A DNA stretch of 64,000 bases, from assembly GCF_003970695.1 (NCBI RefSeq), contig NZ_CP034570.1, positions 1,736,001 to 1,800,000 on the forward strand, read 5' to 3'. The notes below the pieces were generated by a model. It was not told the origin of the DNA, made no database searches, and saw only the letters and a list, made by a program, of their open reading frames with translations. This document shows, piece after piece, positions 1 to 64,000 of this stretch (the first letter of the stretch is position 1; each line of letters starts with the position of its first letter). The DNA is from Maribacter sp. MJ134 (GTDB lineage Bacteria; Bacteroidota; Bacteroidia; Flavobacteriales; Flavobacteriaceae). A program made the translations under genes and the position numbers.

Positions 1-639
1 AGGGATTTCATCTAACACCCTGGAGGAGGTTACCCAAATAGAATCATTAAAATGCAGCTTTTTAAACTGCACTCCAATAGAGTCGAGGTAGGCAATATCC
101 TTCGGTTCAAAGTTTTTTAAACTTTTAATGACCTCTTCCTTATTTAAGAATGCTTTGGGCAATTCTATGAACCGTATTTGTACAAGGCGCTCCTTTAACC
201 TAAAATTCTCGTTTTCCTGATTGTAAAACTCTTGTAACTGATTATCGGTAATTACCGAGTCGGCACCTTGACTAACCAATGCTTCTTTGTAGGCCCTAGT
301 ATATAAATCCGCTCTATAATTAGCTACCAGTGCATCAAATTCTTTAAGCTTTTGTTCCGATAAGTTAATTTTAGATTTTGTTAATAGCAATTGTTTAGAC
401 GCCCAGCTGTTAATATAGTTAGACACAAAGGAAGCACTATCTGCCTTGGACATTCCGGAGGTAATTAAATTTGCGATATCCTCTTTGAACAGATAGGCTT
501 CACCAACCCTAGCTAAAGGCGCACGCTCTTCTTTCTTCTTAAAATAAGCATCACAAGAGGATAGTAATACCAAGAATATTAACGCACGGAGAACAGCACG
601 CCACAAAACTTTTTGTGTAGATATCTTATTAAAAAGCAT
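1..639 (-). CDS. Putative lipoprotein of the SurA/PpiC chaperone type (3' part cut off)
   Basis: The first 213 codons of a minus-strand gene whose end lies outside the window. The start is ATG at 637-639. The N-terminus is a lipoprotein signal with the lipobox LLSSC (Cys29), followed by a short acidic/basic stretch and then a charged, helix-rich sequence without Cys, with repeated aromatic and Lys/Glu positions as in the N-terminal chaperone region of SurA/PpiC-like periplasmic folding factors. No parvulin domain is visible in the available part. In flavobacteria a similar lipoprotein often sits beside surA, which is my main reason for the name; that is recalled context, not visible here. It is divergent from the gene at 780. 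Being a lipoprotein is well supported, the chaperone role is tentative. Confidence 0.6.
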   Translation of the reverse strand, partial: MLFNKISTQKVLWRAVLRALIFLVLLSSCDAYFKKKEERAPLARVGEAYLFKEDIANLITSGMSKADSASFVSNYINSWASKQLLLTKSKINLSEQKLKEFDALVANYRADLYTRAYKEALVSQGADSVITDNQLQEFYNQENENFRLKERLVQIRFIELPKAFLNKEEVIKSLKNFEPKDIAYLDSIGVQFKKLHFNDSIWVTSSRVLDEIP

Positions 640-779
640 TTGGCAAAAATAGCAAATACAAAATCCCATGCAAGAACCGCTTACTTTACTTAACACAATT
701 TTAGGGGCTACTATCTAATTTTGCTATTTTCGTGTTAGCATATCAGTGAATCTTATCACCTAATTTAACCTTATTATAA

Positions 780-1028
780 TTGGCAAGGAACATTAAACTT
801 ATCTGGGATTTTAGAGGACCTGCTGCCTTACCAACTGCAGAGCACCACGAAAAGCATCTTCAGGATTATATCGCAATTGAAGATATCGGTTTGAACATTA
901 CCGGTCATGAGCAATTGAACGACATGCACAGTATAGCTTATATGGTAGTCGAAGAAAAAAATATGATTACCGTAAGGGATATTCTAAAACCTCATCGAGG
1001 CGAGCTTTACACCTCTAAAACAGATTAA
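780..1028 (+). CDS. Small conserved hypothetical protein, 82 aa
   Basis: An 82-residue cytoplasmic-looking protein with no signal peptide or membrane segment. The start must be TTG at 780, because the reading frame opens just upstream and there is no in-frame ATG before conserved-looking sequence begins (MARNIKLIWDFRGP). The protein is mixed alpha/beta in pattern with several His residues (HHEKHLQDY, MHSIAYMVVEE). Its stop codon directly precedes the ATG of the next gene (1028/1029), so the two are probably cotranscribed. I recall similar small proteins of unknown function in other Flavobacteriaceae, but know no experimental role. Confidence 0.75.
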   Translation: MARNIKLIWDFRGPAALPTAEHHEKHLQDYIAIEDIGLNITGHEQLNDMHSIAYMVVEEKNMITVRDILKPHRGELYTSKTD

Positions 1029-2165
1029 ATGAAAAAGCTATTCTACACTTTAGTAATGGTGTTCCTCACCTTCATTTCTTGCCAAGATAATAATAGGGAT
1101 GAAAATCTATTGGCACTTGCCTTGGCATCGGAAAAACCTGCCATTAAACGCGTTATGGATAGTGTGGACCAATATGAAGTTCAAATTCGGTACACTCAAA
1201 TTAACCGCACTGGAGACAGTATCCATTTTGTGGATTACGATTTTCAAGTCGATGATGATTATTATTTTTATCCTGCTAGCACCGTTAAATTTCCAGTTGC
1301 GGTGATGGCCTTGGAAAGACTCAACGAGACAGACACGCTTACCAGAGAAACCAGGTATTACGTAGAAGGAGATTCCATAGAGACAACCTTTGCAAAAGAT
1401 ATTTCCCAAATATTTGCCGTTAGCGATAATCTGGCGAATAATAGACTTGTTGAATTTCTTGGCCAAGACGCTATCAACAAAGGTTTAGAAGAAAAAGGCC
1501 TGTCCCCTGTTAGAATAGCACATAGATTGGGCTACCATACCGATGAGTTAACGACAAAACCGCTGATCATCTATTTGAACGATAGTACCACAACGCCTAC
1601 CGAACCTTCGCTAAATAGCGCGCCGTTTCCCTTAAAACTTAATGCAATACACAAAGGCATTGGCTATTACGAAGATGATGAGCAAATCAATGAACCGTTC
1701 AATTTTAGCCTTAAGAATTATTATCCTGTTAGTACGCAACACAAACTATTAAAGCGCGTCATCTTCCCTGAAAAATTTTCAAATAACGAACGTTTTAACC
1801 TTACTAAAAATCAACATGATTTCTTATTGAACGCAATGCACACCTTACCAAGAAAAGTTGGTTACGACCCGGATAATTATTATGACGGTTACTGCAAATT
1901 TTTCATGTACGGGGACACAAAGAAGACCATACCAGACCATATTAAAATTTATAATAAGGTGGGTTTTGCCTATGGCACCTTAACGGATTGCGCCTATATT
2001 AAAGACGAAAAAAATAACGTGGATTTTTTGATTACCGCAACCATCTTAGTAAATAAGGACGGTATTTTCAATGATAACGTGTATGAGTACGATGCTGTTG
2101 GTATCCCGTTTTTAGCAGAATTAGGAAGAGAAATACATCGCTTAGAAATAGAGAGAAAAAACTAA
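1029..2165 (+). CDS. Class A beta-lactamase-like serine hydrolase (lipoprotein)
   Basis: A 378-aa penicillin-recognising serine hydrolase. It begins with a lipoprotein signal (lipobox FISC, Cys18), so it is expected at the periplasmic face of a membrane. The active-site elements of the class A fold are visible: STVK (nucleophile Ser84, Lys87), SDN at 132-134 and a KVG triad in place of KTG near residue 310. At 378 aa it is about 90 residues longer than a typical class A beta-lactamase, the extra being mostly between SDN and the KVG triad. Beta-lactamase activity is not implied; members of this family in Bacteroidota may act on cell wall peptides. No ampR-like regulator is adjacent. Transcribed directly after the 82-aa gene. 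Confidence 0.8.
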   Translation: MKKLFYTLVMVFLTFISCQDNNRDENLLALALASEKPAIKRVMDSVDQYEVQIRYTQINRTGDSIHFVDYDFQVDDDYYFYPASTVKFPVAVMALERLNETDTLTRETRYYVEGDSIETTFAKDISQIFAVSDNLANNRLVEFLGQDAINKGLEEKGLSPVRIAHRLGYHTDELTTKPLIIYLNDSTTTPTEPSLNSAPFPLKLNAIHKGIGYYEDDEQINEPFNFSLKNYYPVSTQHKLLKRVIFPEKFSNNERFNLTKNQHDFLLNAMHTLPRKVGYDPDNYYDGYCKFFMYGDTKKTIPDHIKIYNKVGFAYGTLTDCAYIKDEKNNVDFLITATILVNKDGIFNDNVYEYDAVGIPFLAELGREIHRLEIERKN

Positions 2166-2187
2166 TTTGTAGTTGTACCATAGCACT

Positions 2188-2931
2188 ATGCCAGAAGAAA
2201 ACAGACTCATCAGGATAAATAAGTTTCTTAGCGAAGCTGGCTATTGCTCTAGACGGGCTGCAGATAAACTCATAGGCGAAGGAAGAGTGACCATAAATGG
2301 CGTGGTGCCAGAAATGGGAACAAAAATTTCACCAAGTGATGTGGTCTATGTTGATGGTGAATTGATTACTACGACCAAAGACGAAAACGTGTACCTAGCC
2401 TTTAACAAACCCGTAGGTATCGTTTGTACTACGGATACGGGCGTAGAAAAGGACAATATCATAGATTTTATAAATTACCCTAAAAGAATCTTCCCCATCG
2501 GCAGGCTGGACAAGCCAAGCGAAGGTTTAATTTTTTTAACCGATGATGGAGATATTGTAAATAAAATTTTAAGAGCTAGAAACAACCATGAAAAAGAGTA
2601 TTTGGTTACCGTGGACCAACCTATACATCATGATTTCCTCAACAAAATGAGAAATGGGGTCCCAATTCTAGATACGGTAACAAGAAAATGTAAGGTTTTT
2701 GAAGTCAGCAAGTACCAGTTTCGCATTATATTAACTCAAGGATTGAACAGGCAAATACGACGCATGTGCGAATATTTGGGATACAGAGTAAAAAAATTGA
2801 AGCGTATTAGAATCATGAACGTAAACTTGGACCTACCCGTTGGGAAATGGAGAAAGCTTACCTCAAAAGAACTAGAGGAAATCAATAGATTGGTAAGTAC
2901 TTCATCCAAGACATATGAAGAACCAAAATAG
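2188..2931 (+). CDS. rluF: 23S rRNA pseudouridine synthase, RluF type
   Basis: A 247-aa pseudouridine synthase expected to isomerise a uridine in 23S rRNA (U2604 in E. coli numbering). An S4 RNA-binding domain occupies about residues 6-60 ([16 protein letters not shown]) and the catalytic core follows, with the family motif GRLDKPSEG (catalytic Asp108). The C-terminal part has the strings [10 protein letters not shown] and RIMNV, which mark RluF rather than RluB/RluE. I chose ATG at 2188; a TTG at 2173 would add five residues that do not fit the family. It starts 22 nt after the serine hydrolase and could be in the same transcript. Length and motifs are complete. Confidence 0.92.
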
Positions 2932-3282
2932 CCGCTTTCGGAGACCATTTCATCAGTCGCCCCTAAGGCAAGTCTTATGTGTCATATCTCATAAAAAATA
3001 AATAACCAACAATCCGTATACCGCGAAAAAAAGAAAAATGACCTCGGGGCAGAACTTCGAGGCATTAGAAATAAAGCCAATATTTATTTCGACGCAAGCA
3101 TCGGAGTGGTATAAATCCAGATTATCTAGTAAAATCAGGGTTTTCTAAGATGATTAGGATAGTGAATAAACAGGCAAGTGGAATATTGAATCTGTAAAAA
3201 GGTGCCTAATTTTAAGATTTTTTATAATGCTACTCCTCTTAAAATCATTAACTTAGAGTTATAGAAATTTGCAAAGAAAATT
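2932..3282. other. Intergenic region with a diverged copy of a dispersed repeat
   Basis: 351 bp between rluF and the next gene. It has no convincing ORF; the open frame on the minus strand at 3222-3545 is a shadow of the following gene. The only structure I see is the 3043-3116 element listed separately. The last 80 bases are AT-rich and probably hold the promoter of the gene at 3283, but I could not place a good TTG/TAnnTTTG pair. Confidence 0.5.
3043..3116 (+). repeat. Diverged copy of REP-like intergenic element (copy 3)
   Basis: This stretch shares ordered blocks with the elements at 56851 and 61099: CTCGGGGCA at its left end, then ATTTCGA exactly 39 bases after the GGGCA block, then GCAAG, TCGGA and GTGG..ATAAAT. 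The spacing from GGGCA to ATTTCGA is 39 in all three copies, which makes chance similarity unlikely. It lacks about 15 bases (ACCCTTGGGC-type segment) present near the right end of the other two. No ORF or transposase is attached. Confidence 0.45.
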
Positions 3283-4596
3283 ATGAAAAACAATAGTACT
3301 ACAACAGAAAAAAAAGCCTTTATCAAATCTTTTTTCGTATCGATTTTGATGGTGGCCACCTTTGGCACCAATGTCTTGGCACAACAAGATAGCTTTAAAG
3401 AATATTCGGGAGAAGTTTTAGATAAAGACACCAAAAAACCATTAGTTTTTGCCACACTTAGTTTAGAAAGTAGTAATGTTAGCACCATTACCAATACAGA
3501 AGGAAAGTTTCTGCTTAAAGTTCCTGAAGCCAATAGCAATGGCACTATAAATATCTCTTTCTTAGGCTATAAGTCTTTAAGCTTGCCTATATCTGAGTTA
3601 AAGGAAAACAATAACAAACTGTTCATGACCGAATCGGTTACGCAACTTTCAGAGGTAAATATAAAAGTGCCAAAAGATGCGGAAGGTCTAGTCCGTGAAA
3701 CACTAAAGAAAAAAGGTGAAAATTATATTAGTGACCCTACGGTAATGACCGCATTTTATAGGGAAACGATTAAGAAAAGAAGAAAAAACGTAAGTCTTTC
3801 CGAGGCCGTGGTAAATATTTATAAAACGCCTTATACCTCTAACAGAACTGATGCTCTTAAACTCTATAAGGCAAGAAAGAGTACGGATTACAGCAAACTG
3901 GATACTGTAGCACTTAAATTACAGGGCGGACCCTTCAATGCATTGTTCGTGGATATGGTTAAATATCCTGATTACATCTTCACCGACGAATCTATAAATT
4001 ATTACAACTTCTCTTTTGTAAATTCTACAAGGGTAAATGATAAGCTTATTTATGTAGTTCAATTTGAGCAAAAGCCCGAATATATTGACCCAATGTACAA
4101 AGGCAAACTCTATATAGATGCAGATAAAAAAATATTGACCAGTGCTATCTACTCGTTGAATATAACGGATAAAAATTTGGCAGCACGGATGTTTGTAAGG
4201 AAGAAACCACGAAATGCCAATGTTTGGCCGACTGAGGTAGCCTACAGGGTTGACTACAGGGAAAAAGATGGTAAATGGTATTACGGTTATAGTAATGCCC
4301 TTTTGGAGTTCAAGGTAGACTGGGATAAAAGACTGTTCAACTCCGTTTACAGTATGAGCTGCGAGATGGCTATAACGGATTGGGAGAAAAATCTCACCAA
4401 TACTGTTCCTAAATCCAAAGAGCGGATTAAATCCAGTATTATTTTAAGCGACGAGGCTATAGGTTTTGCAGACCCAGATTTTTGGGGGGAATATAATATT
4501 ATAGAGCCAGAAAAATCAATTGAGTCGGCAATTAAGAAAATTCAAAGACAACTGAGAAGAGCTAAAAATAACAACGGAGGCACTTCAGCCCCATAA
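3283..4596 (+). CDS. Secreted protein with carboxypeptidase-regulatory-like domain
   Basis: A 437-aa envelope protein. A signal peptide with an extended n-region (residues 1-31, ending VLAQ) is followed by a CarboxypepD_reg-like beta-sandwich at about 37-115 (YSGEVLDKDTKKPLVFATL ... GYKS), the module that normally precedes TonB-dependent receptors of this phylum. The rest (about 130-410) is beta-rich with alternating aromatic residues and no plug motif, so this is not a complete receptor. Such proteins are common in Bacteroidota and lack a known function. The tail is basic and Asn/Gly-rich. It is monocistronic, ending in the hairpin at 4621. Confidence 0.8.
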   Translation: MKNNSTTTEKKAFIKSFFVSILMVATFGTNVLAQQDSFKEYSGEVLDKDTKKPLVFATLSLESSNVSTITNTEGKFLLKVPEANSNGTINISFLGYKSLSLPISELKENNNKLFMTESVTQLSEVNIKVPKDAEGLVRETLKKKGENYISDPTVMTAFYRETIKKRRKNVSLSEAVVNIYKTPYTSNRTDALKLYKARKSTDYSKLDTVALKLQGGPFNALFVDMVKYPDYIFTDESINYYNFSFVNSTRVNDKLIYVVQFEQKPEYIDPMYKGKLYIDADKKILTSAIYSLNITDKNLAARMFVRKKPRNANVWPTEVAYRVDYREKDGKWYYGYSNALLEFKVDWDKRLFNSVYSMSCEMAITDWEKNLTNTVPKSKERIKSSIILSDEAIGFADPDFWGEYNIIEPEKSIESAIKKIQRQLRRAKNNNGGTSAP

Positions 4597-4620
4597 ATTA
4601 TAACAATATCGTTCTAAATA

Positions 4621-4652
4621 AAAAGCCTTAGTTTCAAAGAACTAAGGCTTTT
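4621..4652. terminator. Intrinsic terminator, bidirectional
   Basis: A 12-bp perfect stem (AAAGCCTTAGTT / AACTAAGGCTTT) with a 6-nt loop, with A residues on the left and T residues on the right. It lies between two convergent genes (stops at 4596 and 4677) and can serve both. Confidence 0.88.
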
Positions 4653-4676
4653 GTTTTGGGGAAACTTTTCTGCCAA

Positions 4677-5189
4677 TTATTTGGGCATTACTACCGTATC
4701 TATAGCGTGTATTACGCCATTAGAAGCCGCAACATCGGCCATAACCACTGTTGCGCTATTTCCTTTTTCATCTTTTAGCATAACCTTCCCATCTTGTAAC
4801 GACAGTTCAATAATTCCTCCTTGTACGGTTGTTACAGGGAAAGAACCATTATTTCCATTGATTGCCTCTATTACAGCTGCCGCCTTATACTCTCCCGCAA
4901 CAACATGATAGGTGAGAATACCCGTTAACGCATCTTTACTTTCAGGTTTTAGTAAAGTAGCTACTGTACCTTCTGGTAAAGCTGCAAAAGCATCGTTAAC
5001 TGGCGCAAAAACGGTAAAAGGTCCATCTCCACTTAATGTGTCTACTAATTCCGCAGCTTTCACCGCAGTAACCAACGTAGTGAAATTGTCATTTTCTGCG
5101 GCTACACCCACAATGTTTTGCGCTTTTAATACGGCTGTGGCACCTAAAAATAGCATTGTACTCAATAATGTAATCTTAATCTTTTTCAT
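4677..5189 (-). CDS. Secreted fasciclin (FAS1) domain protein
   Basis: A 170-aa protein: Sec signal peptide (residues 1-23, cleavage after VLKA), then one FAS1 domain filling residues 27-168. Both conserved FAS1 boxes are present: the H1-type motif GPFTVFAPVNDAFAAL (about 59-74) and the H2-type YHVVAGEYKA, and the closing segment SNGVIHAIDTVVMP is typical. FAS1 proteins mediate adhesion to surfaces or polysaccharide; here it is a single soluble domain without an anchor. Monocistronic, sharing the terminator at 4621 with the convergent neighbour. Confidence 0.92.
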   Translation of the reverse strand: MKKIKITLLSTMLFLGATAVLKAQNIVGVAAENDNFTTLVTAVKAAELVDTLSGDGPFTVFAPVNDAFAALPEGTVATLLKPESKDALTGILTYHVVAGEYKAAAVIEAINGNNGSFPVTTVQGGIIELSLQDGKVMLKDEKGNSATVVMADVAASNGVIHAIDTVVMPK

Positions 5190-5332
5190 AGTGTTGTTTT
5201 TAGATTTTCGATAAAAGTACAGCTATCACTAACACATAAATCATAAATATTGTTTAATTTTTTATTGATTTAGTTAAACAAAATACAATTCTAATGGAAT
5301 GCCTATTTTTAAAAAGAAAAATAATCACATTT

Positions 5333-6388
5333 ATGCATCATTCCAGACGAAGGTTTTTTAATGGACTAATGGGACTATCCCTTACCACTCTAGCACCTTA
5401 TGAATTGTTTTCAAAAACGGAAAACGCGAAGAATCAGGAGGTGAAAATTCTACCTAAAGGCCTAAGGACAGGAGATACCATTGGTTTAATTGCACCGGGC
5501 TATACTTTTCCCGCAAAGGTCTTAGAAGAGACGAAACAGACCCTGACAGCCATGGGGTTTATACCATACTATACAGAAAGACTCAATAAAAGACATGGAT
5601 ATTTCAGTAATACCGACGCGGAACGGGCAAAAGATTTAAATCACATGTTTAACAATACTCAGGTTGATGCTGTATTATGTGTTAGAGGTGGCTATGGCTG
5701 TACACGAATAATGAGTCTTATAGATTATGAGGCTATTCAGAAAAATCCAAAAGCCTTAATAGGTTTTAGTGACGTAACGGCGCTACTTAACGGAATTTAT
5801 AAAATGACCGGATTAGTAACCTTTCATGGACCAGTGGGAAGTACCTTGAATGATGTCTATAGCCAAAAGTCGCTTTCAGAAATATTGACATCCCACAGAA
5901 ATTTAAAATCAATTCACAATACAGTTCTTCTACCGGAATATATAGGTAATCCTGAATACGAAAGATATACTATCACCAAAGGTAAAGCTGAAGGAATTCT
6001 ATGTGGAGGCAGTTTAACACTTATTAATGCGCTTATAGGAACCTCCCACGAAATAGATTTTACGGATACCATCGTTTTCATTGAAGATGTAGAAGAGGCC
6101 CCATATCGTATAGACCGGATGTTGACCCAACTCATCGAGGGGCCTACTTTTAAGAAAGCTGCGGGTATCGTATTCGGAGTTTTCGCCGGCTGTAATAAAA
6201 GTACCAATCCTAATTCCTTTACCTTAAAGGAAGTGCTTATAGATAGGATAAAACCGCTAGGAATACCTGCGGTGTACGGGATGAGTTTTGGTCATGTAGC
6301 ACAGAACTTCACCTTCCCCATTGGCATAAGAGCCACGTTCAATACTGAGGAAATGGTCATTAGATTAATGGAAAAAGCAGTAGTATAA
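5333..6388 (+). CDS. LD-carboxypeptidase, peptidase family S66
   Basis: A 351-aa muramoyl-tetrapeptide carboxypeptidase homologue (LdcA family), expected to trim the terminal D-Ala from murein tetrapeptides. I chose ATG at 5333; an in-frame ATG at 5294 would add 13 residues. From this start the N-terminus reads SRRRFFNGLMGLSL, an RR-containing signal that resembles a Tat or Sec leader, so it may be exported, unlike cytoplasmic E. coli LdcA. The nucleophile is Ser146 in GFSDVTAL, the Glu is in the EDVEEAPYRIDR segment (about 251-261) and the His is His321 in FGHVAQNFTFPIG. The family's usual length is about 300; the excess is the leader. Its stop abuts the stop of the convergent recQ with no spacer. 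Confidence 0.88.
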   Translation: MHHSRRRFFNGLMGLSLTTLAPYELFSKTENAKNQEVKILPKGLRTGDTIGLIAPGYTFPAKVLEETKQTLTAMGFIPYYTERLNKRHGYFSNTDAERAKDLNHMFNNTQVDAVLCVRGGYGCTRIMSLIDYEAIQKNPKALIGFSDVTALLNGIYKMTGLVTFHGPVGSTLNDVYSQKSLSEILTSHRNLKSIHNTVLLPEYIGNPEYERYTITKGKAEGILCGGSLTLINALIGTSHEIDFTDTIVFIEDVEEAPYRIDRMLTQLIEGPTFKKAAGIVFGVFAGCNKSTNPNSFTLKEVLIDRIKPLGIPAVYGMSFGHVAQNFTFPIGIRATFNTEEMVIRLMEKAVV

Positions 6389-8599
6389 CTAGTTGGCCAC
6401 CTCACTTATGAACTTAAGTCGATACAAGCGTAGCTCCTCGTCCTCATATTCCCCATCGAACTCCGTCATTGCTTCTTCAACATCATCGGTCTCAGCTTCC
6501 AGGAAGTAGTCGTGAATCTCTTCTTGTTGCTCTTCATCCAACACCTCATCTATCCAGTAACTAAGATTCAATTTGGTACCGCTAAATATGATTTGTTCCA
6601 TTTCCTTAATCAAATCGGAAATCTCTAAGCCTTTGGCAGAGGCAATATCCGTTAAAGGAAGTTTACGGTCTACATTTTGGATGATGTATAACTTTAAGCC
6701 AGAATTGGCACCCGTGCTTTTAACCACAAGGTCGTCCGGTCGTATAATTTCGTTTTCCTCAACATAGGTTCCAATAAATGCTACAAAGGGTTTTCCATAT
6801 TTCTTGGCCTTTCCTTCTCCTACACCATGAACGTTCAGCAGTTCTTCTTGGGTAATAGGATACTTCATGGCCATATCCTCTAAGGAGGGATCTTGGAACA
6901 CGACAAAAGGCGGTACACCTAACTTATCAGCCTCGGCCTTTCTTAAGCTTTTAAGCTGTTTTAATAATTTTTCATCTGCTACTCCGCCCGATTTAGCGGC
7001 GCCGACAATAGCATTGTCGTTTTCGGCGCTGTAGACGTGGTCTTTCGTCATCAGGAACGAACTAGGATTCTTCAGAAAATCATGTCCTTTGGGTGTAATA
7101 TGAAGCACACCATATTGTTCAATTTCCTTTTTCAAGATACCGGCAACCAACACCTGTCTTACCAAAGCCATCCAATGGCTTTTGTCCTTATCAGCACCAA
7201 TACCGAAAAATTCTTTTTCACTGGTCTTATGGGAAGAAATAATCGCGTTCGTTTTACCCAGTAAAGTAAATACGATTTCTTTTGACTTAAATTTTTCGCT
7301 CGTCCCCTGCACCACTTTCAGAAGCTTCACTACATCGTCCATGGATTCTACTTTATCCTTTGGATTACGCGTATTATCGTCCATATCTGCACCATCACCA
7401 TTCACCTCATCAAACTGTTCTCCAAAATAATGAAGCATAAATTTACGTCTGGACATGGAAGTTTCTGCATAAGCGACGACCTCTTGTAACAGCGCATTTC
7501 CGATTTCCTGTTCCGCTACAGGTTTACCGGACATGAACTTCTCTAGCTTCTCAATATCCTTATACGAATAAAAAGCTAGGCAGTGTCCTTCACCTCCATC
7601 ACGGCCGGCCCTACCCGTTTCCTGATAATAACTTTCAATACTTTTAGGAATATCATGATGTATGACAAAACGAACATCTGGCTTGTCTATTCCCATACCA
7701 AATGCGATAGTTGCCACGACCACATCTACATCTTCCATCAAGAACATATCTTGGTATTTTGACCTGGTTTTTGCATCAAACCCTGCGTGATAAGGGACAG
7801 CACTAACACCATTTACTTGAAGTACCTGCGCGAGCTCTTCAACCTTCTTACGACTTAAACAATAGATAATACCGGATTTACCAGAATTCTGTTTCACAAA
7901 GCGGATAATATCCGCCTCTATATTTTCGGTCTTGGTACGTACCTCATAAAATAAATTTGGCCTATTAAATGAGGCCTTAAAGAGTTTGGCATCGGTAATT
8001 CCCAAGTTCTTTATGATATCTTCCTGTACTTTAGGAGTAGCGGTGGCGGTTAATCCAATAATGGGTATGGTATCGTCTAAACGAGCAATAATAGACTTCA
8101 AGTTTCTGTACTCGGGTCTAAAATCATGACCCCATTCAGAAATACAATGCGCCTCATCAACGGCTACGAAAGAAATTTTTACAGTTCTAAGAAATTCTAC
8201 ATTCTCCTCTTTTGTTAGCGATTCAGGAGCTACATAAAGTAATTTAGTGACGCCGTCAACAATATCCTGTTTTACTTGTTTTACTTCGGTCTTGTTCAAA
8301 GAAGAATTAAGCACGTGCGCAATACCCACTTCGCTAGAAATACCTCTTATGGCATCTACTTGGTTCTTCATTAACGCAATTAAAGGCGAAACTATTATCG
8401 CCGTGCCGGGCTGCATGAGAGCAGGAAGTTGATAGCAGAGCGATTTTCCTCCACCTGTAGGCATAATTACAAAAGAATTTTTTCCTTCTAATATATTCTT
8501 TACAACGCCTTCCTGAAGACCTTTGAACTTAGAAAATCCAAAATATTTTTTTAACGCGGCGTGTAAATCAGTTTCACTTAAACCTTTATCGTATGTCAC
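6389..8599 (-). CDS. recQ: ATP-dependent DNA helicase RecQ
   Basis: A 736-aa superfamily 2 helicase. Walker A is PTGGGKS (47-53), the DEAH box is at 148-151 followed by the RecQ aromatic loop (ISEWGHDFRPEY), motif III is TATATP and motif VI is QETGRAGRDG. The RQC winged helix and an HRDC-type domain follow (around 530-620; LKSLRKAEADKLGVPPFVVF), then an acidic C-terminal extension. The RQC zinc site is missing: where other RecQ proteins have four Cys, this one reads SMSRRKFMLHYFGE and then an Asp/Asn-rich stretch with no Cys. I recall the same in other Bacteroidota RecQ, so it is probably a subfamily trait. Role: processing of stalled forks and recombination intermediates. Divergent from kdsD. 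Confidence 0.93.
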   Translation of the reverse strand: MTYDKGLSETDLHAALKKYFGFSKFKGLQEGVVKNILEGKNSFVIMPTGGGKSLCYQLPALMQPGTAIIVSPLIALMKNQVDAIRGISSEVGIAHVLNSSLNKTEVKQVKQDIVDGVTKLLYVAPESLTKEENVEFLRTVKISFVAVDEAHCISEWGHDFRPEYRNLKSIIARLDDTIPIIGLTATATPKVQEDIIKNLGITDAKLFKASFNRPNLFYEVRTKTENIEADIIRFVKQNSGKSGIIYCLSRKKVEELAQVLQVNGVSAVPYHAGFDAKTRSKYQDMFLMEDVDVVVATIAFGMGIDKPDVRFVIHHDIPKSIESYYQETGRAGRDGGEGHCLAFYSYKDIEKLEKFMSGKPVAEQEIGNALLQEVVAYAETSMSRRKFMLHYFGEQFDEVNGDGADMDDNTRNPKDKVESMDDVVKLLKVVQGTSEKFKSKEIVFTLLGKTNAIISSHKTSEKEFFGIGADKDKSHWMALVRQVLVAGILKKEIEQYGVLHITPKGHDFLKNPSSFLMTKDHVYSAENDNAIVGAAKSGGVADEKLLKQLKSLRKAEADKLGVPPFVVFQDPSLEDMAMKYPITQEELLNVHGVGEGKAKKYGKPFVAFIGTYVEENEIIRPDDLVVKSTGANSGLKLYIIQNVDRKLPLTDIASAKGLEISDLIKEMEQIIFSGTKLNLSYWIDEVLDEEQQEEIHDYFLEAETDDVEEAMTEFDGEYEDEELRLYRLKFISEVAN

Positions 8600-8772
8600 C
8601 TTCTACTATTTCGTGAGAGGAATATCTATTGCACAAGTAAATAAAATCAAAATCCTTAAAACGTTAGTTGCATCACCAAAATATTACTTGATAGATATCT
8701 TACTAAAAGTAAGTTTCCGTAATTTTGTAATCTTAAAGATAAGATAATCTTTTAGGAATACAATCCATAAAA

Positions 8773-9750
8773 TTGAATAATACATTCACATCCGCACAAC
8801 GAATTATCGAATTAGCAAAGCGAACTATTGAAATTGAACGTAATGCTATTGGGCATCTCGCCGAGCTACTGACTACTGATTTCCCTGATGCGGCCAACTG
8901 TATTATTGCCTCTAAAGGCAGGGTAATCATTTCCGGAATAGGTAAGAGCGCCATAATTGCCTCCAAAATAGTAGCGACCTTAAATTCTACGGGTACCCCT
9001 GCAATTTTTATGCATGCCGGAGACGCTATACATGGAGATTTAGGTATAATTCAAGACAATGATGTGGTCATCTGTATTTCTAAAAGTGGAAGTACACCAG
9101 AGATTAAAATGCTTATTCCGTTAATTAAGCGCGGCAACAACAAACTTATAGCCATGACCGGGAATTTAGATTCCTTTTTAGCAAAGCAAGCGGACTATGT
9201 GCTGAACACTTATGTGGAGAAAGAAGCCTGCCCAAATGGTCTAGCACCCACGACTAGTACTACGGCACAACTAGTTATCGGGGACGCATTGGCCATTGTA
9301 CTATTAAATTTAAAAGGATTCAGTAGTACCGATTTTGCAAAATACCACCCTGGCGGTTCCTTAGGAAAGCGATTGTATTTGCGGGTAGCGGATATTGCGA
9401 AAAATAATCAAATTCCACGAGTGGAAACGGATACGGATATTAAGAAAGTAATCGTTGAGATTTCTAAAAAGATGCTTGGTGTAACAGCTGTGCTAAAGGA
9501 TGAGAAGATAGTTGGAATAATAACCGATGGGGATATCAGAAGAATGTTAAACAAGCACGATAATATAAAGGGATTATCTGCGAAAGATATAATGACCGCC
9601 AACCCTCAGACCGTTGAAATGGATACCTTGGCGCTCAAAGCCTTGGAACTAATGCAGAAAAAAGGAATTTCCCAGTTATTGGCAATGGACAAGGGCCAGT
9701 ATAAAGGTGTAATTCATTTACATAATCTTATAAATGAAGGAATTTTGTAA
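8773..9750 (+). CDS. kdsD: D-arabinose-5-phosphate isomerase (KpsF/GutQ family)
   Basis: A 325-aa sugar-phosphate isomerase that converts ribulose 5-phosphate to arabinose 5-phosphate, the first committed step to Kdo for LPS. The SIS domain covers about 35-165, with the motif GIGKSAIIASKI and the phosphate-binding string SKSGSTPE; two CBS domains fill about 205-320. The start is TTG at 8773 because no ATG or GTG lies upstream in frame and the N-terminus matches the family length. The stop overlaps the tatC start (TAATG), so translation is probably coupled. It heads a four-gene string with tatC, a CMD protein and lptB, an arrangement that makes sense for envelope biogenesis. Confidence 0.92.
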   Translation: MNNTFTSAQRIIELAKRTIEIERNAIGHLAELLTTDFPDAANCIIASKGRVIISGIGKSAIIASKIVATLNSTGTPAIFMHAGDAIHGDLGIIQDNDVVICISKSGSTPEIKMLIPLIKRGNNKLIAMTGNLDSFLAKQADYVLNTYVEKEACPNGLAPTTSTTAQLVIGDALAIVLLNLKGFSSTDFAKYHPGGSLGKRLYLRVADIAKNNQIPRVETDTDIKKVIVEISKKMLGVTAVLKDEKIVGIITDGDIRRMLNKHDNIKGLSAKDIMTANPQTVEMDTLALKALELMQKKGISQLLAMDKGQYKGVIHLHNLINEGIL

Positions 9751-10598
9751 TGGGAGATAAAAGTATTACTCCACCGAACGAGATGTCTTTCTTGGACCAT
9801 CTAGAAGAGCTTAGATGGCATTTGATAAGGTCTACGCTCGCCATTGTCATCATAGGTGTGGCCGCCTTTATGTTTAGAGGCTTCATATTTGATACGGTCA
9901 TTTTTGGCCCTAAAAAAATGGACTTTCCTACGTATAGGCTTTTTTGTGATATCGCTACATTTTTAGGATTTGATTCTGATTTTTGCGCGGACAAACTACC
10001 TTTCACTATTCAAAGTAGGTTAATGTCCGGTCAGTTCTCTGCCCATATATGGACATCAATCTGGGCCGGTTTTATTATAGGTTTTCCCTATGTACTCTAT
10101 GAAATGTGGAAATTTATTAGTCCTGGATTGTATGAGAAAGAACGCAAAAATTCTAGGGGTTTTATACTTATCGCCTCCCTCCTCTTTTTCATGGGCGTGC
10201 TATTTGGTTATTATGTGGTTGCACCATTATCCATAAACTTCCTGGGCACGTACCAAGTAAGTGCCGAAGTTACCAATGAATTCGATTTAGCTTCCTATAT
10301 TTCTACGGTTCGAACATCTGTAATCGCCTGTGGTATCTTGTTCGAGTTACCCATCATTATTTTCTTTTTGACCAAAGTAGGTTTGGTAACTCCTGAAATA
10401 ATGAAGAAATACCGAAAGATAGCATTGGTTATTGTGTTGATTCTTGCCGCGGTAATTACCCCCCCGGATGTAACCAGTCAAATAATAGTTGCCATCCCGG
10501 TACTTATCCTATATCAGGTGAGTATTTATATTTCTGGAAGAGTCATAAAAAATGAATTAAAACGTGCCCAAAAAGCAGAGAAAGCAAAAGCTAAATAA
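9750..10598 (+). CDS. tatC: Twin-arginine translocase subunit TatC
   Basis: A 282-aa polytopic inner-membrane protein, the signal-recognition core of the Tat system for folded proteins. The N-terminal cytoplasmic segment has the family signature SFLDHLEELRWHLIRS, and six hydrophobic segments follow (about residues 27-50, 95-118, 135-160, 185-210, 220-240, 243-262). The first periplasmic loop is enlarged compared with E. coli TatC (around 55-90, with two Cys), as often in Bacteroidota. The start overlaps the kdsD stop by one base. No tatA/tatB gene is in the window. Confidence 0.95.
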   Translation: MGDKSITPPNEMSFLDHLEELRWHLIRSTLAIVIIGVAAFMFRGFIFDTVIFGPKKMDFPTYRLFCDIATFLGFDSDFCADKLPFTIQSRLMSGQFSAHIWTSIWAGFIIGFPYVLYEMWKFISPGLYEKERKNSRGFILIASLLFFMGVLFGYYVVAPLSINFLGTYQVSAEVTNEFDLASYISTVRTSVIACGILFELPIIIFFLTKVGLVTPEIMKKYRKIALVIVLILAAVITPPDVTSQIIVAIPVLILYQVSIYISGRVIKNELKRAQKAEKAKAK

Positions 10599-10600
10599 AA

Positions 10601-10951
10601 ATGTCAAACCCTGTTGAAGAATTTAATGCCTATCGTTCTAAGATGAACGATAAACTTCTGGCGGATAACAATAAAGTTATCAAACGCATATTTAATTTGG
10701 ATACCAATGCCTTTGCTGCCGGAGCTTTGGATGTCAAAACAAAGGAACTTCTAGGTTTGGTTGCATCTACGGTGCTGCGTTGTGATGATTGTGTAAAGTA
10801 CCATTTAGAAAGCTCTTATAATTCCGGGGTTTCAAAGGAAGAAGTGATGGAAACGCTAAGTATTGCTACTTTAGTAGGAGGCACTATTGTAATTCCCCAT
10901 TTAAGAAAGGCCTATGAGTATTGGGAAGTTTTAGAAAACAACGAAGGTTAA
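10601..10951 (+). CDS. Carboxymuconolactone decarboxylase (AhpD-like) family protein
   Basis: A 116-aa all-helical protein of the CMD family. It has the redox-type motif CDDCVKYHL (CxxC plus His, residues 60-68), which is the catalytic layout of AhpD-like peroxidase partners rather than of true gamma-carboxymuconolactone decarboxylase. There is no signal peptide. It starts 2 nt after tatC and precedes lptB, so it belongs to the kdsD-tatC-lptB transcript. A role in thiol redox or peroxide defence is inferred from the motif only. Confidence 0.85.
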   Translation: MSNPVEEFNAYRSKMNDKLLADNNKVIKRIFNLDTNAFAAGALDVKTKELLGLVASTVLRCDDCVKYHLESSYNSGVSKEEVMETLSIATLVGGTIVIPHLRKAYEYWEVLENNEG

Positions 10952-11002
10952 ATAAAATATAAAACCATTTTCACGTAGCAAAATAGGTTTAGATTTGAAA
11001 AA

Positions 11003-11743
11003 ATGAAGTTAAGAGCCGAAAACATTATGAAATCCTACCGTGGCCGCAGAGTGGTCAAGGGCATTTCGCTTGAAGTGAATCAAGGAGAAATCGTGGGCTT
11101 GTTAGGACCTAATGGTGCCGGCAAAACAACTTCTTTCTACATGATCGTGGGTTTAATAAAACCGAACGGGGGGAATATCTATCTTGATGAAATGGAAATT
11201 ACAAAATTTCCGATGTACAAGAGAGCTCAGAACGGTATTGGATACCTGGCCCAAGAGGCTTCGGTCTTTAGAAAATTAAGTATTGAAAAAAATATTATGA
11301 GCGTGCTTCAACTCACCAAACTCAGTAAAAAGGAGCAGCTAATGAAAATGGAATCCCTTATAGAGGAGTTTGGCCTGGGGCATATTAGAAAAAGCCGTGG
11401 TGATCTCTTGTCCGGTGGAGAGCGTAGGAGAACAGAGATAGCACGTGCACTGGCGACCGACCCCAAATTTATATTGCTAGATGAGCCTTTCGCCGGGGTT
11501 GACCCAGTGGCCGTAGAGGACATTCAACGCATAGTGGCCCAACTAAAAAACAAGAACATCGGTATTTTGATTACCGACCATAATGTACAAGAAACATTAG
11601 CCATAACGGAACGTTCGTATCTTATGTTCGAAGGTGGTATCTTAAAATCAGGTATTCCAGAAGACCTGGCAGCTGATGAAATGGTACGTAAAGTATACTT
11701 AGGCCAGAATTTTGAGCTTCGCAAAAAGAAGTTGGATTTTTGA
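11003..11743 (+). CDS. lptB: LPS export ABC transporter ATP-binding protein LptB
   Basis: A 246-aa ABC ATPase that powers LPS extraction from the inner membrane with LptFG. Walker A is GPNGAGKTT (about 34-42), the Q-loop segment is IGYLAQEASVFRKL, the signature is LSGGERRRTEIARAL, Walker B is FILLDEPFAGVDP and the H-loop is TDHNV. The signature variant and the YLAQE string identify LptB among ABC ATPases. The gap of 51 bp from the CMD gene is the largest in this operon and contains TAGATTTG at about 10990, a possible -7 box, with only a TTT where TTG would be expected; an internal promoter is therefore possible but weakly supported. Its partners are not in the window. Confidence 0.93.
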   Translation: MKLRAENIMKSYRGRRVVKGISLEVNQGEIVGLLGPNGAGKTTSFYMIVGLIKPNGGNIYLDEMEITKFPMYKRAQNGIGYLAQEASVFRKLSIEKNIMSVLQLTKLSKKEQLMKMESLIEEFGLGHIRKSRGDLLSGGERRRTEIARALATDPKFILLDEPFAGVDPVAVEDIQRIVAQLKNKNIGILITDHNVQETLAITERSYLMFEGGILKSGIPEDLAADEMVRKVYLGQNFELRKKKLDF

Positions 11744-11750
11744 TTAAATA

Positions 11751-14141
11751 TTATTTACTGGACTCTAATCGTATAGTCTTCGTAGTAGAATAAAGAGTGC
11801 CATCCTTGCCCATGCCCTCGATAAAAATCTCGAACTCCTTCCAACCAAGACCGTTGAAACCGAAATATGCCCTCCCGTTATCGTTGAAGATTATAGAGGG
11901 CTCCCAATGAACCGTCCCGTAGTTACGGAAGGAATCGTCCGAAACGCTAGCGTACCTGGGTACGTAAAAATCCTTTGCGGTACTAAAGCCCTTAGGTACG
12001 GTATATTTGATAAAATCTGGCATATCAGAATTAGCCTCTAATTCATATTCACCTTTTCTCATATATATCCTTATAACGCCTCCACCAGCCCCGGGTTCTC
12101 CATTCCCCGACCTGTCTATAAAGTAACTTTCAACTTGTTCCGTGAAAATATCTTCTAACATATTAAAATCAGGCTGGTAGACATCATCTATATAAAAAAC
12201 AGGCCGAACATTTGGGGGTCTCATTCTACTAATCCTTATCCTGTCATATCCCACATTAGGCAAAATCATGACCTTAAATCCATTGCTTCTAATTACATCG
12301 AGAAAAAGGGGGTACGTATTTACAGTCCGCTTAGTTGTTGTTGTCATTCTATTTGCGTTAACATGGGGACTAAAAACCTTTTTTTCGATTTTTTCATCTA
12401 CAACTATTGCTTCATCCAGTTCTATTGTATTATCAAGAATTATAAAACCGTTTATACCTAAGGTTTCCAGGTTTTCAGAAAATAAAGTTCCCCTATTTTC
12501 CTTATTGACATTATAGACCTTGTCGGTGACCGTCCCATCATCCAGTCGTACAAAAAGGTTGGGGCGGAACAAGGTGCCATCGGAATACATCATGGCAAAA
12601 TTTAGTTCGTCCCCTTTCTCAAAATAATTACCACCTATGAAGAACTCGGTAGAACCACGCTCCAACTCTATGACCTTTGGGTTTCCCTTACCACCTTGGT
12701 ACATTATAAGGTTGCGGTCCTTCATGTATCCCGAATGTAACTTCCCATAGAGATCTACTCCGTCCTTATAGTCATATTCCTTTACCGGCGGGTCGTTGAA
12801 GATTGCGTCCCAATCGTACCTGGACCAACCTTGGGTCAATAACAAAAGGTCCAGATCTTCCTCTTTCTCTTTGTCCGTTTCAGAAAAGTAGTACGAAGGA
12901 TACTCGATGAACCCTTTTACGTAGGGCCTCAGCAAAAAAGAACTCAATATATTTTTCTTAGGACTATAGGCCTTGGTCCCGGCCGGAAGAATAGAGGCGC
13001 TCAAGAACTGTAAACTATCCCTTCGTCCCATATTGAACAGGCTTAGTTTTACCGAATCTCCCTGGACAAAGCTTATGGCGATATCCAAAGCTCCCTTTTC
13101 GACGTTGTAATCATTGAACAACAAACGCTCCAACAAGGGATTGCCCTTATCGTCGACCAAGGTGACTATGTTCATCCCCGACTGTAACTGATCGGGACCA
13201 AGAACATAGGAAACCGTTTCTTGACCCGCAGGAAAATCGACCATCATATATTTTAGAAGTCCGTCCCGGTGGAACAGCAACGAATAGCTCGCCTTACCCA
13301 TTTGTTCCTTGGTCAACGGATTGGTGGAGAGAACCACCTCTATCCTGTCGGACGGTAGCCTTTTGATGGACATACCTATACCCCTTTCCCTTATTTCAGG
13401 GGGATAGAAGTTCATCATATCACCTTCAACGTTGGTCAAGGTACCTTTATAGTCCATTAATCCGTTCGGCAGAAATTCGAATTTGGACAGACCGAACCTA
13501 TTGGTGACGAACTCGGAGATGATGTTCCCCGACCCATCGGTAAACCGTCCTTTAAGACCACCTACCCCTAGACCCGAAGAATCAAGTACCTTAACACCTA
13601 CGGTTGCCCTGACACCCGATACCAAATATCCGCCCTCAGGTAAAAGCTGCACATCCAATTTACCGGTATTTCTCCTCTCCTTCTTCGACTCGACCTTGCT
13701 CAATACCCTGAACTCCTGAACATAGGAGTCGTCCTCCTTAAAGTTGCGCATACCACTGGTGGTTCCCTTTATGTAATAGAATCCCGCGGCAAAAGTAGAA
13801 TCGATCTTGATCTGACCTATGGATAAACCGTTGCGGGCACTAAGAAGGTGTTTCTCCAATTCGTTCCCATCTTTGTCATAGATGCCTACATGGAGATTAA
13901 TGGACTCTTCGAAGGGAACTCCCTTGACGCGGTCATAGACGTAACCCTTAAACCACATATGCTCCCCGGACACGTAAGTGCTTTTGTTAAGATGTAGGAA
14001 AACGGAAGCTCTGGGAAGACCGAAATAATCCCGGAAGGCCGGCTTGACCTTTTTCTCCACTACCTTGCTCTGTCCTAGTGATGAAATGGAAAATAACATT
14101 AAAATACCCAGCAGTACCGGACACATCTTCCTAGCAAACAT
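11751..14141 (-). CDS. MG2/TonB-plug-type outer-envelope protein, paralogue 1
   Basis: A 796-aa secreted protein. Signal peptide 1-23 (ending SLGQ); residues about 40-150 form a macroglobulin MG2-like beta domain (PRASVFLHLNKSTYVSGEHM, WFKGYVY); about 160-260 is a second beta domain (DVQLLPEGGYLVSGV); the C-terminal third holds a plug-like segment (residues about 625-690: PVFYIDDVYQPDFNML, YFIDRSGNGEPGAGGG, VIRIYMRKG) like the carboxypeptidase-regulatory/TonB plug proteins of Bacteroidota, but with no beta-barrel. The same architecture is repeated in the next gene upstream. GC content is noticeably higher than in the neighbouring genes. Function unknown; likely an outer-membrane or surface protein associated with transport. 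Confidence 0.8.
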   Translation of the reverse strand: MFARKMCPVLLGILMLFSISSLGQSKVVEKKVKPAFRDYFGLPRASVFLHLNKSTYVSGEHMWFKGYVYDRVKGVPFEESINLHVGIYDKDGNELEKHLLSARNGLSIGQIKIDSTFAAGFYYIKGTTSGMRNFKEDDSYVQEFRVLSKVESKKERRNTGKLDVQLLPEGGYLVSGVRATVGVKVLDSSGLGVGGLKGRFTDGSGNIISEFVTNRFGLSKFEFLPNGLMDYKGTLTNVEGDMMNFYPPEIRERGIGMSIKRLPSDRIEVVLSTNPLTKEQMGKASYSLLFHRDGLLKYMMVDFPAGQETVSYVLGPDQLQSGMNIVTLVDDKGNPLLERLLFNDYNVEKGALDIAISFVQGDSVKLSLFNMGRRDSLQFLSASILPAGTKAYSPKKNILSSFLLRPYVKGFIEYPSYYFSETDKEKEEDLDLLLLTQGWSRYDWDAIFNDPPVKEYDYKDGVDLYGKLHSGYMKDRNLIMYQGGKGNPKVIELERGSTEFFIGGNYFEKGDELNFAMMYSDGTLFRPNLFVRLDDGTVTDKVYNVNKENRGTLFSENLETLGINGFIILDNTIELDEAIVVDEKIEKKVFSPHVNANRMTTTTKRTVNTYPLFLDVIRSNGFKVMILPNVGYDRIRISRMRPPNVRPVFYIDDVYQPDFNMLEDIFTEQVESYFIDRSGNGEPGAGGGVIRIYMRKGEYELEANSDMPDFIKYTVPKGFSTAKDFYVPRYASVSDDSFRNYGTVHWEPSIIFNDNGRAYFGFNGLGWKEFEIFIEGMGKDGTLYSTTKTIRLESSK

Positions 14142-14233
14142 AATCTTGAATTTGTACGGTAAGTTACTTTAACCCTTCCGAACGGGTAGTATTAAGTAAT
14201 AAAATCACTTTTTTACCTACTTAAAGATAACAA

Positions 14234-16654
14234 CTATCTTACAGAAATAAGCTCTCTTTGAGAATACAAAGTCCCGTCGGCGCCCATGCCCTCGATGAAA
14301 ATCTCGAACTCCTTCCAACCAAGATTGTTAAAACCGAAATATGCCTTCCCGCTTTCATTGACGCTTATGTTGGGCTCCCAATGAACGGTACCGAAGTTCC
14401 GGAAGGAATCATCCGAAACGCTCGCGTACTTAGGTACGTAGAAATCCTTTACGGGACTAAAACCGTTTTGAAGCTTGTGAACAAAAAAATTAGGGTCCGC
14501 AATAGCTTCGTATGAGCCAGCGGCTCCCAAATCTCCGTCACCACGGGTGTATACGCGTATTATACCTCCAGCACCGCCAGGCTCCCCATTGCCAGACCTA
14601 TCTATATAGTAACTGGCTATTTTTTTCGTAGAAAAATCTTGGAGAATATTAAAATCGCTATAATAAACGTCATCCACATATAAAATAGGTGAAGGCTGCG
14701 TTAACGAAAACGACATTACCCTTTTAGTTGTTATTCGTATCCTATCATAACCTGTATTAGGCATCTCCCAGACATTAAAGCCATTTGAACGAATTAAATC
14801 CAACAATTGAGGGAAATTAGCTTCTGTTTCGGTGGTTACTTCGGTTAACTTATCCTCGGATATTTGGGGATTGGTAAAACGCTTCCTTTCTTTTCTTTCC
14901 GTTACAATCACCTCCTCTAGAGCAATTGTATTGTCTGGTGTTATAAAATTCTCTAGTCTATAATCGTCTAACTCCATATTGTAAAATAACTTATGATTCT
15001 TTCTGCGCAAATCATAGATCTTATCAGTTGTTATACCGTCGTCTACTCTTATGTATAAATTAGGTCTAAGTAATTTACCATTAGGACCAAGTGCCGTTAA
15101 TTTAAGTTCAGTTCCTTTCTCTAAATAAAAGTTTTTAATATCAAAACTGTCTTGCCCTTGTTTTAAGTCTATCATCCTTGACGCGGTATTTTTACCCGGA
15201 TACAACATTAAATCATATTTTTTTGGCAACTCAAAATTTAACTTGCCCATCAAATCCACCCCTGTTTTAAAATTGTATTTCTTTTCTGGAGGGTTGTTAA
15301 ACAGATTGTCCCAGTTGTAACGAGACCATCCCTGAGTAATCAATAATAAATCTAATTCTTCTTCTTTAACCATTGTCATATTAGTAAAATAATATGATGG
15401 GTGCTCAATAAAACCTTTGACATAAGGACTTAATAAAAATGAATTTAGAATATTCTTCCTGTGTTGATAGGCTTGAGTGCCTACAGGAAGAACAGATGCG
15501 CTTAAAAATTGTAAACTGTCAGTATTAACAAGTTCATTTAATCTAATTTTTACCGAATCTTCTTTTATTGTGTTTAGTGATACACTTAATTCGCCTTGTT
15601 TAATTCCTTCTGAATTAAAGACTAGTCTTTCCGCTATTGGTCTACCTTCATTATCAATTAAGGTTATAATATTCATTCCTTTATGCAATCCTTTTGAATC
15701 TAGGATATAGGATATATAAGATTCTCCAAATGGAAAATTTACTTCAATGTTTTTTAATAAACCATCTCTATGAAAAAGCAAAGAATAGGGCTTATTCCCT
15801 ATTTTATTTTTGGTGAACGAATTAGTGCCTAGTAAAATCATTATTCGATTTTGAGCAACTCGCTTTACGGACATTACTATTCCAATGTCCGCTATATTAG
15901 GCAATGTAAAACTTAGCTCATTACCATCACTATTTTTTATATAACAATAATAATCTTCATTTTTATCTGGTATAAACTGAAATTTGGCAAGACCAAAACG
16001 ATTGGTCCTAAAACTAGCTATACTATCTCCAAGCCTATTTTTTATATATCCATCAAGACCCTGAACCCCATAACCAAGCCTATTTAGCACCTTAACCCCC
16101 ACCGTACCTTGAACCCCAGACACTAAATGCCCTCCCTCAGGTAAAAGCTGAATATCAAGAATTGGAGACTGATAATCATTTGTTTCCGGTAGTTGGTCAT
16201 CCACTACAGTAAACTGCTGAATAAACGAATCATCCTCCTTAAAATTACGCATCCAACTTGTTGTAGCCTTAATATAATATTCGCCTCCGGCAAAAGTAGA
16301 ATCTATTAAGATCTGACCTTTTGAAAAACCTTCTTCGCTAATAAAAAGCTCCTTTGTGACTTGATCTCCGTTGCTATTATATATTCCAACATAGAGATTA
16401 ACAGGTTCTTTAAAAGGAGTTTGCTTTAAACGATTATACAAATACCCTTTGAACCATATATGCTCACCTTTGACAAATGCACTTTTATTAAGATGAAGAA
16501 ATACAGAAACTCTAGGGAGACCGAAATAATCTTTGAAAGCAGGTTTTATTTTGGCATTAACACTCAAATTCTGCCCTAAGAGCATGTAAGCCCCTACTGC
16601 CCAAAGAGCAAAAAAAAGAAAAGTTTTTCTTCTGAATAATAAATGCCATTTCAT
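14234..16654 (-). CDS. MG2/TonB-plug-type outer-envelope protein, paralogue 2
   Basis: An 806-aa paralogue of the gene at 11751, in tandem and same orientation, 92 bp apart. I chose ATG at 16654 (MKWHLLFRRKTFLFF, a good signal peptide ending LGQ) over an ATG at 16714 that adds 20 residues. Domain order is identical: MG2-like (PRVSVFLHLNKSAFVKGEHI), second beta domain (DIQLLPEGGHLVSGV), plug-like segment (ILYVDDVYYSDFNIL, YYIDRSGNGEPGGAGG) and the same C-terminal 60 residues. The middle of the gene is clearly more AT-rich than paralogue 1, yet the last few hundred bases are close to it at DNA level, so the ends look homogenised. Function unknown. Confidence 0.8.
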   Translation of the reverse strand: MKWHLLFRRKTFLFFALWAVGAYMLLGQNLSVNAKIKPAFKDYFGLPRVSVFLHLNKSAFVKGEHIWFKGYLYNRLKQTPFKEPVNLYVGIYNSNGDQVTKELFISEEGFSKGQILIDSTFAGGEYYIKATTSWMRNFKEDDSFIQQFTVVDDQLPETNDYQSPILDIQLLPEGGHLVSGVQGTVGVKVLNRLGYGVQGLDGYIKNRLGDSIASFRTNRFGLAKFQFIPDKNEDYYCYIKNSDGNELSFTLPNIADIGIVMSVKRVAQNRIMILLGTNSFTKNKIGNKPYSLLFHRDGLLKNIEVNFPFGESYISYILDSKGLHKGMNIITLIDNEGRPIAERLVFNSEGIKQGELSVSLNTIKEDSVKIRLNELVNTDSLQFLSASVLPVGTQAYQHRKNILNSFLLSPYVKGFIEHPSYYFTNMTMVKEEELDLLLITQGWSRYNWDNLFNNPPEKKYNFKTGVDLMGKLNFELPKKYDLMLYPGKNTASRMIDLKQGQDSFDIKNFYLEKGTELKLTALGPNGKLLRPNLYIRVDDGITTDKIYDLRRKNHKLFYNMELDDYRLENFITPDNTIALEEVIVTERKERKRFTNPQISEDKLTEVTTETEANFPQLLDLIRSNGFNVWEMPNTGYDRIRITTKRVMSFSLTQPSPILYVDDVYYSDFNILQDFSTKKIASYYIDRSGNGEPGGAGGIIRVYTRGDGDLGAAGSYEAIADPNFFVHKLQNGFSPVKDFYVPKYASVSDDSFRNFGTVHWEPNISVNESGKAYFGFNNLGWKEFEIFIEGMGADGTLYSQRELISVR

Positions 16655-16735
16655 AAATAATAGCTTAGCCCAGATAATAAATCTAAAAGATAGTGCATAG
16701 TAATTATTATTCAAACTTAAACTGACCCTTTAAAA

Positions 16736-17365
16736 TCATTTTATTTTAGAAAAAACAAACAGTAGCTCCGTAGCAATCTCATTGCTACGTTCTTGATATT
16801 TTTCAGTCTGTAACAGAGTGTTATCAAATTCTTTTGGATCTTCGAACGTTAACGCTATCCTTTTTTCTGCCCCGGGTATAAAGGGGCAATTCTCATCCGC
16901 ATGTGAGCAGGTCATGACCGCAGCGAAATTATTCTTTGGATTAAAAGAATGGTCATATGTTTTTGAAAAACCTATGATAGGATGTGCATCAGCGGCATAT
17001 TTGATGCTGTACACAGGGTTAGCACCAGTTGAAAGTTCAATAATTTCAATGCCCGATTTACGTAGTACCTCAGCTACTTTTGGAAACAAAGCCGTTGCTT
17101 CCGTACCACCAGAATAGCAATACACTTGCTCCAGATTAAAATAATGCGCCATGACCTGCGCCCATATTTGAGCCATGTGACTTCTGCGCGAGTTGTGCGT
17201 ACAGACAAAATTCAGGTTAATTGGTTTTCTAAGGTCTTTTTTCTCTTGAATAAATCCAACAAGTACCTGAAGAATAGCTCGTCTTTCCTCAGAGATCGTG
17301 CTAACATCTAATTTGGAAATGATTTTCCGGAGTTCTTCAAATAGCACCGTTCCTTTTTGTTGCAT
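16736..17365 (-). CDS. Arsenate reductase / low-molecular-weight tyrosine phosphatase family protein
   Basis: A 209-aa cytoplasmic protein with an N-terminal helical stretch (1-50) and an LMW-PTP fold from about 52. The phosphate-binding loop is CTHNSRRSHMAQ (Cys at about 60), a variant of the CX5R loop of thioredoxin-coupled ArsC; further Cys occur in the segment VMTCSHADENCPFIPGAE, which fits the redox relay Cys of ArsC-type enzymes. No ars operon genes (arsR, acr3) are adjacent, so the physiological substrate may be arsenate or a phosphotyrosine. Followed by DUF4198 on the same strand with a 57-bp gap upstream, so cotranscription is possible. Confidence 0.82.
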   Translation of the reverse strand: MQQKGTVLFEELRKIISKLDVSTISEERRAILQVLVGFIQEKKDLRKPINLNFVCTHNSRRSHMAQIWAQVMAHYFNLEQVYCYSGGTEATALFPKVAEVLRKSGIEIIELSTGANPVYSIKYAADAHPIIGFSKTYDHSFNPKNNFAAVMTCSHADENCPFIPGAEKRIALTFEDPKEFDNTLLQTEKYQERSNEIATELLFVFSKIK

Positions 17366-17422
17366 AGGACAATATTACAACATATCGCTTTCAAGAATGG
17401 CAGCGTTGGTAAAAGCTAACAA

Positions 17423-18229
17423 TTATTTAATCTCAAAGGTCAATGTTGCCCAGTTGGACTCGTAATCCACTTCTACACCATTTCTTTTTTCCATATGTAT
17501 GGTTGCTATGTACCACTTCCCCTTTTTATTCGGAACAATGGACACAAAACCATTTTCATTGGTCTTGGTAGAATTTTCATTCTCGTGCGTATCCTGTCCC
17601 GGAACAGCGGTACTGTAGTGCACGATATGATTGGCCAACGGAACGCCATCTCTTAGTAGTTTAAATGCTACAGCATCGCCCATTTTAATATCATAGGGAT
17701 TGTTCATAGGAACAAATTCTATAGGATATCCCAAAGGCTTCATAAAATCGATTGTTCTCTTTTCCCCAACCTGTAAAAGTGTTTTCACATGTTTGGAATA
17801 ACGTTCCTTAGCGCCGGTATTATCTATATCCTGCTTCTTCCTATCTGCAATAGTGGTCTCTAGACCCTCGTGTTCCAAATAGGCATTAAATGCCTTAGCA
17901 TCCATCTCAAGAACTCTTGGCAGTGTAGAAACCCCAGCAACGTACGTACCAGAATTACCTGTAGCAAAATTGAGATAGGTAATCTTATTTTTTATTTCAT
18001 ATTGTCCTTCCTTTGGTTCCATTAGGTAATCCGGACCTATAATTTTACTATTGATGATACGATCAGTAGTTATCGCATTTTCACTAGTATCAAAAGTACC
18101 GTTCAACAAATATAATTGGGTGGCTTTGTTGATTTCTAAAAAGTGTGTATCCGTTTTAAGAAATAACTCATGGGACATGAATAAAAATGTTGCCAAACAA
18201 AGAAATACGAGTCGAAAAGAATTATGCAT
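17423..18229 (-). CDS. Secreted DUF4198-type protein
   Basis: A 268-aa protein with a signal-like N-terminus (MHNSFRLVFLCLATFLFMS) followed directly by HELFLKTDTHFLE, the first strand of the DUF4198 family. The central part contains PLGYPIEFVPMNNPYDIKMG and the C-terminal half is an Ig-like fold (VAFKLLRDGVPLANHIVHYS, ENGFVSIVPNKKGKWYIATI). DUF4198 proteins in other bacteria are often linked with metal (Ni/Co) uptake or TonB systems; nothing here confirms that. The mature protein is periplasmic. Last gene but one of a minus-strand group from pssA to arsC. Confidence 0.78.
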   Translation of the reverse strand: MHNSFRLVFLCLATFLFMSHELFLKTDTHFLEINKATQLYLLNGTFDTSENAITTDRIINSKIIGPDYLMEPKEGQYEIKNKITYLNFATGNSGTYVAGVSTLPRVLEMDAKAFNAYLEHEGLETTIADRKKQDIDNTGAKERYSKHVKTLLQVGEKRTIDFMKPLGYPIEFVPMNNPYDIKMGDAVAFKLLRDGVPLANHIVHYSTAVPGQDTHENENSTKTNENGFVSIVPNKKGKWYIATIHMEKRNGVEVDYESNWATLTFEIK

Positions 18230-18283
18230 GCTTTATAATTTTAAATTGTTTTAATCTATATACGTTCAAAAAATGAAAAGGTT

Positions 18284-18670
18284 TTAGCTTTCACCCATAA
18301 ATTTATACTTTCTTAAATTAAACAAACCCCAACCAAGGAACAATAATTCCAAGATCAAAGCAGGAGTAAACGGAATGGATACCCCATCAAAAACAGTACT
18401 TATAATTCTTCCAAAGGAAATACCGCCCATAAAAAGCACATTACTTAAAGTAGCAGCGTACCATAACTTTTCTTTTCTAGCTCCTAACAACCAAAATATA
18501 CCAATACCCATATAAATCCCCATAACCGCACGGAGCATATTCTGTAGTTCTAATGAAGTAACCTGAAAATCCAAGATCAAAGGCATTAAATGAGAAGGAT
18601 TGCCTCCATAAACGATTCCTGCACAGATAACGATGATACCGGATAAAGATAAATGTAGGTTCTTCTGCAT
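18284..18670 (-). CDS. DUF4345 family membrane protein
   Basis: A 128-aa protein of four hydrophobic segments (about residues 6-24, 43-65, 70-90, 97-118) with the family string GIVYGGNPSHLMP after the first segment and RAVMGIYMGIGIFWL in the second. No function is known for DUF4345. It starts 11 bp after the MFS transporter stop and is read in the same direction, so it probably shares the transcript. Positively charged ends (RKYKF, RKEKLW) place the termini in the cytoplasm. Confidence 0.8.
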   Translation of the reverse strand: MQKNLHLSLSGIIVICAGIVYGGNPSHLMPLILDFQVTSLELQNMLRAVMGIYMGIGIFWLLGARKEKLWYAATLSNVLFMGGISFGRIISTVFDGVSIPFTPALILELLFLGWGLFNLRKYKFMGES

Positions 18671-18681
18671 ATTTTAACAGA

Positions 18682-19938
18682 CTATTTCTTATACAGTTTA
18701 AAGTAATACCATGCCGCAATACCACCCACAAAGGAAAATACTGCTAACATCCAAAAAACATATTGATGTCCCGTTGCCCCGGGATAAGCATCTAACAAAT
18801 ATCCCATGGCCGGACCTGCAAAAATATCTGGAGTGTAGCCTACTAAAGAAATAAGACCCACGGCCGTACCAGTGAGTACCAAGGGAATACGACCACGTTG
18901 CATCACCGAAAAATAGAGGGAGCGTGCAGCATATACCCCAGTGGCTACGACCATAATGGACATAAAGAAAAGAAAAGTGGAAGAACTTAAAATGATACCC
19001 GTAGCGAACAATAAAGCACCAATAAACGAAATAACAAAACTGACCATAAGCCAATACGTAGTTTGGGAACGGTCTGCCAGTACACCGATCACGACACCAA
19101 CAACAGGACGAACGAATAACAGGAGCGTACCAATTTGAGCAGACTGTACCTGATCGTACAACATGACGTCTTGGGCGTACAGTGATAAAATATCAGTGAT
19201 TTTATAACCCACATAGGCACACAAGATGATTACCATTAGTAAACTTACCGCAGGCAGTTTTATAACTTCTTTGATTTGCGAAACGGTAATTTTGTCCAAT
19301 ATAATAGCGCTTTCGGAAGTCTTGTCCATCCTTAGAAAGAACCAAACCAAAAACCCGACTGCAACAACGATACCCGATGAAACCAAAATAACGTAACGGA
19401 ATGCGGCTCGGCTTTCTGTAAGCGTGGCTTCAGCAATTTCAGATGTAATGAAAACGGAAAAAACAAGTACACCCATGGTTCCGAATAGCGCACCTACCAA
19501 ACCACGGCCTCCGTCTAGGAAACCGAAAGCCTTTCCCTGAGAACTTGTGCCGCCCCAAACGCGAGTGGCCTTGATCATAGCTGCCCAGAACAGAAAAATT
19601 GTAGTAAAGCCCCAATAACCATATAATATTTTGAGGATGACATAGCTTGGAAAAGTGGCATAGACCACGCCCCCAAGGGCCGTCATCCAAAGTGCTGTGG
19701 CAATTAGTTTTCTCGGTGGAAATTTATCCGCTAAAGGTCCGCCAAAAAGATAGGAAACAAGAGCAACTAGGCCATAGACCGAAAAGCAAAGTCCTAATTG
19801 GGTATTGTCCAAGGTGAAAACATCTAACACAGTTGGCCTAAAGACACGTGGCAGCACAAAAGGTAGAATGAAAACGCTTTCGCCGGCTAATATGAGCAAT
19901 ACAAGATAATACCAAGGTGCTTTTTGTAGCTGTTCCAT
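18682..19938 (-). CDS. Major facilitator superfamily transporter
   Basis: A 418-aa transporter with 12 hydrophobic segments. The MFS signature between segments 2 and 3 is GGPLADKFPPRKLIATAL, and GKAFGFLDGGRGLVGALFG lies in segment 5. The layout (cytoplasmic middle loop around 205-220, second half starting LPAVSLLMVIILCAYV) matches sugar-phosphate/anion-type MFS permeases, but the substrate cannot be read from the sequence. The start ATG overlaps the stop of the GyrI-like gene (TAATG), so the two are translationally coupled, which hints that the ligand-binding protein and the transporter act on related small molecules. Confidence 0.85.
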   Translation of the reverse strand: MEQLQKAPWYYLVLLILAGESVFILPFVLPRVFRPTVLDVFTLDNTQLGLCFSVYGLVALVSYLFGGPLADKFPPRKLIATALWMTALGGVVYATFPSYVILKILYGYWGFTTIFLFWAAMIKATRVWGGTSSQGKAFGFLDGGRGLVGALFGTMGVLVFSVFITSEIAEATLTESRAAFRYVILVSSGIVVAVGFLVWFFLRMDKTSESAIILDKITVSQIKEVIKLPAVSLLMVIILCAYVGYKITDILSLYAQDVMLYDQVQSAQIGTLLLFVRPVVGVVIGVLADRSQTTYWLMVSFVISFIGALLFATGIILSSSTFLFFMSIMVVATGVYAARSLYFSVMQRGRIPLVLTGTAVGLISLVGYTPDIFAGPAMGYLLDAYPGATGHQYVFWMLAVFSFVGGIAAWYYFKLYKK

Positions 19939-20411
19939 TATTTTTTAATAGGAATCCAAATTTCTTCCTCAGAATCAGGATCATTATTTTTATAGTTTGT
20001 TCCTAATACTTCAAAGTGCGGACGGTCATCCAAAACGTATTCGGATTTAGGAATCCATTCCCCATAAATATATTGATAAATGCTAGGATCACCACTAGAC
20101 CCCTTATGGTCAAAAACTGCATAATCTCCGGCCTGCAGTATAAAAGCCTTCATACCTTTAGGAATATGAGTAAAGTCCGATACTTCCACAAGGGCCCATT
20201 TTGTGAATTCTAACGATGGATTGAAATTGATATGATACTCGGGCGGATACACTTGTAACGAGAAAAAATCATTCCCCACCCTATTCACAATTTCGTTAAT
20301 TCTAGGCATAAAAGAGCCCCAGAGCTGCCCGGTTTGGTTGTCCACCACACTCGTGCATAGTGATAGACCGATCATTTTTTTTCCTTTTTCGCGGATTATT
20401 CTTGGTATCAT
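19938..20411 (-). CDS. GyrI-like small-molecule-binding protein
   Basis: A 157-aa soluble protein that fits a stand-alone GyrI-like / AraC effector-binding domain. Typical strings are LWGSFMPRINEIVNRV, a central YPPEY and the closing HFEVLG ... EEEIWIPIKK, the latter being the usual end of this fold. No DNA-binding domain is attached, so it is not a regulator by itself; stand-alone members bind amphipathic drugs or, in some cases, hydrolyse esters. It lies 3 bp after pssA and overlaps the MFS gene by one base, and is thus the middle gene of a tight pssA-gyrI-MFS operon. Confidence 0.8.
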   Translation of the reverse strand: MIPRIIREKGKKMIGLSLCTSVVDNQTGQLWGSFMPRINEIVNRVGNDFFSLQVYPPEYHINFNPSLEFTKWALVEVSDFTHIPKGMKAFILQAGDYAVFDHKGSSGDPSIYQYIYGEWIPKSEYVLDDRPHFEVLGTNYKNNDPDSEEEIWIPIKK

Positions 20412-20414
20412 ACG

Positions 20415-21191
20415 CTAAGATCCACTCTTTTGCGAAAATTGACTCACTAGTGAACTTAGCACATAAAATAGAATGATGAACGGCACCGCCAAGAATTGCA
20501 TGGTAATTAAAAGTACTAGACTTATTATCAAAAAAATATAGCGCAAGGCGTTATCCTTAAAATTCCAGTTTTTGAATTTTAATGCGAACAGCGGAAGACT
20601 ACAGTTCAGCAAAAATGCACTTAACAAAGTTAAGCCTATCAAAAACCATTGGTTCAATATAATATCGCTGAGTATGGTGCTGGGATGATAAAATAAAATA
20701 AGCGGAAGGGACAGAATTAATAATGCATTGGCAGGTGTAGGTAACCCAATAAATGAAGAAACCTGATTTTCATCCAAGTTAAATTTGGCCAAACGATACG
20801 CAGATGCCATGGTGATGATGAAACCTGTAAAAGGCCAGAAAGAACGTAATTGAAAATCTCCCAAGTAAGCCATGCTATTTAAAATGTCGTTATCCCAACC
20901 TCCCATTTGCGCCAATCCTATCAATTGAAACATCACTATCCCTGGTACCAGACCACTGGTTATCATATCTGCCAAGGAATCCAATTGCAGTCCTAACTCA
21001 CTTTTCACATCAAGAACACGAGCAGCTAAACCATCGAAGAAATCAAAGAAAATACCCAAGGCAACGAATAGAGCAGCGTGCTCCAACTGATTCAATGCTG
21101 CGAACACGGTGGCAACACAGCCACAAAAAACATTCAAGAGTGTAATAAAATTAGGTATATGTCTTCGCATGGTTCGTCTGTTTAGAGGCAT
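20415..21191 (-). CDS. pssA: CDP-diacylglycerol-serine O-phosphatidyltransferase
   Basis: A 258-aa integral membrane enzyme that makes phosphatidylserine, precursor of phosphatidylethanolamine. The CDP-alcohol phosphatidyltransferase motif is intact: DG..AR......G...D...D in FFDGLAARVLD followed by GLQLDSLADM (about residues 48-75). Around eight hydrophobic segments follow, as in the Bacillus-type PssA. ATG at 21170 (seven codons in) is an alternative start. It is the first gene of a minus-strand operon and divergent from the DUF4105 gene. psd, the next enzyme, is not in the window. Confidence 0.92.
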   Translation of the reverse strand: MPLNRRTMRRHIPNFITLLNVFCGCVATVFAALNQLEHAALFVALGIFFDFFDGLAARVLDVKSELGLQLDSLADMITSGLVPGIVMFQLIGLAQMGGWDNDILNSMAYLGDFQLRSFWPFTGFIITMASAYRLAKFNLDENQVSSFIGLPTPANALLILSLPLILFYHPSTILSDIILNQWFLIGLTLLSAFLLNCSLPLFALKFKNWNFKDNALRYIFLIISLVLLITMQFLAVPFIILFYVLSSLVSQFSQKSGS

Positions 21192-21344
21192 TGATTATAT
21201 CAGCTTAAAAATAATACAATTCATTTGGTTATGCGTTCTTAATTGAAAAGCATCTTAAAGCTACGCTAGAAATAGTAATACGCTTGTATCGCTTTAATCT
21301 CTTATTATTCGCATCTTTGTTATCCTATAGTATTAGAATACACG

Positions 21345-22532
21345 ATGTTTAAAAAATTAGGTCTTCTTGCGATAATTGCACTACAAGGTTTCTGGGGTTT
21401 TCCCCAAGACGCGAGGTTATCGTCACTTTCTGAACTAAGTTTATTAACAGTAGGTACAGGACAAGATTTGGCGTCTAAATTTGGGCATAGTGCCATACGT
21501 TTCCAAGACCCTAGCTTAGGTATAGACGAAGTTTACGGTTATGGCACCTATAATTTTGAAGACCCCAATTTCTACCTGAATTTTGTTCGTGGTAAATTAG
21601 ATTATACCATTACACGGTATCCCTACAAGTATTTTGAACGCGGTTACATCCTTGAAAAAAGGTGGATTAAAGAACAAAAACTAGACCTGAACCTTGAACA
21701 ACGAAAAGCAATCGTCGCCTTTTTAGAGACCAATCTTTTGCCGCAAAATCGGTTTTATAAGTATGATTTCCTTTTTGAAAACTGCGCAACCAAGATTCCT
21801 GAAGTATTCGAGAAAAATCTAGGTAAGGGTCTGCATTTCGATTACAACCATCTAGACAATCAATTCACTTTCCGACAATTGATTCATCAAAATCTTACTG
21901 TAAATTCTTGGTCTAATTTTGGAATAGATTTAGCATTGGGTTCTGTTATAGACCGTAAAGCTACTCCCTATGAACATTTGTTCTTACCAGCGTATGTCTA
22001 TGAACAGCTAAAACATACCACCTTAGATAGCAAACCTTTGGTGAAAAACGAATCCGTTCTATTGGATATACCAACTCCAAAAGTAAATACCCCCTTTCTA
22101 TTGACCCCCGTATTTTGGCTTGGTCTACTTCTCTTGTTGGTAGCATACATTACGTACAAGGATTATTCCCAACAAAAGCGTAGCATTTGGTTAGACGTTT
22201 CGCTGTTTACGGTTACCGGTCTGGCCGGCCTGCTTATTCTTTTTCTTTGGTTCTTTACGGACCATATGGCCACTAAAATAAATTTCAACTTTTTATGGGC
22301 CTTTGCCCCTAACCTTATCGTAGGGTGCTACCTTTTCAAAAAACAACCCCCAAAATGGTTACGGATTTATATTTTTATCGCCATTGGGCTTTTACTCTTA
22401 AGTATTGTCCTGTGGCTATTCAAGGTTCAAATATTTTCTATCTTAATGTTTCTTATACTGCCAGCCCTATTGATGCGGTATCTATTTCTATTACGCTATT
22501 TTAAAGCTTCAAAAAATCGAATTATCCAATAA
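21345..22532 (+). CDS. DUF4105 membrane protein
   Basis: A 395-aa protein: signal peptide (1-20), a periplasmic DUF4105 domain of about 220 residues, then five or six membrane segments (about 250-270, 287-307, 317-330, 338-358, 362-385). The DUF4105 hallmarks are the string GTGQDLASKFGHSAIR (with the conserved His), YGYGTYNF and the Cys in YDFLFENCATKIP; the His/Cys pair suggests a papain/NlpC-like active site, which is an inference from the pattern. It starts 153 bp from divergent pssA and ends 15 bp before the ABC-F gene, so the latter may be cotranscribed. Confidence 0.85.
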   Translation: MFKKLGLLAIIALQGFWGFPQDARLSSLSELSLLTVGTGQDLASKFGHSAIRFQDPSLGIDEVYGYGTYNFEDPNFYLNFVRGKLDYTITRYPYKYFERGYILEKRWIKEQKLDLNLEQRKAIVAFLETNLLPQNRFYKYDFLFENCATKIPEVFEKNLGKGLHFDYNHLDNQFTFRQLIHQNLTVNSWSNFGIDLALGSVIDRKATPYEHLFLPAYVYEQLKHTTLDSKPLVKNESVLLDIPTPKVNTPFLLTPVFWLGLLLLLVAYITYKDYSQQKRSIWLDVSLFTVTGLAGLLILFLWFFTDHMATKINFNFLWAFAPNLIVGCYLFKKQPPKWLRIYIFIAIGLLLLSIVLWLFKVQIFSILMFLILPALLMRYLFLLRYFKASKNRIIQ

Positions 22533-22547
22533 TCGAGCTATCTCACA

Positions 22548-24419
22548 ATGAATTTACTCACCGTTGAAAATATTTCTAAATCCTATGGCGAACTGGTTCT
22601 TTTTGAGAAGCTCTCCTTTGGCATAAACAAGGACCAAAAAATTGCGCTAATAGCAAAGAACGGTAGTGGTAAAACCTCTATACTGAACATACTATCGGGC
22701 ACGGACACCCCAGATACGGGACAGGTGAATTATCGTAAAAGCACTAGGGTTTCTTTTTTGGCACAGGAGCCGAACATGAATCCGGACCTAACTGTTGAGG
22801 AAACGATTTTTGCTTCTGACAATGAAGTGCTTCAGGTCATTGCCAATTATGAAAGGGCCTTGACCAATCCGGAAGATGCGGATGCCTACCAGAGTGCTTT
22901 TGAAGCTATGGACCGGTTTGAAGCTTGGGATTTTGAAACGCAGTACAAACAAATCCTATTTAAATTAAAACTGGACGATTTAAGTGCCAATGTGGGAAAA
23001 CTTTCCGGTGGGCAAAAGAAACGGCTTGCCCTGGCCGATGCCCTAATCAATAAACCGGACCTATTAGTACTTGATGAGCCTACCAACCACTTAGACTTGG
23101 AGATGATAGAGTGGTTAGAGGAATATTTCGCAAAAGAGAACATGACGCTGTTCATGGTTACGCACGACCGTTACTTCTTAGAACGGGTATGTAATGAAAT
23201 CATAGAGTTAGACAATGGTGTGCTTTATCCGTACAAAGGCAATTACTCCTACTACCTAGAGAAAAAGGAGGCCCGTTTGGAACAAGAATCCGTGGAACAG
23301 CACAAAACCGAGTTGCTCTTTAAAAAGGAACTCTCCTGGATGCGTCGTCAACCCAAAGCACGGACTACCAAATCAAAATCTAGAATAGACGATTTTAAGG
23401 TTATCAAAGAGAAAGCAAGTAACCGTAGAAAAGAGCACGAGGTACAGCTAGAACTGAACATGGAGCGCATGGGTACAAAAATCATAGAACTGGTGAAGGT
23501 ATCTAAGTCCTACCCCAACAAGCCTATCTTAGACAAGTTTGATTATAACTTTAATAGAGGGGAGCGTATTGGTATTATCGGAAAAAACGGAACGGGCAAA
23601 TCTACCTTTCTTAATATCCTCTCGGGCAGGGACCAACCGGATAGTGGAAAGGTAATTGTTGGGGAAACCATAAAATTTGGATACTATACTCAGAAAGGAA
23701 TCACTATAAAGGAGGGTCAAAAGGTAATAGACGTTATTCGTGAATTCGGGGACTATATTCCCCTAAAGAAAGGAAAACAGATATCGGCACAGCAGTTATT
23801 AGAGCGGTTTCTATTTGATCGCAAAAAGCAATATGATTTTGTAGATAAGTTAAGTGGTGGCGAGCGAAAGCGATTGTACCTCTGTACCGTATTAATCCAG
23901 AATCCTAATTTTCTGATTTTGGATGAGCCTACCAACGACCTGGATATCGTAACGCTAAATGTATTGGAAAGTTTTCTGTTGGATTTTCAGGGCTGCCTGT
24001 TAGTGGTATCCCATGACCGCTACTTTATGGATAAAATTGTAGACCATCTATTTGTATTTAAAGGAGATGGTGTGGTAACGGATTTCCCTGGGAACTATTC
24101 GGATTACCGCGCTTACGAAGATAGTCAGCTTATAGAACAGAGAGCACAAAAAGACAAAGGGGATACGAGTAAAAAAACTTGGAAAAAGACCGAAACCACG
24201 AGTAAGTTGTCTTATACGGAGCAAAAAGAATACAAGCAATTGGAACGTGATATCCAAAAGATGGAATCTAAGAAGGCTGCGTTACAGGATAAATTTACCG
24301 ATGCGTCCCTATCTGGAGAAGAAATAGCCACCCTTTCCATAGAATTAGGGGAATTATCCGATACTATTGATAAAAAAACCGAGCGTTGGTTCGAACTTTC
24401 AGCTCAAATGGAAGGATAA
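22548..24419 (+). CDS. ABC-F family ATPase, Uup-like
   Basis: A 623-aa soluble protein with two ABC domains and no membrane part. Domain 1: Walker A AKNGSGKTS, signature KLSGGQKKRLALA, Walker B LLVLDEPTNHLD. Domain 2: Walker A GKNGTGKST, signature KLSGGERKRLYL, Walker B FLILDEPTNDLD. The linker with the P-site tRNA-interaction motif lies between (about 235-310), and the C-terminal 80 residues (LSYTEQKEYKQLERDIQKME) form the coiled coil seen in Uup. Such proteins act on ribosomes or DNA structures and not as transporters. It ends 47 bp before the intrinsic terminator that opens repeat copy A. Confidence 0.9.
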   Translation: MNLLTVENISKSYGELVLFEKLSFGINKDQKIALIAKNGSGKTSILNILSGTDTPDTGQVNYRKSTRVSFLAQEPNMNPDLTVEETIFASDNEVLQVIANYERALTNPEDADAYQSAFEAMDRFEAWDFETQYKQILFKLKLDDLSANVGKLSGGQKKRLALADALINKPDLLVLDEPTNHLDLEMIEWLEEYFAKENMTLFMVTHDRYFLERVCNEIIELDNGVLYPYKGNYSYYLEKKEARLEQESVEQHKTELLFKKELSWMRRQPKARTTKSKSRIDDFKVIKEKASNRRKEHEVQLELNMERMGTKIIELVKVSKSYPNKPILDKFDYNFNRGERIGIIGKNGTGKSTFLNILSGRDQPDSGKVIVGETIKFGYYTQKGITIKEGQKVIDVIREFGDYIPLKKGKQISAQQLLERFLFDRKKQYDFVDKLSGGERKRLYLCTVLIQNPNFLILDEPTNDLDIVTLNVLESFLLDFQGCLLVVSHDRYFMDKIVDHLFVFKGDGVVTDFPGNYSDYRAYEDSQLIEQRAQKDKGDTSKKTWKKTETTSKLSYTEQKEYKQLERDIQKMESKKAALQDKFTDASLSGEEIATLSIELGELSDTIDKKTERWFELSAQMEG

Positions 24420-24465
24420 TTCTCAAAAAACCACCTATTAAAATAAACAAATCTACGTTTAAAAG

Positions 24466-24490
24466 CACCTTTTTTCGGTAAGGTGTTTTT
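24466..24490 (+). terminator. Intrinsic terminator within repeat A
   Basis: Stem CACCTT/AAGGTG with an 8-nt loop and five T. It follows the ABC-F gene by 47 bp. The same hairpin lies at the same place in copies B and C, so it travels with the repeat. Confidence 0.65.
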
Positions 24491-24500
24491 GGTGTGCGTT

Positions 24501-24530
24501 CCGTTCATCGATTGATTTTTACACTTCAAC
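24501..24530 (+). promoter_or_regulatory. Conserved upstream blocks of the small-peptide family (copy A)
   Basis: CCGTTCATC at 24501-24509 and CACTTCAAC at 24522-24530, two related 9-mers whose starts lie 21 bp apart. The same blocks occur upstream of the two diverged family genes (at 36507-36554 and 51014-51041, minus strand). The spacing in A-C resembles the direct repeats bound by LytTR-type regulators, but this is inference. Confidence 0.4.
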
Positions 24531-24592
24531 CGGGTAGCTGTCAGATACCGAGTATTATGGGTTTTTCGGCGAACGACCACCCTCCAAAGTAC

Positions 24593-24628
24593 ACTTGCAC
24601 CCGTTATAATAGTGTAACAAACGCAAGT
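24593..24628 (+). promoter_or_regulatory. Symmetric dyad next to the start codon (copy A)
   Basis: ACTTGC, 4 nt, GTTA, 8 nt, TAAC, 4 nt, GCAAGT: a two-part inverted repeat with exact common centre at 24610.5, ending one base before the ATG. It is preserved in copies B and C, where only central bases vary. It could be an operator or an RNA hairpin that controls translation; no ordinary ribosome binding site is visible between it and the ATG. Confidence 0.5.
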
Positions 24629-24629
24629 C

Positions 24630-24866
24630 ATGAAAACAATAGCAACCATCTTCTTTATCTTCTTCATCGGAATGACCGCTCAGGCTCAGAACAACACTAC
24701 CGATGTTAAAGTGGAAACGGTTGAAATGACCATAGTAACCGAAACGGCTTACGAGTTGAACTTGGAAACCAAAACGGAGGTTGCTAGATTGTACAAGCAC
24801 AAGAACGCTAGAGTAAAGAAAGCATTATCTTTTACAACAAAGAGAAACAAAGCTAAAATGGCTTAA
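24630..24866 (+). CDS. Small secreted protein, charge-segregated, family copy A
   Basis: 78 aa. A clear Sec signal peptide (MKTIATIFFIFFIGMTAQAQ, cleavage after AQA or AQAQ) leaves a mature part of about 58 residues in two halves: an acidic one (seven Asp/Glu, almost no basic residues up to about 48) and a strongly basic one with RLYKHKNARVKKALSF and a Lys/Arg-rich end KMA. There is no Cys and no lipobox. Two near-identical copies (51566, 53970) differ at one residue (Lys to Thr after ARV), and two diverged ones lie at 36189 and 50695. Function unknown. The layout of an acidic spacer before a cationic tail recalls peptide precursors, which is only an idea. Confidence 0.85.
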   Translation: MKTIATIFFIFFIGMTAQAQNNTTDVKVETVEMTIVTETAYELNLETKTEVARLYKHKNARVKKALSFTTKRNKAKMA

Positions 24867-25039
24867 TCTTATACCGACTGACTGTCGCGATTTATGTGCC
24901 CATTATTTCATCCTCCTGCCAGAGTTTTGGAAAATGGGCATTTTAATTTTAAGAAATAGAAACCTTCATTTATCCTACTATACCGCTTAGTTAAAAACGT
25001 GCCATGACCATTCAATAGGTTTACAAAGGTTTAGTACAT

Positions 25040-25558
25040 TTGGGTAATCTTGAAGTGTATCTAGTGTATCGTTTTTTTGCCCGTATAAAATTTCTGCTTT
25101 CAGCAACCAATCAACATGGCGTACACTCCCCATTTATATATCAATTTGTTACGAAGGGTTTATATAGGAAGGGGAATAAAAACTATTCCAAAACGGAAAA
25201 CGTACTTTTGAAATGCATATCCTATTTTGATTACTCCCAAATAGGGCTCGTAAATGATTCCAATGCCTTAAAAATAAAATTGAACGCCCTATTTCCGGGA
25301 CTCCGTTATACTAACATTCCGTTTGACCTGATTTATGCTGACCTATCCAGCAAAACTTTTAAAACAATAGCAAAACAGAACATTCATAATAATAGTATGC
25401 TGTTGATAGAGGGCATCTATCAGAATAAGGGTCGAACCGCGCAGTGGTGTACCATAAAAAATTTAAAAGAAGTCACCGTTTCTTTGGATTTATATTATTG
25501 CGGAATTGTCTTTTTCAGAAGGGAGCAGGCAAAAGAGCATTTTAAAATTCGGATTTAA
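25040..25558 (+). CDS. Shortened methyltransferase-like protein
   Basis: 172 aa. The ends resemble a class I SAM-methyltransferase-like family of flavobacteria: near the start SATNQHGVHSPFIYQFVTK, and near the end a segment with TVSLDLYYCGIVFFRREQAKEH. The middle, where the glycine-rich SAM-binding motif should be, is short and has no GxGxG; the protein is about 60-70 residues shorter than I would expect for the family. It may have lost catalysis or be decaying. The start is TTG at 25040, as no ATG is available before the conserved segment. It follows repeat copy A by 173 bp and precedes a one-segment membrane protein. Confidence 0.65.
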   Translation: MGNLEVYLVYRFFARIKFLLSATNQHGVHSPFIYQFVTKGLYRKGNKNYSKTENVLLKCISYFDYSQIGLVNDSNALKIKLNALFPGLRYTNIPFDLIYADLSSKTFKTIAKQNIHNNSMLLIEGIYQNKGRTAQWCTIKNLKEVTVSLDLYYCGIVFFRREQAKEHFKIRI

Positions 25559-25589
25559 TCCACTAATTTTAAACAAGACAAGTAATTAT

Positions 25590-25730
25590 ATGAATAATAG
25601 CATTTATATTGTACTCGGCGTAGTTTTTGCGATTTATATCGGTATTACCATTACAAATAGGAATAAATCAAGGGCTCGAAAATCCAAAAAATTTATGGAC
25701 AATTATGAGCGAAAGGACAAAAAGGATTAG
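25590..25730 (+). CDS. Small single-span membrane protein, 46 aa
   Basis: ATG at 25590; an upstream in-frame start at 25506 would overlap the preceding gene by 53 bp and adds sequence that is out of character. One hydrophobic segment (about residues 4-21, IYIVLGVVFAIYIGITI) is followed by a highly basic tail (RNKSRARKSKKF, RKDKKD). N-out/C-in topology is likely. Function unknown. It starts 32 bp after the previous gene on the same strand. Confidence 0.6.
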   Translation: MNNSIYIVLGVVFAIYIGITITNRNKSRARKSKKFMDNYERKDKKD

Positions 25731-25812
25731 TCAAAGGCAAATATTTCAAAAATGATGATCATATCGGCCCATATTTTTATTTGAGCTTGATATTTGAACT
25801 TGAATTTATTCA

Positions 25813-26388
25813 ATGAAAATATATACAAAAACAGGAGATTCAGGAACTACCGCGCTATTTGGGGGTACTAGAGTTCCAAAACATCACATCAGAATTGAGA
25901 GTTACGGTACTGTGGACGAACTCAACTCTTGGTTAGGGCTTATTAGAGACCAGGAAATAAATACACAGAGCAAAGACCAGCTAGCAAAAATTCAGGACAA
26001 ATTGTTTACCCTAGGGGCTATATTAGCGACCGATCCTGAAAAAGCCATCTTAAAGAATGGCAAAGAGCGGCTAAATATTCCCAAGATAAGTGTATCCGAT
26101 ATTGAAATACTAGAGAACGCTATCGACGAAATGGACGCTACCCTACCACAAATGACCCATTTTATTCTTCCAGGGGGCCACACAAGTGTGTCATACTGTC
26201 ATATAGCGCGTACCGTATGCAGACGCGCAGAAAGAATGGCGACCCTTCTTTTCGAAAATGAACCCTTTGACGAGGAGGTCCTCTCCTATTTGAACAGACT
26301 TTCGGATTACCTCTTTGTATTGGCACGAAAATTGTCCAAAGAATTAAAGGCCGAAGAAATTAAATGGATACCTGAAAAAAAGGACTAA
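25813..26388 (+). CDS. Corrinoid adenosyltransferase, PduO type
   Basis: A 191-aa ATP:cob(I)alamin adenosyltransferase that makes adenosylcobalamin. The N-terminus has the ATP-binding motif KIYTKTGDSGTTALFGG, then YGTVDELNSWLG; the C-terminal half carries the second ATP/cobalamin signature ARTVCRRAERM (about 137-147) and LNRLSDYLFVLARK. It is complete and of normal length. Together with MeaB at 61276 it points to an adenosylcobalamin-dependent methylmalonyl-CoA mutase in this organism, although the mutase is not in the window. Confidence 0.95.
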   Translation: MKIYTKTGDSGTTALFGGTRVPKHHIRIESYGTVDELNSWLGLIRDQEINTQSKDQLAKIQDKLFTLGAILATDPEKAILKNGKERLNIPKISVSDIEILENAIDEMDATLPQMTHFILPGGHTSVSYCHIARTVCRRAERMATLLFENEPFDEEVLSYLNRLSDYLFVLARKLSKELKAEEIKWIPEKKD

Positions 26389-26468
26389 TAAATTCCTAAT
26401 TTCTTCGTTATCAATTTATCAATGCAAAAATTATGTTGATAACTGGATTGAAATAATTACATTTTATC

Positions 26469-26498
26469 TTGGTCATTTACTTTTAAAAATTATTTTTG
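26469..26498 (+). promoter_or_regulatory. Bacteroidetes-type promoter of the DUF2795 gene
   Basis: TTG at 26469-26471, a 19-bp spacer and TATTTTTG at 26491-26498 match the Bacteroidetes primary-sigma consensus (TTG, 19-21 bp, TAnnTTTG). The ATG of the DUF2795 gene is 26 bp further on. Confidence 0.75.
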
Positions 26499-26524
26499 CA
26501 AAAAATTAAAATCAAACTATTACA

Positions 26525-26749
26525 ATGTATTGGACATTAGAATTAGCATCTTATTTAAGTGATGCACCTTGGCCGGCAAGTAAAGATGAGTTAATCGACT
26601 ACTCTATTAGAACCGGTGCGCCTTTAGAGGTTGTAGAAAACTTACAATCTATGGAGGAAGAAGGCGGCGAGATTTACGAATCAATCGAAGAAATCTGGCC
26701 AGACTATCCTACAGAAGAAGACTACCTCTGGAACGAGGATGAATATTAA
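26525..26749 (+). CDS. DUF2795 domain protein, 74 aa
   Basis: A small, very acidic cytoplasmic protein (about 20 Asp/Glu in 74 residues) of the DUF2795 family, with the family pattern LASYLSDAPWPASKDELIDY and RTGAPLEVVENLQSM, then an acidic aromatic tail (WPDYPTEEDYLWNEDEY). It has its own promoter (26469) and terminator (26778), so it is an independent and probably well expressed unit. Function unknown; in flavobacteria I recall it next to secA or cobO-like genes, as here. Confidence 0.85.
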   Translation: MYWTLELASYLSDAPWPASKDELIDYSIRTGAPLEVVENLQSMEEEGGEIYESIEEIWPDYPTEEDYLWNEDEY

Positions 26750-26777
26750 TATTTAGATATCACAATTACTACTAAAA

Positions 26778-26800
26778 GTCTCCTCGGAGGCTTTTTTTTT
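26778..26800 (+). terminator. Intrinsic terminator after the DUF2795 gene
   Basis: GTCTCC-TC-GGAGGC stem with one G-T pair, followed by nine T residues, 29 bp after the stop codon. Confidence 0.88.
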
Positions 26801-26962
26801 ATGTAATTTTGGCAGTCGATTAGGGAATTTTAGTTCAAAATACATACTGGAATACCTTTTGTTGCACTCAGATGTCGGTTTTAATTACTGACTGCAAATA
26901 ATTTATTGTAATAAGGTCGGAAGTTTATAGTTCCGATAAACGCAATACTAATAGAAAAATTT

Positions 26963-30325
<3,363 letters not shown>

Positions 30326-30388
30326 ACCTGTAGCTTTCAAATCAAAGTTCACAGCCTTTTTAAAACAGAACTGCAACTATTTAGTGCA

Positions 30389-30415
30389 AAGCGACCTATT
30401 CAGGTCGCTTTTTTT
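30389..30415 (+). terminator. Intrinsic terminator after secA
   Basis: Perfect 8-bp stem AGCGACCT/AGGTCGCT with a 4-nt loop (ATTC) and a run of seven T, about 65 bp after the secA stop. Confidence 0.92.
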
Positions 30416-30552
30416 ATATGAAACAATCATGGTGATGCTGTATTTTACAAGGGTACATTTAACTTTTTATAAAGTTTTTTGAAATATGCCCAAAACATAC
30501 CTAGCTTTACAATAGAAAAATGTTCCTGAAACCGAGAAATTAATTTGATTCT

Positions 30553-31767
30553 ATGAACGATTTTAATATCGACCAAGAACGCTTAAAAGATAAGATCAAT
30601 CTTATCTTGAAAGTGAATTATGTTTCTAGCGCACTAGCGATTGTTTTTGGCTTTGCTTGCTTTTTTATTCTAGACATCAAGGAGATTATTCCCTATGTGT
30701 TCGTCATCTTTGGTCTGCTCAACTTGGCCAATACCTTGTTCTTTAGAAAACATCAAAGCCTCACATCTACCTACAACATTTCCTCCATATTGGCACTGTT
30801 AAGCGCCTTCATCATTACGATATATTCTGGCGGCATCAATAGCTCCTTTATCTTTACCTTGGCACTAATTGTTTTTGCCGGTTATGTGACCACCCGGCAA
30901 TACGGTCAGATTTATCTGAATTTAATCTTCTTTTTGGTCATTCTGATTTTTTCACAAAGCATTCCTGACTTTTCCTTTACAGAAAATGTTATTCCAGAAA
31001 AATCCAGAAATCTTTTTAATCTATTTTCCATCCTCTTTTCCGTCTACTTACTAGGAAACATTTTTGGTAAAAACTTACTGAGAACGCACCATGCCCTGTA
31101 TAAGTCAAAACAGCAATTAATGGAGCAAATGGAGGAAAAGGAAACCCTTTTAAAAGAAGTACACCATAGGGTAAAGAACAATTTACAAACTGTATCTAGC
31201 TTGTTAAGCCTTCAATCTAGAAATGTTGAGGAAGCTCGGATGAAAACCTTGCTCAAGAGCACGCAGAACCGAGTTATCTCCATGGCCATGGTTCATGAGA
31301 TGCTCTATATGAGAAAGGATATAGCGCACATAGAGTACAAATCCTATGTACAGGAACTAAGTGAATATCTCATACGTTCTATCAAAGGGTTGGATAGTAA
31401 GGTGCATTTAAAAATTGATATTCCCGATATAAAATTAGGTATTGATACGGCCATACCTTTAGGACTGCTCATTAACGAGGCGGTAACCAATGCGCTTAAA
31501 TATGGCTTTTCAGATGAAGAGGAAGGAGAGATTTATATCGCCCTAAAGAAAGAACTGAACAAGCAGTACGTGCTTAATATAGGGGATAATGGAGTTGGTT
31601 TCCCGGAAACGGTCAACTACAAAAATTCTAAATCCTTAGGATTAAAACTCATACATAATCTTACGCGGCAATTAAAAGGTACCATTCAAAGAGATAGCAG
31701 TAAAAAAGGTACCAACTATATTATTAAATTTCAAGAAGTAAAGCAGCAATTGGCACCAGCTATGTAA
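30553..31767 (+). CDS. Membrane-bound sensor histidine kinase (HisKA_2 type)
   Basis: 404 aa. Five or six membrane segments in residues 23-170 form the input part, a short coiled coil follows (about 180-200), then the HisKA_2 dimerisation box with the phospho-acceptor in EVHHRVKNNLQTVSSLLSLQ (His204 or 205), and the HATPase domain: N box NEAVTNALKYGF, G1 GDNGVGFP and the G2-like GLKLIHNLTRQL. No response regulator lies beside it, so it is an orphan kinase. The HisKA_2 class often pairs with LytTR or receiver-only proteins. The signal is unknown; a sensor domain outside the membrane is lacking, which suggests sensing within the membrane. Monocistronic. Confidence 0.9.
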   Translation: MNDFNIDQERLKDKINLILKVNYVSSALAIVFGFACFFILDIKEIIPYVFVIFGLLNLANTLFFRKHQSLTSTYNISSILALLSAFIITIYSGGINSSFIFTLALIVFAGYVTTRQYGQIYLNLIFFLVILIFSQSIPDFSFTENVIPEKSRNLFNLFSILFSVYLLGNIFGKNLLRTHHALYKSKQQLMEQMEEKETLLKEVHHRVKNNLQTVSSLLSLQSRNVEEARMKTLLKSTQNRVISMAMVHEMLYMRKDIAHIEYKSYVQELSEYLIRSIKGLDSKVHLKIDIPDIKLGIDTAIPLGLLINEAVTNALKYGFSDEEEGEIYIALKKELNKQYVLNIGDNGVGFPETVNYKNSKSLGLKLIHNLTRQLKGTIQRDSSKKGTNYIIKFQEVKQQLAPAM

Positions 31768-31881
31768 TCAAAGGATGTTCATTTTGTCAACTTCACAATA
31801 AAACATGTCAAGTATTTCACTAGGGCAAATAATCCTAGGATATTACTTATATTTAAACGGCTAACTCAAAAAAACCGTTTC

Positions 31882-34401
31882 ATGTTAAAAAAATTGCTTC
31901 TCGTTTTTTTTCTTTCTTGTACTACCGTATATGGACAAGACTACTTCTTTGAAAAATTTAAACCCTTTAACACTGCAGTTCCTTCCCCGGAAGAATTTTT
32001 AGGTTACGGCATTGGCGAGCATCATACACGGCACGACTTAATTGTGGCCTATTTAGAAAAGCTGGCAGAAGTATCCGACAGAGCTACGATACAGAAGTAT
32101 GGCAAAACCCATGAAGGACGTAAATTGGTGATGCTCACCATTTCTTCGCCCAAAAATCATTCCAATCTAGCCGCAATCAAATCGGCTCACTTGGCCTTTA
32201 CGGATCCATCTCAATCAGTATCCAATTATGGAGATGTTCCCATTTTCATCAATTTGGCGTACAACGTACATGGCAATGAACCTTCTAGCTCAGAAGCGGC
32301 GTTATTAGCGGCCTATACCTTTGTGGCCTCTGAAAATCCTGAAATCCTGAACTATATTGACAACGCGGTAATTTTTATTGACCCAACGATTAATCCGGAC
32401 GGCCGAGACCGGCATACGCAATGGGCAAATACCTATCAAGGTTCTCCCGAGGTATCGGACCCGCAAGACGCGGAACATAACGAGTATTGGCCAATGGGCA
32501 GAACCAATCATTATTGGTTTGATTTGAATCGCGACTGGTTATTGGGGATACATCCTGAAAGTAGAGGCAAACTAAACTGGTACCATCAATGGTATCCTAA
32601 CGTCGTCACCGATTTTCATGAAATGGGAACACAAAGCAGTTATTTCTTTGAACCTATGAAAACCAACGGTTCCCTCAACCCTATTATGCCCAAGGAGAAC
32701 TACGAAGACTTGAACACACTTTTCGGTAATGAGTTTGCCAAGGCGTTGGACAGTATTGGTTCCCTCTATTTTACAAAAGAAGTGTTCGATGGTACTTATC
32801 CGGGTTATGGTTCTTCATATCCGGACCTGCAAGGAGGTCTAGGATTGTTATTCGAGCAGGCGAGCTCTAGAGGACACCGCCAAACTACGGCCTTTGGGGA
32901 AATCACTTTCGCCTTTACCATCAGAAATCAATATACCTCTAGCATTACCACGGTAAAGACCGCCGTGAACAACAAAGCGTATATGCGAAAATACCAGCAG
33001 CAATTCTTTAAAAGTGCCCTGGCCAATGCGGGAAAAAGTAAAATAAAAGGATACACTTTTGGAGATGCTCACGATCAAAATCGGACAAAAGCATTTGTAG
33101 ACAAACTATTACTGCATAAGATTGATGTTTATAAGGCAGGGGACCGCTATGTGGTTCCCACCCGGCAACCGCAGTACAGAATGGTGCAAACCATGTTCGA
33201 AACATATGAAAAGTATAGAGACAGCGTATATTACGATGCCTCTGCCTGGTCCGTTGCCAACTTCTACAATATGAAGTATAAAACAACGAACACACTGAAT
33301 TTAGGCGATAAAATTACCACGACCGATAATTTGGTCAAGGTAATTCCTGTCCAAAAATCGGATTACGCCTACGTAATGGACTGGGATGATTACAATGCGC
33401 CGGCCGCACTATACCACTTACAACAAAAAGGGATTGTAGCTTCTTCCGCTGCGAAACCTTTTACGGTAAAAACAGGAAATACCACCAAGAATTTTAATTA
33501 TGGTGCAGTGCTTATCCCTGTTAGCCTCCAAAAAATGGATGCCAATGGCATCTTTAACCTTTTAAAAGAGGTTCAAAATAAATTTGAAGTTCCCATCGTC
33601 GCCGTTAATACGGGACTGAATTTAGGAGGAGTTGATATGGGCAGTCGTTTTATTACCCCTATAAAAAAGACCAAGGCCGCAATGCTCATCGGTGATGGCG
33701 TACGTTCCTACGAAGCTGGAGAAGTTTGGCACTTACTGGATACAAGAGTACATATGCCAATTACCAAAATACCCATGCGTAATTTTGACCGTGCTAATTT
33801 TGATAAATATAACGTAATGGTCATGGTTTCCGGCCGGTACAATCTATCGGAGAAGCAACAGGACAAAATAAAGGATTGGACGAGTAAGGGCAATACGTTG
33901 ATTACCATAGGAACTGCCAGCAAATGGGTCATTGACAAGAAATTAGTAAAGGAGAAACTTACCGAATCAGAAAAGGATTCCACTATAACAGTAGTGCAAA
34001 AACCTTACGTAGATGCAGGTGAAAATATTGGAAAGGAAAGTGTGGGCGGCGTCATCTTAAAGGCCGATATAGACCATACCCATCCGCTAGCCTTTGGATA
34101 TCATGATGAGAGTATTCCTGTTTACAAGAACAATACCGTGTGGCTATCTCCCAGTGATAATGCTTATGCTACCGTGGCAAAATATAGTAAAGATCCCCAT
34201 ATCGATGGATTCCTGACCAAAAAGAATATGGAGGAAAACGTAAAGCAATCCGCTTCACTGATTGTCAGCAAATTAGGAAGAGGTCGCGTTGTGCTTTTTG
34301 CGGACAATCCCAACTTTAGGGGGTCTTGGTACGGAACCAATCGGTTATTCCTGAACGCCCTTTTCTTAGGAGATAAGATAAATGTTCCTACCGAAAATTA
34401 A
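31882..34401 (+). CDS. Secreted zinc carboxypeptidase, family M14
   Basis: 839 aa: signal peptide (1-18, ending VYGQ), an M14 peptidase domain at about 35-370 and a long C-terminal region of about 450 residues without recognised fold except for an Ig/GATase-like stretch around 560-640. Zinc ligands: the HxxE in YNVHGNEPSSSEAAL and the His in VTDFHEMGTQSSYFFEP; the catalytic Glu is in GLLFEQASSRGH. The DLNRDW string for substrate binding is present. Such proteins are expected to release C-terminal amino acids from peptides outside the cell. It is followed 40 bp later by a secreted amidohydrolase, and the pair is probably cotranscribed for peptide scavenging. Confidence 0.92.
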   Translation: MLKKLLLVFFLSCTTVYGQDYFFEKFKPFNTAVPSPEEFLGYGIGEHHTRHDLIVAYLEKLAEVSDRATIQKYGKTHEGRKLVMLTISSPKNHSNLAAIKSAHLAFTDPSQSVSNYGDVPIFINLAYNVHGNEPSSSEAALLAAYTFVASENPEILNYIDNAVIFIDPTINPDGRDRHTQWANTYQGSPEVSDPQDAEHNEYWPMGRTNHYWFDLNRDWLLGIHPESRGKLNWYHQWYPNVVTDFHEMGTQSSYFFEPMKTNGSLNPIMPKENYEDLNTLFGNEFAKALDSIGSLYFTKEVFDGTYPGYGSSYPDLQGGLGLLFEQASSRGHRQTTAFGEITFAFTIRNQYTSSITTVKTAVNNKAYMRKYQQQFFKSALANAGKSKIKGYTFGDAHDQNRTKAFVDKLLLHKIDVYKAGDRYVVPTRQPQYRMVQTMFETYEKYRDSVYYDASAWSVANFYNMKYKTTNTLNLGDKITTTDNLVKVIPVQKSDYAYVMDWDDYNAPAALYHLQQKGIVASSAAKPFTVKTGNTTKNFNYGAVLIPVSLQKMDANGIFNLLKEVQNKFEVPIVAVNTGLNLGGVDMGSRFITPIKKTKAAMLIGDGVRSYEAGEVWHLLDTRVHMPITKIPMRNFDRANFDKYNVMVMVSGRYNLSEKQQDKIKDWTSKGNTLITIGTASKWVIDKKLVKEKLTESEKDSTITVVQKPYVDAGENIGKESVGGVILKADIDHTHPLAFGYHDESIPVYKNNTVWLSPSDNAYATVAKYSKDPHIDGFLTKKNMEENVKQSASLIVSKLGRGRVVLFADNPNFRGSWYGTNRLFLNALFLGDKINVPTEN

Positions 34402-34440
34402 TTATAGACCTAATACATCAACTTACCAAAGCATACTAGC

Positions 34441-36027
34441 ATGAAAAAATTACAACTACTCTTATTCGCCACCCTAATATCCATCTCAGGTCTTATGGCA
34501 CAGTCGCTTCAGGGAGACGGCCCACATTCACAACTCATCATAAGGGGAGTGATGCTTATCAATGGAAATGGAGCGCCGCCTCAAGGGCCAATTGACATTG
34601 TGGTGGAAAATAACATTATCAAAAAAATTCAGGTTGTTGGTTATGACGGTGTACCTATTGATGAGACCAAAAGACCAAAATTAAAGGCTGGCGGTAAGGA
34701 ATTGGACTGCAATGATATGTATCTGCTGCCCGGTTTCGTTGATATGCATGGCCATATCGGGGGAACTGCCCAAGGAGCAGAACCAGATTATGTATTTAAA
34801 CTTTGGATGGCACATGGGGTAACCACGGTGCGCGAACCTAGCGGTAGAGGCGTCGATTTTACGATGGACTTAAAACGTAAGAGTGCCAAAAATGAAATTA
34901 TTGCACCGCGTATAATGGCTTATACGGGTTTTGGACAAACCAGCAAGACCTTTAATCCTTTGAACGATATTCCCATTTCCACACCGGAACAAGCGCGTGA
35001 GTGGGTACGGGCAAACGCAAAAAAAGGTGCGGACGGAATAAAGTTCTTTGGTGCGGAACCGGAAATTATGGCGGCCGCTTTGGACGAAAACAAAAAACTA
35101 GGACTGGGTTCTGCCTGTCATCATGCACAGCTAAGCGTAGCGAGATGGAACGTGTTACATTCCGCTCGTGCGGGCCTAACCTCAATGGAACACTGGTACG
35201 GGCTTCCAGAGGCCTTATTTGACGATAGAACGGTACAAGACTATCCGCTGGACTATAACTATCAAAATGAACAGCATCGCTTCGAGAACGCAGGCAAACT
35301 ATGGTCTCAAGCGGCAGCACCTTATTCTGACCATTGGAACGCTGTTATGAACGAATTACTGGAACTTGATTTTACGTTAGACCCCACCTTCAACATTTAC
35401 GAGGCCAGTAGGGACTTGCAGCGTGCAAGACGTGCGGAATGGCATGAAGACTATACCTTGCCATCTTTATGGGAATTTTATCAGCCAAGTAAAATATCGC
35501 ATGGCTCGTACTGGCATGACTGGGGTACGGAACAGGAAGTAGCTTGGAAAAACAATTACAAACTTTGGATGACCTTTATCAACGAATATAAAAACAGGGG
35601 TGGCCGGGTTACCACAGGTTCGGATTCCGGTTTTATATTTCAATTGTACGGTTTTGCCTATATCAGAGAGTTAGAATTACTTCGTGAAGCCGGATTCCAT
35701 CCTTTGGAAATTATCCGGTCCGCCACCTTAAACGGTGCAGAAGCCTTAGGAATGGATGATAAAATTGGCTCCGTTGCCATCGGAAAAATGGCAGATTTTG
35801 TAGTGGTAGAAGAAAATCCGCTGAAAAATTTAAAAGTACTTTATGGTACAGGAGCTATAAAACTGACCGAAGATAACGATGTGGTGCGTGCAGGAGGTGT
35901 AAAGTACACCATTAAGGACGGCATCATATATGACTCAAAAGCCTTATTGGCAGACGTAAAAAGGCAGGTAGACGAGGCTAAGGCCAAGAACAACTATACA
36001 ATCAAACAGCCAGGGATAAAGGACTAG
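34441..36027 (+). CDS. Secreted amidohydrolase family protein
   Basis: 528 aa with a signal peptide (1-20, ending GLMAQ) and an amidohydrolase (TIM barrel) fold. The first metal site is DMHGHIGG (about 101-108), His residues of later strands are in SACHHAQLSVAR and TSMEHWYG, and the catalytic Asp is in TTGSDSGF. The N-terminal beta-sandwich (residues 30-95) and the closing strands (MADFVVVEENPL) are typical of dihydroorotase/imidazolonepropionase-like enzymes. In Bacteroidota such exported enzymes are often annotated as prolidase- or dipeptidase-like. Substrate not known; its place after the M14 peptidase suggests peptide-derived substrates. Confidence 0.88.
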   Translation: MKKLQLLLFATLISISGLMAQSLQGDGPHSQLIIRGVMLINGNGAPPQGPIDIVVENNIIKKIQVVGYDGVPIDETKRPKLKAGGKELDCNDMYLLPGFVDMHGHIGGTAQGAEPDYVFKLWMAHGVTTVREPSGRGVDFTMDLKRKSAKNEIIAPRIMAYTGFGQTSKTFNPLNDIPISTPEQAREWVRANAKKGADGIKFFGAEPEIMAAALDENKKLGLGSACHHAQLSVARWNVLHSARAGLTSMEHWYGLPEALFDDRTVQDYPLDYNYQNEQHRFENAGKLWSQAAAPYSDHWNAVMNELLELDFTLDPTFNIYEASRDLQRARRAEWHEDYTLPSLWEFYQPSKISHGSYWHDWGTEQEVAWKNNYKLWMTFINEYKNRGGRVTTGSDSGFIFQLYGFAYIRELELLREAGFHPLEIIRSATLNGAEALGMDDKIGSVAIGKMADFVVVEENPLKNLKVLYGTGAIKLTEDNDVVRAGGVKYTIKDGIIYDSKALLADVKRQVDEAKAKNNYTIKQPGIKD

Positions 36028-36188
36028 GACCTCCTATACGTGCTACGCACTTTAATAGGGGCTGGCTTATTTTTCATGGCGTTACCTAAGACCTTAAGTG
36101 TTACAACCACTGAAACTAAAAAGATAGATACTAACATAAACTATTATTTTATAAAGTACTTTAGTGTACTTTTTTCTTAAAGCAAAGA

Positions 36189-36455
36189 TTAGGCCAATTT
36201 TGGGCTGTCTTTCTTTGTGCTAAAAGATAAAGCCTTCTTTACCCTAGAATTTGGGTAGCGATATAAGCGCGCTAAAGCTTGTGTGTCAATAAACGGATTA
36301 TTTTCCGAGAGGTCAATATCAGGAGTGCTAATAACCAAAACAACACCCATTTTAAAAGTGTCCACTTTACCATTGTTTTCCGTGTTTTGTGCGATGGCCA
36401 TAGTACCTAAAAAAAGAACTAATACTAAGGTTAAAACAGATTTCATATTATTCAT
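36189..36455 (-). CDS. Small secreted protein, diverged family member D
   Basis: 88 aa (or 85 with the internal ATG at 36446, MKSVLTLVLVLFLGTMAIAQ, a better signal peptide). The mature middle contains several acidic residues, and the tail reads ARLYRYPNSRVKKALSFST followed by KKDSPKLA, which aligns without gaps with the tails of copies A-C (RLYK-KNARVKKALSF). It is otherwise unlike them, so this is an older paralogue. Its leader has the TTCAAC and CCGTTCATC blocks found before the others. Convergent with the amidohydrolase gene, with 161 bp between. Function unknown. Confidence 0.75.
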   Translation of the reverse strand: MNNMKSVLTLVLVLFLGTMAIAQNTENNGKVDTFKMGVVLVISTPDIDLSENNPFIDTQALARLYRYPNSRVKKALSFSTKKDSPKLA

Positions 36456-36506
36456 TTGGGTTACCTAAAGATAACCTCAAGAACAGACTAGAACCCTTGC
36501 TATGTC

Positions 36507-36554
36507 GTTGAAATACAGACTTTTTCGCTTATCTAAAAAATGATAGATGAACGG
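36507..36554 (-). promoter_or_regulatory. Conserved upstream blocks of the small-peptide family (copy D)
   Basis: On the minus strand CCGTTCATC at 36554-36546 and TTTCAACG ending at 36506-36513, both matching the blocks before copies A-C, but set farther apart. They lie 50-100 bp before the start codon. Confidence 0.3.
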
Positions 36555-36743
36555 GCTAAAAGCATCGACAAAGACAATTTACCCGTTAAACTTTTCAACG
36601 ATTAGGCTTGTATTTTATCGGAGAAAAACTAACACTTAGAATCGAGTTTTATAATAAAATTGGAGTTTATATCTATCAATAACTAGGAATCCAGAATAAA
36701 TCGGTGGTGGAAAGTTGTAGAAAACCGTTGCTTGCCGAACAGG

Positions 36744-38102
36744 TTATTTTCTTTTGCGCTTCTTACCAAAATTTTTATCCCCACGCGTTTTTGGTTTGGT
36801 ATATTTCTTTTTGATAATTCTCTTGTAGGCGCCACCTTGGTTTTGCTTTCTGTTTTTCTCCGATTTTTCATGAAAGCTAGCACCCCTTTCCTCTTCGTTT
36901 TCTTTAAGCGGATTTTCGCGCTCTATATGCTTGGGCCTTTCGTCCCGTGTTAATTGGGTAGCAATTTCAACTTCTCCAGGTAGTTGAAGCACATCGATTT
37001 TTCTATTCATTAATTCCTCTATAGCCTCTTTTGCAGGTTCCTCCTTTGCTGTAAATAGGAGAATAGAACTGCCTTCCTTCTCTGCCCTACCCGTTCGTCC
37101 TATACGGTGCATATAGTTTTCTGGATAAACCGGTGTATCAAAATTAATAACATGTGAAATTTGGTCCAAATCCAGTCCACGTGCCATTACATCGGTGGTA
37201 ACGAGAATTCGATTTTGACCAGAATCGAACTGGTTTATAGAGCGCAGTCTATAGTTTTGGGTCTTATTAGAGTGGATAACACAAGTTTCCTCGCTGAAAA
37301 ATTCGGCCAATTCCTTGAACAATAAATCCGCGCTTCGTTTACTGGAAACAAAAACAAGTACTTTATGAAAAGTATCCACATCTTGAAGTAGGTGCACCAA
37401 TAGATTTACCTTGGTATAAAAATTGGGAACGGCATAACAGGTCTGTGCAATATTGTCCAAAGGCGTTCCACTAACCGCTACGGCAATTTGCTGTACCCCT
37501 TCAAAAAAATCATTGATCAACTTTTCTACATCGTCTGTCATGGTAGCGGAAAACATAATATTCTGTCTACGTTTTGGTAAGAGTTCAAAGATATTCACCA
37601 GTTGAAAACGAAAACCTAAATCCAGCATAACGTCTACCTCGTCAATGACCAGTTTTTTTACATTCTTTAGTTGTAACGCTCGCGTAAGCATCAGGTCGTA
37701 CAACCGCGCCGGAGTAGCTACTACGATATCCGTGCCTAGTGCCAAAGTTTCTTTCTGCCTATTCATGCTAGTGCCTCCATATACGCCAGTGACTCTGACG
37801 GAAGCATACTTAGCCAATTTTTCTACCTCTTCAACTACCTGCACCACTAGTTCGCGTGTAGGAACCAATATCAGCACTCGCGGATGTATCTCTTTGGAAA
37901 AAGAGAGCATATTCAATAGCGGCAAAAGATACGCAAAGGTTTTGCCTGTTCCCGTTTGCGCTATTCCAACAACATCCTTACCACTCATCACCACAGAAAA
38001 AGCCTGTTCTTGTATGGGTGTAGCCTCTTGAAACCCCAAGTCATCTAAAGCGTTTCGCAGGGGATTGTTAATTTTAAATTCGGAAAAAGAGGCCATAGGC
38101 AA
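36744..38102 (-). CDS. DEAD-box-family RNA helicase (DEVD variant)
   Basis: A 452-aa ATP-dependent RNA helicase. Q motif region FQEATPIQEQAF, Walker A AQTGTGKT (about 48-55), motif II is DEVD rather than DEAD (VIDEVDVMLDLGF), motif III is SAT and motif VI HRIGRTGR. After the two RecA-like domains (to about 370) comes a basic tail with many Lys/Arg (KKKYTKPKTRGDKNFGKKRK), which usually increases RNA affinity. Val in motif II is conservative, and I recall it in other Bacteroidota helicases. Likely role in ribosome assembly or mRNA turnover in the cold. Transcribed alone. Confidence 0.93.
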   Translation of the reverse strand: MPMASFSEFKINNPLRNALDDLGFQEATPIQEQAFSVVMSGKDVVGIAQTGTGKTFAYLLPLLNMLSFSKEIHPRVLILVPTRELVVQVVEEVEKLAKYASVRVTGVYGGTSMNRQKETLALGTDIVVATPARLYDLMLTRALQLKNVKKLVIDEVDVMLDLGFRFQLVNIFELLPKRRQNIMFSATMTDDVEKLINDFFEGVQQIAVAVSGTPLDNIAQTCYAVPNFYTKVNLLVHLLQDVDTFHKVLVFVSSKRSADLLFKELAEFFSEETCVIHSNKTQNYRLRSINQFDSGQNRILVTTDVMARGLDLDQISHVINFDTPVYPENYMHRIGRTGRAEKEGSSILLFTAKEEPAKEAIEELMNRKIDVLQLPGEVEIATQLTRDERPKHIERENPLKENEEERGASFHEKSEKNRKQNQGGAYKRIIKKKYTKPKTRGDKNFGKKRKRK

Positions 38103-38211
38103 TGTGTTTATGCTGCAAAGCTATGCGGTTAAAACTTGTAATACCACAAAAACTAATATTTAATACCAATTTCTACCATTGTCTGTACCTTGACCGTGTT
38201 GGGAATTGGTT

Positions 38212-38655
38212 TCAGGTTCCGTTCAGAATGTCATGAAAATACTTTTCCATAATACAATAATCCTGTCCCAATTTCTGAAACGTCCGGTCTGTCTGCTTCA
38301 TGCCAAAATGTTTATAAAAACCGGCTTTATCTACCCGGGCATTACACCATAAATGGTGAATTTTCCCTTCCCCTTCAACATAGTTTATTAGGTACTGCAA
38401 TAGACGCCTTCCGTACCCTTTACTTTGCTCCGAAGTTTTGGTAGCCAATTTTCTAAACTGGGCACTATGGCCATTAACGAATAAAGATACCACGGATACA
38501 ATATCATTATTTTTAAAGAGTCCAAAATGGATTCCGTCTTCATCATTATCCAATTTTATAAAATCAAGCGGTCTATCCGGCCACATTACCTCGTGACGCA
38601 AATGGTAGGTTTCTTGAGCCTGAATCCGTCTAATTTCTATCTGCAAAGAACCCAA
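38212..38655 (-). CDS. GNAT family N-acetyltransferase
   Basis: 147 aa with a single GNAT fold. The acetyl-CoA-binding segment is SKGYGRRLLQYLINY (about 78-92, R/Q-x-x-G-x-G/A pattern) preceded by the strand RKLATKTSEQ. Near the C-terminus, NARVDKAGFYKHFGMKQTD is the usual AcCoA-contact region. The acceptor cannot be told from the sequence. It ends 109 bp from the helicase start and starts 39 bp before rlmF in the same direction. Confidence 0.85.
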   Translation of the reverse strand: MGSLQIEIRRIQAQETYHLRHEVMWPDRPLDFIKLDNDEDGIHFGLFKNNDIVSVVSLFVNGHSAQFRKLATKTSEQSKGYGRRLLQYLINYVEGEGKIHHLWCNARVDKAGFYKHFGMKQTDRTFQKLGQDYCIMEKYFHDILNGT

Positions 38656-38694
38656 CGTAGTGAATTTTGATAATTTCTAAACCATTTGACCTCT

Positions 38695-39654
38695 CTATTG
38701 CCATCTCAACCTTTTCCATTCCTTTTGTTCCTCTTTAGAAAGAAAAGTCCAGGCAATAATTCTAGTAGTCTTATTTCCGGTACCCATGGGTATTTCTTTA
38801 ATTTCTTTGGCCGCTACTTTTTTCAATAGACTGTTGATAGCCTTGAGATTGGATTGTTTAGATACCAAAGTGGAAAACCAATAACAATTTTCCGCATTTC
38901 TACGGCTCTCCCAAATCATATTCTGAATGAACTTTAGTTCACCACCTTTATACGCCAATTCACTTTCAACCCCCGAAAAATTAAGCTCTGGTGTACTCAT
39001 TTTCTTCCCCGATAAGTTTTTTACTTTCCTCCGCGTGCCTTTCTGAGCTTCCTCTAGTGAGGCATGAAAAGGAGGATTACAAATAGAAAGGTCTATTTTT
39101 TCCTCATTTTCTAAGATATCCTGAAAAAATACGTTCGGATTTTTTTGCAATCTAAGGTCTATTTTATCCTTAAGTGAAGCATTGTTACTCCTGATTTTCT
39201 TTGCAGCCATTAATGATTTCGAATCAATATCCGAGCCAATGAAATTCCAATCATATTCCACAACCCCGATAATGGGATAAATACAACTTGCACCCACACC
39301 AACATCCAAACAAGTAATTTTATTTCCAGCGGGCATTCTCCCAAAATTACTTTCTCGCAGCACATCTGCCATATAGTGAAGGTAATCCGCTCTCCCAGGA
39401 ATGGGCGGGCACAAGTGCTCATCCGGAAACTCCCAGTATCCAATTTGGTAGTAATAACTTAGTAGTGCCCTGTTTAAAAGTTTTACTGCTATAGGGCTAG
39501 AAAAATCTACTGAAGGTAAGCCCAATTTGTTCTTTTTAAGATGATGTTCCAATTCGGGTACGGCAAGCACAAGCGCCTCAATATCATAAGGTGTTCTATT
39601 CTTATTACGGGTGTGCAACCTTGTTTTAATCTGCTTTTCTTGGTGTAAGGACAT
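38695..39654 (-). CDS. rlmF: 23S rRNA (adenine-1618-N6)-methyltransferase
   Basis: A 319-aa SAM-dependent RNA methyltransferase. The N-terminus KTRLHTRNKNRTPYD and DFSSPIAVKLLNRAL are typical of RlmF, the SAM-binding motif I is LDVGVGASCIYPI (about 117-129), and the catalytic motif IV is NPPFHAS (about 192-198) with the trailing GTRRKVKNL. It modifies A1618 of 23S rRNA in E. coli. Length agrees with the family (about 310). Followed on the same strand by the GNAT gene. Confidence 0.93.
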   Translation of the reverse strand: MSLHQEKQIKTRLHTRNKNRTPYDIEALVLAVPELEHHLKKNKLGLPSVDFSSPIAVKLLNRALLSYYYQIGYWEFPDEHLCPPIPGRADYLHYMADVLRESNFGRMPAGNKITCLDVGVGASCIYPIIGVVEYDWNFIGSDIDSKSLMAAKKIRSNNASLKDKIDLRLQKNPNVFFQDILENEEKIDLSICNPPFHASLEEAQKGTRRKVKNLSGKKMSTPELNFSGVESELAYKGGELKFIQNMIWESRRNAENCYWFSTLVSKQSNLKAINSLLKKVAAKEIKEIPMGTGNKTTRIIAWTFLSKEEQKEWKRLRWQ

Positions 39655-39767
39655 AATCAGGTTTTATTCCTAAAGGCTCAATTCGCTCTATACATTGCGC
39701 CTTTACTTTGCAACAATACACATTTCATATCAGTTTACGTTTTTCTATACCAATCCTTGTCCGGTCT

Positions 39768-40187
39768 CTATCTAGCGGTTTGCACCTTACTGATTTGAAG
39801 TATTGGTTTGATATTAGTATAATTAGGCACGTCTTCCCTGAGGGTTGCCGAGTTGGGTCCCATAGCATTTTGAAAAGCATCCATATCCTCAAAATAAAAA
39901 TAACCTACAGCCACATAGGGCAAGGGCTCTTCTGGATTACCATTGACTATACCTTTATCAATTTCCATAGCAACTAAAGCATCTCCGAATAAACCTGCGG
40001 CCATAGGCATATGTTTTTGGGCATAGTACTGCATATCAAAGTTCTTGTTCTCCCCATTTGGGTAAAAGATAGCTACCTTGACCATACCCTCTTTTATTGC
40101 ACCAGTGGTAATCGATTTATTTTGTTGGCAACTTATTAAAAGCCCCAGAGCAAAGACTATAAAGCTCACTTTTGTTTTCATATTCAT
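39768..40187 (-). CDS. EthD-family lipoprotein
   Basis: 139 aa, or 137 from the second ATG (MKTKVSFIVFALGLLISC). Lipobox LISC at Cys20 or so, then an EthD domain of about 100 residues (VKVAIFYPNGENKNFDMQYY, QKHMPMAAGLFGDALV, VAVGYFYFEDMDAFQNAM). EthD proteins are ferredoxin-like dimers; they are known as helpers for ether degradation, but a membrane-anchored copy has no known role. It replaces the 3' part of the decayed PHP gene located directly upstream. Confidence 0.85.
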   Translation of the reverse strand: MNMKTKVSFIVFALGLLISCQQNKSITTGAIKEGMVKVAIFYPNGENKNFDMQYYAQKHMPMAAGLFGDALVAMEIDKGIVNGNPEEPLPYVAVGYFYFEDMDAFQNAMGPNSATLREDVPNYTNIKPILQISKVQTAR

Positions 40188-40230
40188 TGAATTTTAATTA
40201 AGTGCGATTGAATAATCAGGAATTTTTCTT

Positions 40231-40407
40231 TTAATCGTTGGATTTATACCAATCCATAATCACTTCAGGAAATTCATCCCCGACACTCTAATATGTATGG
40301 GTATGTAAATTTCCCTTAAACCATTGTTTCGGTGTTACATTTTTTTCCTCACCACAAGCACTAGCTAAGACTAAAAACAACAAGCTATATATCTTATAAA
40401 ATTTCAT
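40231..40407 (-). pseudogene. Remnant of a PHP-family phosphoesterase lipoprotein gene
   Basis: From ATG at 40407 the frame encodes a lipoprotein signal (YSLLFLVLASAC), a spacer and WFKGNLHTHTY, the first metal-binding motif of PHP-domain phosphoesterases. Then an in-frame TAG (40288-40290) stands where the family has Trp (HTHTYWSDGD), and the reading continues SVGDEFPEVIMDWYKSND, still recognisably PHP, before TAA at 40231-40233. About 350 residues expected after this point are missing. An intact gene would be about 1.2 kb. This is a truncated pseudogene with at least one nonsense and one likely missense change (Asp to Val). Confidence 0.8.
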
Positions 40408-40545
40408 TTTTGATGTTATAGTTATTCCCCAATAATTAAGCATATGTCTTAAGATGCTCACATACTTCCCCAAAATGCAATAGTACAGCTATCCAAACCG
40501 ATATTACACAATACATACCATATTTCCCATTTGCAATATTGTCCT

Positions 40546-41562
40546 TTACCTAACCTTGAGTTTATCAATAAACTCCTTAAACGCTACGCTATCATCTACG
40601 TAGCAGGCTAAATTCTTATACGTTCTTTTTAGACCATAAAGTCCTATAAGCTCATTTTCCCGCTTTAAGCGAATGACAATATTATGTGTTTCTAATTCAC
40701 CGAAAATGGACAGTTTCCGAGTTTCATTATCTTTCACGAACTCCTTTGATGAAATCTCAATTGCATCAATATTCTTGAGCGCAATAGTGGTTTCTGACAT
40801 AATCCCGTATCTAAGAAACAGTTGGTCTTTGGTGACTCGTATAGGTCTCTTGCACATAGATTTTAGAAAGCCAAAAATTTGAACGCCAGAATAGATACTT
40901 AAAAAAGATACAATCCACGCGGCGACCGTACTCCATTTCGCAAGTAAAATATGAAGTACTACTGTTTCTGTAGCCACTATTAAGAGTATACCAATAAGCA
41001 CCGTTATGGTACCACTATTTTTATGATAGGAGAATTCCCCCGCTTTTAAAGTTCTTTTTTTCCAATGGATAAAACCATAGTAGAAAACCGCGATTTCCGT
41101 AACAACGGGGATTACCGCGAATCTAGGCAAGATTTCTTGGCACGTTTTCTTCAAAGTGGTTAAAAAATCGAACGATGTTGTCTTATGGACGCTGTACTTC
41201 TTTATTGCTTTAATCAGGTTGTAGATTACATAGCTCAGAATGGTCAGTTCTATAATAGGGAACACCCATATTTTGAAAAGATGAAGATAATATTGATTTT
41301 CAGGAGGTATAATCAATGAAGCCACGACCATACCCAAAACTAAAATAGGAAGTACCGTAAACTTTGGAATATTGGTTTTCCTAACGAACAAAAAATAGAC
41401 AATAGGTGCCGTAAGGAGCAAATCAAAAGTAATGCCAATAGAAATGGTACCAGAATTTTCGCTAAACATTCGGGTTTGGGAAATACCGACCATCATGGCG
41501 ATAATAAAAAGCAATACCGCAAATGGAAGAACAGTCTTTTCAAGGTTTAAGCGCTTTGTCAT
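40546..41562 (-). CDS. Polytopic membrane protein with PH-like C-terminal domain
   Basis: 338 aa: seven or eight hydrophobic segments in about residues 10-230 and a cytosolic C-terminal domain (about 240-335) with the pattern of bacterial PH domains (RVTKDQLFLRYGI, ALKNIDAIEISS, HNIVIRLKRENELIGLYG). PH-like domains in bacteria often bind membranes or assist in stress responses; no specific function can be assigned. Read away from the DUF6249/ECF operon with 238 bp between. It ends 139 bp before the pseudogene start. Confidence 0.6.
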   Translation of the reverse strand: MTKRLNLEKTVLPFAVLLFIIAMMVGISQTRMFSENSGTISIGITFDLLLTAPIVYFLFVRKTNIPKFTVLPILVLGMVVASLIIPPENQYYLHLFKIWVFPIIELTILSYVIYNLIKAIKKYSVHKTTSFDFLTTLKKTCQEILPRFAVIPVVTEIAVFYYGFIHWKKRTLKAGEFSYHKNSGTITVLIGILLIVATETVVLHILLAKWSTVAAWIVSFLSIYSGVQIFGFLKSMCKRPIRVTKDQLFLRYGIMSETTIALKNIDAIEISSKEFVKDNETRKLSIFGELETHNIVIRLKRENELIGLYGLKRTYKNLACYVDDSVAFKEFIDKLKVR

Positions 41563-41800
41563 AGTCCTTACTTTACAATGGTTATCTTCTGTCTAAATAG
41601 CATCAATTATTGCTTGCGCATCTAGAAGGGATTTCTATAAAGTTAAGCCTTTTTGGTTTTATTCCTGGTAACTATATTGCCGTTTAAAGCTTCTAACGCA
41701 AAGGTCAAGGCTTTAAGATTTTTTATGAGTAAACCATAAAATCTGTAACCTTTTTGTATTGACAATAATCATATAGATGTAAACTATAAAACTTAAAAAG

Positions 41801-42142
41801 ATGAATGATTTTTTCTTTGGACCTGGAATCGTCTTAATGGCACTTTTCGTCGCCGCAGGGTACACAATTTATACTTTTATTAAAGCCTCGCATTTAGAAC
41901 GCATGGCTAAAATAGAAAAAGGAATAGACACAAATGCACCCTCCAATAATGGGAGGTATCTAGAATTGAAATTAGGAATGTTAATGGTAGGTATTGCTTT
42001 CGGTTTACTATTGGCATACCTCTTGGAAAAAGCCTTAAAAATTGACGAAATAGTTTTTTATCCGTCTTTTATGCTATTGTTTGGTGGTGTAAGTCTTATC
42101 GCATCATTTTTCTGGGCGAAGAAATTACAGAAAAACAAATAG
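41801..42142 (+). CDS. DUF6249-like membrane protein
   Basis: 113 aa with three hydrophobic segments (about residues 6-27, 57-75, 83-105). The cytoplasmic loop after the first segment has SHLERMAKIEKGID, typical of this small membrane protein family, which often precedes an ECF sigma factor in Bacteroidota and might be its sensor or target. It begins the operon 41801-44698: the next start is 6 bp downstream. Function unknown. Confidence 0.75.
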   Translation: MNDFFFGPGIVLMALFVAAGYTIYTFIKASHLERMAKIEKGIDTNAPSNNGRYLELKLGMLMVGIAFGLLLAYLLEKALKIDEIVFYPSFMLLFGGVSLIASFFWAKKLQKNK

Positions 42143-42148
42143 CCCTAT

Positions 42149-42703
42149 ATGGATGCCCATTATATCAATGAGGTCTTAAATGGAAATACGAATGCCTTTG
42201 GTTATTTCATTAGAACGTATCAGAACAAGGCTTTTGGAGTAGCCGTTTCAATTGTTAAGCGAGATGAAGATGCAAAGGATGTTGTTCAGGATAGTTTCAT
42301 TATCGCCTATTCTTCCCTACCCAACTTTAGAAAGGAAGCCAAATTTTCAACTTGGTTTTATCGCATTGTAATAAATACGGCATTACAGTTTATAAAACGA
42401 GAAAAGCGCAAGGATGAAGTCGTCGGGGAACACTCCATTACCGATAATGAGAAGACCAACTTGAACAATGTTATTGCCAAATTAGAGAAGCAAGAATTAA
42501 AAAGACTGATAAAACGTGTTTTTGAAAAGCTACCTGCGAAAGAGGCGTTAGTCTTACAGCTCTATTACATTGACGAACGAAGTATTAAGGAAATTGAAGA
42601 TATCACAGCTTTTACGAAGGCCAATATAAAGGTTCTCCTATATCGGGGAAGAACAAATTTTTATGGAATACTAAAGAACAACAAAATCGGAAAACCCTAT
42701 TAA
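42149..42703 (+). CDS. ECF-family RNA polymerase sigma factor
   Basis: 184 aa with sigma region 2 (residues about 15-80: YFIRTYQNKAFGVAVSIV, DAKDVVQDSFIIAYSSL, FSTWFYRIVINTA) and region 4 (about 118-172: LPAKEALVLQLYYIDERSIKEI, TKANIKVLLYRGR). It lacks region 3 and any C-terminal extension. The next gene begins 1 bp after its stop and encodes a small membrane protein in the position of an anti-sigma factor. Regulon unknown; the most direct target may be its own operon. Confidence 0.92.
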   Translation: MDAHYINEVLNGNTNAFGYFIRTYQNKAFGVAVSIVKRDEDAKDVVQDSFIIAYSSLPNFRKEAKFSTWFYRIVINTALQFIKREKRKDEVVGEHSITDNEKTNLNNVIAKLEKQELKRLIKRVFEKLPAKEALVLQLYYIDERSIKEIEDITAFTKANIKVLLYRGRTNFYGILKNNKIGKPY

Positions 42704-42704
42704 A

Positions 42705-43043
42705 ATGGAAAATAAAGACTACCTAAAGGAAATTTTAGGAAAGGTTGATGACGTAAATGAGCCTGTAGATTTGGAAGAAGCTATCTTAAAAACAATAGAA
42801 CAACGAGAAAGCATAGAACTTCAAATATCACGCTATCAAGCCAGAGGCACTACCGCTCTACTAGTGTCCGCTGTATTGATTGTAATCCTTGGTGTACTTT
42901 TTAGCTTACCCAGTAGCATGGGTACTTCAACTCGATTTATTACTTCATTCGTGGGATTAAGCCTAGCCTTACTCATTCTATTTATTCAGCTAGAAATGGG
43001 CGGCGCTAAAATTTTTAATCAAATAAAAAACTATTTATCATGA
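42705..43043 (+). CDS. Small membrane protein, candidate anti-sigma factor
   Basis: 112 aa: an acidic soluble N-terminal part (1-45; KVDDVNEPVDLEEAILKTI) and two membrane segments (about 47-68 and 80-98). The layout of a short cytosolic domain and membrane anchor directly after an ECF sigma gene is that of an anti-sigma factor, but no zinc-binding HxxxCxxC motif is present. Overlaps the next gene by 4 bp (ATGA). Function by position only. Confidence 0.6.
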   Translation: MENKDYLKEILGKVDDVNEPVDLEEAILKTIEQRESIELQISRYQARGTTALLVSAVLIVILGVLFSLPSSMGTSTRFITSFVGLSLALLILFIQLEMGGAKIFNQIKNYLS

Positions 43044-44698
43044 AAAATACAGAACAGCATCACAGTATAAAAATTAATATCGATTATTTCAAAATCAGCA
43101 CATTGGTCGCGCTAGTGGCACTGCTATCCTGGGGAAAAGTAAATGGCCAAATGACCACAGAACAAATCGACAGTATCGTTCATAAGGCAATGGATACGAT
43201 GGATAATACTGTGGGTTTTGCAATAGGTGTCGTGAAAGACGGTAAAATTGTGCACGCAAAAGGTTATGGAGTAAACTCAATAGCCACAAATGAAGCCATA
43301 ACGGCCAACACACCTTTTGGTATCGCTTCCAATTCCAAAGCTTTTACATCAGCAGCGTTAGCCATTTTAGTGGAGCAGGGAAAAATCAATTGGGAAGATA
43401 AGGTTATCGATTACATACCAGAGTTTAAGATGTACAACGATTACGTTACGAACAACTTCAACATCCAAGACCTTTTGACGCATCGGAGCGGTTTAGGTCT
43501 TGGCGCAGGCGACCTGATGATCTTTCCAGATGGCTCAAATTTTACGATCAACGATGTACTTACCGCTTTTCAACATTTTGAACCCACTACAGCTTTTAGG
43601 ACAAAATTTGATTACGACAATCTATTGTACCTCGTGGCAGGCGAACTTACTGCACGAGTAAGCGGAAAACCATGGGAGACATTTATTCAACAAGAAATTC
43701 TTAAACCATTGGGAATGAACCATTCCTTCGCCAGTTACGACGACGCTATTAAAAATGATAACATTGCTATGGCGCATTCCTTTGATGGTAAAAAGTTGAG
43801 TGTTATACAAAAATCAAACTTGAACGCTAATAAAAAGCAAAAGATGAACGGAGCCGCAGGTGGTATTTGGGCAAGTGCGAACGACATGTGTAAATGGATG
43901 TTGGCACAGTTGAACGAAGGCAAATACGGTGCTGATTTAAATAAGACCTTATTCTCGGAACAGCAACAACAAGAAATGTGGCGTGTTCACACAGCCATGA
44001 ATAAACAATCAGACCCAAGATCGCCCTTTAAATCTCACTTTTCAGGATATGGTTTAGGTTGGTTTCTGTCAGATTTTAACGGTTTTCTCAAAGTTGAACA
44101 TTCGGGTTTAATTGCGGGGATGTCTTCAGAAGTTACTTTAATTCCAGAATTAGAGCTGGGCATCGTTGTCCTGAACAATTCCGAGGGAGCCGGTTTCTTA
44201 AATGGATTAATGGGTTTTATTCTATTGGATGAATTTTTACAATTAAACACCGGCATCAACTGGCTCCAAATGGCACAGGGAATGCAACAACAAGGTGGAC
44301 AAATGGGCGACCCTGACACCGAAAAAGCTTGGGCCCAAGTTGAAGCGAATAAAAATAAAAAAGTCAATAAAGATAGGTATATCGGCGTATACCAGGATAA
44401 TTGGTTCGGAAAAGTGGAAGTGTTTGATAAAAATGGTGATTTATGGTTTAGATCAGAAAAGTCGCCGAGGTTAAATGGTAAAATGGCATATTATAAAGGC
44501 AATACTTTTGCAATTAAATGGGAATATCAAGATATGAAAGCTGATGCTTTTGCCCTATTTTCCTTAGATGAAAATGGCAAAGCACAACGCATTAAGATGA
44601 AAGGCATTTCTCGTTTCATTGATTTCAGCTTTAACTTCCAAGATTTAGATTTAAAACGGATTTCAAAAAGTACATCGCCGGCTAATGGCACAAGATAA
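43040..44698 (+). CDS. Class C beta-lactamase-like serine hydrolase
   Basis: 552 aa: signal-like segment (about 18-38, ending VNGQ), a class C/PBP4-like serine hydrolase domain at about 42-410 and a C-terminal beta-barrel-like part (about 440-545, DUF3471 type). Active-site elements: SNSK in GIASNSKAFTSAALAIL (Ser nucleophile and Lys), YDN in FDYDNLLYLVAG, and HSG (KTG equivalent) in VEHSGLIAGM. Such enzymes are usually D-aminopeptidases or esterases rather than antibiotic resistance enzymes. It is the last gene of the ECF operon and probably its effector in the periplasm. A strong terminator follows. Confidence 0.9.
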   Translation: MKNTEQHHSIKINIDYFKISTLVALVALLSWGKVNGQMTTEQIDSIVHKAMDTMDNTVGFAIGVVKDGKIVHAKGYGVNSIATNEAITANTPFGIASNSKAFTSAALAILVEQGKINWEDKVIDYIPEFKMYNDYVTNNFNIQDLLTHRSGLGLGAGDLMIFPDGSNFTINDVLTAFQHFEPTTAFRTKFDYDNLLYLVAGELTARVSGKPWETFIQQEILKPLGMNHSFASYDDAIKNDNIAMAHSFDGKKLSVIQKSNLNANKKQKMNGAAGGIWASANDMCKWMLAQLNEGKYGADLNKTLFSEQQQQEMWRVHTAMNKQSDPRSPFKSHFSGYGLGWFLSDFNGFLKVEHSGLIAGMSSEVTLIPELELGIVVLNNSEGAGFLNGLMGFILLDEFLQLNTGINWLQMAQGMQQQGGQMGDPDTEKAWAQVEANKNKKVNKDRYIGVYQDNWFGKVEVFDKNGDLWFRSEKSPRLNGKMAYYKGNTFAIKWEYQDMKADAFALFSLDENGKAQRIKMKGISRFIDFSFNFQDLDLKRISKSTSPANGTR

Positions 44699-44712
44699 GC
44701 ACCTGTTATAAT

Positions 44713-44749
44713 GAAAAGTCCCGTAATACAATGCGTTACGGGACTTTTC
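44713..44749 (+). terminator. Intrinsic terminator of the ECF operon
   Basis: Perfect 13-bp stem AAAAGTCCCGTAA/TTACGGGACTTTT with a 9-nt loop, 14 bp after the stop of the serine hydrolase gene. Confidence 0.92.
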
Positions 44750-45063
44750 TGTTCCCATCAGCAAAAAGAACTATAAAGCCAAATCCTTACATCAATGGTC
44801 TTGGAATAGTGTTTTAATAGATTAAAGAATTATTTGCTATCTCTTAGCTCAGTTCTTTTTAATTTGGAATCTCTTTTGAAGTAATAGTATTATCAGAAAG
44901 AATAAGAGAGAGAATTAAAGTTAATTTAGGAAGACTCATGTCTATTTATAACTTTTTTTCTATCTGGTTTTCAGTTTTTTAACTTTACTAGTATATTAAG
45001 TGTTGGTCAAAGTTTAGTTATCATAATAAGACTGTAAATGTACATGACTAAACATAGACTTCT
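44750..45063. other. Intergenic region, nothing recognised
   Basis: 314 bp, AT-rich, between the ECF operon terminator and the Rid gene end. A 26-codon minus-strand frame at 44859-44939 begins with a signal-like stretch (MSLPKLTLILSLILS) and might be a relic of a secreted protein; I do not call it a gene. No repeat or hairpin was found. Confidence 0.4.
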
Positions 45064-45534
45064 TTATTTAGCAGCAATTCCCTCGATTTCTAATAACCAA
45101 TTTTCATTATAAATACCTGTTATTATGATAGTCATAGCTGGTTTTACGCCTAATAGTTTTCGTTTTCTCAATTGAGAAATTTCATTTAAATACTTTCTAT
45201 CGGACACAAAAAAAGTAACTTTTACCAGGTTCTCTGCAGTCATATCGGCCTTTTCTAACTGAGTTTCCACGTTAGACCAAGCAATTTCACATTGTTCTTT
45301 TATATCATCAGGCACCGGATTATCATTAATTACGGGAATTTGACCACTAATAAATAATAATTCAGAATAGTCGGAAATTTTTACTGCTTCCGAGTAAGTC
45401 CAATTGGCTTCACCTCCAATTTTTTGTTTTTTAAACTGTTTGCCTTCGTTCTCTTGACCAAAGATTGAATTGGACAATATGGTTAGTATTATTATAAAAA
45501 TAGGACCACTATAAATTTTTGCGATATTTTTCAT
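45064..45534 (-). CDS. Exported Rid (YjgF/YER057c) family protein
   Basis: 156 aa from ATG at 45534 (an ATG at 45546 adds four residues). Signal peptide about 1-27 (ending IFGQ), which is unusual since Rid proteins are mostly cytosolic. The Rid fold is visible: YSEAVKISDYSELLFISGQIP, CEIAWSNVETQLEKADMTAEN, VKVTFFVSDRKYLNEI and a C-terminal GVKPAMTIIITG. In active RidA the latter position has Arg (P-A-R-S/T), here Met, so the arginine needed for 2-imino-acid deamination is missing. It therefore likely has another role. The next gene upstream holds a second Rid domain. Confidence 0.85.
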   Translation of the reverse strand: MKNIAKIYSGPIFIIILTILSNSIFGQENEGKQFKKQKIGGEANWTYSEAVKISDYSELLFISGQIPVINDNPVPDDIKEQCEIAWSNVETQLEKADMTAENLVKVTFFVSDRKYLNEISQLRKRKLLGVKPAMTIIITGIYNENWLLEIEGIAAK

Positions 45535-45566
45535 CTTATTTACCAATTGATAATGGGGTATTATTT

Positions 45567-46451
45567 TTATTTAATTAGTACCGCGGTTCCTGATAATTCA
45601 ATTTTTTTCTCTCTACTATAAAGTGAAGAAATTCCAATGAATACATTTGGAGGCATTTTCATGTCGCCATAAAGTCTTTTACGAACCCTAAAAAACATAG
45701 CTAAATCCTTATCCGGATCATAATCCACAATATAAATTTTCATGTCCACCAAATCAGAAAAAGTGGCCCCCGCCTGCGCCAGTCTTTTTTCGACGGCTTT
45801 ATAAGCGGTTTCCAGCTGTTCCTCTTTAGTGGTTCCGGTACCAACTTGTCCTGCAATGTATATCGTTTTGAAATTTTCATGTTCAACCGATACAACATTG
45901 GTTAAGGCTGTAATAGGGTCTATATATTCCTTAGTGATTTTTTCAGCTTTTATTTGATTTGCCTTAGCCACACCGGCCGGTAAGAGAATATCCTCAAAGT
46001 ACTTCTTCCATTTTCCGTCCTTCAAAGATTCACCGTATTCGTGAAATTCCCCATTTGGCGTTTTTTCAAAAATCAATCGACTTTCTGGATTAAAATAAAC
46101 GATAAATTTACCGTCTTCTAATTTGCCTTTGTATTTACCCCCTCCTGTTTTGCTGAAGGGCTGGTAATAATAACATGTATCTTTTTTGCTATAGGTAATT
46201 AGGGTATGCAATTCAATATTTGAGGATACCACATCTAGAGTTAAAATAGCTCCATTCATAATGTAGTTTACACTTTCCCTGACATTTACCCGTGTAGTGT
46301 CGTTTGGGGTATAAGAGCTTGATATTCCTGACCAATTGCCCATTAAAAAGGATAGTTTGGCCAACTCTTTTCTTTCTTCTTCTTGGGCTGAAAGCGGATT
46401 AAAGAATACTAGTAATAATGTTGTTAATATAAGAGTTTTCAATTGTTTCAT
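45567..46451 (-). CDS. Secreted lipocalin-like/Rid fusion protein
   Basis: 294 aa from ATG at 46451 (MKQLKTLILTTLLLVFF, good signal peptide ending LSAQ); an in-frame ATG at 46598 adds 49 residues without sense. The first domain (about 28-165) is a heme-binding/DUF1579-like beta-barrel (LSFLMGNWSGISSSYTPND, YYYQPFSKTGGGKYKGKL). The second (about 175-294) is a Rid domain (VVSVEHENFKTIYIAGQVG, YKAVEKRLAQAGATFSDLVD) whose usual Arg is Asn in MPPNVFIGIS. This fusion and the adjacent single Rid gene, 32 bp away, form a pair of exported, probably non-deaminase Rid proteins. Function unknown. Confidence 0.8.
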   Translation of the reverse strand: MKQLKTLILTTLLLVFFNPLSAQEEERKELAKLSFLMGNWSGISSSYTPNDTTRVNVRESVNYIMNGAILTLDVVSSNIELHTLITYSKKDTCYYYQPFSKTGGGKYKGKLEDGKFIVYFNPESRLIFEKTPNGEFHEYGESLKDGKWKKYFEDILLPAGVAKANQIKAEKITKEYIDPITALTNVVSVEHENFKTIYIAGQVGTGTTKEEQLETAYKAVEKRLAQAGATFSDLVDMKIYIVDYDPDKDLAMFFRVRKRLYGDMKMPPNVFIGISSLYSREKKIELSGTAVLIK

Positions 46452-46681
46452 TTTATGAGTATTGCTTTGCTTTTTTACATCGGTCTCGTAGGACCGTCTA
46501 CAGGTTAATATAAGTGTATCCGAAGGGCTAGAACTTGTTTTGAAGTTCAAATCGGATTCAACTCGCTCTTCCCCTGGTAAAAGGGTAGTTCGTATCACTG
46601 TAATTATGACTATACATGGTTATCGCACATTTTTATTGATCGGTCTAATTTTCTAAATGTTTTCTTTGTTTAAGTAATAAA

Positions 46682-49231
46682 TTAACTTGCCTCCTTGCGC
46701 AATACTTGTAACGGTGGACTTTTTAAAACACTGCTGCTATTAGACATCCCTATGGCCAATACCAACAATGTCACCCCCGGCAAAACCACCAAAAACGGCA
46801 CCAAAGAAGGTACAAAGGAAGTATCAAAAACAAAATAGGCCAATAATTGGCTACTGACCAAGGACAGCAAAATGCCAACCCCGCTGCCCAAGAGTCCTAA
46901 ATACAGATATTCCAGAGCGGTAATTTTTAGGATTTGATGGCTTTTGGCCCCTAGGGTACGCAACAGCACACTTTCACGTATTCGTTGATATTTACTATTA
47001 CGTACGGCACCTATAAGTACAATGATACCGGTAAGCATACTAAAAAAGGCCATAAAACTAATGACCCAAGCTATTTTATCCAGAATGCCCTCTACAAGGG
47101 TAATCACCTGTCGCAAGTCTAAAATGGACACATTGGGGAACCGCTGCACCAATTCGCGCTGTAAACTCGCCGAAGCCTTCTTACTGGGCGCATTGGTCGT
47201 CAATACGTGAAATTGCGGGGCCTTTTCCAAAACTCCAGTAGGGAAGACGATAGAGAAATTCAGTTGCATTCTACCCCAATCCACTTGGCGAATGCTACCC
47301 ACCACAGTTTCCATAAGCATTCCTTGCACATTAAATAGTAAGGTATCTCCCAAAACCACTTGCGCATCCCGGGCCACATTATCCGACAAGGAAATAGGTA
47401 TAGGTTGGTCGGGTCCTGCCTTGGCCCCAAAGTTGCCCGATACCAGTTTTTCGGAACCGATCAAGGAATCCCGGTACGTGACACGGAACTCATGGTTTAG
47501 AATCCATTTATTGATTCCGGTCGTAGTGTCCAACCGAATGGCGTTCACGGAGCGTTCTTTAATCTTTTCCAAGCGCATGGTAATAATCGGAATATTTTCC
47601 AAAACAGGCATGCCTTTTGGGGTAATTGTATTGGCGACGGCCAATTTTTGTTCGGTCTGTACATCGAAAAGAATCATATTGGGACTCTTGTTGCTAGATT
47701 CCAACGAAGTTTTTGCTAGTAAAAAATCTTTGGTAAAGTAGAGCGTGCTGATTAAAAAAGTACCGATACCGATGGCCAAAATGAGTACCGCAGTCTGATT
47801 GTTGGGCCGAAAAAGGTTCAATAGACTCTGCCGAGACGTGAAGGTCCATGACTTTGGAAATAGGCGTTTTATCAGCTTCATAAATCCAACGGCCACTCCT
47901 CCCAAAATGGCGAAGGTTACCAGTACCACAGTTACAAAACCAAGGGCAAATTTAAAATTACCCAACAGCCAATAGGCAAATAGAAAAACAAAAAGCACGA
48001 TGACGGCGAGCACGCCAAAATTGGCCCATCTCGATTTTTCGCCCGTACGCTCTTGAACGCGTAAGACGGCTAATGGCGATACGTACCAAGTATTGATAAG
48101 AGGCGAAAGCGCAAAGAGTACCGACATGATAATACCTAATAACAGCCCGGTGATAATGGCGGCATACGAAGTGCTTATGGTGACGTCAAAGGGCAAAAAC
48201 TCTTGCAATAGCAAGGGAAAGGATTGTTGCAGCAGCAAACCGGCCAAAGTGCCTATCAACCCACCTAGAAGGCCCATGCCCGCGATTTGAAGTAAGAAGA
48301 TAAGAAAGGTCTGCTTCCTAGATGCTCCCAAGCATTTTAGGATAGCCACCGCCTTAAGTTTTTCTTTAATATAAATATGAACACTGCTGGCAATACCTAC
48401 ACAGCCGAGTAGCAAAGCGATGAACGCTACCAGATTTAAAAACCGACCTACATTGTCGTACCGTCTTCCCAAGCGTTGACTAGTAGCGGTGTGCGTGTCC
48501 ATATCGGCGTTCTGTTCATCCAACAAAGGATCCACGGTTTCGTCCAGCGCCTCCAAATCGGCATCGGGGTCAAGGAAATAGTAATTGTATGCCAACCTAC
48601 TCCCCTTTTGCAATAACCCGCTAGGCTGCATAAAGCGGTACGGCACCATAACCGGTGGCGCAACGGATGTTCCGATTCCCGTACTTCCCGGAGCGGTAAC
48701 CAAAGACCCGATGATGGGGAACGTTAGGGTACCCAGTTTAACACTATCCCCTGGTTTCAGGTTAAACTGTAGCATTGCAGTAGCGTCTACCAAAGCTCCT
48801 CCCCTTTCTTGATAGGTTGTTGCAGCATCGGCAGGTTCGGTTTCCAATGCGCCATAGAAAGGAAAATCACCTTCTACCCCACGTACTTGCACCAATTTTG
48901 TCGCACCGTTCTTGTTAAAAGCGGCCATGGAGGCAAACTTCACTTCCATGGCATCGGCGCCACCTAAGGAATCCATCAGCTGTTGCACGCGGGCATTGGC
49001 CGGCTGGTTACTGTCGATCAAATAGTCCGCACCCATTAAGGCTTTGGACTGTAATCCTATATTCTCTTTTAAATTCTGACTGAACGATTGTATGGACACC
49101 ACAGCGGCAATACCCAGTAAAATGGACGCCATAAAAAGAAGTAAACGCTTGCCGCTGGCCTTACCGTCTCGCCAGGCCATTTTAAACAGCCAGCTTATCG
49201 GCGTTTTCGAAGTATGCCTAAAATCACTCAA
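46682..49231 (-). CDS. ABC transporter permease, FtsX/YbbP type
   Basis: 849 aa. First membrane segment at about 30-50 after a cytosolic LFKMAWRDGKASGKR, large periplasmic MacB-PCD-like domain (about 55-255), three membrane segments (about 262-390) with one FtsX core, further segments around 400-455, a second periplasmic domain (about 495-705), and a second FtsX core to the end. This double-FtsX layout with about 10 segments matches YbbP. It overlaps the ybbA-like ATPase gene by 4 bp (ATGA). In E. coli ybbA-ybbP lies beside tesA, as here. The role is not settled; membrane-lipid or envelope stress handling is likely. Confidence 0.88.
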   Translation of the reverse strand: MSDFRHTSKTPISWLFKMAWRDGKASGKRLLLFMASILLGIAAVVSIQSFSQNLKENIGLQSKALMGADYLIDSNQPANARVQQLMDSLGGADAMEVKFASMAAFNKNGATKLVQVRGVEGDFPFYGALETEPADAATTYQERGGALVDATAMLQFNLKPGDSVKLGTLTFPIIGSLVTAPGSTGIGTSVAPPVMVPYRFMQPSGLLQKGSRLAYNYYFLDPDADLEALDETVDPLLDEQNADMDTHTATSQRLGRRYDNVGRFLNLVAFIALLLGCVGIASSVHIYIKEKLKAVAILKCLGASRKQTFLIFLLQIAGMGLLGGLIGTLAGLLLQQSFPLLLQEFLPFDVTISTSYAAIITGLLLGIIMSVLFALSPLINTWYVSPLAVLRVQERTGEKSRWANFGVLAVIVLFVFLFAYWLLGNFKFALGFVTVVLVTFAILGGVAVGFMKLIKRLFPKSWTFTSRQSLLNLFRPNNQTAVLILAIGIGTFLISTLYFTKDFLLAKTSLESSNKSPNMILFDVQTEQKLAVANTITPKGMPVLENIPIITMRLEKIKERSVNAIRLDTTTGINKWILNHEFRVTYRDSLIGSEKLVSGNFGAKAGPDQPIPISLSDNVARDAQVVLGDTLLFNVQGMLMETVVGSIRQVDWGRMQLNFSIVFPTGVLEKAPQFHVLTTNAPSKKASASLQRELVQRFPNVSILDLRQVITLVEGILDKIAWVISFMAFFSMLTGIIVLIGAVRNSKYQRIRESVLLRTLGAKSHQILKITALEYLYLGLLGSGVGILLSLVSSQLLAYFVFDTSFVPSLVPFLVVLPGVTLLVLAIGMSNSSSVLKSPPLQVLRKEAS

Positions 49232-49917
49232 GATGCCGTGGTAATTTCGTTAGCCATTATTTTACCTCCTTTTAATCGTAATATATGCTGCGTAAGTTGT
49301 GCTAGGTCCAAATCGTGGGTAACAATGACCAAGGTAGTTCCCATCTCCTTGTTTAGGTCGAATAGTAGTTTTATGACCTTTTCACCGGTTTCCTCGTCAA
49401 GATTACCGGTCGGTTCGTCTGCAAATAAGATATCCGGCTTATTGGAAAAAGCCCTTGCCAGTGCTACACGTTGCTGTTCTCCGCCGGATAATTGGGAAGG
49501 ATAATGATCATATCTGTTCCCTAACCCTACTTTCGTTAACAAATCCATGGCGTCTTTGGTCGCGTGTGAAACTCCTTGCAGTTCTAAAGGTACCGCCACG
49601 TTTTCCAAGGCCGTTAGGGTGGGTAAGAGTTGAAAATCCTGAAAAATAAAACCTACTTTCTGATTGCGTAACAGCGCACGTTCATCTTCGTTGAGCTCAC
49701 TCAATTCCTGTCCGCATAATGCTACGGAACCCGTATCCAATTTATCAAGACCGGCGCAAAGCCCTAAAAGGGTGGTCTTTCCACTACCAGATGGGCCCAC
49801 AATAGCGAAAGTGGCACCCTTTTCAATAGAAAAATTAATGTCGTCTAAAACAGTGAGTTCCTTAGAACCGCTTGTGTAGATTTTCTTTAGGTTACGGACG
49901 TTTAATATCTTTGTCAT
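49228..49917 (-). CDS. ABC transporter ATP-binding protein, YbbA/LolD type
   Basis: 229 aa, a single ABC domain: Walker A GPSGSGKTT (about 39-47), Q-loop VGFIFQDFQLLPTLTALENV, signature QLSGGEQQRVALARAF, Walker B ILFADEPTGNLD and H-loop VTHDL. The sequence is that of the MacB/LolD/YbbA group, which works with FtsX-type permeases; its partner is the next gene. Divergent from the SGNH hydrolase gene with 61 bp between, so a shared regulatory region is likely. Confidence 0.92.
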   Translation of the reverse strand: MTKILNVRNLKKIYTSGSKELTVLDDINFSIEKGATFAIVGPSGSGKTTLLGLCAGLDKLDTGSVALCGQELSELNEDERALLRNQKVGFIFQDFQLLPTLTALENVAVPLELQGVSHATKDAMDLLTKVGLGNRYDHYPSQLSGGEQQRVALARAFSNKPDILFADEPTGNLDEETGEKVIKLLFDLNKEMGTTLVIVTHDLDLAQLTQHILRLKGGKIMANEITTAS

Positions 49918-49978
49918 AAATTATTTTGTACAAGGCAACAAAATAAGGCAATGATTTCGACTTTTAGAAGTATAGCAC

Positions 49979-50698
49979 ATGGGCAAAGTATTAAAGTTTA
50001 GTTATTTTTTTATCGCAATATTGATAAGCAGTTGTGGCGAAAATCCGAAACAGAAGACCGTTGCATCTCCCACCACGAAAAATACCGAAGCTAATGTGGA
50101 GGTAAGCTCCGAAGGGAACAAAACAATTCTTTTCTTCGGAAACAGTTTAACCGCGGCCTATGGTTTGGAGACGGAAGAGGGTTTTCCCAACAGAATACAG
50201 GAGAAGATAGATTCCCTTGGGTTGAACTATACCGTAATTAATTCTGGCCTAAGCGGAGAAACCACGTCTGGCGGTTTAAATAGATTGGATTGGGTATTGA
50301 ATCAAAAAGTAGACATCTTTGTACTGGAACTAGGAGCAAATGACGGATTACGTGGAATTCCATTAACTGAAACCCGTACTAATCTGCAGAAAATGATTGA
50401 CTTGGTCCGCGCGAAAAACGAACATACGCAAATAGTCCTTGCGGGAATGCAAATTCCACCCAATATGGGAGAAGCATATACCACAGAATTCCGGAACATC
50501 TTTCCAAACCTGGCCGAAAAGAATGCCATTTCGCTTATTCCGTTCTTACTGGAAGGAGTCGCAGGGAACCCGGACCTGAATCTGGAAGATGGGATTCATC
50601 CCACTGCCGAAGGTCAAAAAATAGTTGCACAAAACGTTTGGGAAGTGCTACAAGAAATAATCCAACCTGTTGAAGAAACAGAGATGGTGCTCGATTAA
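49979..50698 (+). CDS. SGNH-type lysophospholipase/arylesterase, TesA-like lipoprotein
   Basis: 239 aa. Lipoprotein signal (FIAILISSC, Cys19) and an SGNH hydrolase domain of about 185 residues. Block I reads GNSLTAAYG (Ser nucleophile; Asn for the usual Asp in GDSL), block II is SGLSGETTSGGL, block III LGANDGLRG and block V DGIHPTAEG with the Asp/His pair. All four catalytic residues are present. TesA of E. coli is periplasmic and soluble, this one is membrane-anchored. Divergent from ybbA-ybbP as in E. coli. Its stop codon overlaps the stop of the next, convergent gene (TTAA at 50695-50698). Confidence 0.92.
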   Translation: MGKVLKFSYFFIAILISSCGENPKQKTVASPTTKNTEANVEVSSEGNKTILFFGNSLTAAYGLETEEGFPNRIQEKIDSLGLNYTVINSGLSGETTSGGLNRLDWVLNQKVDIFVLELGANDGLRGIPLTETRTNLQKMIDLVRAKNEHTQIVLAGMQIPPNMGEAYTTEFRNIFPNLAEKNAISLIPFLLEGVAGNPDLNLEDGIHPTAEGQKIVAQNVWEVLQEIIQPVEETEMVLD

Positions 50699-50934
50699 AC
50701 CAATTTAACATCTCTTTTTCTTATTTGAAAGGTTAAGGCTCTTTTGATTCTGGAATGTTTTAGGATAAAAATCCCGGTTACCGCTGGGAGCTGCTCCTTG
50801 ACCAATTTAGTTTGGTGAACAGTTTTGACTACAGGCATGGAAATAGGGTTTACCTTTATTTCTGCTTTTGTATTCTGGGCTTGGGCAAAAGCCCCCATAC
50901 AGATAACTAGTACTAAAATAAGAATAGATCGCAT
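50695..50934 (-). CDS. Small secreted protein, diverged family member E
   Basis: 79 aa with a signal peptide (MRSILILVLVICMGAFAQAQ) and a tail HSRIKRALTFQIRKRDVKLV that aligns gap-free with the tails of the other members (R-[VI]-K-[KR]-A-L-[ST]-F). The acidic middle is weaker here, with Lys in places. The mature protein has no Cys. Its stop overlaps that of the tesA-like gene by a shared TTAA. The leader carries GTTGAA/GATGA blocks as in the other copies (51014-51041). Function unknown. Confidence 0.72.
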   Translation of the reverse strand: MRSILILVLVICMGAFAQAQNTKAEIKVNPISMPVVKTVHQTKLVKEQLPAVTGIFILKHSRIKRALTFQIRKRDVKLV

Positions 50935-51565
50935 TGTAGGTTATTTGGGATATTGATAACTACCACATGTTCCTTTTCATTTGATTTGAATCGATAATAA
51001 GTCCGGTTTTACCGTTGAAATGCAAAATTTTCGATGAGTGGCACAATTTGACTCAAAAATTCCTACAAACACTCTTGTTTTTAATCCGATTTTTTAAACA
51101 CTTTATCGATTTTATAAGCTTTTTCCTACAATATTTTTTTTGAAGTCGTGTCGATTCGCTGTATTAATAGGTAAAAAAACTTGTATTTAACTAGAGAAAG
51201 TTGTGCTTACACGACGGATATAAAGCGTATAATTCAATATCCTTAAGGGCTTTTTCCATTCCTATTCGCAGCTATGGAAGCATTCTGAAAATTTGATGAC
51301 CAGCATGCAATAGGTCAAAACCTATACCTTATAAAAGAGTAGCTACGGCGTAATTGGAATAAAGTGAATGAGGCCTAAAATAATAGGGCATGTATTTACT
51401 ACCCGATTGAAATTATCTTTTGAATTGATTGGTCCTTTTAACAGGAACAAGGACATACCTCCTCTTTGGTTCAGCTGTTAGGGATATACCTACAGTTAGT
51501 AATAGGTTCTTGATACTAGTGCTAATGAAATTCTTCATAATCGTTACTATTTATCTTGTTAGGTA
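50935..51565. other. Long intergenic region between two small-peptide genes
   Basis: 631 bp of AT-rich DNA, the longest noncoding gap in the window. It holds the leader of member E (blocks at 51014-51041). The rest contains T-rich tracts and no ORF over 40 codons that looks real. No RNA gene was recognised. As it lies between two related genes, it may be a remnant of earlier copies, but I see no further RVKKALSF-like frame. Confidence 0.4.
51014..51041 (-). promoter_or_regulatory. Conserved upstream blocks of the small-peptide family (copy E)
   Basis: On the minus strand CCACTCATC (51041-51033) and, after about 10 bp, CATTTCAAC (to 51014), the counterparts of CCGTTCATC and CACTTCAAC before copies A-C. 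The spacing is 19 bp start to start here and 21 bp there. Confidence 0.35.
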
Positions 51566-51983
51566 TTAAGCCATTTTAGCTTTGTTTCTCTTTGTTGTAA
51601 AAGATAATGCCTTGGTTACTCTAGCGTTCTTGTGCTTGTACAATCTAGCAACCTCCGTTTTGGTTTCCAAGTTCAACTCGTAAGCCGTTTCTGTTACTAT
51701 GGTCATTTCAACCGTTTCAACTTTAACATCGGTAGTGTTGTTCTGAGCCTGAGCGGTCATTCCGATGAAGAAGATAAAGAAGATGGTTGCTATTGTTTTC
51801 ATGACTTGCGTTTGTTACACTATTATAACGGGTGCAAGTGTACTTCGGAGGGTGGTCGTTCGCCGAAAAACCCATAATACTCGGTATCTGACAGCAATCC
51901 GGTTGAAGTGTAAAAATCAATCGATGAACGGCACGCACACCAAAAACACCTTACCGAAAAAAGATGCTTTTAAACGTAGATTT
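51565..51983 (-). repeat. Long repeat copy B with small-peptide gene
   Basis: Minus-strand copy of the unit at 24449. It contains the hairpin (51942-51966, with one wobble pair), the blocks GTTGAAGTG (51902-51910) and GATGAACGG (51923-51931) on the plus strand, the dyad and the gene. Copy C lies 2 kb away in the same orientation, so B and C are direct repeats around the gene at 52240. On the distal side of the hairpin there is no gene to terminate, so the hairpin is a part of the unit. Confidence 0.9.
51566..51802 (-). CDS. Small secreted protein, family copy B
   Basis: 78 aa, identical to copy A except Thr for Lys in the tail (ARVTKALSF for ARVKKALSF) and identical to copy C. Most of the base differences among the three genes are synonymous (for instance ACC, ACA or ACG for the same Thr), which indicates that the protein is under selection. 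Signal peptide, acidic half and basic half as in copy A. It is transcribed alone, away from the gene at 52240. Confidence 0.85.
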   Translation of the reverse strand: MKTIATIFFIFFIGMTAQAQNNTTDVKVETVEMTIVTETAYELNLETKTEVARLYKHKNARVTKALSFTTKRNKAKMA

Positions 51984-52239
51984 GAGAAAAATTTCGTTTC
52001 ATGAGCGCTTATTATTTAAATGCAAGTGACCTTAAGTAATTAACCTGGAACAAGTTCACTGGGTATAAAAAGGAGTATAACATTATCTTCTTCATAAGCC
52101 TCGTAGCATTATAAACCTCGATTATCGGAAAAAGCGTTACCATTAGCATTTGTACCTGATGCGTTAATACTCTAAACTGAACAGGCTATTTTTGTAGGAT
52201 CTGTTATACAAGTAACGTTACATACTCAATTGAACACCT
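51984..52239. other. Leader region of the FAD/NAD(P)-binding protein gene
   Basis: 256 bp between repeat B and the next start codon. Apart from the promoter candidate at 52164-52194 I see nothing in it; the open frame that crosses from repeat B (51765-52004) is a shadow. Confidence 0.4.
52164..52194 (+). promoter_or_regulatory. Candidate promoter of the FAD/NAD(P)-binding protein gene
   Basis: TTA (for TTG) at 52164, a 20-bp spacer and TATTTTTG at 52187-52194, close to the Bacteroidetes consensus. The ATG follows 46 bp later. Confidence 0.5.
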
Positions 52240-53973
52240 ATGCGAAAAATTGCCATCATCGGAATCGGACCTCGGGGACTATATGCATTAGAACAATTCT
52301 TAAATGCCTGTTCTAAGGAGCAAAAGCTAAAAACATTTCAGCTACTTCTTTTCAATTATTCGCAATATCCCGGGGCTGGTGAGGTCTGGAATCCAGAACA
52401 ACCACACACCAATTGGATGAATATCTCAGAGCGGGCCTTAAGGAATTTACCAGGAAGGACAGCCTGTGAACTGGACAACTTAAAAATACCTGCATTTCCA
52501 TCTTATAGGGAATGGAGTGCTAAAAAAGCCACGAATGCCACCCCAGAAGCAATGGATACTTTTCCGCCCCGTGCTAAGATGGGCAACTACCTTCATCAAA
52601 GATTTCAATCTATCATAGACATTCTAGTGACTAATAAGACAGCGGTATTCAATAAGGCAAAAATTCAAACCTTAGTCAATGAGAATAATGGTTTCCTGAT
52701 AAGTGACGTAGAAAAAAAAATCTACAGCGCTGATGAAGTTTTGCTTACCATAGGGCATCAGCCAATAGAAACCTCTGAACAACTACAGAATTGGATGGCA
52801 CATACGGTGCAAACAAAGAAAGCACTTCTTTTTAAAAAAGCCTATCCCGTTTCAAAGATTACGGATACAGAAGAAATACATAACAACAGTATTATTGGTT
52901 TAAGAGGTTTTGGTCTTGCCACCATAGACGTCATAAGAGCTTTAACCATTGGCAAAGGTGGCCAATTTAAGTTAATCAATGAACGGACAAGGGAGGTGGA
53001 ATTTATTACTACGGACATGGTTCCCAGAAAACTGGTTCCCTTTTCCTTGGATGGTCTTCCATTAGCCGCAAAACCTATAAGTTCTAAGGTGGATGAAAAA
53101 TTTGAACCCACGGCATCGGAAATTAAAAGCTTCGGAAAAGAAATATCCAAAGCCTTATCGGCAGAAACCAAAACGACGGATATCACCTTCTTAACAGTAG
53201 CCATTGCCCGAATTGCATCAAGAGTTTATGAGGATATATTAAAAGAACATGGCAACGCTAAAACCAATCGTGAAGAAATAGGTGATAGTATCAAAAGTTG
53301 GTTGCATAATCCCAAATTTGAGCATTCATTAATTTTTTCAAAGACCAAAAGTGTATCGGAAACAATATCCGCCTTTATCGCAATGGCCACAGGAACTCGT
53401 GTACCCTCATTGGATTATTGCGTTGGTCAGGTTTGGCGCCACTGCCAGCCTACCCTTTACAAGGTGTTTTCACATGCCCAACTCAAGGATGAAGTTATTG
53501 CTGATATTATTGCATTGGATGAACGTATTAAACGCTATTCCTATGGACCGCCCGTGGAAAGCATGCAACAATTACTAGCACTTCAAAAAGTGGGCATCTT
53601 AGATCTTGATTTTATTAACGATCCTTACATAAAACTTGTAGCTAGTGGCTGGGAACTACAATCAAACAATACAGTAATTAGCTGCAATGTTATGGTGAAT
53701 TGTGTTTTAGATGGACCAAAGCTGTTGAAAGTAAAAGCAAACTTGGTGAAAAATTTACTACAGGACGATTTAATAAAACCTTTACATACCGCACTGGGAA
53801 TTGATACCCGAACGGATGGCCGTGTACGTTCAGAGGAAAACAAGACAATTCCCATTGCCGTACTGGGCCGACTCTCCAAAGGAAGTGTTATTGGTGTTGA
53901 TGCTATATTAGAATGTTTTGGTCCAAGGACAAGGGATTGGGCCAAGGCAGCGGTAGAAAGAATGTACGCTTAA
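52240..53973 (+). CDS. FAD/NAD(P)-binding protein
   Basis: 577 aa. An N-terminal Rossmann dinucleotide fold (KIAIIGIGPRGLYALEQFL, residues 3-21, a variant of GxGxxG) followed by the pattern PGAGEVWNPEQPHTNWMN typical of the FAD-NAD(P)-binding (PF13454-like) family. A second nucleotide site is likely near residues 215-235 (IIGLRGFGLATIDVIRAL). The family includes proteins found with siderophore or amino-acid N-hydroxylating enzymes, but no such genes are here and the substrate is unknown. It lies alone between two direct repeats, and its TAA stop shares bases (TTAA) with the stop of the convergent small-peptide gene C. Confidence 0.82.
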   Translation: MRKIAIIGIGPRGLYALEQFLNACSKEQKLKTFQLLLFNYSQYPGAGEVWNPEQPHTNWMNISERALRNLPGRTACELDNLKIPAFPSYREWSAKKATNATPEAMDTFPPRAKMGNYLHQRFQSIIDILVTNKTAVFNKAKIQTLVNENNGFLISDVEKKIYSADEVLLTIGHQPIETSEQLQNWMAHTVQTKKALLFKKAYPVSKITDTEEIHNNSIIGLRGFGLATIDVIRALTIGKGGQFKLINERTREVEFITTDMVPRKLVPFSLDGLPLAAKPISSKVDEKFEPTASEIKSFGKEISKALSAETKTTDITFLTVAIARIASRVYEDILKEHGNAKTNREEIGDSIKSWLHNPKFEHSLIFSKTKSVSETISAFIAMATGTRVPSLDYCVGQVWRHCQPTLYKVFSHAQLKDEVIADIIALDERIKRYSYGPPVESMQQLLALQKVGILDLDFINDPYIKLVASGWELQSNNTVISCNVMVNCVLDGPKLLKVKANLVKNLLQDDLIKPLHTALGIDTRTDGRVRSEENKTIPIAVLGRLSKGSVIGVDAILECFGPRTRDWAKAAVERMYA

Positions 53974-54206
53974 GCCATTTTAGCTTTGTTTCTCTTTGTT
54001 GTAAAAGATAATGCCTTCGTTACTCTAGCGTTCTTGTGCTTGTACAATCTAGCAACCTCCGTTTTGGTTTCCAAGTTCAACTCGTAAGCCGTTTCCGTCA
54101 CTATGGTCATTTCAACCGTTTCAACTTTAACATCGGTAGTGTTGTTCTGAGCCTGAGCGGTCATTCCGATGAAGAAGATAAAGAAGATGGTTGCTATTGT
54201 TTTCAT
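53970..54206 (-). CDS. Small secreted protein, family copy C
   Basis: 78 aa, same protein as copy B. The coding differences from copy B are synonymous. The dyad before the ATG is also conserved, with one central base changed (TATCATA instead of TATAATA). Its stop codon (53970-53972) overlaps the stop of the FAD/NAD(P)-binding protein gene. It stands downstream of the M23 peptidase gene in the same direction, separated from it by the repeat's own terminator. Confidence 0.85.
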   Translation of the reverse strand: MKTIATIFFIFFIGMTAQAQNNTTDVKVETVEMTIVTETAYELNLETKTEVARLYKHKNARVTKALSFTTKRNKAKMA

Positions 54207-54345
54207 GACTTGCGTTTGTTACACTATGATAACGGGTGCAAGTGTACTTCCTAGGGTGGTCGTTCGCCGAAAAACCCATAATACTCGGTATCTGACAGCT
54301 ACCCGGTTGAAGTGTAAAAATCAATCGATGAACGGCACGCACACC

Positions 54346-54370
54346 AAAAACACCTTACCGAAAAAAGGTG
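54346..54370 (-). terminator. Intrinsic terminator within repeat C
   Basis: CACCTT/AAGGTG stem and T run on the minus strand, 21 bp after the end of the M23 peptidase gene, which it would terminate. Confidence 0.65.
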
Positions 54371-54390
54371 TAGATAAACGGTAATTTCGC

Positions 54391-55071
54391 CTATAACTTT
54401 AGCAAAATATTCGGATCGGGACAATTTTTCCGATAGAAAGCCAGGTTCTTTTGAGAACATACTCCGGGATAATCACCGCTATATCCTTTCATGTCCCTAA
54501 TAATCTGAAAATGTAAATGTGGCGCATAATTTAAGTTAACCTCTGGAGTACCCAAATCTCCCAAAACGGAGCCTGCTATAAATTTCTTGCCCACAAACAA
54601 GCCTTCCAAAGAAGTTCTGGATAAATGACCATAGAGTGTATAAAAAACCTCATCAACCAACTGATGTTCTAGGATAACCGTAGGACCATAGTCGCCCACG
54701 CTGGCATTATCCTTAAAGCTATGTACCTTTCCGCTGATCGGGGTTTGCACTTTGGTCCCAGCAGTGCACCAAAAATCGACCCCTAAATGTATGTTTCGTG
54801 GATGTAAGGCGTTACCGCTGAAACCCTCCTTGTCCGAATACAGATTTCTTTTTTCCAAATACCCGCCATAGGCCACGCTTCCCTTATGCGTTACGAGCTG
54901 TTGATCAATGTAAGATGCACAAATTTCAGGGTCGGTAATGTTCCTAGTCTTTAAATCTTTATTGTCTACCGACAAATCTATGGGAACGTAACGTTCTAAG
55001 GCAATGTTATGATCAAGAATGCTGATTGCCCCTTCGGAAAGGAAACTCAATTGTTCTGTAAAAGTCTTCAT
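54391..55071 (-). CDS. M23 family metallopeptidase
   Basis: 226 aa. The LytM-type fold fills residues about 85-215. Zinc ligands are intact: HLGVD (His and Asp of the HxxxD motif) and the HLH in APHLHFQI; the supporting His in LYGHLSR is also present. There is no signal peptide and no SH3 or LysM domain, so the protein may be cytoplasmic or exported by another route; the N-terminal 80 residues have no recognised fold. Likely acts on peptide cross-bridges of murein or related peptides. Divergent from msrA. Confidence 0.88.
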   Translation of the reverse strand: MKTFTEQLSFLSEGAISILDHNIALERYVPIDLSVDNKDLKTRNITDPEICASYIDQQLVTHKGSVAYGGYLEKRNLYSDKEGFSGNALHPRNIHLGVDFWCTAGTKVQTPISGKVHSFKDNASVGDYGPTVILEHQLVDEVFYTLYGHLSRTSLEGLFVGKKFIAGSVLGDLGTPEVNLNYAPHLHFQIIRDMKGYSGDYPGVCSQKNLAFYRKNCPDPNILLKL

Positions 55072-55171
55072 TTTGTAAAAATAGAATTCCCGTTGAATTC
55101 CTTAACATATTTTAACCATTAGTACTGTAAGTACTTTGTAAATTGCCTACAAATTGCTTAAAGAAATAAAA

Positions 55172-55870
55172 ATGAAACGATTACGATTAACCATTTTAGC
55201 GGTTGCAGCACTATTTGTGACCAGCTGCCAGTCCAATACTAAGAAAACTACTACCGCAGAAGCTCCAAGTTCGGAATTAGAAATCACTTCAAAAAAAGAG
55301 AAATTGAGTCCACAGGATTTAAGCGAGTACGAGACGGCTTATTTTGCCAGTGGTTGTTTTTGGTGCGTGGAGGCCATTTTTGAAAGCGTCAAGGGGGTCA
55401 AGGAAGCGGTATCTGGCTATTCCGGAGGAAAGGAAGATAATCCCACCTACGAAATGATCGGTTACGGAAAAACTACACATGCAGAAGCCGTAGAAGTATA
55501 TTACGATCCAGAGGTGATTTCCTTTACGGCCTTGGTCCAAGTATTTTTTGGGTCGCACGATCCAACTACTTTAAACAGACAAGGACCGGACAGAGGAACG
55601 CAATACCGCTCTATCGCCTTTTATAAGAATGAGGAAGAAAAGAAAATAATTGAAGCTTACATACAAGCTTTGAAGGACCAAGACGTCTATGATGGTGCTC
55701 CCATTACCACAGAGGTAAAGACATTTGAAAAATTTTGGATTGCAGAGAATTATCATCAAGACTACGAACGTAACAACCCTAACAATTCCTACATCAGAAA
55801 TGTTTCTATTCCAAGATTGAATAGGTTCAAAGAAAATTTTGGAGCATTCTTAAAAGAGGATATACACTAA
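55172..55870 (+). CDS. msrA: Peptide-methionine (S)-S-oxide reductase MsrA (lipoprotein)
   Basis: 232 aa from ATG at 55172 (MKRLRLTILAVAALFVTSC, lipobox VTSC, Cys19); a start at 55154 gives six useless residues. The MsrA domain covers about 55-215 with the catalytic GCFWCVEAIFESVKGV, GYSGG, and the YDPEVISF and RSIAFY strings; the C-terminal resolving Cys of E. coli MsrA is not present. Being a lipoprotein, it repairs oxidised methionine at the envelope. Followed by a terminator. No msrB is adjacent. Confidence 0.95.
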   Translation: MKRLRLTILAVAALFVTSCQSNTKKTTTAEAPSSELEITSKKEKLSPQDLSEYETAYFASGCFWCVEAIFESVKGVKEAVSGYSGGKEDNPTYEMIGYGKTTHAEAVEVYYDPEVISFTALVQVFFGSHDPTTLNRQGPDRGTQYRSIAFYKNEEEKKIIEAYIQALKDQDVYDGAPITTEVKTFEKFWIAENYHQDYERNNPNNSYIRNVSIPRLNRFKENFGAFLKEDIH

Positions 55871-55892
55871 AAGCAACAAAATCATCAATTAT

Positions 55893-55919
55893 AAAGCGTC
55901 CTACCGGGCGCTTTTTTTT
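55893..55919 (+). terminator. Intrinsic terminator after msrA
   Basis: Stem AGCGTCC/GGGCGCT with one wobble pair, 4-nt loop TACC and eight T residues, 23 bp after the stop. Confidence 0.88.
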
Positions 55920-56119
55920 ATGGACTAAACTGTTAGTTAGTCATTTGTTCTGCTTACAAAAAACCGGACTTGGCCACTAAAACCTAAAGTTTACATCTAA
56001 AACTAGTTCCCCCAACGTATACATATAAAACCGCTTACTCACTTATTCAATGTAATAAAAAGCTTACATAACCCGTGAATTCGCTATATTTAATATTACA
56101 AACCCCAAACTTGCAACAT

Positions 56120-56854
56120 ATGAGACCGATATTTTTAGCACTGTGCGCGATGCTAGCAGTGTCCTGCAATAGCGCAAAGAAAAAAGCGGATACTACCATC
56201 ATTGATGTGTCTTACACGGATAACGCACCCAAGTTAGACGGTAAGGCCACGGAAAGTTTTTGGAACTTAATTGATTGGAATTCCTTAAATCAAAACTGGA
56301 TCGGAGGCCCATACGACCATGAGGACTTCAATGGCCGCTACAAATTGGCTTGGAACGAACAAGGCTTATATTTACTTGTTGAAATTATGGACGATGTTCT
56401 CTACGACAAGTCTGAGGACCCTTTAAAATTATGGTGGAACGACGATTGCGTTGAAGTTTTTGTTGACGAGGATAATTCCGGTGGTCTGCATCAATACAGT
56501 CATAATGCATTTGCCTACCATGTAGCATTAGACGGTAATGTGGTGGACTTAGCGCCGGATAAAACCCCAAAGTTGTATAACGACCATGTACGCTCCCAAC
56601 ATCATACGGTAGATAATGTAACCACATGGGAGCTAGCACTTTCTATTTTCGATGATTCCTATACCGATGGTGCAAAGAATAAACCGGTAACATTGAAATC
56701 CAAGAAAAAAATGGGTTTTGCCTTAGCGTACTGTGATAACGATTCTAGTGCGGAAAGGGAGAATTTTATAGGTTCCGTATTTGTGCCGGGAGAGGATAAG
56801 AATCAAGGCTGGATCAACGCGGATATTTTTGGGACATTGGTTTTGAAAAAGTAA
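56120..56854 (+). CDS. Lipoprotein with CBM9-like sugar-binding domain
   Basis: 244 aa from ATG at 56120 (FLALCAMLAVSC lipobox, Cys17 or so); a GTG at 56075 gives a longer form without sense. After a short spacer a family 9 carbohydrate-binding module fills the protein: PKLDGKATESFWNL, YKLAWNEQGLYLLVEIMDD, WWNDDCVEVFVDEDNSGG, TTWELALSIFDDS and GFALAYCDNDSSAERENFIG. CBM9-like lipoproteins of this type probably bind polysaccharide or cellobiose-like ends on the cell surface. No PUL (susCD) is near. Its stop lies in the left edge of the repeat at 56851. Confidence 0.85.
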   Translation: MRPIFLALCAMLAVSCNSAKKKADTTIIDVSYTDNAPKLDGKATESFWNLIDWNSLNQNWIGGPYDHEDFNGRYKLAWNEQGLYLLVEIMDDVLYDKSEDPLKLWWNDDCVEVFVDEDNSGGLHQYSHNAFAYHVALDGNVVDLAPDKTPKLYNDHVRSQHHTVDNVTTWELALSIFDDSYTDGAKNKPVTLKSKKKMGFALAYCDNDSSAERENFIGSVFVPGEDKNQGWINADIFGTLVLKK

Positions 56855-56951
56855 ACTACCTTGGGCAATCCCACGATAAATTTATAAGAATTGAGTATTT
56901 AATTTCGAAGCAAACCTTAGGATATTATACCCTTGGGCAGTGGCAATAAAT
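56851..56951 (+). repeat. REP-like intergenic element (copy 1)
   Basis: About 101 bp, roughly 75% identical to 61099-61199 with near-perfect blocks: GTAAACTA, GGGCAA-CCCACGATAAATT, ATTTCGA, ATATT/ACCCTT and GG..CAATAAAT. Positioned between convergent stops (56854 and 56951), it contributes the stop of the left gene. It has no ORF. A role as transcription punctuation or a mobile REP-type element is possible. Confidence 0.75.
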
Positions 56952-58405
56952 CAGTGTATGATTACATCACTATAAGCTGAATTGATCACTATAGATTTTC
57001 CGCTGTTTTGTTTTAAATGAAATCCTTTATTCACGACCGTATTTCCATTTACCGTCTTTTTCAATTGTAAGCCTGCAGGTGTTTCCAGTTTAGAAGAGTT
57101 TCCCTTTACATAGATTTCCGTAGGGGTTTCTGGCAACCTCAAGTCCATCTCAGCATTTTTTAAGCTCACGTCCAATTCCTTGAATCCATCACTAAAAGCG
57201 ATAATATGTAATGGCCCAAAATCATTTTTGATGTAAGCCGTATCGAACAGTTTATCGATGGTCACCTCAGATGAAGTAGCACTCAAACGCAAGTGCAACA
57301 CTTCGGACAAATTTACATCTTTACTATACTTTGTCTGCAATTGCCCATAGTTCCAGTTTTTAACTTCTACCGGCGAATAAGAAGCTTGTATATTGGTTTC
57401 ATCGCCAGAAATTGTCGCCGCCCAAAGACTTGAGTGCGACAAGGTCGCATTCAAGTTCTTTGTGTTTTCGGCAAGCTTTACTTCCCCATGTCTCACGTTC
57501 ATTTTTATACGTGTAGATTTTGGCAGTTTTATCTTAATGGTTTTCTTGATCTTGTAGTTCTTATTTTCCCCATCAGAAGAAAAATAAAAGATATTGGGTT
57601 CGTTCCTCAAAGAATCTCTTCTAAAAAATGAGTTTTTAATAGAATCTTGGCGTATGGACCAAGCCGCTCTTTTTTGATGCATTTTCTCAAATCGTTTTTC
57701 TCTTTCCTCCGCTCTTTTTTCCATTTCGGCGACCCTCTTTTCTCTCTGTTCCTCTCTACGTTCTGCCCGTTCCTCCATTCTTCTCTCCATTTCGGCGCCT
57801 CTTTTTTCCATACGCTCTCCCCATTCTTCCAGTTTCTTTAAATGGTCTTTATCAAAACTCTTTTCGAACTCCTTTTGCCATTTCTTCATGTATTTATCCC
57901 CGTCTTTCTTGTACTCGCTATAATCAAAATGAAACGTTTTGGTTACCGGAAGAGAAGCTATTTCCGCAATTTCGGGAAAAGGAGCTATATCCGCCAATTC
58001 CTCTATAAAAGGACTCATATCCGGCACTTCAATACGAAGGTTTTCAAAATCAAAATCGAAATCATGGTTCATGAACAAGCCCATGCGGCTAGATCTAGAA
58101 GTAATCTCAATCCTTTTACTGTTCCCTAAAATATCAAAAGGTTCGTTTCTAAAGTATTTTTCTGCCTCCTCGTCGGTAGCTCCCTCCAAAGTTGCGGTAG
58201 CGCTAATTTCTACCACGTCCTTGTTCCAGGTTTCAAATTCTATATCAGCATAACTTGTATTGATATCAAGAACGGCATCCGCCCCAACATTAAAGGTCTC
58301 TTTATAAGTTTTCTGTTGTTTCTGCCCTAAGGCAATAGTTGTAATTCCGAAAAAGCTTAAGGCAATGATGAGTTGCCTTAGCTGCATTTTAGATGATCTG
58401 TTCAT
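56951..58405 (-). CDS. DUF4097-like beta-solenoid protein with charged helix
   Basis: 484 aa (or 478 from the ATG at 58387, immediately after the anti-sigma stop; MQLRQLIIALSFFGITTIAL is a fine signal peptide). The N-terminal third (about 30-155) has beta structure (DAVLDINTSYADIEFETWN). Residues about 165-262 are a single charged helix with very many Glu/Arg/Lys (EWGERMEKRGAEMERR, REEQREKRVAEMEKR). The rest (about 285-484) has strands in DUF4097/adhesin-like register. It is the last gene of a sigma/anti-sigma operon and probably the periplasmic product or sensor of that system. Function unknown. Confidence 0.75.
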   Translation of the reverse strand: MNRSSKMQLRQLIIALSFFGITTIALGQKQQKTYKETFNVGADAVLDINTSYADIEFETWNKDVVEISATATLEGATDEEAEKYFRNEPFDILGNSKRIEITSRSSRMGLFMNHDFDFDFENLRIEVPDMSPFIEELADIAPFPEIAEIASLPVTKTFHFDYSEYKKDGDKYMKKWQKEFEKSFDKDHLKKLEEWGERMEKRGAEMERRMEERAERREEQREKRVAEMEKRAEEREKRFEKMHQKRAAWSIRQDSIKNSFFRRDSLRNEPNIFYFSSDGENKNYKIKKTIKIKLPKSTRIKMNVRHGEVKLAENTKNLNATLSHSSLWAATISGDETNIQASYSPVEVKNWNYGQLQTKYSKDVNLSEVLHLRLSATSSEVTIDKLFDTAYIKNDFGPLHIIAFSDGFKELDVSLKNAEMDLRLPETPTEIYVKGNSSKLETPAGLQLKKTVNGNTVVNKGFHLKQNSGKSIVINSAYSDVIIH

Positions 58406-58967
58406 TTTTTGATGTTTTTACTTGGTTCAACTGCTTTTTTAACTGCTGTAATAATTGTAATCGTAACTGTAAATTCTCTATGAGTGCGCTTATGGTTTGA
58501 TCGTTAGGACCTAGTTCGTTAAGCTCCGCGTTTAATGCTTCATATTCTGCGTTTAACTCGGCCAAACGTTCCATATAACTATCTATCAATTCCTTGTTAT
58601 CGTCGGAAACTTCTAATTTGGAAAGTTCCATGTTGATATTGGCCACGTAATAATTTTCAATCTTTTTCAAGTCCGGAGAAAGGTCTCCAAAAGAAAAATC
58701 GGTATCGGTTTCCGAGTTCGTATCCACATCGGTAATCGTAGTATTATTTACTGCACCGTCCTTAGCAAATTGCAGGTATCCAAAAAAGCTAAGACCTACC
58801 ACTAATAATACGGATGCTGCTATTTTTAATAGACTGAAATCAAACTTTTTTTGTTTTGGAAATGCTTCGTCCAGTCTATCTAAAAAACGTGTTTCATGCC
58901 CCTCTTTTAGTTTAAACTGTTGTTCCGAACGCTCTTTTTTGAACATTTCCCTAAGATCCTGTCCCAT
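58389..58967 (-). CDS. Candidate anti-sigma factor, membrane-anchored
   Basis: 192 aa with one membrane segment (about 47-64, LLKIAASVLLVVGLSFFGYL), an N-terminal cytosolic part of 45 residues (LREMFKKERSEQQFKLKEG) and a periplasmic part ending in a coiled coil (about 100-185, DSYMERLAELNAEYEAL). It lies directly after the ECF sigma gene with a 17-bp overlap and precedes the DUF4097-like gene with the same overlap. Position and topology fit an anti-sigma factor, although no zinc motif is seen. Confidence 0.75.
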   Translation of the reverse strand: MGQDLREMFKKERSEQQFKLKEGHETRFLDRLDEAFPKQKKFDFSLLKIAASVLLVVGLSFFGYLQFAKDGAVNNTTITDVDTNSETDTDFSFGDLSPDLKKIENYYVANINMELSKLEVSDDNKELIDSYMERLAELNAEYEALNAELNELGPNDQTISALIENLQLRLQLLQQLKKQLNQVKTSKNEQII

Positions 58968-59493
58968 ATCGTTTTGTTTTTAATAATTCTTTTAATTGAC
59001 CTTTTCCCCTTAATAATCTGGTTCTGCAGGTGGTTTCCGTAATATCCAATACTTGGGCAATTTCTTTATGATCAAAACCTTCTACCAAGTACATAAGCAC
59101 TACATATTTATATTTTTCCGATAGTTTTTCTATCTCCTTTTTCACCACTTCCAAAGAGATTCCGTCCTCTACCGTCCAATCCTCTTCCGCTACGGGGGTC
59201 ATATAGGTTTCGTCTAAAGAAACTAGATGTTGTTTTTTCGATTTTAAAAAGTCGATACATTTATGAACCACTATTTTCTTGAGCCATGCTCCAAACGTTA
59301 CCTCCCCTTTAAACTGATGCAATTTTTGAAAAGCCTTTACAAAGGACTCTTGCAATACATCTTCAGCGTCGTTAGAATTTTTTACAAATCGCATGGCAAC
59401 CGCATACATTCCATCGCAATACTGCCGGTACAATTGTAATTGCGCATTACGGTCATTGGATTTACATTTCTCTACAACGTCAATCTGAAACAT
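58951..59493 (-). CDS. ECF-family RNA polymerase sigma factor
   Basis: 180 aa with regions 2 (YRQYCDGMYAVAMRFV, DAEDVLQESFVKAFQKL, FGAWLKKIVVHKCIDFLK) and 4 (LSEKYKYVVLMYLVEGFDHK, ITETTCRTRLLRGKGQLKE). It begins an operon with an anti-sigma-like membrane protein and the DUF4097-like protein, probably under its own control. Divergent from the aldose epimerase gene, with 105 bp between. Confidence 0.93.
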   Translation of the reverse strand: MFQIDVVEKCKSNDRNAQLQLYRQYCDGMYAVAMRFVKNSNDAEDVLQESFVKAFQKLHQFKGEVTFGAWLKKIVVHKCIDFLKSKKQHLVSLDETYMTPVAEEDWTVEDGISLEVVKKEIEKLSEKYKYVVLMYLVEGFDHKEIAQVLDITETTCRTRLLRGKGQLKELLKTKRYGTGS

Positions 59494-59598
59494 TGGTCGG
59501 TTCGGTGTTTGTTTTTAGTTGCTGTTATCTTAAGGACGAAAGAAAAAAATAGATGTTGCAAAAAACTTCTATTTTTACAAATCTTTTAAAATCTACAA

Positions 59599-60507
59599 TT
59601 GAAACAAGTTACGATATCCAACGAGTTTATAACCCTAATGGTCCTAGATTATGGGGCTACGATACAGAAATTATTGGTTAAGGGAAAAGACGGCAAATAT
59701 ACCAATGCCGTCGTAGGTTACAACCATCCGAGCAGGTACCGTTTAGATGATAATTGTCTTGGCTCTTGTGTGGGACGCTATGCCGGTAGGATATCTAAGG
59801 GAGGGTTTGAACTGGATCGCGAACAATTTTATCTCCATCAAGAAGATGGGGTTCATTTGCATGGAGGTAAAGAAGGTTTTCATCAGAAGTATTGGAAAAT
59901 TGAAGAGGTAAAACAAAAGGATGACCCCTTCATTAAATTATCCTATGTGAGCAAACATTTGGAAGAAGGATACCCCGGAAATTTAACCGTCAACGTAACG
60001 TATAAACTTGTCAACAACGCTTTACAAATAGTACATGAAGCCATAACGGACAGAAGCACGGTGGTTAACCTTACCAATCATTCTTATTTTAAGTTAGACG
60101 ACAGCCCCTACATTGATAATTACGAGCTACAGCTAAATTGCCCCTTAGTTTTGGAAGTAGAAGAAAATTTGCTGCCTACGGGAAATCAAATTCCCGTCAG
60201 GGGTACGGAAAATGACTTTTTGATTCCGCGGGAAATTGGGGTCCAACGTTTAGATACCCCTTTTGTGAAAGATATGGGTAGTGAAAAAGTTGCAGAACTC
60301 TATTCCCCAAAATCGGGCATATCAATGAAGGTCTACACGAACCAACCCGCTGTAATCGTATACACGCCCTTGGATTTTCCCGGGATTTGTTTTGAGACGC
60401 AAAACTACCCGGATGCACCTAACCAACCTGATTTTCCGAATAGCGTGTTGAGACCCGGAGAGACGTATAACAACATTGCCATATATAAGTTTGATTTAGT
60501 ACCTTAG
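59599..60507 (+). CDS. Aldose 1-epimerase family protein
   Basis: 302 aa. The start is TTG at 59599 with no ATG upstream in frame. Galactose-mutarotase fold with GRYAGRISKGGFELDREQF, the His in HLHGGKEGFHQKYW and VVNLTNHSYFKLDD (catalytic His), and the catalytic Glu probably in GICFETQNYPDAPNQPDF. Typical bacterial GalM is about 340 residues; this shorter form lacks the N-terminal strand and any signal peptide. Expected to interconvert alpha and beta aldoses in the cytoplasm. The next gene follows 38 bp later on the same strand. Confidence 0.88.
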   Translation: MKQVTISNEFITLMVLDYGATIQKLLVKGKDGKYTNAVVGYNHPSRYRLDDNCLGSCVGRYAGRISKGGFELDREQFYLHQEDGVHLHGGKEGFHQKYWKIEEVKQKDDPFIKLSYVSKHLEEGYPGNLTVNVTYKLVNNALQIVHEAITDRSTVVNLTNHSYFKLDDSPYIDNYELQLNCPLVLEVEENLLPTGNQIPVRGTENDFLIPREIGVQRLDTPFVKDMGSEKVAELYSPKSGISMKVYTNQPAVIVYTPLDFPGICFETQNYPDAPNQPDFPNSVLRPGETYNNIAIYKFDLVP

Positions 60508-60545
60508 ACACAATAAACACTAGGCATTCGCCATAGACAAGGATA

Positions 60546-61133
60546 ATGAAGGTTTTAAAAAAATTACTGATAGCACTACTGGTTTTAGGCGCTCTTTTCT
60601 ACTTTGTGGGAATACCCTATCTACAAAGTTATACCAAGAAATACAGCCCGGAAACAACGACTACCTATGATTTTGATGGCACGGAACTTCAGGTCCACTA
60701 TTCCAGTCCATCGAAAAAGGGAAGGGAAATATTCGGTGCGTTAGTGCCCTATGGTAAGGTATGGCGTACGGGTGCTAATGAACCTACGACCTTTACAACG
60801 AGTACAGGCATAAAGATTATAGATAAACCGCTACCGGCAGGCACTTATTCGATATGGACAATCCCCAACAAAGAGAGTTGGAAAGTCATTTTTAATAATG
60901 AAGTTCCCGATTGGGGAGTTACGCTTTCAAGTGGTGGCAGGGAGACTACCCGAAACGAAGCGGCAGATGTACTTCAGGTAGAAGTACCCGTTAGAACACT
61001 AGCCCAAACCCAAGAAAACTTTACGATCTCTTTTGAAGATAAGGAACAAAGCTATTTAAGTTTTGCCTGGGATAGGGTTAAAATAAATGTCCCGCTTAGT
61101 AAACTATCTCAGGGCAAGCCCACGATAAATTGA
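60546..61133 (+). CDS. DUF2911 membrane-anchored protein
   Basis: 195 aa: one membrane anchor (about 7-24, LLIALLVLGALFYFVGIPYL), then a DUF2911 domain (about 45-185): VHYSSPSKKGREIFGALVPY, KVWRTGANEPTTF, AGTYSIWTIPN and a C-terminal YLSFAWDRVKINVPL. DUF2911 proteins are common and uncharacterised in Bacteroidota. The last 11 residues (SKLSQGKPTIN) are encoded by the left end of the repeat at 61099, so this tail is likely foreign to the family and the native stop was probably lost. Confidence 0.85.
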   Translation: MKVLKKLLIALLVLGALFYFVGIPYLQSYTKKYSPETTTTYDFDGTELQVHYSSPSKKGREIFGALVPYGKVWRTGANEPTTFTTSTGIKIIDKPLPAGTYSIWTIPNKESWKVIFNNEVPDWGVTLSSGGRETTRNEAADVLQVEVPVRTLAQTQENFTISFEDKEQSYLSFAWDRVKINVPLSKLSQGKPTIN

Positions 61134-61199
61134 TAAAAAACATAATTTTGATTTCGAGATAAGTCTCGGAATATTGACCCTTAGGCGGTACCAATAAAT
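61099..61199 (+). repeat. REP-like intergenic element (copy 2)
   Basis: See the copy at 56851: same order of blocks over about 101 bp. The left 35 bp are translated as the end of the DUF2911 protein, and the right end (CAATAAAT) directly adjoins the sequence that encodes the natural N-terminus of MeaB. Confidence 0.75.
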
Positions 61200-61275
61200 A
61201 AACCTCAAAAAAGAAGCTATTATTTCTCGAACGAAAGAATCTGGTAATTTAAATCCACAACTACTTGCGGAAGCC

Positions 61276-62235
61276 TTGGTAAATGGAATATTTGCTAAGG
61301 ATATAGCTGCAGTGAGCAAGGCGATAACCATGGTGGAAAGCACCAAACCTGAACATCAAGAGATTGCCAACATCATCATCGAAAAATGTCTTTCCAAGAA
61401 AATCGATACCGTTAGAATAGGAATAACCGGTGTTCCAGGAGTTGGCAAAAGCACGTTCATAGAGCGTTTGGGCAAATTATTGACATCAAAGGGTAATCGC
61501 TTGGCCGTTCTCACCATAGACCCATCCAGTAATCTTACCAAGGGAAGCATACTCGCCGACAAAACGCGTATGCAAGAATTAGTACAGGACAAGAATGCAT
61601 TCATAAGACCTTCACCTTCAGGTGATTCTTTGGGAGGCGTAGCCCGGAAAACAAGAGAGAGCATTATACTTTTAGAGGCCGCGGGGTACAACATCATTAT
61701 AATCGAAACCGTAGGTGTGGGTCAAAGTGAGACTGCCGTACACAGTATGGTAGATTTCTTTCTACTATTAAAATTAGCAGGGGCGGGTGATGAATTGCAA
61801 GGAATAAAAAGGGGCATCATGGAAATGGCAGATGCCATAGCCATTAACAAAGCGGATGGCGATAATATAAAAAGAGCCAAATTGGCCGAAGTGGAATTTA
61901 AGCGAGCATTGCACTTGTTCCCTCCAAAGGAAAACGGATGGGTGCCAGTGGTAACGAGTTGTTCGGCCTTACAGAACCAAGGTCTAGAAGAACTTTGGTC
62001 TATAATAGCTTCTTATGCGGAAAAAACAAAAGAGTCCGGTCACTTTAGGATTAAAAGACAGGAACAAAATAAAAGCTGGTTAAAACAGCATATTGAAACT
62101 AGCCTTAAAATGGACTTTTACACAAGTCCGTTAGTAAGGAAAAAGCTTGAAATCCTAGAGGAAAAGGTAGTTAATGGCAGTATGTCCCCATTTGCAGCGG
62201 CGCAGCAGTTATTGCAGGCGTACAAAAATAGTTAG
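61276..62235 (+). CDS. meaB: Methylmalonyl-CoA mutase-associated GTPase MeaB
   Basis: 319 aa from TTG at 61276. G1 is GVPGVGKST (about 55-63), then TIDPSSNLTKGSILADKTRM, the SPSGDSLGGVARKTRE string and the NKADGDN of G4. MeaB protects and loads the adenosylcobalamin-dependent methylmalonyl-CoA mutase. The frame stays open upstream to 61198 and reads like protein (KKEAIISRTKESGNLNPQLL), as in MeaB N-termini, but has no ATG, GTG or TTG; its first codon is ATA at 61198, next to the repeat. Either an ATA/other rare start is used, or a start was lost and translation now begins at TTG 61276. Confidence 0.92.
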   Translation: MVNGIFAKDIAAVSKAITMVESTKPEHQEIANIIIEKCLSKKIDTVRIGITGVPGVGKSTFIERLGKLLTSKGNRLAVLTIDPSSNLTKGSILADKTRMQELVQDKNAFIRPSPSGDSLGGVARKTRESIILLEAAGYNIIIIETVGVGQSETAVHSMVDFFLLLKLAGAGDELQGIKRGIMEMADAIAINKADGDNIKRAKLAEVEFKRALHLFPPKENGWVPVVTSCSALQNQGLEELWSIIASYAEKTKESGHFRIKRQEQNKSWLKQHIETSLKMDFYTSPLVRKKLEILEEKVVNGSMSPFAAAQQLLQAYKNS

Positions 62236-62324
62236 GAGTAATTGTCTAAGCACTCTAACCGCTATACCATAGAACATCTTAGGGATAAAAAACATAACTT
62301 TGTAATTAATTCTAATACCGACCA

Positions 62325-63284
62325 ATGGCTATTGTTACCGCTTCCCTCTTATCTGTAGTTGTACCCCTTTATAATGAGGAAGAAAACGTAGCACTTTTAA
62401 CACAAAAAATCCATGAGAGTTTAGCAGGTTATAATTACCAAATTGTTTACGTCGATGATTTTTCTAGAGATAGCACCAAACAAGTGGTAAATGAGCTAAA
62501 AGACCAGAAAGTACACCTCATTGCATTGAAAAAGAACTACGGACAAAGCTTAGCATTGGCAGCTGGTATCGATTACGCCGAGGGCGAATTTATCATTACC
62601 ATGGATGGTGACCTACAAAATGACCCAAGCGATATTCCTGAAATGCTTTCCTATGCAGTTGATGGTGAATTTGATGTGGTCACAGGAATACGACAAAAAC
62701 GAAAAGATTCTTTGGTGAAGAAAATACCATCTAAAATTGCGAATTTTTTGGTGCGCCGGGTCACTAAACTGGATATTAAGGATAACGGCTGCGCACTGAA
62801 AGTCTTTACAAAGGATATTGCAAAGGATTTGAACCTTTACGGGGAAATGCATCGATTTATCACCCTTTTAGCACATTTGGAAGGCGCACAGATAAAACAA
62901 GTTCCTGTAAAGCACCATGCCAGACATGCGGGGGTTTCAAAATATGGATTAGAACGGGTTTTTAAAGTGGTAGCGGATATGATGCTGCTCCTTTTTATTA
63001 GAAAATACTTTCAACGGCCCATTCACCTTTTTGGTATTTTCGGTTTTTTGATGATTCTATTGGGTGTTTTAATCAACCTATACTTGCTAGTGGTAAAGTT
63101 AGGTTTTGGTGAAGATATAGGAACAAGGCCCCTGCTCATGTTCGGGATGATGTTCATCTTGGCGGGCATACAACTCTTTACCATCGGTATTGTTATGGAA
63201 CTTTTAATCCGTACCTACTATGAATCACAGAAAAAGAGGCCATATCGCATTAAAAAAATAAGTGTAGGTGGCAAATACGCGTAA
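62325..63284 (+). CDS. Glycosyltransferase family 2, DPM1/GtrB-like, membrane-bound
   Basis: 319 aa: GT2 catalytic domain (about 8-225) with VVPLYNEEENV, VDDFSRDSTK, the metal-binding TMDGDLQNDPSD and GCALKVFTKDI, and two membrane segments at the C-terminus (about 235-257 and 268-292). This is the layout of undecaprenyl-phosphate glucosyl/mannosyltransferases such as GtrB or ArnC. A Bacteroidetes-like -7 box TAACTTTG lies at 62295-62302, without a clear -33. It overlaps the following gene by 17 bp, so the two are coupled. Confidence 0.9.
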   Translation: MAIVTASLLSVVVPLYNEEENVALLTQKIHESLAGYNYQIVYVDDFSRDSTKQVVNELKDQKVHLIALKKNYGQSLALAAGIDYAEGEFIITMDGDLQNDPSDIPEMLSYAVDGEFDVVTGIRQKRKDSLVKKIPSKIANFLVRRVTKLDIKDNGCALKVFTKDIAKDLNLYGEMHRFITLLAHLEGAQIKQVPVKHHARHAGVSKYGLERVFKVVADMMLLLFIRKYFQRPIHLFGIFGFLMILLGVLINLYLLVVKLGFGEDIGTRPLLMFGMMFILAGIQLFTIGIVMELLIRTYYESQKKRPYRIKKISVGGKYA

Positions 63285-64000
63285 AAGTATAACTACCGCT
63301 TTAAAGCTTCTTATAAGCGTAATTCTTATCTATTTTGTTTATACGAAAATAAATATCGATGAGATAGGGAATACTTTAGAAAAGAGTAAGCCTACGTATC
63401 TAGTCATAGCATTATTCTTTTTCCTAGTTTCTAAAATTTTAGCTGCCTTTCGTCTCAACGGATACTTCCACCAATTAGATGTTCGGTTGACACATAAAAG
63501 TAACCTGAGGCTTTACTTTTTAGGTATGTTCTATAACTTGTTCTTGCCTGGGGGAATCGGTGGTGATGCCTATAAGGGGTATCTCATTAAAAAAAGTTTT
63601 GAGGTGCCTACAAAAAGAGTGGTCAGTGTTCTGGTTTTGGATAGGTTAAGTGGACTACTCCTACTTTTTGTATATGCCTGTGTGCTGTTTTATGTATTGC
63701 AAAACCCGGTGTTAGCAGGAGTAAAATACTTATTTATTCTAGGAATTCCGCTTGCCGTTCTTGTCTTTTGGGTCCTGAACAAGCGTTTTTTCAACTACGT
63801 ATTCCCCGTATTCTGGTCCGCCCTAGGATACTCCACCTTAGTGCAATTGGCCCAATTAATCAGTGTCTGGTTCATTATGATGGCCTTGGGTATCGAGGAG
63901 GATAAGGTAGCCTATTTAGTTATTTTCTTGGTGTCCTCAATCGTTTCGGTATTACCCCTTACCATTGGTGGCATTGGAAGTAGGGAAGTAACTTTTTTCT
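63268..64000 (+). CDS. Flippase-like membrane protein (lysylphosphatidylglycerol synthase TM / UPF0104), 3' part cut off
   Basis: 244 codons to the window end. The start is GTG at 63268, just after an in-frame TAG and within the GT2 gene. Hydrophobic segments at about 10-28, 46-66, 84-97 and then several more; the family motif PGGIGGDAYKGYLI (about 94-107) and VVSVLVLDRLSGLL are present, as is LPLTIGGIGSREVTFF near the cut end. Such proteins resemble the flippase half of MprF and are often paired with DPM-like glycosyltransferases, as here. It would move a lipid-linked sugar or lipid; the substrate is unknown. Confidence 0.85.
   Translation, partial: MANTRKSITTALKLLISVILIYFVYTKINIDEIGNTLEKSKPTYLVIALFFFLVSKILAAFRLNGYFHQLDVRLTHKSNLRLYFLGMFYNLFLPGGIGGDAYKGYLIKKSFEVPTKRVVSVLVLDRLSGLLLLFVYACVLFYVLQNPVLAGVKYLFILGIPLAVLVFWVLNKRFFNYVFPVFWSALGYSTLVQLAQLISVWFIMMALGIEEDKVAYLVIFLVSSIVSVLPLTIGGIGSREVTFF

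What the first reader, a model, noticed from the sequence alone, without database searches (positions are those of the whole stretch)
24630..54206. Five-member family of small secreted proteins with an acidic middle and a cationic RxKKALxF tail
Genes at 24630, 36189, 50695, 51566 and 53970 code for 78-88-aa proteins with a Sec signal peptide, acidic centre (A-D) and a basic tail that aligns gap-free: R-[VI]-K-[KR]-A-L-[ST]-F-x-x-[KR]-[KR]-x-x-x-K-[LM]-[AV]. Three copies are near-identical, two are old paralogues. Five in 64 kb, each with its own leader and none in an operon with recognisable partners, points to an amplified system. Possible roles: secreted cationic peptides, precursors whose acidic part masks a basic peptide, or surface proteins. 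The role is unknown and this is the strongest candidate for an undescribed system here.
Basis: partly seen in the sequence, partly recalled or inferred. Interest (0 to 1): 0.78.

Follow-up and report, generated by a model that had tools for sequence, protein, structure and literature searches.

The report
Signal-controlled exported peptide family
Marine Maribacter-type bacteria carry several copies of a tiny exported protein ending in a fixed positively charged tail; nearly all copies sit behind the same multi-part switch sequence of a signalling type known from other bacteria, and some phages of these bacteria carry the tail too, so this looks like an undescribed signal-controlled cell-envelope peptide system.

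Summary
The five genes are real and are the only copies in this 4.0-Mb Maribacter genome. The family is in 36 of 36 genus genomes searched and, at E<=1e-8, in 71 of 397 Flavobacteriaceae genomes. No Pfam, NCBIfam or PDB family describes it. (1) Nearly every copy has direct-repeat boxes (about TTYRTCGA) at -126/-105/-86/-65, spaced 21/19/21: 68 of 74 upstreams in other genera against 2 of 406 controls. In 36 genomes, 95 of 101 strong promoter-model hits precede a family gene; six lie at contig ends. Layout and core match LytTR/AlgR-type sites. (2) One LytTR response regulator co-occurs with the family (71 of 71), as does a six-TM-like HisKA_2 kinase (69 of 71) that lies in the window at 30553. 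A single clade could explain this, and 12 of 15 LytTR genes were not tested. (3) Phages of Maribacter and Cellulophaga encode homologues; one has a perfect 15-bp repeat at 21-bp spacing in its promoter, others are tail-only without signal peptide. Best reading: a dedicated two-component output of exported basic-tail peptides acting at the envelope. The target is unknown.

The parts
24630..24866 (+). family gene, copy A (78 aa)
36189..36455 (-). family gene, copy B, diverged class (88 aa; 85 aa from second Met at 36446)
50695..50934 (-). family gene, MRxIL class (79 aa)
51566..51802 (-). family gene, near-identical to copy A (78 aa)
53970..54206 (-). family gene, near-identical to copy A (78 aa)
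24504..24572 (+). four-box LytTR-like array of copy A (-126/-105/-86/-65 from ATG)
   Evidence: score 29/32; model hit E 1.3e-18
36504..36572 (-). four-box array of copy B (counted from Met at 36446; middle gap 18)
   Evidence: score 24/32; model hit E 2e-6
50991..51038 (-). three-box array (boxes 2-4) of the 50695 gene
   Evidence: CTCATCGA/TTCAACGG/ATTATCGA at -104/-85/-64, four-box score only 17/32; not among the model hits listed
51860..51928 (-). four-box array of the 51566 gene
   Evidence: score 29/32; model hit E 3.6e-19
54264..54332 (-). four-box array of the 53970 gene
   Evidence: score 29/32; model hit E 1.5e-18
24448..24867 (+). duplicated unit (promoter plus gene), 98% like 51565-51984 (inverted)
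51565..51984 (-). duplicated unit
53965..54387 (-). duplicated unit, 96% like 24449-24871
30553..31767 (+). HK1: HisKA_2/HATPase_c histidine kinase, six TM-like segments in residues 17-172; candidate input kinase
   Evidence: Pfam; hydropathy; co-occurrence; neighbourhood

Best explanation
This is the dedicated output of a LytTR-type two-component system. Each gene is its own transcription unit behind two tandem LytTR dimer sites (boxes 1-2 and 3-4, 21 bp within a pair, 19 bp between pairs). The most likely regulator is the receiver-LytTR protein at G000:C1:1441921-1442664, fed by the TPR-HisKA_2 kinase beside it and by the six-TM-like HisKA_2 kinase HK1 (window 30553). When the signal arrives, many copies are switched on at once. 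Each product is exported by Sec, loses its signal peptide after AxA, and leaves about 58 residues: a mostly disordered, usually acidic linker plus a fixed basic C-terminal module of about 25-28 residues (VARLYKFKNSRVKKALSF...K[LM]A, free C-terminus). That module is the working part and acts at the cell envelope, probably by binding an acidic partner. Shown by computation: the family, its box arrays, fixed C-terminus, copy number, purifying selection, co-occurrence and phage homologues. Inferred: that the boxes bind a LytTR protein, which one, that HK1 feeds it, export, and the envelope target.
For: Boxes: layout -126/-105/-86/-65 across genera; 68 of 74 upstreams in 28 loci of genera other than the window's score >=20/32 against 2 of 406 other ORF upstreams; in 1,087,242 positions of the loci from which the consensus was drawn, 44 of 45 hits >=23/32 precede family genes and the last is, by its coordinates, antisense to one, shuffles 0; in 36 genus genomes 95 of 101 hits with E<=2e-6 start a family gene and the other 6 are at contig ends. 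LytTR type: repeats of 9-11 nt with 11-13 nt spacers (PMC4847170, passages); AlgR core CCGTTCGTC/CCGTTTGTC (PMC4064291, passages), present exactly in 4 of 166 upstreams and as CGTT[CT][AG]TC around box 1 in 74 of 166. Regulator: 71 of 71 family-positive genomes have it, 11 of 326 others do; 87-95% identical in the 29 other family-positive genomes of the 57-genome set. HK1 in 69 of 71 and never without the regulator, 76 of 76; nearest retained neighbour in several lineages. Product: 190 of 192 relatives end exactly 13 residues after [LI]xF, 178 of 192 end in Ala, all tails +3 to +12; AlphaFold shows a disordered mature part with a short tail helix, mean pLDDT 67.6. Phages.
Against: The co-occurrence can be one clade's inheritance: regulator without strong family match occurs in 11 genomes with 58-76% identity, so a single gain would give the same table. 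Only 3 of the genome's 15 LytTR genes were tested by distribution; of these L075 also fits 29 of 30 against 0 of 27, though it lacks a Pfam receiver hit. Ten of the 27 'negative' genomes had weak family matches (E 2e-5 to 1e-3) that I set aside. My prediction that regulator+HK1 genomes without the family would hold diverged box-bearing relatives near HK1 failed: none found in the loci fetched. 6 of 74 family upstreams score below 20. The window's 50695 gene has only three boxes and no listed model hit. HK1 is missing at the threshold in 2 of 71 (G115, G260). Tail-only phage proteins lack a signal peptide, which fits poorly with a purely periplasmic target. No expression data. Box binding is by resemblance only.
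Confidence: 0.45

Rival explanations
1. Peptide signalling: the processed basic tail is itself the ligand of the six-TM-like kinase HK1, closing an autoinducing loop like agr/com/pln but in a Gram-negative, with phages carrying decoy or hijacking copies.
For: LytTR-type boxes on the peptide genes, polytopic kinase near them, fixed C-terminus, phage copies.
Against: Tail is highly conserved across genera rather than receptor-specific; HK1 is HisKA_2 whereas LytTR-type QS kinases carry HATPase_c_5 (PMC8895600 passages); no dedicated processing transporter recognised in the 30 Pfam-scanned window proteins.
Confidence: 0.15
2. Antimicrobial or lysis-type cationic peptide: host copies are exported weapons or autolysis factors under LytTR control; phages reuse the tail for host takeover or envelope disruption.
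For: All parsed tails basic; LytTR control of bacteriocins is known in Gram-positives (PMC6193735, passages; PMC8545106, start of abstract in the listing); tail-only phage copies.
Against: Strong conservation and low dN/dS, no immunity gene recognised beside copies, phage genes not beside annotated lysis genes in the stretches looked at.
Confidence: 0.12
3. Envelope structural or protective protein: a dosage-driven coat or chaperone-like periplasmic protein needed in bulk; the two-component system is only a stress switch.
For: Many copies, near-identical copies within a genome, own promoters; disordered charged protein.
Against: No abundance data; the fixed free C-terminus and tail-only phage forms point to a specific binding module.
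Confidence: 0.15
4. The boxes bind another kind of factor, or another LytTR protein, and the regulator/kinase co-occurrence is only shared ancestry.
For: Clade-restricted distribution of several genes including LytTR L075; 12 of 15 LytTR genes untested; binding inferred from resemblance.
Against: 21-bp spacing, AlgR-like core and the separate 21-bp repeat in the phage promoter speak for the LytTR type.
Confidence: 0.25

Closest known systems
LytTR-controlled peptide regulons of Gram-positives (agr, com, pln, HdrRM/BrsRM)
   Same: small exported peptides behind pairs of LytTR-type direct repeats, polytopic membrane sensor
   Different: Gram-negative; Sec signal peptide rather than Gly-Gly or cyclised leader; HisKA_2 kinase rather than HATPase_c_5 type; peptide tail conserved, not strain-specific; stand-alone copies, no processing transporter recognised
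AlgZR (Pseudomonas) and YpdAB (E. coli) LytTR systems
   Same: box core CCGTTCGTC-like (AlgR); two direct repeats (YpdB)
   Different: targets are not a multicopy small-peptide family; YpdB has one target gene, yhjX (PMC4847170 passage)
phrog_26162 (59-aa phage family, function unknown)
   Same: 9 of 26 family members match it, best E 1.8e-5; for the window copy the match lies in residues 46-70
   Different: no function known; phage members seen here lack a signal peptide except in Mollyvirus

Membership tests
LytTR regulon | two direct repeats 9-11 nt with 11-13 nt spacer upstream of promoter | tested here: met
   21-bp start-to-start spacing within both pairs; definition
LytTR regulon | bound by a LytTR response regulator | not testable with these tools
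   15 LytTR genes in the genome; candidate by co-occurrence, 3 of 15 tested
agr/com-type peptide quorum sensing | kinase with HATPase_c_5 | tested here: not met
   HK1 is HisKA_2 plus HATPase_c; domain list of LytTR-type QS kinases from PMC8895600 (passage)
agr/com-type peptide quorum sensing | polytopic membrane sensor region | tested here: met
   six hydropathy segments in residues 17-172; no topology predictor was available
agr/com-type peptide quorum sensing | dedicated peptide processing/export protein next to the peptide gene | tested here: not met
   Pfam of 30 window proteins: the ABC/FtsX pair nearby has no peptidase domain hit
agr/com-type peptide quorum sensing | peptide activates its own kinase | not testable with these tools
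   needs experiment
Class II bacteriocin | adjacent immunity gene | tested here: inconclusive
   none recognised in Pfam-scanned neighbours, but such genes are often unannotated
DUF3316 (PF11777) | score above gathering cut-off 24.4 | tested here: not met
   16.9 bits, E 0.0065
T9SS cargo | conserved C-terminal T9SS domain of about 70-100 aa | tested here: not met
   whole mature protein is about 58 aa; no Pfam hit above cut-off; the size of the domain is recalled

The most novel reading that the evidence does not exclude
A Gram-negative peptide signalling circuit: multicopy exported peptides with a conserved basic C-terminal ligand, a six-TM HisKA_2 kinase and a LytTR regulator whose recognisable strong targets in Maribacter are these peptide genes alone, which phages have captured, both with its promoter type (Mollyvirus) and as a bare intracellular ligand (Callevirus and others), to read or jam the host response.
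Probability: 0.13. Interest if true: 0.88.

Novelty: new variant of a known kind. Interest (0 to 1): 0.62.

Why it matters
It would give Bacteroidota a peptide-producing LytTR regulon of the kind known from Gram-positives, name a likely regulator and kinases, and make it testable in cultured Maribacter strains. That phages of the same hosts carry the tail, in one phage genus with a similar 21-bp promoter repeat, points to a role in phage-host contact.

Tried and rejected
Operon partners: rejected; the Pfam-scanned neighbours are mostly housekeeping genes or unrelated enzymes, and the copies have their own box promoters. Known families: Pfam and NCBIfam gave nothing above cut-off and PDB nothing; the two PDB matches for the phage-plus-host profile at E 0.58 and 1.9 are taken as chance. 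A first regulon pattern had the wrong spacing, missed the window copies, and its hits (32) were fewer than its reversed control (44); discarded. LytTR L072 rejected as dedicated regulator, a match in 53 of 57 genomes. L075 kept as second choice (no receiver hit). Diverged relatives in regulator-positive, family-negative genomes: none found in the loci fetched; the one box hit there (L221, 23/32) lies inside a coding gene. Plasmids: no match with one member as query. LytTR regulator in phages: 58 records, all <60% identity (16 cover at least 80% of the query), none named as a Flavobacteriaceae phage. Fold search was not run because the model is mostly disordered. The 5' dyad near the start codon was not explained.

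Rows dropped or set aside: comparisons with G012_B are out of register and are not used; dS is near saturation in most pairs, and in two comparisons (G000_C2-G012_C1, G012_A-G012_C1) the tail changed more than the middle. One search parsed 192 of 194 unique proteins. Of the 118 genomes with E<=1e-3, 47 weak ones (E>1e-8) were left out of the family-positive set, and 10 of them serve among the 27 negatives. Listings were cut by the tool. One search scans the loci from which the consensus was drawn. The test set is not fully independent: L187 is the same contig as L052, which helped set the consensus.
Full report
Observation. The five ORFs are present at the stated places, align and are the only members in the 4,016,247-base genome (a sixth match at E 0.6 is taken as chance). 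Three are a duplicated unit of about 420 bp (promoter plus gene, 96-98% identical) in both orientations. Two of these read RVTKALSF, so the proposed motif is slightly too strict.

Who has it. 36 of 36 genus genomes and 1 of 1 other-genus family member have a match; 0 of 23 genomes from other families of the order do (E<=0.1, single-protein query). Named hits of one scan of species genomes are Maribacter, Euzebyella, Arenibacter, Lentiprolixibacter, Eudoraea, Croceitalea and less precisely named Bacteroidota. Of 397 Flavobacteriaceae genomes, 118 match at E<=1e-3 and 71 at E<=1e-8. Copies per genome run to 10. The common neighbourhood is secA - HK1 - M14 peptidase - amidohydrolase - [family] - M23 peptidase - msrA: of 60 loci examined, msrA is in 39, a HisKA_2 kinase of the HK1 cluster (which also holds other HisKA_2 kinases) in 35, M23 in 31 and secA in 26; several loci carry the family elsewhere. 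In the window lineage other genes lie between the copies, which is why they are spread over 30 kb.

Product. A 26-member alignment shows a signal-peptide-like start ending AxA, a variable linker and a conserved C-terminus; no signal-peptide predictor was available. Of 192 parsed unique proteins, 190 end exactly 13 residues after [LI]xF, 178 end in Ala, all tails have net charge +3 to +12, and the linker has mean charge -3.1, positive in 11. AlphaFold gives mean pLDDT 67.6, the signal helix, and a short helix at residues 60-66. In usable comparisons dN/dS is about 0.04-0.32. In G000 and G002 the copies at different positions resemble each other more (95-99%) than their positional counterparts in other species; in G012 this is not so.

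Promoters. Upstream of nearly every copy are four direct repeats at about -126, -105, -86 and -65; the MR-starting class mostly keeps three boxes like 2-4, in some cases shifted by a few bases. Controls: in the loci from which the consensus was drawn, 45 hits at >=23/32 against 0 in shuffles, 44 of them before family genes and one antisense; in other genera 68 of 74 against 2 of 406; 95 of 101 strong model hits before family genes and 6 at contig ends. LytTR proteins bind two repeats of 9-11 nt separated by 11-13 nt (PMC4847170, passages), and AlgR binds CCGTTCGTC (PMC4064291, passages). The boxes fit both. Binding itself is inferred.

Regulator and kinases. Of 15 LytTR genes in the genome I tested three by distribution in 30 family-positive and 27 family-negative genomes (17 without a match and 10 with only weak matches). 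L072 matches in 53 of 57. L075 is above 280 bits in 29 of 30 and in 0 of 27, with weaker relatives up to 209 bits in the negatives, and has no receiver hit. L076, an intact receiver-LytTR protein, is in 30 of 30 at 87-100% identity (own genome included) and in 0 of 27, where the best match is 171 bits at 39%. Over 397 genomes L076 (E<=1e-70) is in all 71 family-positive and 11 of 326 others. HK1 is above 250 bits in 30 of 30 against 0 of 27, best 156; over 397 genomes (E<=1e-60) it is in 69 of 71 and never without L076, 76 of 76. HK1 is HisKA_2 with six TM-like segments. L076 lies next to a TPR-HisKA_2 kinase. These distributions follow a clade, so they support but do not prove function.

Phages. 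PHROG family 26162 matches 9 of 26 members. In 50,697 phage records, 15 matched at E<=10: 8 records of Maribacter phages Colly and Molly at E 1e-8, and 7 Cellulophaga phage records at E 0.03-0.3, which are weak alone but share the tail on alignment. Two scans of viral contigs gave 5 and 6 loci, partly the same. Mollyvirus homologues have a signal peptide; Callevirus and three other contig types are 37-50 aa, tail-only, without one. Upstream of the Colly_1 gene a 15-bp repeat recurs at exactly 21 bp (0 of 20,000 base shuffles reach 14, 3 reach 10). The same pair, 11 of 12 matched, precedes Colly1_9, annotated as a matrixin metalloprotease, which starts with a lipoprotein-like signal. The core CGTTTAACG occurs three times in the first 5.3 kb and nowhere in the next 49.7 kb; the remaining part of that 124-kb genome was not searched. 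The core differs by one base from CGTTTATCG of many host boxes. PMC8776804 (passages only) describes these phages and mentions a zinc-dependent metallopeptidase in Molly; I saw no mention of the peptide gene in those passages.

Literature. Nine searches of the held library showed no description of this family or regulon in the rows listed (searches listed 10 of 63 and 8 of 79); most subscription journals are not covered.

Verdict. The family and its promoter code are solid. A LytTR two-component switch is the best reading (0.45 for the whole statement). What the tail does is open.

Noticed in passing
upstream of family genes, last 42-45 nt before ATG: An inverted repeat overlaps the presumed -10/5' region with sequence that differs between lineages: stems >=7 bp in 18 of 92 upstreams against 1.6% of shuffles. 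Could be an RNA hairpin or a second operator.
   Followed up: partly
L160-L163, L167, L168, L174 (seven other Maribacter-genus genomes): Weak box arrays lie at the 3' end of a tsaE-like gene that follows a PorX-like gene (both recognised from memory) and point towards that 3' end, with no long same-strand ORF behind them.
   Followed up: no
L164, L165, L166 (three Maribacter-genus genomes): Weak box arrays precede a gene that looks like PorP/SprF of type IX secretion (name from memory).
   Followed up: no
L171, L172, L173, L176 (ends of draft contigs): Draft Maribacter contigs break right at family promoters, so copy numbers in drafts are probably too low.
   Followed up: partly
L239:2888-5067: A viral contig has a tail-only peptide gene, a 99-aa ORF and a GroEL-like gene in a row.
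   Followed up: no
G118:C2:372650-383963: In a genome without a listed family match the L076-type regulator and an HK1-type kinase lie about 10 kb apart.
   Followed up: partly
window 11751-16714: Two adjacent large minus-strand genes (796 and 826 aa) share an 84% identical 207-bp stretch.
   Followed up: no
genomes G209, G143, G160, G221, G233: HK1 relatives with open frames of only 294-304 aa match the kinase half alone, so the membrane part is replaced or shortened.
   Followed up: no
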